DNA of 34,804 bases, taken from the IMG/VR virus record IMGVR_UViG_3300025872_004374, positions 1 through 34,804 of that record. The stretch is one strand, 5' to 3'. The position numbers and the translations under genes were made by a program. The DNA comes from a virus. The first letter of the stretch is position 1, and each line of letters starts with the position of its first letter. This document shows, piece after piece, positions 1 to 34,804 of this stretch. Under the pieces are notes generated by a model. It did no database searches. It saw nothing but the letters and a program-made list of their open reading frames with translations, and was not told where the DNA came from.

Positions 1-189
1 CTACCATTCCTCCACCATAGTCGCGCCGCTCCAGTGGAACTCGTCCGGATCGCCTTTGTGGATCTGCACGATACAGCCATTGTCGGCGGCGTCACGGACG
101 GCTTGGTCACGGACTCGGTGAATGTCTGCGTACGGTCCGTCGACGTCGAACTCGCCGAACTCGTACAGCAGCCAGTACTGGGTGGACAT
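1..189 (-). CDS. Small hypothetical protein (62 aa)
   Basis: A complete 62-residue acidic ORF from ATG to TAG. It is rich in Asp, Glu and Trp/Tyr and opens MSTQYWLLYEFGEFDVDG. I see no signal peptide, membrane segment or known motif. It lies 31 nt downstream of the next gene in the same direction, so it is probably the tail of the same small operon. I do not recognise the family. Confidence 0.6.
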   Translation of the reverse strand: MSTQYWLLYEFGEFDVDGPYADIHRVRDQAVRDAADNGCIVQIHKGDPDEFHWSGATMVEEW

Positions 190-220
190 GGTGATGGGAA
201 CTCTGAATGAAGTGTGGTGG

Positions 221-424
221 TCAGTCTACGAACGAGAAGGGCATGTGGCCTGGTTTCAGTGCCACAACCCACTTGCCTTGATAGACCTCCATGGGGAGGT
301 GGGCGTTGAGGAACTCCTCGTACTTGGAGTCGTCCTCCTTCTTCTCGGCGTACTGTTGGGCGTACTCGTGGAGGTGGGCCGTAGCCTCCTCGTATGTCTC
401 GTATTGTGGGCAGTTGACGCTCAT
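221..424 (-). CDS. Small hypothetical protein (67 aa)
   Basis: I chose the ATG at 424 (MSVNCPQYETYEEATAHLHEY) because it overlaps the TGA of the upstream gene by ATGA, the standard arrangement here. The open frame runs further upstream only inside the neighbour. The protein looks soluble, with a helical acidic and Gln-rich middle. Function unknown. Confidence 0.65.
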   Translation of the reverse strand: MSVNCPQYETYEEATAHLHEYAQQYAEKKEDDSKYEEFLNAHLPMEVYQGKWVVALKPGHMPFSFVD

Positions 425-639
425 TTTGCGGCTTGGTGGAATTTCCAACGGTCGAGCCAGTCGACCCATGGGTCGCTGTCGCTGACCACAGTGTTGCTCA
501 GGAGGGAGAACTCGACGATGTCAGCGATCTCCTGCATGTCATCAAGAGACCACGGCTGAGGCGGGAATGCCTTCTGCCAGATTGGCTCTCTGGCGACAAG
601 ATGCTCCGCACGGAGGCGGAGTGACTCAAGACTTTTCAC
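421..639 (-). CDS. Small hypothetical protein (72 aa), GTG start
   Basis: A 72-residue ORF beginning at a GTG that lies inside the last codons of the upstream nucleotidylyltransferase gene (14-nt overlap). Its stop overlaps the start of the next gene by ATGA. The sequence is Trp-rich and acidic in its second half. No family recognised; the tight overlaps on both sides support a real, translationally coupled gene. Confidence 0.6.
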   Translation of the reverse strand: MKSLESLRLRAEHLVAREPIWQKAFPPQPWSLDDMQEIADIVEFSLLSNTVVSDSDPWVDWLDRWKFHQAAK

Positions 640-1159
640 GGCTGAGTTCTTCAGAGCGGAGTTGCAGAATCATGCGGAACAGTTCGTCGTCCCCGTGGTA
701 GATCTCACGAACGATCTGCTCATCGCCAATCTCGAGGAAGTGGCGGATGACCGTGCTCGAACCGACACGGATCTCGTTCGGAACGAACTTGACGCCGAGG
801 TCGTCACGCAGACGCTCGCCGAGCTTGCTCTGGTCGAGGCCGAGGACCACGGTTGTGGCCTGCTGCAGCTCGGGCTGCACCTGGCGAGTGAGGACATCGG
901 TGATGCACTCTTCGACGGCCTGGTACGGTCCGGGTGCGCCGGTAAACATCACGCGGTCGATGTCCACGCCAGCATGTTCGAGGAGAATCCCAAACGCTGC
1001 TCGGCGGAGCTCCACGTCGTTGTTCTTCTTCGCAAGCGAGAGAGACACGACGGCTTGGTCGGCCTCCTGCAGCATGCGCTGGACCAGGTGAACGTGCCCG
1101 GGGTGGGGCAGATTCATGCGGCCAAACGTGACGGCGGTTGTCATGTGGTTGTTTTCCAT
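626..1159 (-). CDS. Nucleotidylyltransferase of the HxGH (cytidylyltransferase/NMN adenylyltransferase) superfamily
   Basis: The protein begins with a beta strand (TTAVTFGRMN) followed by the HPGH signature of nucleotidylyltransferases. It carries the second signature as GSSTVIR, the position of the ISxTxxR loop that binds the phosphates. Enzymes of this fold transfer AMP or CMP to a phosphorylated partner, for example NMN in NAD salvage. Several large phages carry such genes, but the substrate cannot be read from this sequence. Two in-frame starts are possible. The ATG at 1159 (MENNHM) sits exactly six bases after a TACAAT -10 box, as in other cassettes of this window. The ATG at 1144 gives 172 aa and begins right at the fold. 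Confidence 0.75.
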   Translation of the reverse strand: MENNHMTTAVTFGRMNLPHPGHVHLVQRMLQEADQAVVSLSLAKKNNDVELRRAAFGILLEHAGVDIDRVMFTGAPGPYQAVEECITDVLTRQVQPELQQATTVVLGLDQSKLGERLRDDLGVKFVPNEIRVGSSTVIRHFLEIGDEQIVREIYHGDDELFRMILQLRSEELSREKS

Positions 1160-1165
1160 ATCCCT

Positions 1166-1222
1166 ATTGTACCTCAAGTCAGCGCCTGGAAACCAGATCT
1201 GGTCCAGTTTTGTAACCGTCAC
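1166..1222 (-). promoter_or_regulatory. Early promoter cassette 1 (22-bp element plus TACAAT -10)
   Basis: On the minus strand a 22-bp element at 1222-1201 (GTGACGGT, four bases, AAAACTGGACC at the far end) is followed 29 nt later by TACAAT at 1171-1166. An ATG then lies six bases downstream at 1159. The same arrangement recurs seven more times in the first 13.5 kb. The spacer contains the palindrome CCAGATCTGG. Confidence 0.6.
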
Positions 1223-1255
1223 ATGGTCCACCAGGCGCCTCTCTCGAGGAGAGCC

Positions 1256-1450
1256 TCAATGAAGCCGCTCTGCAAAGTCGTCAAACCCCTGCTTTCCGCC
1301 ACACCATCGGGAGTAGCGGTCCTCAGGAGGACGGTTCGGGCGCTTCAGACGGCTGAGGTACGCGTCTGCTCGTGGGTCTGTGATGAGTACGGCGGTGCCG
1401 TGGTCTTGGGCCATCAGCGATGGCACTGTGTCGGGACGATGAGTTGACAT
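1256..1450 (-). CDS. Small hypothetical protein (64 aa)
   Basis: I chose the ATG at 1450 (MSTHRPDTVPSLMAQDHG), preceded by GTTACC as at the hsp20 start. The frame is open to about 1474, so a slightly longer form is possible. The C-terminal half is basic and Trp/Cys-containing (RYSRWCGGKQGFDDFAERLH). No known family recognised. It stands alone between the GNAT gene and cassette 1. Confidence 0.55.
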   Translation of the reverse strand: MSTHRPDTVPSLMAQDHGTAVLITDPRADAYLSRLKRPNRPPEDRYSRWCGGKQGFDDFAERLH

Positions 1451-1498
1451 GGTAACTGATGCGAACATCAGCAACTTTTTACGAGGTTACCAATCTCG

Positions 1499-1933
1499 TC
1501 AGGCCCACTTGTCAGTGGCGGCCTCGGTGAAACTCTTACCCGGATAGGGGTTCTTCACCATCATGAAACCGCCCTGATCAAGGTCACGGCGGTAGCCGAG
1601 ACGCTCGTAGAAGCCTGATGTGGCGCGTCCGGCCCAGATCGTGAGGTTGTCATTGCACCCTCGCTCGATCCACTTCACCGCGGCCGTGCCGATGCCCCTG
1701 CGTCTCCACTTGGGGAACAGGTAGAGGGACTCGAGGGCGGCGCAGTCCTCCCACTCGAAGATCTCGGCGAAGCCGGCGTAGACGTGGTAGTAGTCTTCTG
1801 GAACGGTGATTCCCCAGAGCTTCGCTCCCTCGGCCACGGCACCGACCAGATACTCGTACCAGTGCTCACCCTTCTCGAACTCCGTCTCGTGGGCCCAGAG
1901 CACCGCTGCAGCGCCTTTGCCGAGGTAGGTCAG
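1499..1933 (-). CDS. GNAT-family N-acetyltransferase, start codon unclear
   Basis: The segment LFPKWRRRGIGTAAVKWIE carries the RRxGxG acetyl-CoA pyrophosphate loop (motif A) of GNAT enzymes, and FYERLGYRR is the usual C-terminal motif B. The substrate is unknown. The start is unusual. The frame is open far into the upstream gene, with an ATG at 2029, but no ATG lies near that gene's end. A CTG at 1933 overlaps the upstream TGA as CTGA, and a GTG at 1903 preceded by AAAGG would give 134 aa. I used the coupled position. Translational coupling to, or a frameshift from, the upstream TIGR03792-like gene is possible. Confidence 0.65.
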   Translation of the reverse strand: MTYLGKGAAAVLWAHETEFEKGEHWYEYLVGAVAEGAKLWGITVPEDYYHVYAGFAEIFEWEDCAALESLYLFPKWRRRGIGTAAVKWIERGCNDNLTIWAGRATSGFYERLGYRRDLDQGGFMMVKNPYPGKSFTEAATDKWA

Positions 1934-2205
1934 ATCGATCTGAGCATCACCACCTTCGACCCGAAGAGCTGACGCATCTTCATGTTGAGAGGCGTCATCT
2001 CGTCCTTCTTCTGTGCTGCTCGGTCCCATGACGCTTTGTCTCTCCACCAGATGCGGTTGGTTGCGATGCCTGCTTTGCAGTCGATCTGCTTGTTGATGAA
2101 GCCCCTCTGCTGGCGAAGCCACGGGAGCCAGTAGTCCTCTTCAAACTTCAGCCAGTCGTCCTTGACTGAGGGATGGACCATGAACTGCAACTGCTCAAGA
2201 ATCAC
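1930..2205 (-). CDS. TIGR03792-like small cyanobacterial-type protein (91 aa)
   Basis: A 91-residue protein with a GTG start 11 nt inside the upstream gene. Its pattern (ILEQLQFMVHPSVKDDWL, then DYWLPWLRQQRGFINKQI, then IWWRDKASWDRA) resembles the short cyanobacterial TIGR03792 family, a ferredoxin-like alpha/beta-barrel fold related to antibiotic-biosynthesis monooxygenases. The assignment comes from recalled pattern and length, not from a search. The role in a phage is unknown. Confidence 0.5.
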   Translation of the reverse strand: MILEQLQFMVHPSVKDDWLKFEEDYWLPWLRQQRGFINKQIDCKAGIATNRIWWRDKASWDRAAQKKDEMTPLNMKMRQLFGSKVVMLRSI

Positions 2206-2452
2206 GTTTCCACTCCGTCCACTTTTGAATGGGGCACTCCATGTTGGCCATGGTTGTCTTCAACGGCATGAAGCAGCCGCAGATTTGACATGTGCGAGCT
2301 TCACTATTATAGCGGTCGCACGATTCGCAAACCTCCATTCGTAACATGGACACGCGGCGAGGGGCCACAGATGGGTCCTCAAGCAGCCGCTTAGCCGTGT
2401 CCTTGATTGAGGCAGCAAAGCTCCGCCTACAGCACTCCGGTGAGTCTGACAT
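2195..2452 (-). CDS. Small zinc-ribbon protein (85 aa)
   Basis: Residues about 42-73 carry CESC, then 10 residues, CQICGC, then CP near the end, which is a typical four-cysteine zinc-ribbon layout. The N-terminal half is helical and basic. ATGA overlap with the upstream gene and an 11-nt overlap with the next place it inside an operon. Similar zinc-ribbon microproteins are common in cyanophages. A nucleic-acid or protein-binding role is only an inference. Confidence 0.6.
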   Translation of the reverse strand: MSDSPECCRRSFAASIKDTAKRLLEDPSVAPRRVSMLRMEVCESCDRYNSEARTCQICGCFMPLKTTMANMECPIQKWTEWKRDS

Positions 2453-2997
2453 CAGTCCCAGTACGATTGGATAGTTTCCAGATGTTTCAGGACGATCTCC
2501 TCGTCCGTGGTCCTGTAGACGGATTTTACACTGCCTTCGGTCTGGTAGAGGCGAAGCTCCTGTAGAGCGGCTCGCACGACAGTGCAGTCAGCCACCCACT
2601 CGCGTAACCAGAAGACATTGAACTTCTCCTTGTAGTGCCAGAGCGGATCGTCATAGGTCCAGACCCGCTTCGGCTCGGGCTGGTTGTTAGCCCGATTGAC
2701 CCAGTCGGCGAGGAAGTCATACTCTTCGTCGCTCTCTCGGGCGGTCATACTCTCTTCGAGCTGAGCCTGGAACGCACGCTCCTCCTCCTCAGGGGTGCCG
2801 GTGACGACCACCTGTCTGTAGTCCTGAGCTCGGGCCATGGCCTTGTCCCGGTAGTAGCCAGGGTCGCAGCGGAAGACGCAGTTGACGATCAGGTAAGGGA
2901 CGTTGGGGTAGCGGAAGAAGCCCTCCTCAGTGAGCTGGCCACCACCACCGGAGCGGGCACGCCAGCTGAGGTCGAGGATGTGAACTTCGTTACTCAT
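2452..2997 (-). CDS. Hypothetical protein (181 aa)
   Basis: The ATG at 2997 (MSNEVHILDLSWRARSGGGG) overlaps the upstream TGA by ATGA, so the 14 extra codons upstream are not needed. The protein is acidic and soluble with many aromatic residues (VWTYDDPLWHYKEKFNVFWL). I see no signal peptide or membrane segment and no motif I can name. Confidence 0.65.
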   Translation of the reverse strand: MSNEVHILDLSWRARSGGGGQLTEEGFFRYPNVPYLIVNCVFRCDPGYYRDKAMARAQDYRQVVVTGTPEEEERAFQAQLEESMTARESDEEYDFLADWVNRANNQPEPKRVWTYDDPLWHYKEKFNVFWLREWVADCTVVRAALQELRLYQTEGSVKSVYRTTDEEIVLKHLETIQSYWD

Positions 2998-3179
2998 TTT
3001 CCGGACCTCCATGTTAGACAGTCGGTGAACGACTCCCACTTCTCGTCGTAGAGCTCATCCTCGTGACCAGCTCCTACATCCTGAAGGCAGATGCCCACGA
3101 TCTCAGCCTCGACCCACCCGTACCCGTCGATGTGGATGGGGTGGGAAGCGGCGAGCAGGAGAGCGAGGAGACTAGACAT
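2994..3179 (-). CDS. Small hypothetical protein with hydrophobic N-terminus (61 aa)
   Basis: The ATG at 3179 (MSSLLALLLAASHPIHIDG) overlaps the stop of the upstream gene by eight bases. The first 13 residues are strongly hydrophobic and could be a signal peptide or short membrane anchor. The rest is acidic. Function unknown. Confidence 0.55.
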   Translation of the reverse strand: MSSLLALLLAASHPIHIDGYGWVEAEIVGICLQDVGAGHEDELYDEKWESFTDCLTWRSGK

Positions 3180-3432
3180 TGATCTTGCCGAGTGCGGCTC
3201 GGTAGAAGGCTTCGAGGCTCGGGCCATGGGTACTTGGGACACCGAACTTCTCCGCGAAAGCAGCAACCGCAGCACGCTCAGGCATGTAGCTCAGCGTCCG
3301 CTTGTCGAACTCCATGTGCGGCAGAAGGGCCAGAAATGACCCAACCACGACGTCATAGAGGGCAGCCATGTCCTCTTCTGGGATGTTGACAGTCCTGGTT
3401 GTTGGTGCCAAGCAGGAGAACTGAACTTCCAT
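3172..3432 (-). CDS. Hypothetical protein (86 aa), possibly the second part of a split gene
   Basis: Starts at the ATG at 3432 (MEVQFSCLAPTTRTVNIPEE). The downstream sequence looks like a real protein (AALYDVVVGSFLALLPHMEF, then AFAEKFGVPST). The frame of the gene just upstream stays open through this start and then turns into sequence that looks like a shadow of this one. Either the two overlap by about 140 nt or a frameshift joins them. No family recognised. Confidence 0.5.
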   Translation of the reverse strand: MEVQFSCLAPTTRTVNIPEEDMAALYDVVVGSFLALLPHMEFDKRTLSYMPERAAVAAFAEKFGVPSTHGPSLEAFYRAALGKINV

Positions 3433-3551
3433 AGCCACTTGTGAACGGGGTAGATTGGGGGAGCGAAGTGCATGACCCACAGAGGTGAGTCGGTTGCTTC
3501 GAGGTAGTCGTAGGCCTTCTTGAAGGCCGCTGGGCGAATTGGTGGGTTCAC
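3291..3551 (-). CDS. Hypothetical ORF (86 aa), GTG start, frameshift candidate
   Basis: Starts at a GTG overlapping the upstream TGA (GTGA). The first 40 residues (for example KKAYDYLEATDSPLWVMHF) look protein-like. After about position 3432 the composition turns rich in Trp, Ser and Arg, like an out-of-frame reading of the neighbour. The natural product may be this N-terminus joined to the 86-aa protein at 3172-3432 by a frameshift, or this may be an extensively overlapping gene. Confidence 0.35.
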   Translation of the reverse strand: MNPPIRPAAFKKAYDYLEATDSPLWVMHFAPPIYPVHKWLWKFSSPAWHQQPGLSTSQKRTWLPSMTSWLGHFWPFCRTWSSTSGR

Positions 3552-3952
3552 TTGTTCATTTGCAGGGTGGGCACGGGCATACCGCCTTCAGTCGGCACGT
3601 AGACGGTCACGTTGCCGTGCTTGGCACCTTCCTCCAGGTTGGTGATGTAGAGGTACTGAAGGTACTCGCGGTTGCCCTTCAGGGAGTCACCAATGATCTG
3701 GTTGGCCTTGGCAACGCCACCGGCACGGATGATCTCGGCTTCAGCCAGCTGTTGAGCAGAGTCCTTTTTCGCCTGGGCTTCCAGCACGGCCACCTGGCGA
3801 GTGTACTCAGCCTCTTGCAGCAGAGCCTTACCGTTCAGGGTTTTGGTCCACACGTTGTACTGAGGGAGACCGTAAGCGAGGCCACCGATGGTAACGACGC
3901 CGACGAGGCTGAGGGCGAGGGCGGCAGGGAGAGGACTGTCGTTGTAGCTCAT
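3548..3952 (-). CDS. Prohibitin-like (SPFH/Band 7-type) membrane protein
   Basis: A 134-residue protein with one N-terminal membrane segment (about residues 10-28). It is followed by a long Ala/Glu/Gln-rich helix (ALLQEAEYTRQVAVLEAQA, then AEAEIIRAGGVAKANQIIG) typical of the C-terminal half of prohibitin/SPFH proteins, and it ends with VTVYVPTEGGMPVP. It is much shorter than full prohibitins and lacks most of the SPFH beta domain. T4-like cyanophages carry prohibitin-like genes; a role in stabilising membrane complexes during infection is an inference. It has its own putative promoter upstream. Confidence 0.65.
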   Translation of the reverse strand: MSYNDSPLPAALALSLVGVVTIGGLAYGLPQYNVWTKTLNGKALLQEAEYTRQVAVLEAQAKKDSAQQLAEAEIIRAGGVAKANQIIGDSLKGNREYLQYLYITNLEEGAKHGNVTVYVPTEGGMPVPTLQMNK

Positions 3953-3969
3953 GGTTTGAGTGGTGGGTG

Positions 3970-4009
3970 ATTAGCGTAGGGAGAGGGACGCGGCAGGAAA
4001 CCGCGCCCC
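3970..4009 (-). promoter_or_regulatory. Intergenic hairpin and putative -10 of the prohibitin-like gene
   Basis: Between the DUF932 stop and the prohibitin-like start there is a GC-rich hairpin (GGGACGCGG at 3985-3993 against CCGCGCCCC at 4001-4009), without a clean T-run. GCTAAT follows at 3975-3970 and may be a -10 box. The 5' leader CACCCACCACTCAAACC precedes the ATG and has no Shine-Dalgarno sequence. Nearly the same leader words precede a possible GTG start at 8343. Confidence 0.4.
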
Positions 4010-4016
4010 ACAAAAC

Positions 4017-4844
4017 TCAGGCGACTGCGAGCTCGGTCAGAACGCTCAGAGCGCGCTGGTTGACGCGGTTGCCAGTGCCGAAGTTCACGTACTGGAACTG
4101 CGCCTTGGCGGTCTTGCGAGCCTCGTTCGAGGTGAAATCAGTCACAGCGTTGAAGGCATCATAGAGAGTGCGACCCTCGTTGCCACGGCCGCTGTAGAAC
4201 AGCTGGTTGAGCTTGTCGATGGCCTTGATCTCGCTCGCCTTGCGATCGAAGATCTGCTCCAGCGCATTGTGGAACTGACCGCTCGTGCAGGAGGTCTGCG
4301 AGAGCTGCTCGACGTGCTTGGAGTACTGCTCCATGCAGACGGAGACGTAGTTGGAGACCGCTGTGGTCTCGAGTACGCGCTCGTTCACGCCTGCCGTGTG
4401 GCGGAACTTCTCGCTGATGTCCGAATAGGCCATCGCGAAGGTGTTGCCACAGATGACGCGCACAGCGGAGGTGCCGATGGCCACAGACTTGTTGCCAGCG
4501 TGACCGTTGAGGAAGGTGATGTAGGACTGGTAGTCCTCACCAATGACTTGGAACTCCTTCTCGATCTTCGCCTGAACGAAGACGCTCGCGCCGTGGGCGA
4601 GGTAGCCCACGTTCTCGATCTTGAGGAGGCCCTCCTCCTGCAGAGGCTTGATGAGGCTCAGCAGAGTCTCGTTCTGCACGATCTCGTAGTCGGGGGAGAC
4701 GGTGCCGAGGCCACGGCCGGTGTCGTCACGGACGATGGCGACCTTCTGGTCCCACTGCACAGGCTGGCCGTTGTTGCCGGTGAAGAACAGAGGGCGCTTG
4801 GAGACGGTCCAGTTGAGGTCGTTGGTGACAGCGAAAGCAGGCAT
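4017..4844 (-). CDS. DUF932 phage/plasmid-like protein (275 aa)
   Basis: The sequence follows the DUF932/TIGR03299 pattern: an N-terminal VSPDYEIVQNETLLSLI, a middle YITFLNGHAGNKSVAIGTS, then VRVICGNTFAMAYSD and a helical C-terminus. This family is widespread in phages and plasmids; its molecular function is not established. Full length for the family. It follows a TACAAT -10 box with an A/C-rich leader (CAACCAACACCCTCAAAACC) and appears monocistronic. Confidence 0.8.
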   Translation of the reverse strand: MPAFAVTNDLNWTVSKRPLFFTGNNGQPVQWDQKVAIVRDDTGRGLGTVSPDYEIVQNETLLSLIKPLQEEGLLKIENVGYLAHGASVFVQAKIEKEFQVIGEDYQSYITFLNGHAGNKSVAIGTSAVRVICGNTFAMAYSDISEKFRHTAGVNERVLETTAVSNYVSVCMEQYSKHVEQLSQTSCTSGQFHNALEQIFDRKASEIKAIDKLNQLFYSGRGNEGRTLYDAFNAVTDFTSNEARKTAKAQFQYVNFGTGNRVNQRALSVLTELAVA

Positions 4845-4872
4845 GGTTTTGAGGGTGTTGGTTGACTTGACT

Positions 4873-4878
4873 ATTGTA
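4873..4878 (-). promoter_or_regulatory. Putative -10 box of the DUF932 gene
   Basis: Minus-strand TGTGGTACAATAG is an extended -10 (TGnTACAAT) placed 28 nt before the ATG. No convincing -35 or 22-bp element lies at the expected distance, unlike the repeated cassettes. Confidence 0.5.
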
Positions 4879-4901
4879 CCACAGTTTTCGGTGTGGAAAC
4901 C

Positions 4902-5210
4902 TCAGTTGGTGATGGGGCAGACGGCCACTTGGTAGCCACCGCCGGTGGAACGCAGGCACTCCTTGTTGCGGACGCCCACAGCCCAGCCGTTACCGCGGGA
5001 GTAGGTGTCGTACGGAGTGGCGATCCAGCCGACGTAGCCGTCGCTGGCAAACTGAACGGTGCAGGGGAAGGTGGCAGTGGCGGAGCCGCCCTCCCACTGA
5101 CGGCACTGGGTGTCGAATGCCATCTGGGCACGGGCGGGAGCCACGGGGATGGCGATTGCCAGAGCGGCGAGGGCAGAGGTGAGGAGCTTCATGGTGGGTT
5201 GGTTGCTCAT
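4902..5210 (-). CDS. Small secreted protein with signal peptide (102 aa)
   Basis: From the ATG at 5192 the sequence MKLLTSALAALAIAIPVAP followed by ARAQ is a classical signal peptide with an AxA cleavage site. The mature part (about 73 aa) has four Cys residues (CRQWEGG, FPCTVQF, KECLRS, VAVCP) that could form disulfides. An in-frame ATG at 5210 (MSNQPTM) lies exactly six bases after the TATGAT box, so a leaderless start is also possible; I annotated that longer form. Function unknown; periplasmic or exported location inferred. Confidence 0.65.
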   Translation of the reverse strand: MSNQPTMKLLTSALAALAIAIPVAPARAQMAFDTQCRQWEGGSATATFPCTVQFASDGYVGWIATPYDTYSRGNGWAVGVRNKECLRSTGGGYQVAVCPITN

Positions 5211-5216
5211 GTGGCT

Positions 5217-5273
5217 ATCATACAGCGAAAAGGGCCTCGCTGGAGGCCCTTGTGCCACTTCTCACACCGGCAC
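5217..5273 (-). promoter_or_regulatory. Early promoter cassette 2 (22-bp element, terminator, TATGAT -10)
   Basis: The element at 5273-5252 reads GTGCCGGT, four bases, then GAAGTGGCAC, with GTGCC/GGCAC arms. The TATGAT box lies at 5222-5217, 29 nt away. The spacer is filled by an intrinsic terminator (see 5226-5250). An ATG follows six bases after the -10. Confidence 0.6.
5226..5250 (-). terminator. Intrinsic terminator inside cassette 2
   Basis: Minus-strand AGGGCCTC, loop CAGC, GAGGCCCT, then TTTTCG: a perfect 8-bp stem with a short T-run. It would stop the operon ending at 5275 immediately before the next promoter. Confidence 0.75.
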
Positions 5274-5274
5274 A

Positions 5275-5481
5275 TCAAAAGACGTCGTTGGGCTCGAACT
5301 CGGCGTGCCAGGTGTACTGTTCGGCTTCTTCATCGCAAAAGAGTAGTGAGAGTGCAAGGTCGGCGACGGTCTCCACGTCGTGGCGGGACAGTCCGTCCAG
5401 GGTGACGCCGATGCCGTCGTTGGCGAGGGTCATGGAGTAGAAGCCCCACTTCTCGTCGTAGGAGCCGGTGGTCTGAATCAT
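5275..5481 (-). CDS. Small hypothetical protein (68 aa)
   Basis: The ATG at 5481 (MIQTTGSYDEKWGFYSMTL) overlaps the upstream TGA by ATGA. The protein is acidic, with no membrane segment. It is the last gene of its operon, since a strong terminator follows 25 nt after its stop. Not recognised. Confidence 0.6.
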   Translation of the reverse strand: MIQTTGSYDEKWGFYSMTLANDGIGVTLDGLSRHDVETVADLALSLLFCDEEAEQYTWHAEFEPNDVF

Positions 5482-5687
5482 TGGTCGCGTAGCATCTGAA
5501 CAGCTTTTACCAACAGGTCCCACTCCTCGAAGTCCAGGCGAACCTCGCTCCCATCGTCGTCGATAATCATCAGGAAGCGACCGCCACCGTCGTCGTCGAT
5601 GCGGACTTCGGTGCCGAGGAAGTGGCAGTCCTCCTCACGAGTGATGGAGATTGAGTGGATCTGTGACTTGTACTTGACTTCACTCAT
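5478..5687 (-). CDS. Small acidic hypothetical protein (69 aa)
   Basis: Begins at the ATG at 5687 (MSEVKYKSQIHSISI), overlapping the upstream stop by eight bases. The sequence alternates acidic turns and beta-like stretches (RFLMIIDDDGSEVRLDFEEW), which suggests a small all-beta or alpha/beta protein. Function unknown. Confidence 0.6.
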   Translation of the reverse strand: MSEVKYKSQIHSISITREEDCHFLGTEVRIDDDGGGRFLMIIDDDGSEVRLDFEEWDLLVKAVQMLRDQ

Positions 5688-5883
5688 GAGTTCCTCCGAG
5701 GTCGCGGATGCCTTTCCACAGGAAGCCGTAGTCACGTGCTTCCGTAACGCTGCCTTCAATGCCGCATACATCGCAGTTGTCGTGCCAGTAGGTGGAGACG
5801 TGGTTGCGCACCTCGCCATACTTCATGCCACAGTCGTGGCAGACTTGGTACGCACCCTTCAGTCGAGTGAGAAGATCAGTCAT
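5680..5883 (-). CDS. Small zinc-ribbon protein (67 aa)
   Basis: The ATG at 5883 (MTDLLTRLKGAYQV) is chosen over an upstream one that lies inside the preceding small gene. Two CxxC knuckles, CHDC and CDVC, lie about 22 residues apart with an intervening His-rich turn, a zinc-ribbon layout. A binding role is inferred; no specific family recognised. Confidence 0.6.
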   Translation of the reverse strand: MTDLLTRLKGAYQVCHDCGMKYGEVRNHVSTYWHDNCDVCGIEGSVTEARDYGFLWKGIRDLGGTHE

Positions 5884-6007
5884 TGTCAGGTCCTCCGAAG
5901 CCACCGAGGTCGGGGCGATCATCTTGGTATCGTGTGAAGTAGTGGATGAGGAGCACGTTGGCAGCTCCGAAGAGGTAGCCGACGAGGAAGAAGACGCCGG
6001 TCATCAT
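5876..6007 (-). CDS. Small single-pass membrane protein (43 aa)
   Basis: A 43-codon ORF starting MMTGVFFLVGYLFGAANVLL. The first ATG overlaps the upstream TGA by ATGA, and the stop overlaps the next start by eight bases. Residues 4-25 form one membrane segment, followed by a polar Asp/Gly-rich tail. The perfect fit in the operon supports it. Function unknown. Confidence 0.6.
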   Translation of the reverse strand: MMTGVFFLVGYLFGAANVLLIHYFTRYQDDRPDLGGFGGPDND

Positions 6008-6270
6008 ACGACCGCCTCCTCAGTCTTGAGCACGCTCACCAGACGCTCCAGAACGGCCGTGGTGGTGCGCCGGACTTGCGGCGAGTATGTCACCACAGCA
6101 GAGGCTGCCCTGCGCGTCAGGGCCACAGCCACAGCGAGGGTGATGAGGACTGCCATGTAGAGGCGAGAGAGGATCTCGTCGCGTGTGACCTCGCCGTTGC
6201 GAGCGCGGTCGATGAATGCTTTGGCGTTGTTCACGGTGAGGTTCAGGTCAGAGTTTGCCGCCGACTTCAC
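6004..6270 (-). CDS. Small membrane protein (about 88 aa), probable GTG start
   Basis: The C-terminal portion is coherent: FIDRARNGEVTRDEILSRLY, then a membrane segment (MAVLITLAVAVAL) and a basic amphipathic tail. No ATG fits near the end of the preceding gene. GTG at 6270 preceded by GAAG is the best start; GTG at 6234 is an alternative. Longer readings from 6441 are low-complexity and overlap a better gene. Function unknown. Confidence 0.45.
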   Translation of the reverse strand: MKSAANSDLNLTVNNAKAFIDRARNGEVTRDEILSRLYMAVLITLAVAVALTRRAASAVVTYSPQVRRTTTAVLERLVSVLKTEEAVV

Positions 6271-6469
6271 CTTCGTAGGTTGAGCAGGCGAGGGAGTCCC
6301 AGCCTTCTTGCTGTCCCTTGAGGTAGAAGCGGGTGTGTTGGAGACATAGGTCTTCGTGGAGCGCGGTGATGAGCTCCTTGCCTTCTTTGTCGAAGGAGCG
6401 GTAGGTGCCCCAGCGAGTTTTCTCGATTGCGAACGTGTCATCGTAGTAGTGGAGTTCAGTGTTGGTCAT
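6248..6469 (-). CDS. Small hypothetical protein (73 aa)
   Basis: Opens MTNTELHYYDDTFAIEKTRW with its ATG overlapping the upstream TGA by ATGA. A soluble protein with aromatic, mixed alpha/beta composition (GTYRSFDKEGKELITALHED). I favour it over the longer overlapping frame because its amino-acid use resembles neighbouring genes. Not recognised. Confidence 0.6.
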   Translation of the reverse strand: MTNTELHYYDDTFAIEKTRWGTYRSFDKEGKELITALHEDLCLQHTRFYLKGQQEGWDSLACSTYEGEVGGKL

Positions 6470-6663
6470 TGAAAGAGTGCGCGAGTGTCGATCACGAGGA
6501 AGGTCTCGTCGGTGTCGTAGGCCGACGCTAGGTGCAGACCCTCTCTCTTGAGGAGCTCGGCGGTGTCGTGGTCCCCGCGGAGAACAAGCTGTTCCACACG
6601 GTCAGCGAGGAGCTCCAGCCTGTCGGCGATCAGGAGCTCCAGTCGTTGCTGTTGGTCAGTCAT
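6466..6663 (-). CDS. Small hypothetical helical protein (65 aa)
   Basis: Starts at the ATG at 6663 (MTDQQQRLELLIADRLELL), overlapping the upstream stop by eight bases. The N-terminal 45 residues are a predicted amphipathic, Leu-heptad helix, so dimerisation by a coiled coil is plausible. Function unknown. Confidence 0.6.
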   Translation of the reverse strand: MTDQQQRLELLIADRLELLADRVEQLVLRGDHDTAELLKREGLHLASAYDTDETFLVIDTRALFQ

Positions 6664-6925
6664 AGCGGGAACCGAGGTCGGCACCAGGATTTTCGAAGTG
6701 CTCGACTGAGGCAGCGATGTCAGCCTCGTCGAAGCAGAACTGGACAGGGTTGCCGTTGAGCACGATGTCGTACTGAGTGTACTCCACAGGGCGGAGAGGC
6801 TCACCCTTGTACCAGTCGCCAGCCATCCGTGTTTGGGTCTTGGCGACGATCAGGTACTCGGTGCCAGTCCGAGGGGACTGGTAGGTGGTCAGAGGGAGTG
6901 TTTTCATGATGGGTTGGTTTTCCAT
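6656..6925 (-). CDS. Small hypothetical protein (89 aa), first gene of an operon
   Basis: Two in-frame starts: ATG at 6925 (MENQPIM), exactly six bases after the TACATT -10, and ATG at 6907 (MKTLPLTTYQSPRTG), preceded by AACCAACCCATC. The beta-rich sequence (EYLIVAKTQTRMAGDWYKGE) is followed by an acidic tail. No Shine-Dalgarno sequence is visible. Not recognised. Confidence 0.6.
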   Translation of the reverse strand: MENQPIMKTLPLTTYQSPRTGTEYLIVAKTQTRMAGDWYKGEPLRPVEYTQYDIVLNGNPVQFCFDEADIAASVEHFENPGADLGSRYD

Positions 6926-6931
6926 ATTCCT

Positions 6932-6991
6932 AATGTACCATGCCAGAGCGGGGTTGTGACATGGCCCTTGTGACAGTTTGTCAACTGGCAC
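6932..6991 (-). promoter_or_regulatory. Early promoter cassette 3
   Basis: The 22-bp element at 6991-6970 reads GTGCCAGT, TGAC, AAACTGTCAC. The -10 TACATT is at 6937-6932 with TG one base upstream, separated by 32 nt. ATG follows six bases after the -10. The spacer (AAGGGCCATGTCACAACC) resembles that of cassette 7. Confidence 0.6.
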
Positions 6992-7168
6992 TCACTTGAG
7001 GAGGCCCTCGAGGAAGCCGTTAATGCCCGCTCCGGCAACTGTAGCCCAGAAGGAGGGATCGGTAGCGCATTCGGCGATGGCTTGAGCCCAATCCTCAGGT
7101 GTGGCTTTGGAGAGGGCAGCCCGTTCCTCAGGCGTCAGCTCAGCCATGATCTCGTTCATACTGTCCAT
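6992..7168 (-). CDS. Small hypothetical protein (58 aa)
   Basis: A 58-codon ORF, MDSMNEIMAELTPEERAALS onward, overlapping the end of the upstream gene by 13 nt and ending one base before cassette 3. It is helical and acidic with a hydrophobic C-terminal stretch (ATVAGAGINGFLEGLL). Function unknown. Confidence 0.55.
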   Translation of the reverse strand: MDSMNEIMAELTPEERAALSKATPEDWAQAIAECATDPSFWATVAGAGINGFLEGLLK

Positions 7169-7329
7169 TCGCGTCCCTCCCAGTCCATCAGGTAGACTTG
7201 CTCGAGCTCTTCATCGGTGAGGCTTCTGTATGCGAACTCACGGCACGCGTCCTCAGTGCCCTCGAAGAGGGTGTCGTTGCCGCACATGAGCGACCACTCA
7301 TCGTAGCAGTCGGGGAAGAAAGGGCTCAT
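7156..7329 (-). CDS. Small acidic hypothetical protein (57 aa)
   Basis: A 57-codon ORF starting MSPFFPDCYDEWSLMCGND, with its ATG overlapping the upstream TGA. It is strongly acidic (pattern LTDEELEQVYLMDWEGREW). Short, but continuous with its neighbours. Not recognised. Confidence 0.55.
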   Translation of the reverse strand: MSPFFPDCYDEWSLMCGNDTLFEGTEDACREFAYRSLTDEELEQVYLMDWEGREWTV

Positions 7330-7517
7330 TTGTAACCGTAGTGCTCCTCAATGAGGTTGACAAGGGTGTCGACAGCAAATGGCCGACACCATCCTTTGGT
7401 GATGAGCTTCTCCCTCAGGCTCTCCCGCCGCTCGATGTCGGCGAGAGTGCGGAGACCTTCATCATTCTTTTCGTAGAAGCGTTCCACCGCCTCCCAAGCC
7501 ATCTCTTCAGGCGTCAT
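7326..7517 (-). CDS. Small hypothetical protein (63 aa)
   Basis: Opens MTPEEMAWEAVERFYEKNDE. It overlaps the acidic tail of the upstream gene by 11 nt and the next start by ATGA. Two predicted helices joined by a basic loop. No known domain seen. Confidence 0.6.
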   Translation of the reverse strand: MTPEEMAWEAVERFYEKNDEGLRTLADIERRESLREKLITKGWCRPFAVDTLVNLIEEHYGYK

Positions 7518-7992
7518 CCTCCTCCTCCTCGACTTCCTCCTCCTCGTAAGAGCCGCCGGTCACGATCTGCACGCTGTCGAAGCAGAGAGTGCCGTTGTCG
7601 TCGAAGACATCGCCATTCACCATCTCAAACTCAAACTCCACGATCTGGCCGTGGCCTTGGCTGATGGTGCGCTCCAGCTTGTCGGTAGCGATGATGTCAT
7701 CCACCTTGATGGCGCCGATGGTGCCACTGTCGACCGCGTAGGTACGGCCTTCGGCATCGCAGTAGAAGCCGTCACCGTATGCGGTTCTCAAGATGAAGAA
7801 CTGACGACCGTCAGCGAGCTCCAGAAGGTCACCAGGCTCGTTGTCAGGATCGAATGATTGCTCACACACCTCACTCCACACATCGTCTTCGATGACGTAG
7901 CAGAGGTCGCCGACGTAGTACTTGACAGTTTCGGTGGTCATGGTTTCAAGGAAAGTGGGTTGGAAGTCAGCCATGCGGTCTTGGATGGACAT
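7507..7992 (-). CDS. Hypothetical acidic protein (161 aa; 144 aa from the inner start)
   Basis: The body begins YYVGDLCYVIEDDVWSEVCE, a pattern I associate with short phage proteins of unknown function, and ends in a run of Glu and Asp (SYEEEEVEEEEDDA). Start at 7992 overlaps the upstream 27-codon ORF by ATGA. A second start at 7941 (MTTETVKYYVG) places the conserved block at the N-terminus and is preceded by CAACCCAC and GAAACC, like other cassette leaders. Function unknown. Confidence 0.65.
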   Translation of the reverse strand: MSIQDRMADFQPTFLETMTTETVKYYVGDLCYVIEDDVWSEVCEQSFDPDNEPGDLLELADGRQFFILRTAYGDGFYCDAEGRTYAVDSGTIGAIKVDDIIATDKLERTISQGHGQIVEFEFEMVNGDVFDDNGTLCFDSVQIVTGGSYEEEEVEEEEDDA

Positions 7993-8075
7993 CAGCCGAC
8001 CTCGTTGAGTGCCGCTTCAAGCGTCTCGGCCAGCTTGGAGGAGGAAGGGATGAGGAGGAAAGCGGTTTCGTTCAT
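7992..8075 (-). CDS. Possible 27-aa leader ORF
   Basis: MNETAFLLIPSSSKLAETLE and seven more codons. Its ATG lies exactly six bases after a TAATAT -10 box and its TGA overlaps the next ATG. It could be a leaderless microprotein or a translated 5' leader that couples the following gene. Too short to judge from composition. Confidence 0.4.
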   Translation of the reverse strand: MNETAFLLIPSSSKLAETLEAALNEVG

Positions 8076-8081
8076 GTTTCT

Positions 8082-8139
8082 ATATTAGCGTGCTTGCGGG
8101 TGGAGCGGGGGATTGGTAGGCCGCTTTGTGAACCGGCTG
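8082..8139 (-). promoter_or_regulatory. Early promoter cassette 4
   Basis: A diverged 22-bp element at 8139-8118 (CAGCCGGT, four bases, AAAGCGGCCT) lies 30 nt before a TAATAT box at 8087-8082. The ATG follows six bases on. The spacer shares AATCCCCCGCT with cassette 5. Confidence 0.5.
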
Positions 8140-8148
8140 CGGCACAGC

Positions 8149-8379
8149 CTAGGCCGACTCAAGCTCGGCGGCGATGGCGAGGAGTTGACCTCGAACATCT
8201 TGCATTGTTTCACCGTAAATGTCGTTGTCCTCGTGCCAGAACTCTGGCACCACCTGGTCCGCAGCAGCACGCAGGGCGGCGGCAAGCATCCCTTCATCGT
8301 TTTCGTCGGGGTAGTAAGGGACCGAATTAAAGGCATCGAGCACGGCTTGAGTGGTGGGTGAGAGAGCGTTCTTTTCCAT
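8149..8379 (-). CDS. Small hypothetical protein (76 or 64 aa)
   Basis: Soluble acidic sequence (VPYYPDENDEGMLAAALRAA, then EFWHEDNDIYGETMQDVRG). The ATG at 8379 (MEKNALSPTTQ) lies six bases after TATACT. A GTG at 8343 is preceded by CACCCACCACTCAAGCC, almost identical to the leader of the prohibitin-like gene, and would give 64 aa. No family recognised. Confidence 0.55.
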   Translation of the reverse strand: MEKNALSPTTQAVLDAFNSVPYYPDENDEGMLAAALRAAADQVVPEFWHEDNDIYGETMQDVRGQLLAIAAELESA

Positions 8380-8385
8380 GAGTGT

Positions 8386-8443
8386 AGTATAGGTCATTCT
8401 TAGGGTCAGCGGGGGATTTCTGTTCCAGTTTGGCAACCGGTTG
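8386..8443 (-). promoter_or_regulatory. Early promoter cassette 5
   Basis: The element at 8443-8422 (CAACCGGT, TGCC, AAACTGGAAC) is followed 30 nt later by TATACT at 8391-8386. It retains the inner core but has lost the outer GTG/CAC arms. The spacer shares a block with cassette 4. Confidence 0.5.
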
Positions 8444-8447
8444 GCCC

Positions 8448-8690
8448 TCAGCCCCCACCGTAGACGTAGGACACGATGCCCTCCGGCTGACCGACGACCT
8501 GGAGGGTCTTGTAGGCACCGGACTCGATGGCCTTGTCGAACTCCTCGGCCACGTGGACTTCACCGAACTCATCGGCGAACAGCTCGCGGGCACGCTCCAG
8601 GGAAGCGGCAGCGATGACGACCATCCCGTCGGTGTAGTCGTAGAGGACTTCGTTGATGATGTAGAGGTTCATGGTTAGTTGGTTGTCCAT
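8448..8690 (-). CDS. Small hypothetical protein (80 aa)
   Basis: Core sequence MNLYIINEVLYDYTDGMVVI from 8669, preceded in frame by ATG GAC AAC CAA CTA ACC from 8690. The protein looks like a small alpha/beta fold (AAASLERARELFADEFGEVH) and ends in Gly repeats. Its promoter is embedded in the last codons of the upstream gene. Function unknown. Confidence 0.6.
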   Translation of the reverse strand: MDNQLTMNLYIINEVLYDYTDGMVVIAAASLERARELFADEFGEVHVAEEFDKAIESGAYKTLQVVGQPEGIVSYVYGGG

Positions 8691-8950
8691 CACACTATAC
8701 CATAGTCTTCGAGCTGCTCCTCGAGCTCAGCGGTGAACTGCTCAAGCTCGTCCTCGTCCATGTCGACGAGCACGTAGGTGCTGGCCTTCTCGAGGAGGCT
8801 GTGGAAGTAGTTCCAGTTCGGCAGCACGGCCACAGCCTGACGGCAGCAGTCGGCGACGAGTTCAATGGTGGCTTCGTCGAGGTCGTCCTCGCCGGTGTAG
8901 TTGGCGATGGCGTGCTCGGCGGCTTCGAGGTAGGTTGCGAAGTCAGTCAT
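8690..8950 (-). CDS. Small acidic helical protein (86 aa)
   Basis: Starts at the ATG at 8950 (MTDFATYLEAAEHAIANYT), preceded by AGCAAACCACC. Ends in an Asp/Glu-rich helix. Its final codons (TAT GGT ATA GTG TGA) double as the -10 box of the next gene. Not recognised. Confidence 0.6.
   Translation of the reverse strand: MTDFATYLEAAEHAIANYTGEDDLDEATIELVADCCRQAVAVLPNWNYFHSLLEKASTYVLVDMDEDELEQFTAELEEQLEDYGIV
8694..8699 (-). promoter_or_regulatory. -10 box embedded in a coding end
   Basis: Minus-strand TATGGTATAGTG: TGnTATAGT extended -10 overlaps the stop of the 86-aa gene, and the next ATG follows three bases after it. No 22-bp element is visible at about 31 nt upstream. Confidence 0.4.
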
Positions 8951-8960
8951 GGTGGTTTGC

Positions 8961-9134
8961 TCAGTTGTAGAGGCGGGTGGTTTCGACGTCGCTGTTGGTG
9001 CGGGGGTCGAACTTGACCAGATCGACCACAGCGTCAGGACGCTGCTGGTGGCCGATGGCGGCCATCTTGAGGACCTTGGCTTTGGTGTAGTGGCCGGTGG
9101 CAGCGATGCCATTGACTTGCAGATACCAGTTCAT
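8961..9134 (-). CDS. Small hypothetical protein (57 aa)
   Basis: ATG at 9134 (MNWYLQVNGIAATGHYTKAK), first gene after cassette 6. The N-terminal aromatic strand followed by KAKVLKMA is compatible with a small DNA- or protein-binding fold, but there is no recognisable motif. Preceded by AAAACCACC rather than a Shine-Dalgarno sequence. Confidence 0.6.
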   Translation of the reverse strand: MNWYLQVNGIAATGHYTKAKVLKMAAIGHQQRPDAVVDLVKFDPRTNSDVETTRLYN

Positions 9135-9155
9135 GGTGGTTTTGCTGATAGACCT

Positions 9156-9212
9156 ATCATACACCACCAGCCGCTCAGCACGCGGCGTGTGTGCCGCTTT
9201 TCTGACTGGCAC
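9156..9212 (-). promoter_or_regulatory. Early promoter cassette 6
   Basis: The element at 9212-9191 (GTGCCAGT, CAGA, AAAGCGGCAC) has good GTGCC/GGCAC symmetry and lies within the last codons of the upstream glycosylase gene. TATGAT is at 9161-9156, 29 nt away. The spacer holds a small GCCGC/GCGGC hairpin. The position of the leaderless ATG is ATC here; the usable ATG is 15 nt further on. Confidence 0.6.
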
Positions 9213-9621
9213 ACCAGAACTGGTTGAGGAACATGGTGAGAGCACCGTCATTCACCTCCTCAGGCTTGGGCCTGTGGCCACGGATGAAGATGCGGTGGCT
9301 GTCGTACGCGTACTGCCCGCATCCGTACAGATCACGTGGGTCCTTGCCGTCCCACTTGAGGTATTGCTCGCTCATCCTGCGCAGGCGCTTCGCCTTGACA
9401 TTGCAGAAGCCGTGAGGCTTGAGGAGGTGCTCCAGGAAGTTATCCGAGACGGCCATTGCTTCCGGAGTGGGGAAATGCTGAAGGACTCGAGCGAGCGTCC
9501 GGTCCCACGCCGGCGTGCGCTTGCTCTGATTGAGAAGGACCGCTGCCACCAGGATCTCCCACTCTGTGGTGAGCTGTTGCTGGATGAGCGGTCCGTGGGG
9601 CGTGTAGACGAACTGTCTCAC
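9175..9621 (-). CDS. HhH-GPD base-excision DNA glycosylase, MBD4-like
   Basis: A 148-residue protein. WEILVAAVLLNQSKRTPAW (about 21-39) matches the start of HhH-GPD glycosylases. FCNVKAKRLRRMSEQYL (72-88) corresponds to the helix-hairpin-helix region. LYGCGQYAYDSHRIF (98-112) corresponds to the G/P/D loop with the catalytic Asp at about 107, closest in my memory to the MBD4 thymine-glycosylase domain. It has no Fe-S cluster cysteines. It would remove a damaged or mismatched base, acting on phage or host DNA. The C-terminus encodes the 22-bp regulatory element of the next operon. Confidence 0.7.
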   Translation of the reverse strand: MRQFVYTPHGPLIQQQLTTEWEILVAAVLLNQSKRTPAWDRTLARVLQHFPTPEAMAVSDNFLEHLLKPHGFCNVKAKRLRRMSEQYLKWDGKDPRDLYGCGQYAYDSHRIFIRGHRPKPEEVNDGALTMFLNQFWCASQKSGTHAAC

Positions 9622-9857
9622 TGTTGGTAGTAGTCGTCGGGGTATGTCTCGAGGAGGGCGTAGTAGGCCTCCAGAGCCGAGTAGGTGGGCGGGAGGGCGC
9701 CTATCTTTGCGAGGAGCTTGTCACGGAAGTCGAGGGCACCCTTGGAGTAGTAGTAGCCGTAGACCGTCTCGTGGTCCTTGTCCTCCTCCTGCTTGGTTGC
9801 CAGAGACATCTTGTTCAGCTCCTTGGAGAGCCGCCGAAGCTCCTCAGAGAGACTCAT
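9618..9857 (-). CDS. Small hypothetical protein (79 aa)
   Basis: ATG at 9857 (MSLSEELRRLSKELNKMSL), overlapping the upstream gene by 14 nt; its stop overlaps the glycosylase start by ATGA. It is helical and Tyr-rich (VYGYYYSKG, SALEAYYALLETYPDDYYQQ). Function unknown. Confidence 0.6.
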   Translation of the reverse strand: MSLSEELRRLSKELNKMSLATKQEEDKDHETVYGYYYSKGALDFRDKLLAKIGALPPTYSALEAYYALLETYPDDYYQQ

Positions 9858-10038
9858 TCGGCACCTCCACGTCAAACATCTCAGCCTCCATCAGAAGGTC
9901 ACTGTCGTCCATGAGGATGTACTCGTCGAGGTACATGTCGTAGACGAGGCGCTCGAGTGTCTCCACCTCGATGTCCTTCATCATCTTGTCTGCCAGTCGC
10001 TCAGCGAGGAGAGCGCGCTGCATGTCATTCAGTTTCAT
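9844..10038 (-). CDS. Small acidic helical protein (64 aa)
   Basis: MKLNDMQRALLAERLADKMM onward. An ATGA overlap begins it. The composition is helical with many Met, Asp and Glu. No motif recognised. Confidence 0.6.
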   Translation of the reverse strand: MKLNDMQRALLAERLADKMMKDIEVETLERLVYDMYLDEYILMDDSDLLMEAEMFDVEVPNESL

Positions 10039-10196
10039 TCGCCTTCGTCGCGCATCACGACGCAGAGTTGGTGGAAGGTGAGCTCACCCTTAATGTAGTG
10101 GTCCATGGCTGTCATGAGCACCTCGCTGGGTGTGCATCCGGTCAGTTCTATCTGACGGAGGGTGCTCTCACACCACGTCCGCTTCGCCTCGGTCAT
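10035..10196 (-). CDS. Small hypothetical protein (53 aa)
   Basis: ATG at 10196 (MTEAKRTWCESTLRQIELTG) or four codons upstream at 10208. It overlaps the upstream gene by 29 nt and ends with ATGA into the next. A helical domain with two Cys residues. Not recognised. Confidence 0.5.
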   Translation of the reverse strand: MTEAKRTWCESTLRQIELTGCTPSEVLMTAMDHYIKGELTFHQLCVVMRDEGE

Positions 10197-10518
10197 GTTT
10201 CGCGGCATCGTCAAGCTCCTGGTTGATCCTGTCCAGCTCACGCTGGGTGTACTTGGTGTCGCCTTCCACGGCGTCCCACAGCAGGTTGTGGATGTCCATG
10301 TAGCGGGCTTCCATGCCGAGGACGTAAGCCTCAGGCCCCCAGCCGAAGACGTCGTAGAGAACGCCACGGTAGGAGCGGCGCTTCATCACGTCACCCTCGT
10401 AGATACGGCGGCAGACGTTGTAGAAGGCTTTCTGCTGATCCTCAGTAGGAAGGTTCTCCCACCACGTCTCCATCTCCGATGTCCACTGCTCCGTAGCTTC
10501 TCTCCACTGTCGAGACAT
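10168..10518 (-). CDS. Hypothetical protein (116 aa)
   Basis: ATG at 10518 (MSRQWREATEQWTSEMETWW) is preceded by GGAGTGGCAGGAG, one of the few good Shine-Dalgarno sequences here. The longer open frame upstream is Ser/Thr-rich and lies in the neighbour. Trp-rich and helical. It overlaps the AbrB-like gene by 77 nt, which is long for this genome. Function unknown. Confidence 0.55.
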   Translation of the reverse strand: MSRQWREATEQWTSEMETWWENLPTEDQQKAFYNVCRRIYEGDVMKRRSYRGVLYDVFGWGPEAYVLGMEARYMDIHNLLWDAVEGDTKYTQRELDRINQELDDAAKHDRGEADVV

Positions 10519-10708
10519 CTCCTGCCACTCCGGACTGTCCAAGAAGCTCGTCCGTGACTTTGGTGATTCGGATGCTGTCTCCGACGACTGTCCAGTCGAG
10601 GACTGTTCCTTCGTCCCATCCGAGTTGTTCCCAGATGGCATCAGGGATCTCAAAGAAGAGTTCTCCATTGTCGAGTTCTTGCAGTTCTACTGTTTGGTCC
10701 AGGGACAT
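10442..10708 (-). CDS. AbrB/SpoVT-like small DNA-binding protein (88 aa)
   Basis: Residues 1-52 (ELDNGELFFEIPDAIWEQLG, then GTVLDWTVVGDSIRITKV) match the swapped-hairpin AbrB/MazE fold: a strand, the IPxxxWEQLGW helix and two strands. Such proteins are dimeric transcription factors or antitoxins. The last 30 residues lie over the next gene and look less structured. AGGA lies 12 nt upstream of the ATG. No toxin partner is visible next to it. Confidence 0.6.
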   Translation of the reverse strand: MSLDQTVELQELDNGELFFEIPDAIWEQLGWDEGTVLDWTVVGDSIRITKVTDELLGQSGVAGDVSTVERSYGAVDIGDGDVVGEPSY

Positions 10709-11079
10709 GGCTTTTCGTATCCTTTGAAGATGATTGCGTGGCCAGACAGGTACATCTCGCGAGAGAGTTCCTGCCCGCTGGGAGTATAGACGCGTGCGAT
10801 GGTGCGACCGTAGAGATCCGTGCCGACACGATCGATGGTCAAGTCAGATCCTCCGATCAGTTTCGCAAGGTAATCGCGGGAAGCGACCGCAGCTGGTTTG
10901 TCCGCCTTCTTCTTGGCGGTGTTCTTCATCTCAGGCGTGTCGATGCACGCGAGGCGGACTTTCTCACCTGAGCTGAGAGTGATGGTGTCACCGTCGTAGA
11001 CGGATTTCACCGTCTCGGCGTTCGCCGCAGCAGGTAGCAGGAGCAAAGCGGCGAGCAGAGACTTAAAGACGCGTTCCAT
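10687..11079 (-). CDS. Secreted staphylococcal-nuclease-like (thermonuclease) protein
   Basis: A signal peptide spans residues 1-21 (MERVFKSLLAALLLLPAAANA). The SNase fold follows: VKSVYDGDTITLSSGEKVRL, then ACIDTPE with the catalytic-region residues, then DLYGRTIARVY and a C-terminal helix region. SNase family enzymes cleave DNA or RNA with Ca2+. At 130 aa it is full length for a compact member. Export implies action in the periplasm or outside; degrading host DNA after lysis is one idea. Confidence 0.75.
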   Translation of the reverse strand: MERVFKSLLAALLLLPAAANAETVKSVYDGDTITLSSGEKVRLACIDTPEMKNTAKKKADKPAAVASRDYLAKLIGGSDLTIDRVGTDLYGRTIARVYTPSGQELSREMYLSGHAIIFKGYEKPCPWTKQ

Positions 11080-11242
11080 GTTCGATGATGTCGAGCAGAC
11101 GGGTTGAATCCACCATGAGGAGGTCGTTCCTCATGCGGTTGAGCTTGTCACGCCCCTTCGGGGTGGACTTCTGAGTTGCTAGGACGACGGCGTCCTTACC
11201 GACGTACTCGATGAGACGGATCTCACTGGGCGCATTCCACAT
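11063..11242 (-). CDS. Small hypothetical protein (59 aa)
   Basis: ATG at 11242 (MWNAPSEIRLIEYVGKDAVV), overlapping both neighbours by about 20 nt. Basic middle (TQKSTPKGRDKLNRMRNDL). Function unknown. Confidence 0.55.
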   Translation of the reverse strand: MWNAPSEIRLIEYVGKDAVVLATQKSTPKGRDKLNRMRNDLLMVDSTRLLDIIEHGTRL

Positions 11243-11411
11243 AGTTCTCAACGACGAATGGATCTTCAATGATGGACACGTAGTCGATGTCCTCTCCGGC
11301 CTCCTGCAGGGCTCGGACAGCACTCGCGACGGACATGAACCGACGCGTGCACTTCCAGCCCCAATCAGAGCCTTGCCAGGCTTGACCCTGGTCATTCAGA
11401 ACGATGAACAT
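11223..11411 (-). CDS. Small hypothetical protein (62 aa)
   Basis: ATG at 11411 (MFIVLNDQGQAWQGSDWGW), 20-nt overlap with the upstream gene. The pattern FMSVASAVRALQEAGEDIDY suggests a strand-helix fold. Not recognised. Confidence 0.55.
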   Translation of the reverse strand: MFIVLNDQGQAWQGSDWGWKCTRRFMSVASAVRALQEAGEDIDYVSIIEDPFVVENYVECAQ

Positions 11412-11979
11412 TGAATGCTCCCCCAAGCAGGTTCAGTGTAGCAGGAGTCTTACCACGATGAACCAGTCCGTTGCGCGAACCCTGCCACAGACGGCTGGCG
11501 TCCATGGAGTGCTTGTCGGCGTGGCCACCAGCGATCTGAGAGAACTCCTTGATGAAGGCACGCACGTCCTCGTAGGAGACGTTGAGGTCGGTTTCTGCCT
11601 TCCACACGAGGCGGTAGGAGCGGCCCTCGACCTTGCGGTCGCTGAAGGTCGCGTAGGCGAACCATGGCTCGAAGCCCTCGTCGGTGAAGTGCTTGACCAT
11701 GAGCTCGGGCTCGATGGGGCACTTGTCGAAGTCGAGAGCGATGGCAGTCTGCTGCCGCCAGCAGTTCTTCTGGTGGCCGTCGGCCTCGGTGAGGAGGTCG
11801 TGGCCGTTGAACAGACAGCCGTACCACGGCGTGCCTTGGTTGGTGACGAGGTCGATGAAGCGGTCCTCGTCCAGCGCCACCCATGGCGACTGGATCATCA
11901 CGTCACGCAGCTTGCCGTACTCCTGAATGGTCTCAGGCTTGGCGGCGCGTGGTTTACCGAGCTGGCAGAGGAAAGTCAT
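11392..11979 (-). CDS. Putative archaeo-eukaryotic primase (AEP)-fold protein, standalone
   Basis: A 195-residue protein with TAIALDFDKCP (DxD at residues 83 and 85), then SYRLVWK (about 121-127), then SMDASRLWQGS (Asp160). This order, a metal-binding DhD, a short RLVW strand and a later D with SRxWxG, is the layout of the AEP/prim-pol catalytic domain. I do not see the fingers-type zinc motif or a fused helicase. If active it could make primers or short DNA; it may equally be an inactive relative. Leader CAACCAACC, with TACAAT 22 nt before the ATG. Confidence 0.5.
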   Translation of the reverse strand: MTFLCQLGKPRAAKPETIQEYGKLRDVMIQSPWVALDEDRFIDLVTNQGTPWYGCLFNGHDLLTEADGHQKNCWRQQTAIALDFDKCPIEPELMVKHFTDEGFEPWFAYATFSDRKVEGRSYRLVWKAETDLNVSYEDVRAFIKEFSQIAGGHADKHSMDASRLWQGSRNGLVHRGKTPATLNLLGGAFNVHRSE

Positions 11980-12001
11980 GGTTGGTTGGTTGTCTGTGCC
12001 T

Positions 12002-12007
12002 ATTGTA
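12002..12007 (-). promoter_or_regulatory. Putative extended -10 of the primase-like operon
   Basis: Minus-strand TGTGGTACAATAGGCAC contains TGnTACAAT. The transcript would begin close to AGACAACCAACC and the ATG of the primase-like gene. No 22-bp element is present upstream. Confidence 0.5.
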
Positions 12008-12013
12008 CCACAT

Positions 12014-12265
12014 TCAGGAGCCCTTGAGAGCTCGTGCGATGGAGTTCTTGACGAAGTTGAGGATGAGGTAGCCGCCGAAGACCTGAGGCCACGTCACGGC
12101 AAATCCGATGAGGAAGTGCAGGACGCTCCAGAAGACGGTCGTGGCGATGAGGAAGACGATGATGTTGGCAATTACCTCCCCGATGTCTGATCCGATGCGC
12201 TCTGCGTCGGTCATCTTAGCACGCTCCAGTTGCTTGAGCACTTTGTTGATGTTGGTGTCAGTCAT
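12014..12265 (-). CDS. Small membrane protein (83 aa)
   Basis: ATG at 12265 (MTDTNINKVLKQLERAKMTD), overlapping the upstream gene by eight bases. Two hydrophobic stretches (VIANIIVFLIATTVFWSVLH and ITGFAVTW-like VFGGYLIL) suggest one or two membrane passes. Function unknown. Confidence 0.55.
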   Translation of the reverse strand: MTDTNINKVLKQLERAKMTDAERIGSDIGEVIANIIVFLIATTVFWSVLHFLIGFAVTWPQVFGGYLILNFVKNSIARALKGS

Positions 12266-12446
12266 TGTGGGTGATGGCGTGGGAGTTGAAGAAGGCGACA
12301 GCAGCCAGGGTGTCAGCGATGACCTGCTCCTGAGCTTCGGTGGTCTTAACGTCGTCGAACGGAGCGAGCTTGTCATCCATGCCTCGGTTGATGAGGTCCT
12401 GGAGGATAGCGAACTGACCGTCAGTGAGGTGAATGGTGTGGCTCAT
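12258..12446 (-). CDS. Small hypothetical protein (62 aa)
   Basis: ATG at 12446 (MSHTIHLTDGQFAILQDLIN) overlapping by ATGA. Helical and acidic; the opening resembles short regulatory phage proteins, but I cannot name a family. Confidence 0.55.
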   Translation of the reverse strand: MSHTIHLTDGQFAILQDLINRGMDDKLAPFDDVKTTEAQEQVIADTLAAVAFFNSHAITHND

Positions 12447-12628
12447 TGCCCCGGATAGTTGAAGAGCTTGTTGATCCGATCGACCTCCTGCTCGAAGCAC
12501 TCCACGGTCTCAAATGGATCCATGTCGTGATCTTTCGCAAGTTGGTCGAGCCTCCAACGATAGGCCTCCGACTCAAGGAGCTGCTGAAGAATGAAGCGGC
12601 GAACCGCCTCTTTGTGCCTGAGTTTCAT
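12443..12628 (-). CDS. Small helical protein (61 aa)
   Basis: MKLRHKEAVRRFILQQLLES onward; ATGA overlaps at both ends. Two basic and acidic amphipathic helices. Function unknown. Confidence 0.55.
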   Translation of the reverse strand: MKLRHKEAVRRFILQQLLESEAYRWRLDQLAKDHDMDPFETVECFEQEVDRINKLFNYPGQ

Positions 12629-12768
12629 CGTCCGCGGTAGCAGTTGGTGTTCTCGACGCAGCCGTAGGAGGCGAAGCTCGAGTTGGCGGTGGAGTCCCTC
12701 GCTGAGGTGAAGACCAGAAGGCCCACCAGAGCGAGGAAGAGGGAGGAGGAAACGAGGATGGCTTTCAT
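12625..12768 (-). CDS. Small secreted or anchored protein (47 aa)
   Basis: ATG at 12768 (MKAILVSSSLFLALVGLLVF) gives an N-terminal signal or anchor segment. A short tail with two Cys residues (YGCVENTNCYRGR) could form a disulfide outside the cytoplasm. One base separates it from the upstream stop. Confidence 0.5.
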   Translation of the reverse strand: MKAILVSSSLFLALVGLLVFTSARDSTANSSFASYGCVENTNCYRGR

Positions 12769-12769
12769 C

Positions 12770-12934
12770 TCAGTAACCGTTGAGGAAGTCGTGGAGAGCT
12801 TCTTGGTACTGCTCCTCAGTCTCGAAGGTGCGAGCACCGATGGTGCAAGGGAAGGTCCGCTTGGGGGCAGCGGCCTTGCTGGGCTCACGGCCTTGAGCGA
12901 TGACCTGAGCGGTGTAGGGGTTGGTGTTGTTCAT
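12770..12934 (-). CDS. Small hypothetical protein (54 aa), leaderless candidate
   Basis: MNNTNPYTAQVIAQGREPSK onward. The ATG at 12934 lies exactly six bases after the TACAGT -10, so it would be the first codon of the mRNA. No in-frame ATG exists downstream, which makes this the clearest leaderless case in the window. Basic N-terminal half; function unknown. Confidence 0.6.
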   Translation of the reverse strand: MNNTNPYTAQVIAQGREPSKAAAPKRTFPCTIGARTFETEEQYQEALHDFLNGY

Positions 12935-12940
12935 GTTTGT

Positions 12941-12999
12941 ACTGTACCGTGGTTTTGGTGGTTTGGACATGGGCCTTGTGACAGTTCTCAGACCGTCAC
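12941..12999 (-). promoter_or_regulatory. Early promoter cassette 7
   Basis: The 22-bp element at 12999-12978 (GTGACGGT, CTGA, GAACTGTCAC) has good GTGAC/GTCAC symmetry. TACAGT is at 12946-12941, 31 nt away. The spacer starts AAGGCCCATGTC, as in cassette 3. Confidence 0.6.
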
Positions 13000-13136
13000 A
13001 GGACGGCCTCGACGAAGGCGGCGTGGCCAGTCTTCTGGTACTGGTCCTCAGCGTGGCGCCACGCCTCCTCGTAGGTGCGGACGAACTTGCGGTTGGTGGG
13101 AGTGATCCACACGATGTAGCCTTTGGTGGTTTTCAT
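12996..13136 (-). CDS. Small hypothetical protein (46 aa)
   Basis: A 46-codon ORF, MKTTKGYIVWITPTNRKFVR onward, two bases after the upstream stop. Basic N-terminal strand followed by a helix (YEEAWRHAEDQYQ). Its last codons run into cassette 7. Not recognised. Confidence 0.55.
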   Translation of the reverse strand: MKTTKGYIVWITPTNRKFVRTYEEAWRHAEDQYQKTGHAAFVEAVL

Positions 13137-13138
13137 GG

Positions 13139-13360
13139 TCAGTTCAGGTCGGAGGTGTCAGCGGTGATGAGGATGCGAGCGCACAGGTCCATCGTATCAT
13201 CCGCGGCCTGCTCGGTGGTGAAGTCGTAGGCGTCACCGATGGTCTCAGTGATGGCATCAGACACGCACTCGTAGACGATGTCCATCAGCTTGCTCTCGAG
13301 GGCGTCAGCCACCTTCTCGGCGGCGAGCTCGGCGATGAGCTTCTTGAGTTGGTTGTTCAT
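13139..13360 (-). CDS. Small helical protein (73 aa)
   Basis: ATG at 13360 (MNNQLKKLIAELAAEKVADA), preceded by GAGAAAACCACC. Ala/Asp/Glu-rich, probably all helical, with a hydrophobic heptad pattern. First gene after cassette 8. Function unknown. Confidence 0.6.
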   Translation of the reverse strand: MNNQLKKLIAELAAEKVADALESKLMDIVYECVSDAITETIGDAYDFTTEQAADDTMDLCARILITADTSDLN

Positions 13361-13382
13361 GGTGGTTTTCTCCAGTGGTACC

Positions 13383-13441
13383 ACCATACGACAAAAGGCC
13401 CCACCGAAGTGGAGCCTTGTGACAGTTTTCTGACCGGCCAC
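13383..13441 (-). promoter_or_regulatory. Early promoter cassette 8
   Basis: The element at 13441-13419 (GTGGCCGGT, CAGA, AAACTGTCAC; 23 bp) lies 30 nt before TATGGT at 13388-13383. As in cassette 2, an intrinsic terminator occupies the spacer. Confidence 0.55.
13392..13416 (-). terminator. Intrinsic terminator with TTCG tetraloop
   Basis: Minus-strand GGCTCCAC, loop TTCG, GTGGGGCC, then TTTTG: an 8-bp stem with one G-T pair and a T-run. It ends the operon that runs from 15205 down to 13442. Confidence 0.8.
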
Positions 13442-13522
13442 TCAAGGTTCGTCACGAAACAGTTCCAACCACGCCATGGCCACGAGGGTCACGACCAGCA
13501 CGTCCATCAGAGCGACGGCCAT
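13442..13522 (-). CDS. Micro membrane protein (26 aa)
   Basis: A 26-codon ORF, MAVALMDVLVVTLVAMAWLE onward, overlapping the Dps-like stop by ATGA. One hydrophobic helix with a short charged tail (LFRDEP). Coupled to the upstream gene and just before a terminator. Could be a membrane microprotein; short length limits confidence. Confidence 0.45.
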   Translation of the reverse strand: MAVALMDVLVVTLVAMAWLELFRDEP

Positions 13523-13977
13523 CAGTGACCCATTGCTGAACCGAGCAGGTACTGGACTTGGAGCATCGTCTGTAGGCCACCTTGGAGGAAGTCGCCGAAG
13601 CCATACATGCGGGCGTCGTCAGCCTCCTCGCTGTACTCGAATGCTGTGGTGAAGACCGCTTGAGCCGCCATCAGGTAGTCGAGGGTCAGCTCTGTGAGGG
13701 TCTGCGTGTCGTAGCTTGGCACGTCGATGCCGGGACCACTCAGCTCCTGGAAGGTGGGGTTGTGGCCCAGAGCACGGAGCTGCTCGATCATGGTGTCGAG
13801 GAGTTCGCCGAGCTCGTTGTAGACCCTCTCGTACAAGAGATGGTATTGATAGAAGTCCTGTCCTCGGACGGTCCAGTGAGCCACACGGGACACGATGATG
13901 ACGTTGTTCAGGTGCTTGACCAGACGAGACGCGATGGCGTGGAACTCGTCGGTGTGGAGGTCGTCTATGATTGCCAT
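13522..13977 (-). CDS. Dps/ferritin-like protein
   Basis: A 151-residue four-helix protein. LVKHLNNVIIVSRVAHWTVR followed by GQDFYQYHLLYERVYNELGE matches the Dps pattern HWxxxGxxFxxxHxxxExxY, whose residues form the intersubunit ferroxidase site. The C-terminal half is less conserved. Dps proteins oxidise iron with peroxide and protect DNA. It lies in an operon with the lysozyme, so a role late in infection or in the virion is possible but unproven. Confidence 0.65.
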   Translation of the reverse strand: MAIIDDLHTDEFHAIASRLVKHLNNVIIVSRVAHWTVRGQDFYQYHLLYERVYNELGELLDTMIEQLRALGHNPTFQELSGPGIDVPSYDTQTLTELTLDYLMAAQAVFTTAFEYSEEADDARMYGFGDFLQGGLQTMLQVQYLLGSAMGH

Positions 13978-14606
13978 ACTTTGCCTTCTTCGGTGCGGCG
14001 GCGCTTGAGACCTTCTTCGAAGGCAGAGCCAGGGTTACGGTATTTGAGCAGGGTGGCGGGCACGTTGGCCCAGTCTTTGTTTTTCAGATCGCGAGTGATG
14101 GACCCGAAGTTGTCGGTGTCGCCGTAGAAGTTGGCACCGAGGTTGTAGGCGAAGCTGATGAGAGCGGACTTCTGTCCATCCGACATCTCACCCCAGTGCG
14201 GAATGTTCTTCTCCAGGACGGAGACGAAGTCCTTGTCAACGACGACCTTGAGCATGTGCTCAGCGTCGGCCGTAGTGATCGGTGCATCGCCCATGCTGAC
14301 CCTCTTCCCGTCTGGATAGAAGGTGTTGCCGTAGCCGATGGTGGCGACACCTGCGGGGCAGATGTACGGGTCGGCGCTGAACCCCTCGTACTTCTTGATG
14401 AGGTCGATTGCCGCCTGAGGCACACGGGCGCCACTGGTTTTGGCGACGACGGCTGCCTTCTCACGGAACTTCTTGACCCACTCGGAGTCATCGCTCATGA
14501 CGTCGGCCGCCTGCGATTGAAGCAGGTCCACGGCGGCGATGTGGTTCGGGTTGTTGGCGTCGAAGTTCTTGAAGAAGTCGCGCAGTTTTTCAGGTGACCA
14601 GGTCAT
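13965..14606 (-). CDS. GH24 lysozyme (endolysin) with an extra N-terminal domain
   Basis: Residues about 65-213 form a phage-type lysozyme. IKKYEGFSADPYICPAGVAT carries the E-8aa-C-5aa-T active site (Glu74, Cys83, Thr89), followed by IGYGNT and a C-terminal NVPATLLKYRN helix region. It would cleave peptidoglycan for lysis. The first 50 residues (FDANNPNHIAAVDLLQ, then SDDSEWVKKFREK) form a separate helical domain that also begins the C39-like peptidase at 20336-21040. No signal peptide, so a holin is needed. The ATG overlaps the upstream stop by ATGA. Confidence 0.85.
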   Translation of the reverse strand: MTWSPEKLRDFFKNFDANNPNHIAAVDLLQSQAADVMSDDSEWVKKFREKAAVVAKTSGARVPQAAIDLIKKYEGFSADPYICPAGVATIGYGNTFYPDGKRVSMGDAPITTADAEHMLKVVVDKDFVSVLEKNIPHWGEMSDGQKSALISFAYNLGANFYGDTDNFGSITRDLKNKDWANVPATLLKYRNPGSAFEEGLKRRRTEEGKVWQS

Positions 14607-14872
14607 AAGCCCATTTGACGGTAGCATTCGATGGTGACCAGCCCGCCTGTCTGACAGACGAGGACGAACTCATTGGTCGGGTTGACATTGGCGATCGTGT
14701 GGATCAGCTTGTCCTCGAACTCGACGTGGGCCGGATTGTCCCGGTCCTTCATCTTCTTGCAGAACTCGAGGATGAGGTCCCACGTGACGAACTCACAGTG
14801 CTCACCGTCGTAGAAGTGAGCGCCTCTGAGTCCGCCCTGCTGTTGGAAGCTTTTGATGAGGACTTCGTTCAA
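14603..14872 (-). CDS. Hypothetical protein (89 aa), TTG start
   Basis: The TTG start overlaps the upstream TGA as TTGA. The protein opens with NEVLIKSFQQQGGLRGAHFY and has a helical middle (LILEFCKKMKDRDNP). It lies directly upstream of the lysozyme with ATGA coupling. No family recognised. Confidence 0.6.
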   Translation of the reverse strand: MNEVLIKSFQQQGGLRGAHFYDGEHCEFVTWDLILEFCKKMKDRDNPAHVEFEDKLIHTIANVNPTNEFVLVCQTGGLVTIECYRQMGL

Positions 14873-15045
14873 GGTTTGCGCCTCGGAAGTGGAACAGTCG
14901 CTCCGTTGGGGAGCCTCATCCGAGGCCAGACGACGCCCTCGGAGCGGAGGGGAGCGTTGCGGAATGAGGCGTCCTGCCCGTTGAGCTCAGATCCCTCAGG
15001 CGCTCGGACTGTCAGGTTGGTCTCCTTCGTTTCGTCCTGCGACAT
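14869..15045 (-). CDS. Small basic protein (58 aa), overlapping gene
   Basis: A 58-codon ORF, MSQDETKETNLTVRAPEGSE onward, ending VPLPRRKP. It begins inside the upstream membrane-protein gene (50-nt overlap). GGGTAAAA lies 22 nt before its ATG, as before other virion-type genes. No lipobox or membrane segment, so it is not an outer spanin. Function unknown. Confidence 0.5.
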   Translation of the reverse strand: MSQDETKETNLTVRAPEGSELNGQDASFRNAPLRSEGVVWPRMRLPNGATVPLPRRKP

Positions 15046-15205
15046 CGTGGATCTGCTTCTTGAGCTGTTTTACCCTCAGTTCACGCTTGGTGACGTTGCC
15101 GAATGCGGTCTTGAGCACGACGACGACGCTGACAAGACCGGCGAGGCCGATGAGCGCCAGGCCGATGTCGGAGCCAGAGAAGATGGACCAGGTGGGTTCA
15201 GTCAT
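14996..15205 (-). CDS. Small membrane protein of the lysis operon (69 aa)
   Basis: ATG at 15205 (MTEPTWSIFSGSDIGLALIG). One membrane segment (IGLALIGLAGLVSVVVVLKT), then a basic helix (KRELRVKQLKKQIHD) and a polar tail. First gene after the psbA terminator in the operon leading to the lysozyme. A holin-like or inner-spanin-like role fits by position and topology only. Confidence 0.6.
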   Translation of the reverse strand: MTEPTWSIFSGSDIGLALIGLAGLVSVVVVLKTAFGNVTKRELRVKQLKKQIHDVAGRNEGDQPDSPSA

Positions 15206-15215
15206 TGGTGTTGAT

Positions 15216-15254
15216 AAAGAGAAAGCCTCCACTGGCATTGTAGCCAGCAGAGGC
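15216..15254 (-). terminator. psbA intrinsic terminator
   Basis: Minus-strand GCCTCTGCTGGC, loop TACAAT, GCCAGTGGAGGC, then TTTCTCTTT: a 12-bp stem (two G-T pairs) and a T-rich tail, 15 nt after the psbA stop. Confidence 0.85.
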
Positions 15255-15269
15255 AGGGAGACACCTAGA

Positions 15270-17142
15270 TCAGCCGATCGAGGGTGCGGTGAGGGCCACA
15301 GGGGTGGCTTGAGTAGCAGCGAGGTCGAGGGGGAAGTTGTGAGCGTTGCGCTCGTGCATCACTTCCATTCCAAGGCCGGCACGGTTGAGGATGTCAGCCC
15401 AGGTGTTGATGACGTGACCTTGGCTGTCCTGGATGGACTGGTTGAAGTTGAAACCGTTGAGGTTGAACGCCATTGTGCTAACGCCCAGGGCAGTAAACCA
15501 GATACCGACAACAGGCCAAGCAGCAAGGAAGAAGTGTAGCGAACGAGAGTTGTTGAACGAGGCATACTGGAAGATCAGGCGACCGAAGTAACCGTGGGCA
15601 GCCACGATGTTGTAGGTCTCTTCCTCTTGGCCGAACTTGTATCCGTGGTTGAGGCTCTCATTCTCTGTGGTCTCACGGACGAGGCTGGAAGTAACCAGGC
15701 TACCGTGCATAGCACTGAAGAGAGAACCGCCAAACACGCCGGCAACGCCAAGCATGTGGAAAGGATGCATGAGGATGTTGTGCTCAGCTTGGAAGACCAA
15801 CATGTAGTTGAAGGTCCCGCTGATCCCCAGCGGCATAGCGTCAGAGAAGCTTCCCTGTCCGAAAGGATAAACAAGGAATACTGCCGAAGCTGCGGCGACA
15901 GGTGCGGAGTAAGCAACACAGATCCAGGGGCGCATGCCCAGGCGGTAGGAAAGCTCCCACTCGCGACCCATGTAGGCGTAGATACCAATCAGGAAGTGGA
16001 ACACAACGAGTTGAAAGGGGCCACCATTGTAGCAGGGTGGCATCCACTTGTTTCCAAGTGGCGTGGACTATATCATCACTCTTGCGAGTGTCGGGCGCTA
16101 ATGTCGTATTACGAGTCACGCTTGACTCACCGACTAGTCTCTGAACCTTCCGCTCAAGCGTGAGCGGCTTGGCTGCTGATTGCCATACTAATGGAACATG
16201 TAACTCCGCTGTGAATGAGGCGTTCCCCGATCGGTAACTTAGCCAGGTGGCCGGTTGACACCTTGACACCAAAGGCTTCCTCAATCATCTCTGCCACTTG
16301 GCTGTAATCGATACCGGGTTCGGCAACGATTGTTCCGAGTTTCTTTCCGATCTTTCGTTCGGTAATCTTCTCGTGAACATGGAAGTGGCGCTCCCATTTC
16401 CTACTGTCGAATACAGATTGGCGGGAGTTTCTCTTATTCTTCCCACGATTATCATCATTCCAGGTGGGGAGTTTTCTCCCAATGGCTTGACGAGTTTCGC
16501 GAGGTTGCTTAAGAGCAGCTTCTCGGAGTTGGCCGCTTTCTTTAGCGGCTTGACCACCTTTCTTTCCCGCAAAGGAGAGAACCAACTCAATGATTTCTTC
16601 CTTACCTATCACACCGGCTAGAGCCTTGTAAGCGATTCGGTCACCCTCGCTGCCCCAGAGTTGCCAGTTGGCGTAGTGGAACATTGCGTGGCGGGTAATA
16701 CTGATTCCTTTAACAAGGTTAGAAGGGTGGTCAGTTCCGCCGAGGTGCTTAGGGTTAAGGTGGTGGTTATGTTTCATTTTCAGGTTTCCAGCAGTTCACC
16801 CGATTTATAGTGGCCCTACAGGCTGAGCCACTCATCGAGGCTGGCTGCTTCCCAGATGGGATAGAAGTGCAGACCGATGGCGTTGCTGCTGGGAATCACA
16901 GCACCAGAGATGATGTTGTTGCCATACATCAGAGAACCAGCCACCGGCTCGCGAATCCCGTCAATATCAACAGGAGGAGCGGCGATAAAGGCAACGATGA
17001 AGCAAATAGTTGCGGCAAGCAGCGTTGGAATCATCAGGGTGCCGAACCAACCCACGTAGAGGCGGTTGTCGGTCGAGGTCACCCATTCACAGAAGTTGTC
17101 CCAGGCGTTAGAGCGGGACCGAGTAAGAACAGAAGCAGACAT
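15270..17142 (-). CDS. psbA: Photosystem II D1 protein, split by a group I intron
   Basis: The two exons are 17142-16826 and 16032-15270. Together they give 1080 nt, 359 residues plus stop, the usual length for cyanophage D1. The junction falls inside the Leu106 codon (CT|C), restoring SLDEWL-YNGGPFQ. D1 landmarks are present: the C-terminal ligands [14 protein letters not shown] with Asp342 and cleavage after Ala344, and the tail [15 protein letters not shown]. Residue 130 is Glu, as in high-light D1 forms. D1 binds the water-splitting cluster, P680 and QB; phage copies replace damaged host D1 and keep photosynthesis running during infection. It has its own promoter and terminator. Confidence 0.95.
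16033..16825 (-). other. Group I intron in psbA (793 nt)
   Basis: The exon end AGTGGCT can pair with GGCCACT 10 nt inside the intron, giving P1 with the U-G pair at the 5' splice site. The adjacent GTAG can pair with CTAC at the start of exon 2, giving P10. The intron ends in G. Near its 3' end I see CCGCTCACGCTTGAGCGG (P6-like), GAGACTAGTCGG and GATATAGTCC (the two P7 strands, GACTA/TAGTC), CACTC-GCAA-GAGTG (P8, GNRA loop) and CCACTTG-GAAA-CAAGTGG (P9). The catalytic core therefore lies after the endonuclease ORF. Confidence 0.9.
16154..16777 (-). CDS. Intron-encoded HNH homing endonuclease (207 aa)
   Basis: The N-terminus ([20 protein letters not shown], then [12 protein letters not shown]) carries an HNH nuclease core: His-His, a GGxDxxxNLV turn and a final HAxxH. 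The middle has repeated basic GKKGG and [10 protein letters not shown]-like motifs that may be NUMOD DNA-binding segments. The C-terminal [20 protein letters not shown] looks like a helix-turn-helix. It lies wholly in the intron, ahead of the 3' core, and would cut intronless psbA to spread the intron. Its base composition is more AT-rich than the surroundings. Confidence 0.85.
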   Translation of the reverse strand: MKHNHHLNPKHLGGTDHPSNLVKGISITRHAMFHYANWQLWGSEGDRIAYKALAGVIGKEEIIELVLSFAGKKGGQAAKESGQLREAALKQPRETRQAIGRKLPTWNDDNRGKNKRNSRQSVFDSRKWERHFHVHEKITERKIGKKLGTIVAEPGIDYSQVAEMIEEAFGVKVSTGHLAKLPIGERLIHSGVTCSISMAISSQAAHA

Positions 17143-17216
17143 TTAACATGGTCGGGAAGATGGACGTAGTACTCGGCAACAGGGACGCGGCCATGAGCGA
17201 CGTTGCCTACAGTGTT

Positions 17217-17244
17217 ATCTTACCCGAACATTAGCTTCTGTAAA
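17217..17244 (-). promoter_or_regulatory. psbA promoter
   Basis: Minus-strand TTTACA at 17244-17239, 16-nt spacer, TAAGAT at 17222-17217: a host sigma-70-type promoter. The leader of about 70 nt contains no clear Shine-Dalgarno sequence. Confidence 0.65.
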
Positions 17245-17248
17245 CCTA

Positions 17249-17273
17249 CAAGAAAGGGGAGCCGCAGCTCCCC
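17249..17273 (-). terminator. Intrinsic terminator of the hsp20 operon
   Basis: Minus-strand GGGGAGC, loop TGCG, GCTCCCC, TTTCTTG: a perfect 7-bp stem followed by a T-rich tail, nine bases after the stop at 17282 and just before the psbA promoter. Confidence 0.8.
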
Positions 17274-17281
17274 AGTAGAGT

Positions 17282-17506
17282 TCAGTTGATGAACGGTATC
17301 TTCTTGATGAGGTTGATCACGGGCTCCATCTTCTTGAGGAGATCCTCGATGCGCTTGGCCGTCAGAAGGAGCAGGTCAAGCTTCTTTTCGAGAGCGTCGA
17401 CGCGTTTGGTGATCGGCTCCAGACCCTCTTCGAGTTCTCTCTTGAGGTAGGCTCCCGGGTCACCGCCAGAGTCCGACGCGATCTTGGCGATGGAGCTGAA
17501 GTCCAT
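17282..17506 (-). CDS. Small coiled-coil protein (74 aa)
   Basis: MDFSSIAKIASDSGGDPGAY onward; residues 20-74 form heptad repeats (ITKRVDALEKKLDLLLLTAK), so an oligomeric coiled coil is likely. Lies three nt after hsp20 in the same operon and ends at a terminator. Function unknown. Confidence 0.65.
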   Translation of the reverse strand: MDFSSIAKIASDSGGDPGAYLKRELEEGLEPITKRVDALEKKLDLLLLTAKRIEDLLKKMEPVINLIKKIPFIN

Positions 17507-17509
17507 TGG

Positions 17510-17866
17510 TCAGTCCTCTACGTGAACGTTGACTTCCACGATCTTGGCGTCACGCTTGGGGATCCGAAGGGTGAGAAGACCGTGCTTGAGATCGGCGCTT
17601 GTGCCTTCAGCGTCGATGCGCTGGCCGATCGTGAAATATGCGGAACCGCGAGGGGTTTCCACCGTGAGGCTGCGACCTTCGATGCGAACTTTCACATCTG
17701 CGGGTGCGACTCCCGGAACCTCTACCTCAGCGATTGCGGCATCGTCTTCCGTGGTGATACGGTAGTTCAGATTGTTCCGCACGTTCGACTGAGCAAGAGG
17801 GGTCTCGAATGCGTTCACCAGTTGGGCAAACTCATTGAAGAGAGGGCTACGAACGAGGTTGGTCAT
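17510..17866 (-). CDS. hsp20: Small heat-shock protein, Hsp20/alpha-crystallin family
   Basis: A 118-residue protein whose core YRITTEDDAAIAEVEVPGVA, then DVKVRIEGRSLTVETPRG and GLLTLRIPKRD, is the alpha-crystallin domain with the GxLTxRIP signature. The N-terminal arm is short. Such chaperones hold unfolding proteins; many cyanophages carry one, and binding to membranes or photosystem proteins is an inference. The leader GAGTTACC precedes the ATG. Confidence 0.9.
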   Translation of the reverse strand: MTNLVRSPLFNEFAQLVNAFETPLAQSNVRNNLNYRITTEDDAAIAEVEVPGVAPADVKVRIEGRSLTVETPRGSAYFTIGQRIDAEGTSADLKHGLLTLRIPKRDAKIVEVNVHVED

Positions 17867-17921
17867 GGTAACTCAGGGCTCAGAGAGCAAAGGGGTGAGT
17901 TGAGCTTATGCGCTCACCTCT

Positions 17922-17927
17922 ATTGTA
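17922..17927 (-). promoter_or_regulatory. hsp20 promoter -10 and leader hairpin
   Basis: Minus-strand GGGTACAATAG contains TACAAT. The following leader can fold (GGTGAG ... CTCACC). No 22-bp element is present upstream, so hsp20 appears to be regulated differently from the early cassettes. Confidence 0.45.
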
Positions 17928-17957
17928 CCCAGTCACCTTAACGGTACACCACAGTCA

Positions 17958-19061
17958 TCACTCTTCTCCAACACTCTGACCCGTGATGATCTGGAGCCAG
18001 ATCTTGGCCTGCTCCTTGTCACCGGCCTCCTCGCCTTCCGCAAACCAGATGGTGTCAGGATTTTCGAACGCGGCTTTCTGTTGGTCGAAAGTTGCCGGGA
18101 CCATCTTTCCGTCTTTCTTCATCGCGAACATCTCTTGGATTTCGTTGGGCTTGCCGAACCCGATCCTCTCGTATGCCTTCTGCCGAGCTGCACCGCCACC
18201 GTCACCGTCGTACGGGGAGGTCTTGATAACTGTGCCTTCGGGGAGCGAACGAACCAGCGCGTCGTACTGGGAACGAACGGCCATGGCGACACGAAGTTGT
18301 TCCTTCCTGTCTTTCACAGTGCCAGTGTCGTACTTTCCGTTTACTCGATAGTTGAAGCCGTTTGCCTGGTTGAAGGTGGTTTGAATTGTGTTCTTGCCCA
18401 CCTTCTGAGTCAGTGTCAGTTCCCCGTTTTCCTTGTCGACAGAGGCTTTTACGTTGGCTGGGAGGTTCGCTTTCAGGTCCTGTACGAACTTTTTGTTGGT
18501 GCCCATTCGGGAAATCTCAAGATCCGCGTTCTTGTCCGCTCGCTGAATGGCCTTGAACAGTCTTTCCCTTTCTTTCGGATCATCGCTTCTTGTTAGACGA
18601 TCTCCGAGGATCTCTTTGTAGCCATCTCGTGCTTCTTTGACATCCTTTTCCGAAGGAACTAGTGAATCGAGACCCTTATTCTTACCGCCGAGGAGTCGAT
18701 CCTTCAGCCCTTTGAGTCCCTTCCTCTCCTCACGTTCTTTCGGCTTATAGCCCTTCTCTTCCGCCTTTGGTGGCTCGTCTGGCTTCCCTTCTTTCTTCGC
18801 AAGGGCCTTCTCAACGACCGCCTTCTGCGCCGGCGTCGCTTTTGGACTTGCCGCCAGCTTCTTGAGCTGCTCGGGTGTCGCCTTTTCGAGGGCCTCCTTA
18901 GCCTTTGCAGACTTGGGCTGAGCCGCCTCAATCTCCTTGGCTCCTACCTCCTGACCCTGCCTACACTTCCCAGACGTGCCGTAGAACGAGCCATCAGGCC
19001 TCTGGCAGCGGGCAAAATCCCAGACTACCTGGGCCTTCTCGTTGAATCCACCGTAGGACAT
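17958..19061 (-). CDS. Virion-type protein with DFxRC...CRxG motif (367 aa)
   Basis: The N-terminus WDFARCQRPDGSFYGTSG followed by KCRQG has Cys19 and Cys33, the same motif as in the proteins at 25702 and 27525. A long Lys/Glu/Ala-rich linker spans about residues 40-150. The C-terminal folded part contains LRVAMAVRSQYDALVRSLPE, then GGAARQKAYERIGFG and KIWLQIITGQS. I cannot assign an enzyme. The composition and neighbours suggest a structural or injected protein. Confidence 0.6.
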   Translation of the reverse strand: MSYGGFNEKAQVVWDFARCQRPDGSFYGTSGKCRQGQEVGAKEIEAAQPKSAKAKEALEKATPEQLKKLAASPKATPAQKAVVEKALAKKEGKPDEPPKAEEKGYKPKEREERKGLKGLKDRLLGGKNKGLDSLVPSEKDVKEARDGYKEILGDRLTRSDDPKERERLFKAIQRADKNADLEISRMGTNKKFVQDLKANLPANVKASVDKENGELTLTQKVGKNTIQTTFNQANGFNYRVNGKYDTGTVKDRKEQLRVAMAVRSQYDALVRSLPEGTVIKTSPYDGDGGGAARQKAYERIGFGKPNEIQEMFAMKKDGKMVPATFDQQKAAFENPDTIWFAEGEEAGDKEQAKIWLQIITGQSVGEE

Positions 19062-19062
19062 G

Positions 19063-19851
19063 TCAGTTACCAGTCTGCTTGGAACACTGTTCGGCGCGCT
19101 TCTTGGCGGCGTCCTTCACCATCTGAGTCTCAGGGGTCTCAGGCTTGTTTGGCTGGGTTGGCGCTGTCGGAGTGGTGGGTTTGGCCTCTTCCTTCTTCGG
19201 CGCGTTGGGGTCTTTCTTCTTCTTTGCGGAGCAGGGCGTGTTCTCGATGCCCTTCACCGCGTTGGCGGCAGTCACGGCCGGGTCGGCGAAGTCGACGCTG
19301 CACTTCCCTTTGCCTGCGGTCCGGCTGCCAGGAGGACATCCCTTCTTGGGATCCTTGTCGAAATACTCGCGCTTGCCTGCCTTCGGGTTGCGGCAGAAGC
19401 CAGCGCCTGCTGGTTTGGTGCCCGGAGGGCATGAGCCCTTCCGAGCGCGGATCATCGCTCCCTCAGCGTGAGGGACGGTCGGGAATGTGGCTTGGAGCTC
19501 CTGGTCGTTTTGCTTCCGACGTCCAGAGGAGCCCTTCTGTTTCCCTGGTGTGGAGTCAACGTCGCTGAGAGGACCCTCGTCGGCGTCCTCCGCAGCGCGC
19601 TGAGACTCGATGAAGTCGGCGATGGCCGAAGCTGCCTCCTCAGAATAGCCCATGGCGATGAGACGCTCAGCGTGCTTCGACTCGGAGATTCCGATCGCGA
19701 TCGCTTGCTGGCGGTTCTTCACCACGGGACCCTTCTTGCCCTTCTTTCCGGTGCCTGAGTGGAGTGTGCCATGCTTCCATTCGTGCATGACTTTCCCCAT
19801 CTTGTCCTTGTGGGCGTCCGCCCCGTGGCCGGGAGGCAGCTTGTCAGCCAT
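19063..19851 (-). CDS. DUF6496-containing Cys-rich, low-complexity virion-type protein (262 aa)
   Basis: Residues about 14-60 (KDKMGKVMHEWKHGTLHSGT, then VVKNRQQAIAIGISESK) match the DUF6496 pattern of phage and bacterial proteins of unknown function. A short helical UBA-like segment follows (AERLIAMGYSEEAASAIADF). The second half has repeated Cys units (SCPPGTKPAGAGFC, GCPPGSRTAGKGKC) and a Pro/Lys-rich tail. The ATG at 19851 overlaps the upstream TGA (TGATG). Probably structural. Confidence 0.6.
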   Translation of the reverse strand: MADKLPPGHGADAHKDKMGKVMHEWKHGTLHSGTGKKGKKGPVVKNRQQAIAIGISESKHAERLIAMGYSEEAASAIADFIESQRAAEDADEGPLSDVDSTPGKQKGSSGRRKQNDQELQATFPTVPHAEGAMIRARKGSCPPGTKPAGAGFCRNPKAGKREYFDKDPKKGCPPGSRTAGKGKCSVDFADPAVTAANAVKGIENTPCSAKKKKDPNAPKKEEAKPTTPTAPTQPNKPETPETQMVKDAAKKRAEQCSKQTGN

Positions 19852-20024
19852 CAATCTTCCTCAGTCTGAGTCCGGGGTTGTGCGGGAGGAGCCTGAATCA
19901 GGTCCACTTGTTGGATGAAGCTCTGCAGCTCCTGAGTGGCGTACTGCAGTAGGATCTGGTTCTTGCTGGCTTTGGCGTCGGCGTAGGCGTCGATCAGTTG
20001 GGCCAGGGCTTGCTTGAGTTCCAT
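19851..20024 (-). CDS. Small helical protein (57 aa)
   Basis: A 57-codon ORF, MELKQALAQLIDAYADAKAS onward. Amphipathic helix followed by a Pro/Gln-rich tail. It lies one base after the upstream gene and is coupled to the next by TGATG. Function unknown. Confidence 0.6.
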   Translation of the reverse strand: MELKQALAQLIDAYADAKASKNQILLQYATQELQSFIQQVDLIQAPPAQPRTQTEED

Positions 20025-20025
20025 G

Positions 20026-20289
20026 TCAGGGTTTTGGTGTACGAGTCGTGGGTGGGGTGGGGGTGGGGGTCTTCTCCTCCTCGTCGGACTTCTTCAAGAC
20101 CTCGACTCCGAGAGACCCCAAGGTGCTAGTGAGAAGGCCCGCGATGAAAGTGGCGTCCATCTGAGGGAGGATCTTGGCGTAGTAAGCCGTCAGGAGACCC
20201 GCGGTCCAGACTACAACGCTCACTTTCATGATGTTGACTATCGGCATGGGTTTTCGCCTGTGGTTGACCCTCTTCCGAGGCAGAGCCAT
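20026..20289 (-). CDS. Small membrane protein with Pro/Thr tail (87 aa)
   Basis: Basic N-terminus (MALPRKRVNHRRKPMPIVNI), then two hydrophobic stretches (VSVVVWTAGLLTAYYAKIL and FIAGLLTSTLGSLGVEVL), then an acidic, Pro/Thr-rich tail. The start at 20289 puts GGGTAAAA 25 nt upstream; ATGs at 20301, 20247 and 20229 are alternatives. Topology resembles a holin, but it sits among virion-type genes. Confidence 0.55.
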   Translation of the reverse strand: MALPRKRVNHRRKPMPIVNIMKVSVVVWTAGLLTAYYAKILPQMDATFIAGLLTSTLGSLGVEVLKKSDEEEKTPTPTPPTTRTPKP

Positions 20290-20335
20290 CTTCCGAGCCA
20301 TCTAACTTGGGGTGTTTTACCCTACGGGCGCGGCC

Positions 20336-21040
20336 TCACTTGGAGGCCTGGATGAACCATCCCGATCCGGGACCTTCCACGGTCCAACGAGCAGCGATTA
20401 GCTTCTCGCTGTACTTCTTGTGGTTGCCGTCGGTGTTGGGGTAGGTACCGCTGGCGTTGTCAATCTCGCCCCAAGGGTCGTTGACGATGTAGTCAGATCC
20501 GTCCTTGCCAATCACAATAAGCCAATGGCCACCGCCACTAGGAGCAGAAGCAGGACCGTGATGGAGTATCCCAATAGGGACGGGAATACCCTGTCCCAGA
20601 AGAGCGTCGAGAGTGCCAAGTGATCCGTTGGTCTTGAAGGAGGCAGAGATGCCAAAGTGTTTCAGCGTTTGGACTTGGACGCCAGCATCGGTGCTGTCGC
20701 CTCGGTTGAAGACTTGCTCGACGTACTTGTCGTCGCCTTTGGCGCCAGGAAGTGTGCCAGGCTTGAGAAACTCCGTGAGCATTGCGCAAGAAGAACTAAA
20801 GCAGGTCCGGCTGGCATCACGGTAGTTGTCTCGCTGGCTGAAGTAGGGGACTTCCAGAACAGGGGGAGTCGGTGGCTTGGTACGGTAGATCTTGACCCAG
20901 TTGGCGTCGTCGGTCAGAAGGTTGGGGTCCAGCTTCTGGATGGCGGCGAACAGGTCGTCGTAGGCAGCCCGATGCTTGGGGTTGGCGGTGTCGGCGTAGA
21001 AGGCGAAGTCGAAGAACTTCTTGGAGTCAAATGAGGCCAT
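20336..21040 (-). CDS. C39-like cysteine peptidase with shared N-terminal domain
   Basis: Residues about 62-234 follow the peptidase C39-like (papain-fold) pattern: VPYFSQRDNYRDASRTCFSS with the likely catalytic Cys80, a central VQVQTLKHFGISASF, then GGGHWLIVIGKDG with the catalytic His and YIVNDPWG with the Asp. It would cut peptide bonds, perhaps in peptidoglycan cross-links or during virion maturation. The first 55 residues (FYADTANPKHRAAYDDLFAA, then LTDDANWVKIYRTK) match the N-terminus of the lysozyme at 13965-14606. No signal peptide. The ATG lies inside the end of the upstream gene (14-nt overlap). Confidence 0.65.
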   Translation of the reverse strand: MASFDSKKFFDFAFYADTANPKHRAAYDDLFAAIQKLDPNLLTDDANWVKIYRTKPPTPPVLEVPYFSQRDNYRDASRTCFSSSCAMLTEFLKPGTLPGAKGDDKYVEQVFNRGDSTDAGVQVQTLKHFGISASFKTNGSLGTLDALLGQGIPVPIGILHHGPASAPSGGGHWLIVIGKDGSDYIVNDPWGEIDNASGTYPNTDGNHKKYSEKLIAARWTVEGPGSGWFIQASK

Positions 21041-21191
21041 TGTCTTTGCAGAATGTGTTGACGCGGTCGGTGAGGGTGACCAGAGCTTCGGTGGTTTGCA
21101 TGAGCATCTCTTCCAGCTCATCACGTGAGAGGTCTTTCAGACCGCGCCTGATGTTTTCAAGCCGTAGCTTCTTTTCGAGTGGGAGATCCAT
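21027..21191 (-). CDS. NblA/Ycf18-like small protein (54 aa)
   Basis: MDLPLEKKLRLENIRRGLKD followed by LSRDELEEMLMQTTEALV resembles the two-helix NblA pattern (LxLEqxFxl ... lSreqaqelLxxlxxqlm). NblA tags phycobilisomes for degradation in cyanobacteria, and some cyanophages carry nblA. Similarity is by pattern and length only. The gene overlaps the end of the sigma-factor gene by 35 nt. Confidence 0.4.
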   Translation of the reverse strand: MDLPLEKKLRLENIRRGLKDLSRDELEEMLMQTTEALVTLTDRVNTFCKDNGLI

Positions 21192-21846
21192 AGACGAGCG
21201 ATCGCAGTTCCTCAATCTTGTCGCTGGAGTAGGTGCGTTCCTCCTCAGTGAGTGGCGCGTTGTCCACGTACTTGAGGAGAGTGTCCAGCTCCCCGTCTGT
21301 GAGGGAGCGGAGTGCCTCAGAGATCTCTGGTGACGTCATGATCTGGCGCACCTCGTCGTGGTCGTAGACGAACTCACGCTCCCGCCAGCCCTCAGGTCGG
21401 TGGTCGTAGGAGGCATGAACCTCCGCCCAACTCAGCTCGCAGAGAGCGGCTTTCTCGTCATCGATGTTGAGGATCTCGATGGCTTTCTCGTATGGCACTC
21501 CGTCGTCAAGGAGCACCTTGAGTTTCTGGCGGTACTCTGGGATCCAGCGAGGGAGCCGGACCATGCGAGAGTAGTCACGCAGAGCATGCATGATATAGCC
21601 TCGGGCGGTCACCCAGGCGTACGTACTGAACTTGATTCCCCTTTCGGGGGAGAACTTGGAAGCAGCAACGCAGAGAGCGAAGTACGCGACCGATTCGAGA
21701 TCTTCTTTGGTGAACATGCCCGTCCACCCGCCTGTCGCACAGTTGGCTTTGAAAGCCAAGTGGCCTGCTATCCACCGATGCTCCTGCACCAATCGTTGTT
21801 GGGCGAGGGTCAAGGGCGGGTACTTTTTCTGTCTCCGCTTCCCCAT
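21157..21846 (-). CDS. Sigma-70-family RNA polymerase sigma factor, probable late sigma
   Basis: Region 2 is clear: TKEDLESVAYFALCVAASKF, then SPERGIKFSTYAWVTARGYI and MHALRDYSRMVRLPRW, the -10-recognition and core-binding segments. A helical region 3-like part follows. The C-terminus (ISEALRSLTDGELDTLLKYV) is a poor match to region 4, as in T4 gp55-type late sigma factors. At 229 aa it is longer than T4 gp55. The ATG at 21846 lies one base after the nrdA stop. Likely directs host polymerase to phage late promoters. Confidence 0.75.
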   Translation of the reverse strand: MGKRRQKKYPPLTLAQQRLVQEHRWIAGHLAFKANCATGGWTGMFTKEDLESVAYFALCVAASKFSPERGIKFSTYAWVTARGYIMHALRDYSRMVRLPRWIPEYRQKLKVLLDDGVPYEKAIEILNIDDEKAALCELSWAEVHASYDHRPEGWREREFVYDHDEVRQIMTSPEISEALRSLTDGELDTLLKYVDNAPLTEEERTYSSDKIEELRSLVYGSPTRKEATA

Positions 21847-21847
21847 A

Positions 21848-23770
21848 CTACGCGTGGCAGGCTTCGCATTCGGCCGAACTGGTGTCTTGAGCATGCAGTG
21901 ATTTCGAGTTGACGTAGTCGGTGTAGCCCCCGATGTGCTCACCGCGGACCCAGAGTTGAGGCACAGTTTGCCAGTCGGACTTCCACACCCCGATGCTCAT
22001 CGCCTCCTCCTTTGTGATCTCCTTGTAGGTGATGCCATCCTCTTTGAGGAGGTCCTTGAGGCGATCGCACCACGGGCACCCTTCACGGGTGACAATCATG
22101 GCGTCGGAGACTTTCTTCGTCAGCAGGGAGCTGGACTTCAGGTAGTAGAGGGACTTGAGCCCCATCTTCCACGCTGAGAGGTGGAGGCGGAAGAGGTATT
22201 CGGCACTGCACTCGGGATCGACGAAGAGATTGAGTGACTGGCCTTGGGAAACAAACGGCTGGCGGTCGGCGGCTTGCTTCACGAGCTCGAACTGATCGAT
22301 CTCGCGAGCGGTGAGGAAGATCTCTTTCTCCTCATCACTGAGGATGTCGGAAGGGAGATGCTGGACGCTTCCTTTCGCAGCTAGAATAGAGTCCCACACG
22401 TCATCGGAAACCCCACGCTCGCAGAGCAGCTGCTCAAGGATCGGGTTCTTCCTTACGAATGTGCCCTTGGCCTGCTTCGCTACGAAGAAGTTCGCATCAA
22501 TCGGCTCAATGCCCTGACTAAACGCTCCACTGATAACAGAATTAGTCCGAGTGGGAGCAATAGCAGTAAGATGAGTATGGCGCCGACCGGAGCCAATGCA
22601 CCATTCGGGTTCCCCAAACCGTCCTGCCAGTTCTCGTGATGCGATCTCTGACTCCTGGCTAATCCATTCGTGACATTCAACATTCAGCTGACGAGCTCCT
22701 TCGGATTTGAATGGGAGACCACGTTTCTGGTAGAGGGTGTGGAGACCCATGGTGCCGAGGCCTAGTGCCCTGGACTTTTCGGCGAATTTGAGAGCCCGCC
22801 CCATCCCGACTCGGTGCTGAGCCTTACGAATGAACTCTGAAACGACTGCATCGAGGAGATGAATCGCGAGTTGGGGGACTGTACGTCCACTAAGATCAGA
22901 TTTCCAACCACTAAACTCGTCATAGCGGCTAAGGTTGAGGCTGCTAAGGACGCAGACGAACGTATGATTTTCATCGGTGTGGAGGAAGATCTCAGAGCAG
23001 AGGTTTGAAGTCTTTACGGAGAGGCCGCGGTCAGTGTAGCATTGCGGGTTCTGGCGGTTGGCGTTGTCGATGTAGACGAGGTAGGGAGAGCCAGTCTGAA
23101 GACGGGTCTTCAGCACCTCACCGAAGAGCTCCTGCTTCGCAGTGTCACCGGCAAGCATCGCCTCGATGAAGGCGTCGTCAACGGTCAGTGCAACGTTGCT
23201 GTCGATGAACTTACGCGGGTCACCTTTCGAATGATCCTTCGCCCGGAGGAGCTCCGGAACGTCTGAGTGGTCGATGGGGAGGTAGATGGCGAAAGAACCG
23301 CGGCGTACTCCTCCTTGGGACACCACACGAGCGGCCAAGTCGTACTGCTGTGCCCAGGGGACGATACCAGTAGATTTGCCACCACCAGAGATCGGAGCAC
23401 CAGCGGGACGGACATCACCCATGTAGACACCTACTCCTCCTCCGTTTTTGCTGAGTTGGGCGACCTCTTTGAGGTGACTGTAGATGCTACTAACGCTATC
23501 ACTGAGGTGTACTGAATAGCAACTAATTGGTAGGGCTCGACTCGTGCCGAAATTAGCAGCAACGGGAGAAGCGAGGCCAATCCAACCGTTCCATAGACAC
23601 GTAAACAGGTCGTCAAGTAGTGTCTCATCTTCGTTGATTGTGGCGGCGGCTCTGGCTACCCTCTCGAACATCGCGCGAGGGGTCTCCCCCGGCAGGAGGT
23701 AACCCGCCGAGAGAGTTTGCATTCCCTCGTCCGAAAGCCACTCTGGGGCGACTTGTGTGTGATCGGTCAT
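21848..23770 (-). CDS. nrdA: Class I ribonucleoside-diphosphate reductase large subunit with internal glutaredoxin domain
   Basis: RNR alpha features: SCYSVHLSDSVSSIYSHLKE (first active Cys), NGGGVGVYMGDVRP, TSNLCSEI (catalytic Asn-Cys-Glu), CVLSSLNLSRYDEF (second active Cys) and GLKSLYYLKS (paired tyrosines of the radical path). There is no N-terminal ATP-cone. Residues about 553-620 form a glutaredoxin (MIVTREGCPWCDRLKDLLKE, then TVPQLWVRGEHIGGYTD; Cys565, Cys568) inserted before the redox tail ECEACHA (Cys635, Cys638). With NrdB it makes deoxynucleotides for phage DNA. ATGA-coupled to nrdB. Confidence 0.92.
   Translation of the reverse strand: MTDHTQVAPEWLSDEGMQTLSAGYLLPGETPRAMFERVARAAATINEDETLLDDLFTCLWNGWIGLASPVAANFGTSRALPISCYSVHLSDSVSSIYSHLKEVAQLSKNGGGVGVYMGDVRPAGAPISGGGKSTGIVPWAQQYDLAARVVSQGGVRRGSFAIYLPIDHSDVPELLRAKDHSKGDPRKFIDSNVALTVDDAFIEAMLAGDTAKQELFGEVLKTRLQTGSPYLVYIDNANRQNPQCYTDRGLSVKTSNLCSEIFLHTDENHTFVCVLSSLNLSRYDEFSGWKSDLSGRTVPQLAIHLLDAVVSEFIRKAQHRVGMGRALKFAEKSRALGLGTMGLHTLYQKRGLPFKSEGARQLNVECHEWISQESEIASRELAGRFGEPEWCIGSGRRHTHLTAIAPTRTNSVISGAFSQGIEPIDANFFVAKQAKGTFVRKNPILEQLLCERGVSDDVWDSILAAKGSVQHLPSDILSDEEKEIFLTAREIDQFELVKQAADRQPFVSQGQSLNLFVDPECSAEYLFRLHLSAWKMGLKSLYYLKSSSLLTKKVSDAMIVTREGCPWCDRLKDLLKEDGITYKEITKEEAMSIGVWKSDWQTVPQLWVRGEHIGGYTDYVNSKSLHAQDTSSAECEACHA
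21911..22114 (-). other. Glutaredoxin domain within NrdA
   Basis: The CPWC active site, the TVPQ cis-Pro motif and the GGYTD glutathione-binding turn are all present within about 68 residues. The domain lies between the alpha-subunit barrel and its C-terminal CxxC tail, which it could reduce directly. Confidence 0.85.
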
Positions 23771-24741
23771 GCGAGGACGAGATTGAGGTTGCGGAGGTTG
23801 ACAGAGTTGAAGTCTTGGGTTGGCTTGGCGATGTAGTTGCTGCCGTCCTTGGACTGAGCGAAGAAGTCGGTGCTAGTCACACCTGCCATCAGCGGGTGGA
23901 ACCAGTCCTTTATTCGGTTGGCGCCCTCAGCATCAAACATAAAAGCGCGATCGACATCCAGAGCGCGAAGGCGATCATTAGCCCGGTAGAGGATGTACTG
24001 CTTGAGGTCATAGGATGTGATGTTCACGAGGGAGCGATTCTCGAAGATCTTGTCGATGAACGCATACTCGTTTTGCACCACCTGCTGGAACCCTTCAAAG
24101 ATCTCGTTGATCTCTTCTTCAGTAAGGGGCTCCTCAAGGACTAGATCCTTGAACAGGGCAATGCCGCCATCGCTGTGTTGCTGCTCGTCAAGGGCGGACC
24201 ACGAAATAATCTGTGAGATACCCTTGTACTTCCCACTCAGGTTCAGCGAGAGGAGAGCCGCAAATGAACTGAAAAGGCTAACACCCTCTCCAGCACCACT
24301 AAATACAGCAAGAGCAACCTTGTCTCCTCTCTCAGAGAGGAAATAGTCAATCTTCTGTCGTGCGACGGGGTCACCGAGGAAGGCTTCAAACTCATCGATC
24401 CCCAGGGTGTCAGAGAGCAGGTTATACGACTCTGCGTGGATCACCTCTGAGAAGGAGAAGGCGCGAGCCATGGCGGCGATCTCGTGCTTGGGGAACATTT
24501 GAGGGATGCTCGCCCAGTGGTCACCGATGTAGCATTCCAGCTGGGTGAAACCACGGAGGATGCCTCCGATGATCTCACGTTCGTCTTCGCTGGCGTTCTG
24601 CCAGTCTCGGATGTCTGATTCAAAGGAGACTTCCTGTGGTCTCCAGACCGAAGCCACCGCTTTCTGGTAGACTTCGAAGTATTTGGGGAACTCGAATTTC
24701 CCGTTGACTTTGTAGGGTTGCCGGTAGGACCTGATGCTCAT
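23767..24741 (-). CDS. nrdB: Class I ribonucleoside-diphosphate reductase small subunit
   Basis: A 324-residue ferritin-like protein. Metal-ligand segments are visible: RGFTQLECYIGDHW, then FSEVIHAESYN (ExxH), GAGEGVSLFSSF and ALDEQQHSDGG (ExxH). A Tyr lies four residues after the first His, the place of the radical tyrosine in class Ia enzymes. It forms the radical used by NrdA. Order nrdB-nrdA with ATGA overlap. One base after the upstream gene's stop. Confidence 0.92.
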   Translation of the reverse strand: MSIRSYRQPYKVNGKFEFPKYFEVYQKAVASVWRPQEVSFESDIRDWQNASEDEREIIGGILRGFTQLECYIGDHWASIPQMFPKHEIAAMARAFSFSEVIHAESYNLLSDTLGIDEFEAFLGDPVARQKIDYFLSERGDKVALAVFSGAGEGVSLFSSFAALLSLNLSGKYKGISQIISWSALDEQQHSDGGIALFKDLVLEEPLTEEEINEIFEGFQQVVQNEYAFIDKIFENRSLVNITSYDLKQYILYRANDRLRALDVDRAFMFDAEGANRIKDWFHPLMAGVTSTDFFAQSKDGSNYIAKPTQDFNSVNLRNLNLVLA

Positions 24742-24742
24742 C

Positions 24743-25312
24743 CTAGACTTTCGTTCGCTTGAGCGCCCGCTCTGTCATATACTGTTCACGGACAGGGCGA
24801 TGCACAGCCTCGTCCCACCACTCTGGTGGCTCGGTGTAACGCCAGACGGCGTAACCCTTGGTCTCGTTCAAATAGCGCCGATACGACCCGACACGGTCGT
24901 CCTCATCCTTGAACTGGGCGGGCATGGCCAGCGCAAAGGGAGTGTGGTGCTTGAAGTGTTCTGATGGGAGTCCGTGCTTCTCCTCGTAGAGGTTTGCGAT
25001 CTGGAAGAGAGCGGGCAGAACCCCATGGTTTTTGCCGTAGCGCTCTGTGTAGGCACCGCAGAGACCGAAAGCGTGGAGCAGAAGCCACGCAACGTTAGCA
25101 GGATCCTCGTACTGCCACAGAGTGCAGGGATGATGAGCAAAGCCCTTGGTTCCGTAGAGGGAACCATCGGGCTTGGAAATCAGCGCGCTGTGGGTCTTGA
25201 AGGCCCACGGACACAGCATCTGGAGTGATTCGGTTGGCATCTTCACCACCAGCTTGTCAGGAAGAGCTCTGGCGGCGATGATCGGGTCATCGTCAACTGC
25301 GAAGATGTTCAC
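24743..25312 (-). CDS. Pyrimidine-dimer DNA glycosylase-like phage protein (189 aa), GTG start
   Basis: The opening (NIFAVDDDPIIAARALPDKL, then VVKMPTESLQMLCPW) matches a phage family (MNIFVLDxDPxxAAxxxxDKHVVKMxxESAQML) usually linked to pyrimidine-dimer glycosylases of the T4 endonuclease V type, though divergent. The middle contains PDGSLYGTKGFAHHPCTLWQ, similar to that family's HPC-W region. If active it would start repair of UV damage. The GTG is preceded by AAGCAAACCACCTA. First gene of the nrd operon. Confidence 0.55.
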   Translation of the reverse strand: MNIFAVDDDPIIAARALPDKLVVKMPTESLQMLCPWAFKTHSALISKPDGSLYGTKGFAHHPCTLWQYEDPANVAWLLLHAFGLCGAYTERYGKNHGVLPALFQIANLYEEKHGLPSEHFKHHTPFALAMPAQFKDEDDRVGSYRRYLNETKGYAVWRYTEPPEWWDEAVHRPVREQYMTERALKRTKV

Positions 25313-25324
25313 TAGGTGGTTTGC

Positions 25325-25357
25325 TTGGCTCTACCATCATACCACAGATAGAGCCAA
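25325..25357 (-). promoter_or_regulatory. Promoter of the nrd operon with flanking inverted repeat
   Basis: TATGAT at 25341-25336 (TGnTATGAT extended -10) is flanked by a perfect 9-bp inverted repeat, TTGGCTCTA (25325-25333) and TAGAGCCAA (25349-25357). It could be an operator or a hairpin at the transcript start. Confidence 0.5.
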
Positions 25358-25364
25358 AGAACAC

Positions 25365-25553
25365 CTAGCTTTCCATGCGAGCGTACTCACGCATCTTCTT
25401 GTCCCTCTCCTCGACCTCTTTGATAGTCTCTTCGAAGGCCTTCTGAATCTCCCGTGCCTTCTTCACTTGCTGGCGATGAGCCAGCGAGCCGACCACCCAT
25501 AGAGCTCCGAGTTGGCCGAGGAATGAGGCGACGAGAACGGTGAGGAAAGTCAT
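25365..25553 (-). CDS. Small membrane/coiled-coil protein (62 aa)
   Basis: One membrane helix (MTFLTVLVASFLGQLGALWV) followed by a charged coiled coil (REIQKAFEETIKEVEERDKK). Topology is inner-spanin-like, but no outer spanin is visible. ATGA overlap with the upstream gene. Confidence 0.6.
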   Translation of the reverse strand: MTFLTVLVASFLGQLGALWVVGSLAHRQQVKKAREIQKAFEETIKEVEERDKKMREYARMES

Positions 25554-25705
25554 GCGTTGTAGTTGGTCTCGAGGAAGTGTTCGATAAACGCCTCCATGCT
25601 CTCGGCATTGCGGGCGTCCTCGATGAAGCGATCTCGGGCGTCAGCCTTGATCCCTTGTATCATAGCAGCGAGCTGACGACTGTTGTTGGGTTCGTTGATG
25701 TTCAT
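25550..25705 (-). CDS. Small helical protein (51 aa)
   Basis: A 51-codon ORF, MNINEPNNSRQLAAMIQGIK onward, with ATGA overlaps at both ends. Acidic, helical. Function unknown. Confidence 0.6.
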   Translation of the reverse strand: MNINEPNNSRQLAAMIQGIKADARDRFIEDARNAESMEAFIEHFLETNYNA

Positions 25706-27528
25706 GGGTTGATGAGTTGCGGGTCGAGAGCTGTGATGAGAGCACCACGGTTGAGGATGACGAAGTAGTCTTCGCCCTGGTCAGACATGGGGACGCGGTA
25801 GGCGTGGTAGCCCAGGGCAGCGGCAGCGTGGCCGACATCGTTGAATTCCACTCCGTACTTGTCCCGAGCTCCTTTTAAGACCTCGAGCCTCCAGTCGGAG
25901 AACCGGTTGAAACGCTCGTCCATGCTGCCCTCACCAAAGTCTTTGACGTTGGCGTCATTGCGGAAGGCAAAGGCCGTCACGCGTTGGTCAACCTTGCCTC
26001 CAGAACCAGCATAGCTGCGAGCGGTGCCTTGTGGGATCTGCTCGGCCAGAGACGACCGAGCACCGGGCGCTGTCGCAGCGGCGTAGGTGCCGTTGCCGTA
26101 GATGCCCTCACCGGGGTAGTGGGTGTCCCCGTCCTTCCCCAGACCTTTGAACTGGTCTGTGAACTCCGGTGTGGTCACACCACGGTACATGATGATGGGC
26201 TTGTTCGTACCAGGCTGCTTGAGGATGTCATCGCGGCTCTCGAGGTCGGCGCGGGTGGCGACGAGTACGGGCTTGTCGTTGAAGCCCTGAGCCTTGTAGA
26301 TGTCTCCGAGCTGCATGAAGTCACGGGAGCGCTCCAGACGGATCATCTCTCCGTTGAGCAGCGAGTGCTCGTCGTCGATCTTCTGGTAGCCCTTGGCCTT
26401 GCGCTCCTCCCACGGGAGCTTCTCAAGCTCATCGAGCTGCTTCTTCAGCTCATCCCGCTTCTGCTTCTTCTCGAGGTACTCGGCGACTTTCGGGCCGAGA
26501 TCTGCGGCAGATTTGACTGGAGCAGTCGAGCCAGGCGTCGAGTTCCTCTTGGGACCTTCCTGCACGGCTTTCAGCATCTCCTCAGTCCTGGCCTTGGCGG
26601 CAGCGATCTCACCTGCTCTCTGCTCACGGGTCGCGGCGAGCATCTTCATGTGCAGAGCGCGCAGGCCAGCGTAGGCGGTGCGATTCTCCAGGTTGTTGAG
26701 CGTGGGATCACTCAACATGAAGCTCTTCATCATCTCGAGGTTGGACTCGACCTGCTTCAGATGAGCCTCGTTGGTGAGCTGGTACTTCGCCTCGTTCTTC
26801 TTCAGAGCGGCATCGATGAGGGCCTTCCGTTGCTCCTTCGGAGTGTTAGCGAGTTCCTCCTTCACCTGGCGGATCTTCTCCTCGCGACGCTCGGCCTTCA
26901 GCCGCTCGGGCATGCCCTCCCGCAGCTTCATGGCCATGGCGTTGCTCTGGGTGATGCTGGGGAGACCAGCCTCCTTGAGGCGACGGCGCATCTCGTCAGC
27001 GCCCGGACCTGTAGCGTACACTTTGAGGCCGGTGGCTTCGATTTCGGCCTTGATGCGCTTCTGTTCAGCCTCGATGACCTTGAACTTCGCCTCCTGCTTC
27101 AGCCACTTCTCCTCAGCCTTCTGCTCAGGGGTCTGCGCCTCCTTCTTGGCAGCAGGCTTTGGCTCCGGCTTGGCGGAGGGAGCGGGCTTTGCTGACGGCT
27201 TCGCAGAGGGTGCCGCCTCACCACCCTTCTTGGCGATGACCGCGTCGATCTTCACCTTCTGGTAGTCGTAGAGGCGGGGATCTTCCCTGAGCTGCTTGAG
27301 TTGGGATGTGGTGAGTGCCATGAGGGCCTTGTCCGTGCCCACTTTCACTCCACCGAGTTTCACCTTCCCGGCTTTCTTGGAGGGATCTGCTTCCCTCGCT
27401 CCGACTTTGTCGCCGATGCGACACGTGCCGCCAGTCCCGTAGAAGGAACCGTCAGCTCTCTGACATCTGGCGAAGTCGAAGTAGCCTCCGTCAGCGGTCT
27501 GTCTGTAGACTTCTTCGAGGTAGTTCAT
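25702..27528 (-). CDS. Putative virion ADP-ribosyltransferase with DFxRC...CRxG motif (608 aa)
   Basis: N-terminal motif FDFARCQRADGSFYGTGG with Cys22 and Cys36. Residues about 60-410 are long Ala/Lys/Glu-rich helices, some low-complexity. The C-terminal domain (about 430-608) has IIMYRGVTTPEF, then PGEGIYGNGTYAAATAPGA, GTARSYAGSG and EDYFVILNRGALI. The YRG strand and the GIYGNGTY turn resemble the NAD-binding Arg and scaffold motifs of ADP-ribosyltransferases such as phage Alt-type or PARP-like folds. If so it might modify host proteins after injection. No catalytic Glu assigned with confidence. Confidence 0.5.
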   Translation of the reverse strand: MNYLEEVYRQTADGGYFDFARCQRADGSFYGTGGTCRIGDKVGAREADPSKKAGKVKLGGVKVGTDKALMALTTSQLKQLREDPRLYDYQKVKIDAVIAKKGGEAAPSAKPSAKPAPSAKPEPKPAAKKEAQTPEQKAEEKWLKQEAKFKVIEAEQKRIKAEIEATGLKVYATGPGADEMRRRLKEAGLPSITQSNAMAMKLREGMPERLKAERREEKIRQVKEELANTPKEQRKALIDAALKKNEAKYQLTNEAHLKQVESNLEMMKSFMLSDPTLNNLENRTAYAGLRALHMKMLAATREQRAGEIAAAKARTEEMLKAVQEGPKRNSTPGSTAPVKSAADLGPKVAEYLEKKQKRDELKKQLDELEKLPWEERKAKGYQKIDDEHSLLNGEMIRLERSRDFMQLGDIYKAQGFNDKPVLVATRADLESRDDILKQPGTNKPIIMYRGVTTPEFTDQFKGLGKDGDTHYPGEGIYGNGTYAAATAPGARSSLAEQIPQGTARSYAGSGGKVDQRVTAFAFRNDANVKDFGEGSMDERFNRFSDWRLEVLKGARDKYGVEFNDVGHAAAALGYHAYRVPMSDQGEDYFVILNRGALITALDPQLINP

Positions 27529-28100
27529 CCGCGCTCTTTGATGATCTTGTTGATACGGCGTGCCTCAGCCTTCTGAGATGGGCTCATCTTTGCTCTCTCC
27601 TCCCGTCCTGCGGCCTTGCTCCACCGCTCATGCTCCTTCATCCAGGCGGTCTGTGCGCGGTCAGCCGCTGTGCTGGCTTTATCCCACGCACGGCCAGCTT
27701 CCATGCGGCGCCTGCGGGCTTCTGGGCTCTTGTCACCCTTGGTCTCTTTCTCGGCCTGCTTGAACGCCTTCTCTGCCTCCTTGGCTGCGGCGCGCTTGGC
27801 TTTAGCCTCGTCGAAGAGTTTCGCCTGGCTCTGCTTCAGCTCAGCAGATGTGGCGCGAGGCTTGCGAGCGGGCTTAGCTCCCCCTGATGGCTTGCCAGCC
27901 TTAGGCTCCTCTAGCCCCTTGGACTGCTCAGAGCCTTTGCGACATGCGCCCTTGGTCCCATAGGCAGTGCCATCGCTACGCACGCAGCGAGTGAAGTCGT
28001 ATGTGCCTGCCTCCTCGGAAAACTCGTCATAGCCGCGCTCAGATGCAGCAAGTTGGAAGAGGTAAAGAGCTTCGTCAGAGAAGCCTCCTAAGTGGGCCAT
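27525..28100 (-). CDS. Virion-type protein with DFxRC...CRxG motif (191 aa)
   Basis: Residues 34-53 (YDFTRCVRSDGTAYGTKG, then ACRKG) repeat the Cys-14-Cys motif seen at 17958 and 25702. The rest is a Lys/Ala-rich highly charged helix (KAKRAAAKEAEKAFKQAEKE). GGGTAAAA lies 22 nt before the ATG. Probably structural or a scaffold-like protein; function unknown. Confidence 0.6.
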   Translation of the reverse strand: MAHLGGFSDEALYLFQLAASERGYDEFSEEAGTYDFTRCVRSDGTAYGTKGACRKGSEQSKGLEEPKAGKPSGGAKPARKPRATSAELKQSQAKLFDEAKAKRAAAKEAEKAFKQAEKETKGDKSPEARRRRMEAGRAWDKASTAADRAQTAWMKEHERWSKAAGREERAKMSPSQKAEARRINKIIKERG

Positions 28101-28110
28101 GAGCTTACAT

Positions 28111-28656
28111 TTAGTAGTTCACTTTTACCCTGTTTTCTGGACCACTCGGCAGAGAACGCTTCCGTTGCATTCTCACTAATCCAGAGATAGTTCTCACTCC
28201 CAACTCAGGATGCTGCGGATCACTCCACACTGCCGAGTTCACATTCATTATGTTCTCCCTGGATTTAGGTGATCTTAGGTGACTTTGACTTTGTCTCTCT
28301 TTCGTTTCTGCAGTCCTCTTTTCTCCGGTTCGGTTTTTATTCCATTCCATCATTCTCGCTTTGCGCTCTTCTGCCGTTTCCCTCTTTTTAGGTGGTTTGG
28401 TACTTTTCCTACGAGAGATAGAGCCGCCTCGCGCGGCATGCTTCACGAACTCGTCGTCGTTGTGCCATCCATGAGAGTGCATTGATGGCGAGCACACATA
28501 CAGATGCTCTGGTATGTTTCGCCCTCCCTCACTTCTTGGGGGGTGGTGGTGTACATGCATTCCTTTCATTTGCTCATCTGTCAATCCCCAATGATTTTGA
28601 GCAACTTTTCGATGGTCTGTTTTCTCCAAACTGACCACAATAGAGAGAATTTCCAT
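28111..28656 (-). CDS. HNH homing endonuclease, freestanding (181 aa)
   Basis: Residues 30-65 (KGMHVHHHPPRSEGGRNIPE, then HLYVCSPSMHSHGWH) form an HNH core with HHH, GG and two later His. A basic region (RRKSTKPPKKRETAEERKAR) and SHLRSPKSRENIMNVN follow, likely DNA-binding segments. The base composition is clearly AT-richer than the virion genes on both sides, typical of a mobile endonuclease that has inserted. Its product would cut a related phage genome. Confidence 0.75.
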   Translation of the reverse strand: MEILSIVVSLEKTDHRKVAQNHWGLTDEQMKGMHVHHHPPRSEGGRNIPEHLYVCSPSMHSHGWHNDDEFVKHAARGGSISRRKSTKPPKKRETAEERKARMMEWNKNRTGEKRTAETKERQSQSHLRSPKSRENIMNVNSAVWSDPQHPELGVRTISGLVRMQRKRSLPSGPENRVKVNY

Positions 28657-28693
28657 ATCAACAGTATAGCCGGTTCACGGGTAAAAGAGACTC

Positions 28694-29530
28694 ATGGACA
28701 GGATCCCTCGCATTGACATAGGCGGAGCGAAGATCGACAGATTTCCTCCGCCGGTGGTTGAACGCCTCCCCGCTCCTGCGGTGGAGAGCCTTCCCTACCC
28801 GACTCTGAGAGTTCCTCGGCCAGTGGTCGAGATCCCGAGTGTCAGGATAGACTATCCGACCCTGCCGGCACTCCCGGTTCAAGCGCCTAACGTCTCCGCT
28901 CCCAGTCGGCCAGGCGAGCAGTCTGGGAAGCCACAGGAGAGACCAGAGAGAAGCCTCCCGGCTTCCCCTCCCACCCCGCCTGTGCTCCCACCGCAGGTGG
29001 AGGCCCCGAGAGTGCCAGTGCCGGCGCCCGAGATTCCATCCACTCCCCAGACTGAGGCATCCACGATAGAGATAGCCGGGCACGAGATTGTGGTCCCGAC
29101 CGTGAAAGAGGTCGCCCAAGCGTCCGTCACGGCCGTCGTGGGCACCACAGCGACCCTGGTCACCGCTATGATGTTCAATCAGGTGAGGCAGGTGCTGGGG
29201 AAAGCGGTCACCCAGGCTGCGAGAGACAAGTTCAAGATCAAGCTTCGTGTCATCAAACCCGTCATCCACCTCATTCAGGAGACGGACGGGGTCACCGTAA
29301 TGGAGTACTCGGTGGAGGGCGTGAAGACCCTCGCCACCAACGTGACAAACCCCGAGCAGTACCTCCGTGACACGATAGAAGCGGACGAGTTGTACGAAGC
29401 TGACCACAAGATCGTCATCGACGAGCCCATCCGTGAGAGATTCAGCAAGGAGGGCGCCAAGAGGTTTGATTACTTCGCGCCATCGAAGAAGATGGCCCGA
29501 CGACTCAGCGCCCGCCTGACCCTTGGATGA
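28694..29530 (+). CDS. Pro-rich virion-type protein, only plus-strand gene (278 aa)
   Basis: N-terminal third is a Pro/Val-rich repeat (RIPRIDIGGAKIDRFPPPVV, then PAPAVESLPYPTLRVPRP), the style of a cyanophage structural-protein family starting MxRIPxxxIGG. A Pro-rich linker follows to about residue 120. Then comes a hydrophobic helix (ASVTAVVGTTATLVTAMMF) and a basic folded C-terminus (KLRVIKPVIHLIQETDGVTV). Converges with and overlaps the next gene by 26 nt. The antisense frame is a shadow. Confidence 0.7.
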   Translation: MDRIPRIDIGGAKIDRFPPPVVERLPAPAVESLPYPTLRVPRPVVEIPSVRIDYPTLPALPVQAPNVSAPSRPGEQSGKPQERPERSLPASPPTPPVLPPQVEAPRVPVPAPEIPSTPQTEASTIEIAGHEIVVPTVKEVAQASVTAVVGTTATLVTAMMFNQVRQVLGKAVTQAARDKFKIKLRVIKPVIHLIQETDGVTVMEYSVEGVKTLATNVTNPEQYLRDTIEADELYEADHKIVIDEPIRERFSKEGAKRFDYFAPSKKMARRLSARLTLG

Positions 29531-30041
29531 GCACCACATCGGCGCAGATGCCAGCGTAAGGTGACTCAGGGTGGAACTGCACTCCCGCCTTCTTGGCCTC
29601 ACCGCACTTGAGCAGGCGGACCAGCTCGAAGTCCAGGCGTGCCTTGGCGGTCTCGGCTCGCTGACGTTCAGTCTCGACGCGAGCCCGCTCCTTGCACAGC
29701 TCCACAGCGCCTCCGTCCAGGGGCACATTGATCGTGACTGCCATGCCCGGACTCAGAGTGTGAGAACCGTATTGCTCAGGGTCCCAGGGATAGTTCCCCA
29801 TGGAGTTCAGAAACGGGGAGATCGCCATTGAGGTGTGCTGACAGACGACACCACCGCCGTACATCTGCTGCATGTAGGGTCCATTGAGAACCTGGACACC
29901 TTGGTTCACCACGCTGCCAGAAGAGCTAGCTTGTGGCCCCGCGATGTTGGTAACTGGTTTCTCCTGTGCTAACGCCCCTATTGGGTGAAGACTGAGAGCG
30001 ATTCCGTAAAGGAGTCCTGCGTAGTAGTGCGCTCGATCCAT
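29505..30041 (-). CDS. Secreted virion-type protein (178 aa)
   Basis: Signal peptide (LLYGIALSLHPIGALA, then QEKPV), followed by PQASSSGSVVNQGVQVLNGP and CQHTSMAISPFLNSMGNY, a pattern I know from cyanophage structural-like proteins. A helical region (RARVETERQRAETAKARLDF) precedes a Cys-containing tail. Membrane or periplasmic targeting of a phage structural-type protein is odd; the role is unknown. The 3' end overlaps the plus-strand gene. Confidence 0.65.
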   Translation of the reverse strand: MDRAHYYAGLLYGIALSLHPIGALAQEKPVTNIAGPQASSSGSVVNQGVQVLNGPYMQQMYGGGVVCQHTSMAISPFLNSMGNYPWDPEQYGSHTLSPGMAVTINVPLDGGAVELCKERARVETERQRAETAKARLDFELVRLLKCGEAKKAGVQFHPESPYAGICADVVLIQGSGGR

Positions 30042-30331
30042 GTCTCTTTCGCGATCCCAGGTCGCATGATAGTTTCACTGAACTGAAACGGAGCTCCCTG
30101 GGTCTGAATCCTGTATGCTGCTCCTTCTACTGGTTTGTCAGGGATGATGATATTTGTTCCGGTAGCGGTGTATGAATAGGCCGTGCTGTAGTCGATCTGG
30201 TGGATGGACTCAGTGACCACGGTCTTCGATGTGGTTGTGCTGTTGACTGTCCCCTTAGTAAAAGAGGGGACGACTTGAGCAGCCGCCCCCAGAGGGAAGC
30301 CCAGCAGCATCGCTGCTAGGAGGTACTTCAC
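29978..30331 (-). CDS. Secreted virion-type protein (117 aa), GTG start
   Basis: Signal peptide MKYLLAAMLLGFPLGAAAQ. The mature part (TTTSKTVVTESIHQIDYSTA, then RIQTQGAPFQFSETIMRPGI) ends SLSVFTQ. This matches the downstream part of the next gene's product (FSFSENI ... SIELSVFQ), so the two are paralogues. The GTG overlaps the upstream TGA. Function unknown. Confidence 0.65.
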   Translation of the reverse strand: MKYLLAAMLLGFPLGAAAQVVPSFTKGTVNSTTTSKTVVTESIHQIDYSTAYSYTATGTNIIIPDKPVEGAAYRIQTQGAPFQFSETIMRPGIAKETWIERTTTQDSFTESLSVFTQ

Positions 30332-30741
30332 TGGAAGACGCTCAGCTCGATGGAGGTCTGTCCAATGGCTTCAGAACCTGAGCCACCGGCAGTGAGGGTG
30401 ATTGCACCAGCGCCAACGGTGCTGATGGTTCCGGCTAAAGAGCCAGCGGTGCCACCGGACTGAGTCGTGGTGGTTGTGCCTGCAGCTAGGATGTTCTCGC
30501 TGAAGCTGAAGGCAGCACCATCGACACTGATGTCGTAAGCACCAGCTGTGTTAACTGCACCCAGCGTGGTCACGGTGATGTTATCACCAGAGACACTGTA
30601 GCTGTCGGCAGTTGGGGTGGAGATCACCACTTGAGGGGTGACCTTGAGCTGAACACTATGGGTGATAGAGTTGCGAATTTCCGCAGCGTTGGTTGCGCCT
30701 GCAAACAGGACAGTGGTTGCCAGAAGTGCGAGGCGCTTCAT
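30328..30741 (-). CDS. Secreted virion-type protein, paralogue (137 aa)
   Basis: Signal peptide MKRLALLATTVLFAGATNAA. The mature part is Thr/Gly/Ser-rich with VDGAAFSFSENILAAGTTTT and SIELSVFQ, like its downstream neighbour. It looks like an all-beta exported protein, possibly from tandem duplication. The start at 30741 is chosen over upstream codons that give a poor N-terminus. Confidence 0.65.
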   Translation of the reverse strand: MKRLALLATTVLFAGATNAAEIRNSITHSVQLKVTPQVVISTPTADSYSVSGDNITVTTLGAVNTAGAYDISVDGAAFSFSENILAAGTTTTTQSGGTAGSLAGTISTVGAGAITLTAGGSGSEAIGQTSIELSVFQ

Positions 30742-30758
30742 CAGGTAACCATTGGGGG

Positions 30759-31361
30759 TTAAGGATCTATTGTCGTTCCCTTGACAACTTTCCACGCAGT
30801 CACTATGGCGGTCCCGGCCATGGTGCTCACTTCAAGGAAGTGGTCCATCCAGTTCCTGAACTTATCCTCGAAGGAGAGCTTAGGGCGGTCAAAGGCTGGA
30901 GTGAGGCTCTTAATCCAGCTCCACATTGGCATGTGGACGTCTTGGGGCACAAGTGGATCGTACCAAGCACTGAACTTCTTCTTCTTGTCCAGAACTAGGA
31001 GATTGTGCTCAAAGATGCGGACTCGGCTATAGTTGATTTCGCCTTTGTAGTCCCCGTTGCCTTCGACATCGTCGGCGACCCAAGCGATTGTGTCAACCAA
31101 GACACGCTCGTTGGGGGAGGGCATATACGTCAGTTGGAGCTCCACGTCCCCGTTCTCAGGGGCGAAGGGCTCCGTTACGCTCACCACGCAGACCTCAACA
31201 GATCCGGGGTACGTAGGGTCTTTGGTTGTGAATGACTTGCAGTGGAGGGGGCGACCTTGAAGCCAGCTTGTCTGTGTCTTGACTATGTAGAAGGTTCCTA
31301 TTGCCGCTATGATCGAGCCCCCAACCGCAAGCGCGATGACTTGCGAGCGGTTGAGGCGCAT
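30759..31361 (-). CDS. Hypothetical membrane-anchored protein (200 aa)
   Basis: N-terminal membrane segment (SQVIALAVGGSIIAAIGTFY), then a folded domain with two Cys (PLHCKSF, VEVCVVS) and PSPNERVLVDTIAWVADDVE, then a C-terminal hydrophobic helix region. GGGTAAAA and a small hairpin lie about 25 nt before the ATG. Function unknown; in the structural-type cluster. Confidence 0.6.
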   Translation of the reverse strand: MRLNRSQVIALAVGGSIIAAIGTFYIVKTQTSWLQGRPLHCKSFTTKDPTYPGSVEVCVVSVTEPFAPENGDVELQLTYMPSPNERVLVDTIAWVADDVEGNGDYKGEINYSRVRIFEHNLLVLDKKKKFSAWYDPLVPQDVHMPMWSWIKSLTPAFDRPKLSFEDKFRNWMDHFLEVSTMAGTAIVTAWKVVKGTTIDP

Positions 31362-31394
31362 CGTTTCTTGACTGGTTGTGTGAGGGTTTTACCC

Positions 31395-32030
31395 TCAGAG
31401 CGGTCTCCCTCTATAGTGGGATTTCGTCACTCCTGGATAGAACCCAAACGGAAGGGGAATAGGATCTGTCACTGGAAATTGCCAGTTTTCAGATCCATTT
31501 GTAATCCACACAAAGGGCGCTTGAAATGGCGGACGCCCTTTTCTCCATCCATTTGGAATGGGGTCTTCGGGCTTGATCCTATCCGATCGAAAACCGTCAG
31601 TGATCCAAACAAAACCCTTTGTTCCACCGTAGGCGGATTTAGGTCTATTGGAGTTTACCTCCTTCATTTTTTCAATGAAAGCAGATTTCCTATCTTCATC
31701 CCAGCCTGCTTGAGTGTTGCCACCATTCCCGCCTTCGGCATAGTTTGTGAGAGGGCCTGTGCCGAGATTAACCATTCCGAGTTCTGAGATGCGGCTTTTC
31801 TCCGCAGCATAGGCTTCATCCCAAGATAGGTTTTCTATCTCGATGACGATTTTGAATGTTCCTCGCGTTTCAGCAGCTTTGCGTTTTGCATAGCAGTGGG
31901 GATTGCGTTTTCTCCACTGCTTTTCCCGTCCGGGCCGGCCAATCCCCACATAAAATGGGACGTCTCCGTCCCACCATGTGTAAAGGATGATGTTAGCTTC
32001 CTTGCCCTCTGTTGCGCTTTTTCCGTCCAT
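31395..32030 (-). CDS. GIY-YIG homing endonuclease (211 aa)
   Basis: N-terminal NIILYTWWDGDVPFYVGIGR is a GIY-YIG variant (LYTW ... FYVGIG), followed by the expected Arg and EAYAAEKSRISELG with the Glu. NYAEGGNGG follows. The C-terminus has two copies of a WITDG/WITNG-PIP-GF/GW-GR repeat (FVWITDGFRSDRIKPEDPIP, then FVWITNGSENWQF), known from phage homing endonucleases as a DNA-binding segment. It overlaps the end of the small basic gene. AT-richer than its neighbours. Confidence 0.8.
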   Translation of the reverse strand: MDGKSATEGKEANIILYTWWDGDVPFYVGIGRPGREKQWRKRNPHCYAKRKAAETRGTFKIVIEIENLSWDEAYAAEKSRISELGMVNLGTGPLTNYAEGGNGGNTQAGWDEDRKSAFIEKMKEVNSNRPKSAYGGTKGFVWITDGFRSDRIKPEDPIPNGWRKGRPPFQAPFVWITNGSENWQFPVTDPIPLPFGFYPGVTKSHYRGRPL

Positions 32031-32139
32031 TACGACTTGTCGCTGCGAGGTTGGTGTTCTTAGACCGTCCCTGTGACGTCTTCTTGACCACCGGAGTGAT
32101 CTCCATCTTGTTCGTCAGGGATCCCTTTGACTTTGCCAT
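31993..32139 (-). CDS. Small basic phage protein ending RGQG (48 aa)
   Basis: MAKSKGSLTNKMEITPVVKK, then TSQGRSKNTNLAATSRNGRK and KRNRGQGS. The VVKKTSxGRSxNT ... RGQG pattern resembles a short conserved cyanophage protein I recall from several genomes. Very basic, probably nucleic-acid binding. Its C-terminal codons overlap the GIY-YIG start, which may have been inserted just downstream. Confidence 0.55.
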   Translation of the reverse strand: MAKSKGSLTNKMEITPVVKKTSQGRSKNTNLAATSRNGRKKRNRGQGS

Positions 32140-32374
32140 TTTCGAGCATCGCGATTTGATCAAGGAGAGACTGGATGAAGGCACGCTCGAAAGCAGCCTT
32201 CCGTTCCTCAGTCCTATTGAAGTAGTTCAGCCAGGCCGCACACTCTGTGCCGTCAAGGGCAGAGAGATGGATTTGGCTCGACCCATCCTCTTCGTCCTCA
32301 CCGAACTCAACTTGGAGGTCGTCGAGAGCGGACGGGTGCGGCCACCAGATCTCAGTTGGGTTAGCGTAGTCCAT
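32060..32374 (-). CDS. Acidic hypothetical protein (104 aa)
   Basis: MDYANPTEIWWPHPSALDDL onward, strongly acidic, with LDGTECAAWLNYFNRTEERK and a C-terminal polar tail. ATGA overlap with the 30-aa membrane ORF. It overlaps the small basic gene by 80 nt. Not recognised. Confidence 0.6.
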   Translation of the reverse strand: MDYANPTEIWWPHPSALDDLQVEFGEDEEDGSSQIHLSALDGTECAAWLNYFNRTEERKAAFERAFIQSLLDQIAMLENGKVKGIPDEQDGDHSGGQEDVTGTV

Positions 32375-32466
32375 CAGACATCATAAGTCTTGGAGAGTTG
32401 GTTCACTGAGTGGAACAATAGAACCAACCAGACTATAGACGTGGCAGTAAAAAGAAAACCAGTCAT
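32374..32466 (-). CDS. Micro membrane protein (30 aa)
   Basis: A 30-codon ORF, MTGFLFTATSIVWLVLLFHS onward, with ATGA overlaps at both ends. One membrane helix and a polar C-terminus (VNQLSKTYDV). Resembles the size and topology of small photosynthetic-membrane subunits, but no family is assigned. Confidence 0.55.
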   Translation of the reverse strand: MTGFLFTATSIVWLVLLFHSVNQLSKTYDV

Positions 32467-33071
32467 TTGCATTTAGACGAACGTTGGTGTTGAATAATGT
32501 TAGCCGGGATGTCCTTCATGTGTTTGCCACACCTCTCGCAAGTGTAATCACCTTTACCATTGATGGCTTCAGAGATTTTACCGCCCCAAGTGATAGTACG
32601 GCCTTTCAAGGCTTTACTTACCTTGTGACCACTCTTTTTGCCATTTTGTCTACAAGCCTCTAATTGTGCCTGAGTTTTTACGCTTCTAGCAGCAATGGTG
32701 TTTGGATGGGCGTTCATTTTCTCGGCAACGCCGGGACGACATTGGCCAAAGGAGATCAGAAGTTTTTTTAGTTCCGGTGAAACTTGAAGGATTCTTCTGT
32801 AAGATCCGGGCCAAGCTCTTACGAATGCCGCGACTTTAGCACGATTTTTGCCAGTATCACATAGCTTTGCGTGGGCCACATGGATTGCTAGATGTTCAAA
32901 AGGCCACAGAAAAACTGTTCTCTCTCTTTCGGGCTCGATGTGGTGCTCTTCCATCCCCAACTGTTGCCCTCGCTTTTCAGCATGAGCTTCAAGATCGTAG
33001 ATTAGAAGGGACCAGTCAAATGATCCTTCAAGTAAAGAGTAGATAGTTTTTTCTGTGGCGTCAACTAGCAT
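32463..33071 (-). CDS. HNH-type homing endonuclease with C-terminal zinc motif (202 aa)
   Basis: QLGMEEHHIEPERERTVFLW followed by PFEHLAIHVAHAKL carries an HNH core (EHH, E, HLAIHVAH). Then come a basic region and a MNAHPNTIAARSVKTQAQLE segment like an HTH-type repeat, AINGKGDYTC and CGKHMKDIPANIIQHQRSSK with CxxC and HxxxxxC, a zinc-finger-like end. The ATG overlaps the hli stop (ATGA), so the gene appears to have been placed between hli and the micro membrane gene. AT-rich. Confidence 0.7.
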   Translation of the reverse strand: MLVDATEKTIYSLLEGSFDWSLLIYDLEAHAEKRGQQLGMEEHHIEPERERTVFLWPFEHLAIHVAHAKLCDTGKNRAKVAAFVRAWPGSYRRILQVSPELKKLLISFGQCRPGVAEKMNAHPNTIAARSVKTQAQLEACRQNGKKSGHKVSKALKGRTITWGGKISEAINGKGDYTCERCGKHMKDIPANIIQHQRSSKCK

Positions 33072-33268
33072 CAGAATAGGCCGAAAGCCAAAGTACCAGT
33101 AGTAGCATAGCTAATAAAGGCGAGTATGATTGAAATCATAGCTACGCGTCCGTTGAGAAGTTCAGCACGCTCGTTGTGGGGCACGCCGTAGGGATGGTCA
33201 GTCACAATCATTTCAGGTTCTTTCGCCCACATGTTTTGTTGGCCACGATCGTTGGTAGAAACAGTCAC
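33071..33268 (-). CDS. hli: High-light-inducible protein
   Basis: STNDRGQQNMWAKEPEM is the usual cyanophage Hli N-terminus. ERAELLNGRVAMISIILAFI is the chlorophyll-binding helix signature ExxNGRxAM, and SYATTGTLAFGLF is the typical C-terminus. It would bind chlorophyll and carotenoid and protect photosystems under excess light. I chose the GTG at 33268, 25 nt after a TACATT box; a TTG at 33292 is possible but lies at the promoter. Confidence 0.9.
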   Translation of the reverse strand: MTVSTNDRGQQNMWAKEPEMIVTDHPYGVPHNERAELLNGRVAMISIILAFISYATTGTLAFGLF

Positions 33269-33293
33269 AAGGTGAGCTGCACGGTACACCAAT

Positions 33294-33299
33294 AATGTA
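33294..33299 (-). promoter_or_regulatory. Putative -10 box of hli
   Basis: Minus-strand TTGTTACATTATTGG contains TG-T-TACATT, an extended -10. It lies 25 nt before the favoured GTG start of hli. No 22-bp element. Confidence 0.4.
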
Positions 33300-33322
33300 A
33301 CAAATGTTAAAGCGAGTACACC

Positions 33323-33469
33323 TCAGTCTTCGGTCTTCTTTTCGGTTTTCTCAGCCTCTTTGCGAGCCTTTCGGGACTCAAGCCAGAGCTTGAAGAATGT
33401 TAGCTCAGCCGGAGTGTGCAACTCCGGGTGCTTGAGCGCTTTCTTGACGAGTTTCTTCCTGCTGGTCAT
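33323..33469 (-). CDS. Small basic protein (48 aa)
   Basis: MTSRKKLVKKALKHPELHTP followed by AELTFFKLWLESRKARKEAE: a conserved-looking cyanophage microprotein pattern (KKLxKKALKxPExxxxAEL). Very basic then charged helix. ATGA overlap with speD; ends before the hli promoter. Function unknown. Confidence 0.65.
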   Translation of the reverse strand: MTSRKKLVKKALKHPELHTPAELTFFKLWLESRKARKEAEKTEKKTED

Positions 33470-33816
33470 CGTTCCACCACTGTGACATCTAAGTGCCCGC
33501 CAGACAAGGCGGTGCAGAAGAACTCTGCGATCTTGCGGGAGTCACGGTTGCCGCACGTGAAGACATCAACGGCGGCCTCGCCCCGCTCAGGCCAGGTGTG
33601 GATGCTAATGTGAGACTCGGCGAGTAGGATGATGCCCGTCAGGCCCTGGGGCTCAAACTTGTGGATCTGTGGCTCGTACAGCGCCTCCAGACTGAAGTTG
33701 AGTACGGTGCGTTTGAACGCGGTGAGCAATCTATGCTCGTCATTGAGCTCAGCGAATTCCGCACCGCTGATGTGTGCTAGAGCGTGTCGCCCTAGGCCTG
33801 CACCCCGTCTTTCCAA
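33466..33816 (-). CDS. speD: S-adenosylmethionine decarboxylase proenzyme
   Basis: LLAESHISIHTWPERGEAAV (residues 64-83) is the signature of prokaryotic SAM decarboxylase. Ser68 is the autocleavage residue that becomes the pyruvoyl cofactor, His73 and Cys88 (FTCGN) are the other active-site positions. It makes decarboxylated SAM for spermidine synthesis. Full length at 116 aa. The start is TTG, with AGGAG upstream; no better start is near. Common in cyanophages. Confidence 0.9.
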   Translation of the reverse strand: MERRGAGLGRHALAHISGAEFAELNDEHRLLTAFKRTVLNFSLEALYEPQIHKFEPQGLTGIILLAESHISIHTWPERGEAAVDVFTCGNRDSRKIAEFFCTALSGGHLDVTVVER

Positions 33817-33834
33817 CTCACAAAAGCTCCTAAA

Positions 33835-33987
33835 TCAAAGTTCGATGTGCGGGATTTGAAAGCGCCCGCACTCGCTGACAAGGGTCTCCTTGTCGAAGGT
33901 CAGCACCTCGAAGTGCTCATCGTCTACTAGGAGGACCTCCATCTTGTCATCAGTCTCGTCGAAGCAGAAGGCGCTCTCAAAGAACAT
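33835..33987 (-). CDS. Small hypothetical protein (50 aa)
   Basis: ATG at 33987 (MFFESAFCFDETDDKMEVLL) after GGGGTGGG; a longer form from 34032 would add 15 basic residues over the upstream gene. Alternating strands (FEVLTFDKETLVSECGRFQI). Function unknown. Confidence 0.5.
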   Translation of the reverse strand: MFFESAFCFDETDDKMEVLLVDDEHFEVLTFDKETLVSECGRFQIPHIEL

Positions 33988-34354
33988 CCCACCCCTCGCC
34001 GGCCCCACTTTCACTCTTCGGATCCGATGCATCTGCTATGATCTCCTCGAGTTTGGATCGGAGCTCGCTCTGTGAGAGCTCGCCTTTTGTGTGGCCGAGA
34101 TATGTTTTACCCTGGGTAACCATGTAGACTGGCAGGTCCAGGGTGTAGTCATCATTGACGGCGTGTCGCTCCACGTACTGCGCTAGTATGCATTCGAAAG
34201 CGTTCTCGTTGTCGGGATCGATCAATCTGCCAAGTTCTATTGCCTTCATCGTCACGGCAGGCTTGAGGTCGAACAGCACTTTGCCGTCGAAGCTCGCCAT
34301 GAAGGAGCAGATTGGGCAGTCGTGGTCGAAGACCTTAGTTACGGTTAGTGTCAT
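33977..34354 (-). CDS. Thioredoxin-like protein (125 aa)
   Basis: TLTVTKVFDHDCPICSFMAS has a CPIC redox motif at Cys13-Cys16 after the first strand, where thioredoxin-fold proteins carry it, and YTLDLPVYMVTQGKTYLGHT includes a Leu-Pro turn resembling the cis-Pro loop. The middle helix and C-terminal helix fit the fold. It may reduce phage or host disulfides, though it is less canonical than the glutaredoxin in NrdA. Confidence 0.6.
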   Translation of the reverse strand: MTLTVTKVFDHDCPICSFMASFDGKVLFDLKPAVTMKAIELGRLIDPDNENAFECILAQYVERHAVNDDYTLDLPVYMVTQGKTYLGHTKGELSQSELRSKLEEIIADASDPKSESGAGEGWDVL

Positions 34355-34556
34355 TGCAGTCGAGTAGGTAGTGCCAGTCGTTGCTCCGGTCGGTGTAACG
34401 AACCACGTCGCAGCCCTTGTATTTGTCCACGACGGTGAACTTCTCAGTGGGCTCCGGCGTGCCGATGAGAGCTATGAAAAGGATGAACACGCCCATAATC
34501 CCGAGACCCAGCACGGCTCCACGGGCGACCTCGATGAAGGCTTCGCGGTTAGTCAT
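34335..34556 (-). CDS. Small membrane protein (73 aa)
   Basis: ATG at 34556 (MTNREAFIEVARGAVLGLGI) overlapping by ATGA. One membrane segment (AVLGLGIMGVFILFIALIG), then a soluble tail with two Cys (YKGCDVVRYTDRSND, LLDCND). Function unknown. Confidence 0.6.
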   Translation of the reverse strand: MTNREAFIEVARGAVLGLGIMGVFILFIALIGTPEPTEKFTVVDKYKGCDVVRYTDRSNDWHYLLDCNDTNRN

Positions 34557-34771
34557 TTCTCGAAGATGGCTGAGAGAAGGGCGGCGATCAGAACGCTGAT
34601 GCCGAAGATGAGCAGGACGGCCAAGCCGATGGCGAGCGGAATCCACAGCGGGGAGAGCACCCAGAGCCAGCTCCAGGAGATCACACCACCGAGCTTGAGA
34701 CCGATGAACAGGATGGCGAGGGCACCGGTGAAGCCGATACCGCCAGAAGAAGAGGAGGAGGATTCAGACAT
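34553..34771 (-). CDS. Two-pass membrane protein with Ser-rich N-terminus (72 aa)
   Basis: MSESSSSSSGGIGFTGALAI, then two hydrophobic helices (ALAILFIGLKLGGVI and LWIPLAIGLAVLLIFGISVL). Similar Ser-rich two-pass proteins occur in phages and bacteria as hypotheticals. A start 11 codons upstream at 34804, the window edge, is also open. Function unknown. Confidence 0.6.
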   Translation of the reverse strand: MSESSSSSSGGIGFTGALAILFIGLKLGGVISWSWLWVLSPLWIPLAIGLAVLLIFGISVLIAALLSAIFEK

Positions 34772-34804
34772 GAGACGTTTGCGGCGGTAGGATTTGTAAG
34801 ACAT

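Follow-up and report, generated by a model that had tools for sequence, protein, structure and literature searches.

A 24-bp dyad shared by cyanophage promoters and host yfr2 promoters suggests a borrowed host activator

The window analysed here, a stretch of 34,804 nucleotides (positions 1 to 34,804 of IMG/VR record IMGVR_UViG_3300025872_004374), belongs to a cyanophage that carries psbA and has S-CBWM1 and S-TIM5 among its relatives. It holds eight imperfect palindromes of 24 bp, TGTGMCRGT-N6-ACYGKCACA, every one on the minus (coding) strand and followed 28–31 bp further on by a TAnnnT -10 box and then by a gene start (28, 28, 31, 29, 29, 28, 30 and 29 bp from the 3′ end of the dyad to the -10 for sites 1 to 8). 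The letters of the phage dyad motif are TGTGMCRGTYNNNNRACYGKCACA. The sites at 8139 and 8443 are weak, scoring 6.7 and 7.1 bits versus 17–30 bits for the other six, with correct spacing and -10 boxes. Elements and promoters are as follows.

1200–1223, minus strand: element 1, dyad TGTGACGGTTACAAAACTGGACCA, 22.8 bits, -10 at +28
1166–1171, minus strand: promoter 1, -10 TACAAT; ORF 626–1159 downstream, weak cytidylyltransferase-like match
5251–5274, minus strand: element 2, TGTGCCGGTGTGAGAAGTGGCACA, 26.3 bits, -10 at +28; terminator-like hairpin in spacer
5217–5222, minus strand: promoter 2, -10 TATGAT; ORF 4902–5210 downstream, 102 aa, function unassigned
6969–6992, minus strand: element 3, AGTGCCAGTTGACAAACTGTCACA, the best site, 30.0 bits, -10 at +31
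6932–6937, minus strand: promoter 3, -10 TACATT; ORF 6656–6925 downstream, 89 aa, no family match
8117–8140, minus strand: element 4, degenerate, GCAGCCGGTTCACAAAGCGGCCTA, 6.7 bits, -10 at +29
8082–8087, minus strand: promoter 4, -10 TAATAT; then a 27-codon ORF, 8075–7992
8421–8444, minus strand: element 5, degenerate, CCAACCGGTTGCCAAACTGGAACA, 7.1 bits, -10 at +29
8386–8391, minus strand: promoter 5, -10 TATACT; ORF 8149–8379 downstream, 76 aa
9190–9213, minus strand: element 6, TGTGCCAGTCAGAAAAGCGGCACA, 28.5 bits, -10 at +28
9156–9161, minus strand: promoter 6, -10 TATGAT; ORF 8961–9134 downstream, 57 aa
12977–13000, minus strand: element 7, TGTGACGGTCTGAGAACTGTCACA, 28.4 bits, -10 at +30
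12941–12946, minus strand: promoter 7, -10 TACAGT; ORF 12770–12934 downstream, 54 aa
13418–13441, minus strand: element 8, GTGGCCGGTCAGAAAACTGTCACA, 16.9 bits, -10 at +29; terminator-like hairpin in spacer
13383–13388, minus strand: promoter 8, -10 TATGGT; ORF 13139–13360 downstream, 73 aa

The stop codon of the 27-codon ORF behind promoter 4 overlaps the start of ORF 7507–7992 (161 aa, phrog_20074). A first-pass annotation of this DNA had described the same eight sites as 22-bp palindromes at a fixed distance of 29–32 bp from their -10 boxes. All eight are present on the minus strand and their phase is indeed fixed, but the conserved block is 24 bp long, with a T and an A at its ends (the same block is conserved in the hosts), the distance measured from the end of the 24-mer is 28–31 bp, and the eighth 22-mer, placed at 13441, starts at 13440. 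That annotation saw no evident -35, and this was borne out, with one of the eight promoters showing at least 4 of 6 matches to TTGACA at a spacer of 16–18 versus 0.9 expected, and the common spacers (3 with 7, 4 with 5) and terminator-like hairpins (2 and 8) are likewise visible in the sequence.

Chance does not account for these sites. A symmetric weight matrix gave seven matches of at least 14 bits in the window versus none in shuffles. One of the seven, at 16660 within the region of the psbA intron, lacks a correctly spaced -10. Requiring a -10 at 28–31 bp gave eight combinations versus approximately 0.25 in shuffles. The training set of the matrix included the window sites, a concern eased by the four other phages that supplied most of the training sites through a plain consensus pattern and are equally enriched (for sites of at least 8 bits, S-CRM01 25 versus 0, P-SSM2 27 versus 1.25 and S-PM2 24 versus 0.5 in shuffles). 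Of 73 sites in five phage sequences, 64 are followed by a -10 at 28–31 bp, versus 13.4% in the control (p ~4e-46), while T4 has zero sites. Genome-wide enrichment at promoters, set in advance by the first-pass annotation as a test of its proposal, is thus found in several whole phage genomes.

The element lies upstream of genes in the T4-like cyanophages Syn9, S-PM2, P-SSM2, S-CRM01 and P-HM2, occupies small-ORF regions of P-SSM2, S-PM2, Syn9 (with correct spacing in the 43–53 kb small-ORF cluster), S-CRM01 and S-TIM5, and is repeated in tandem arrays at 57–72 kb of the Microcystis siphophage Mic1. T4-like phages, the S-TIM5 lineage and a siphophage, whose sole common trait is their cyanobacterial hosts, have the same architecture. 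The earlier idea of one duplicated regulatory unit is amended here: a repeat private to the window phage is ruled out, as unrelated cyanophages and host yfr2 promoters carry the same signal. Nor is the signal conserved in all close relatives: S-CBWM1, the closest named relative, has no recognisable sites, and its 24-mers (TGTGAAAGATTCGAAACTGTCCCA) lack a correctly spaced -10 and seem to belong to another repeat family. In some marine contigs the dyad is paired with the T4 late promoter motif TATAAATA. Dyad clusters fall in small-ORF regions alongside genes for DNA methyltransferase, anti-restriction proteins and Dda-like helicase, a gene content that suggests that early-expressed genes may be under dyad control. 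The early regulon proposed at first fits all findings, the early timing itself being presumed.

The palindromes are frequently near the preceding stop codon and, at two such places in S-CRM01 (125862–125891 and 154634–154661), the depositors annotated Rho-independent terminators, as would suit RNA hairpins, or terminators for the genes before them, that play no part in initiation. However, no T run directly follows the dyad, positions 5 and 20 show no covariation, the distance to the downstream -10 is fixed and in several sites the spacer holds a terminator hairpin of its own. The missing T run and missing covariation rule this reading out, and we give it practically no credence; the fixed spacing together with the absence of covariation fits instead a DNA dyad bound by protein. 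A promoter-linked regulatory element near -53 without a -35, as first proposed, fits all findings.

A matrix trained on phage sites only also finds the element, centred near -50, at the host promoters of yfr2, the gene for a very abundant small RNA. Matches occur at 40 of 58 picocyanobacterial yfr2 genes versus 8 by shuffling, and at 13 of 21 other (non-picocyanobacterial) genes; the match peaks 33–42 nt 5′ of the yfr2 start, the 24-mer ends 34–42 nt before the RNA start and the -10 lies approximately 28–31 bp 3′ of the element in phage and host promoters alike. The picocyanobacterial elements are asymmetric and weaker than the phage sites. Scanning 41 picocyanobacteria for a half-site, gap and -10 returned four matches only, two of them at yfr2, so that no broader host regulon is seen in this set. 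A genome scan for the perfect consensus returned 24 stretches, none titled as a picocyanobacterium, that are useful only through larger cyanobacteria; we read most of them as scattered non-cyanobacterial chance matches. Rfam searches of the window and two phage regions found no phage-borne Yfr2, and the host palindromes inspected away from yfr2 have no common neighbouring regulator gene. The same signal in unrelated cyanophages and at host yfr2 suggests that these viruses probably use one of the host's own activators, perhaps PlmA, to turn on their first genes.

Dyad versions vary by phage (S-TIM5 prefers AGTGGCCCA), perhaps because they evolved together with a phage protein, and the greater symmetry and strength of the phage sites might mean that they serve a protein other than the one acting at yfr2. 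A phage-encoded regulator, either an activator that is injected or is the first to be made or a later repressor of early genes, would leave the yfr2 element as a resemblance or secondary target. Such a regulator sits poorly with an element common to lineages as different as T4-like phages, S-TIM5 and Mic1 and present at host yfr2 at an equal distance from the start; a non-exhaustive search also identified no candidate, and we consider this explanation unlikely.

The regulator that the first-pass annotation had left without a name now has a strong host candidate, judging from sequence and published binding. The GntR factor PMM1637/PlmA has been reported by others to bind yfr2 promoter regions with the motif CGRE1 (Lambrecht et al. 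2018, as cited in PMC6778093); the element, its spacing, its phage spread and its presence at yfr2 were computed here. From the gene and the location we infer that CGRE1 is the present element. Literature searches outside the full texts of Lambrecht 2018 and Doron 2016 did not find the motif sequence, and the phage–host link may already be in print. The hosts examined have PlmA, exactly one GntR-family match was found in five of six picocyanobacteria, the cyanophage records searched encode no PlmA relative, and solved structures offered only generic GntR relatives for PlmA. A reported copy number of approximately 400 PlmA chains per S. elongatus cell (PMC6243067) is low for many phage sites, which counts against PlmA; the asymmetry and weakness of the picocyanobacterial yfr2 elements and the lack of recognisable sites in S-CBWM1 also count against a host activator of this kind.

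We propose that each unit combines the 24-bp dyad (half-site TGTGMCRGT), centred near -53, with a host sigma-70 -10, the -35 being poor or missing. The dyad would be bound by a dimeric, host-supplied activator, most likely PlmA, a GntR factor specific to cyanobacteria (PMM1637 in Prochlorococcus, Sll1961 in Synechocystis) that reportedly controls host yfr2 and would do this by way of an element with matching sequence and position. From a site spanning about -41 to -65, the activator would bring host RNA polymerase to the -10, and an incoming phage genome could fire small takeover genes without a phage regulator. We infer PlmA binding to the phage sites, activation by PlmA and early action, and hold it fairly probable that the dyad is an activator site of a host factor, likely PlmA, at -10-only early promoters.

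Position near -53 alone does not separate activation from repression, and the first-pass annotation had allowed for either. A host regulator, PlmA or another, that represses or modulates would draw on the same yfr2 link, and early genes tuned by nitrogen or light state would accord with the shift of Yfr2 levels under high light and nitrogen limitation (PMC6778093). The site, however, lies 5′ of the core promoter and clear of the -10, and most of the promoters lack a -35, as expected under activator dependence; both features favour activation over repression. The yfr2 promoter is, moreover, very strong, that of Synechocystis Yfr2a equalling psbA2 (PMC2662882). We regard repression or modulation as quite improbable and favour an activator site.

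Under activation by PlmA, its interactions with PII-PipX (PMC6243067) and thioredoxin (PMC5923263) could make early viral transcription follow host nitrogen and photosynthetic state. The wider proposal, that T4-like Kyanoviridae, the S-TIM5/S-CBWM1 lineage (including the window phage) and Mic1 all use the yfr2 architecture, with PlmA, a factor linked to nitrogen and redox state, firing the first genes and coupling infection to light and nitrogen, appears to us evenly balanced. Mic1 would be its extreme case, with several sites in tandem before single small genes. Marine cyanomyoviruses lack T4 Alt, ModA/B, MotA and AsiA, and how they steer host RNA polymerase to early genes has for this reason been described as unclear (PMC2984593). 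A host factor found through the host's own yfr2 promoter would offer a direct, testable answer. The element may also serve as a marker for early operons of uncultured cyanophages.

T4 middle promoters have a MotA box near -30 and require the phage proteins MotA and AsiA. They resemble the present unit in that an upstream activator site replaces the -35 of a sigma-70 promoter, and differ from it in having that box near -30 rather than a 24-bp dyad near -53 read probably by a host factor. The T4 late promoter differs too, with TATAAATA substituting for the -10, a sequence that no -10 box among the window's eight shows. An early-gene regulatory element was reportedly described by Doron et al. in 2016 in the T4-like cyanophages Syn9 and P-TIM40, and such phages are said to carry it abundantly. 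Syn9 also carries the present dyad, a likeness at the level of the genome; the Doron 2016 element was reported from T4-like phages, whereas the window phage, S-TIM5 and Mic1 fall outside the T4-like Kyanoviridae. The host yfr2 element, presumably CGRE1, is alike in that its full or half dyad shows the same sequence and -10 distance across cyanobacteria. It differs in that hosts have one or a few sites per genome, asymmetric in picocyanobacteria, whereas the phages carry many, more symmetric sites before protein genes.

All eight palindromic sites that the first-pass annotation had placed in the window were recovered, as imperfect dyads whose conserved unit is 24 bp (TGTGMCRGTYNNNNRACYGKCACA) rather than the 22 bp first described. 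A TAnnnT box lies 28–31 bp downstream of every 24-mer (8/8), in keeping with the set distance from a −10 claimed there, no −35 is evident at these promoters, as had also been noted, and an ORF starts just 3′ of each box on the same strand. This combination of element and box occurs 8 times in the window against 0.25 in shuffles; since window sites helped to train the symmetric weight matrix, the weight of the test rests on other phages. Further TACAAT −10-like boxes near 4870, 12007 and 17920 precede genes without the palindrome, possibly representing another promoter class.

The window, a 34.8-kb IMG/VR virus record of 57% G+C, encodes ribonucleotide reductase subunits NrdA and NrdB, a sigma factor and an endolysin-like gene. 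From our reading of its ORFs, psbA (15270–17142) appears to be interrupted by a group I intron (16044–16922 by Rfam) that contains an ORF at 16154–16777; the intron is likewise present in Synechococcus phage S-CBWM1, there with a homing endonuclease. Because the order NrdB–NrdA–sigma–small heat shock protein–psbA with introns is common to both, and window NrdA resembles that of S-TIM5 (65.6% identity), the window probably belongs to a larger cyanomyovirus that is not one of the T4-like Kyanoviridae.

A search pattern with 19 fixed bases, expected by chance about once per 2.7 × 10^11 positions, matched 113 IMG/VR stretches, many with cyanophage-like surroundings. Among 61 non-redundant cases picked for an AAGG flank, the −10 distance peaked at 30 bp (27/61) and a −35-like box stood at +7 in 34. 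Sites of at least 14 bits numbered 24 in S-CRM01, 19 in P-SSM2, 16 in S-PM2 and 7 in Syn9, against 0.4 each in shuffled sequence. The promoter spacing extends beyond the window: across these four phages and the window, 64 of 73 sites have TAnnnT 28–31 bp to one side, compared with 13.4% of random positions (p ~4e-46). S-SKS1 and P-HM2 also carry many copies, and S-TIM5 has a cluster of ten divergent elements with the right −10 spacing (163.8–170.9 kb). S-LBS1 gave a single weak match, T4, PSS2 and S-EIV1 none, and P-SSP7, P60, Syn5 and Ma-LMM01 none with up to 3 mismatches allowed.

The Microcystis siphophage Mic1 (MN013189.1 56813–72125) holds 49 copies, many in tandem arrays of period 56–62 bp upstream of small ORFs, the final copy before a gene typically lying ~30 bp ahead of CATAAT; these arrays may work as tandem promoters or may soak up the host factor. 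S-CBWM1 (NC_048106.1) has another imperfect palindrome, unlike this one, in ~10 copies: TGTGAAAGATTCGAAACTGTCCCA (for example at 84560–84760, 96364–96476 and 26546–26658), some in tandem ~89 bp apart, and a −10 at the early-promoter distance is absent from them. On marine contigs such as L006, L008, L016 and L062, the dyad precedes a promoter that combines TTGACC, TATAAT and TATAAATA, together with a conserved leader of the form GGCCCGAAA.TATCGTACCCTGTG or nearly so; these may mark one gene family under joint early and late control.

Element clusters in phages coincide with small-ORF regions: 44–69 kb in P-SSM2, 121–155 kb with tRNA arrays in S-CRM01, and 43–53 kb with a DNA methyltransferase and helicase in Syn9; the S-TIM5 cluster includes an anti-restriction protein and a Dda-like helicase. 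Genes of such kinds are usually early, and this gene content suggests early timing for those behind the elements. Copies at 125862–125891 and 154634–154661 of S-CRM01 (HQ615693.1) are deposited as Rho-independent terminators.

Were the palindrome an RNA stem, its arms should covary, and positions 5 and 20 show no covariation (A-T 11, A-G 27, C-T 20, C-G 26; Fisher p 0.18), which counts against that reading. Each half-site takes A/C or T/G independently, which a protein dimer would predict and an RNA stem would not.

The palindrome (≤1 mismatch) also occurs in 18 of 292 cyanobacterial genomes, none of the 18 smaller than about 3 Mb; across the 292 its matches are far commoner than those of a reversed control pattern. 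At six host loci the Cyano-1/Yfr2 sRNA lies directly downstream, most with a −10-like box ~30 bp past the palindrome. In the reverse test, with loci picked by the RNA model alone and a phage-trained matrix free of host sequence, the best upstream match fell 33–42 nt before the RNA start (approximate distances, as the start is set where the Rfam model begins) in 40/58 non-redundant picocyanobacterial yfr2 genes (shuffled mean 8.1, p 2e-21) and 13/21 others (2.9, p 5e-7). Upstream conservation ends at the 24-mer edges; choosing best matches inflates apparent conservation within this block, not its position. The picocyanobacterial element has a strong first half (TGTGACAGTTGA) and a weaker second (AGCG.C), the AGCG variant recurring in window elements 4 and 6. 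At four picocyanobacterial yfr2 promoters (L286, L331, L340, L368) the half-sites of the element stand back-to-back, AACTGTCAC then directly TGTGACAGTT, whereas phage half-sites face each other. Loci of Fischerella and relatives (L122, L123, L125, L131, L132) carry a conserved near-palindrome, TGTGACRGTC.TTCAACTGTCACA, near a AAAAGCTAC.GTAGCTTTT hairpin.

PMM1637, a GntR factor common to all cyanobacteria, is reported to bind CGRE1-containing promoter regions of yfr2 homologues, to which CGRE1 is confined in the MED4 genome (PMC6778093, citing Lambrecht 2018). PMM1637 is PlmA, part of PII–PipX complexes (PMC6243067); its Synechocystis counterpart, Sll1961, interacts with thioredoxin (PMC5923263), and the Yfr2a promoter in that organism, assayed as a 300-bp fragment, is light-stimulated and about as strong as psbA2 (PMC2662882). 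Of six picocyanobacterial genomes, five carry exactly one GntR match and the sixth has one more, sub-threshold; among 50,697 phage records searched for PlmA, the one match was weak and lay outside cyanophages. The element, its spacing, its spread among phages and its host counterpart are shown here. We infer that PlmA may act on phage DNA as an activator, probably at early times: a host dimer, PlmA or another, would probably sit on the element at about −41 to −65 and probably recruit host polymerase to a −10-only promoter.

Doron 2016 reportedly described a previously unrecognised element that governs early genes of Syn9 and P-TIM40 and is abundant among T4-like cyanophages; this paper is said to share an author with Lambrecht 2018, so the phage–host link may already be in print. 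Possible novelties are the combined phage–host picture, the reach past T4-like phages and the Mic1 arrays.
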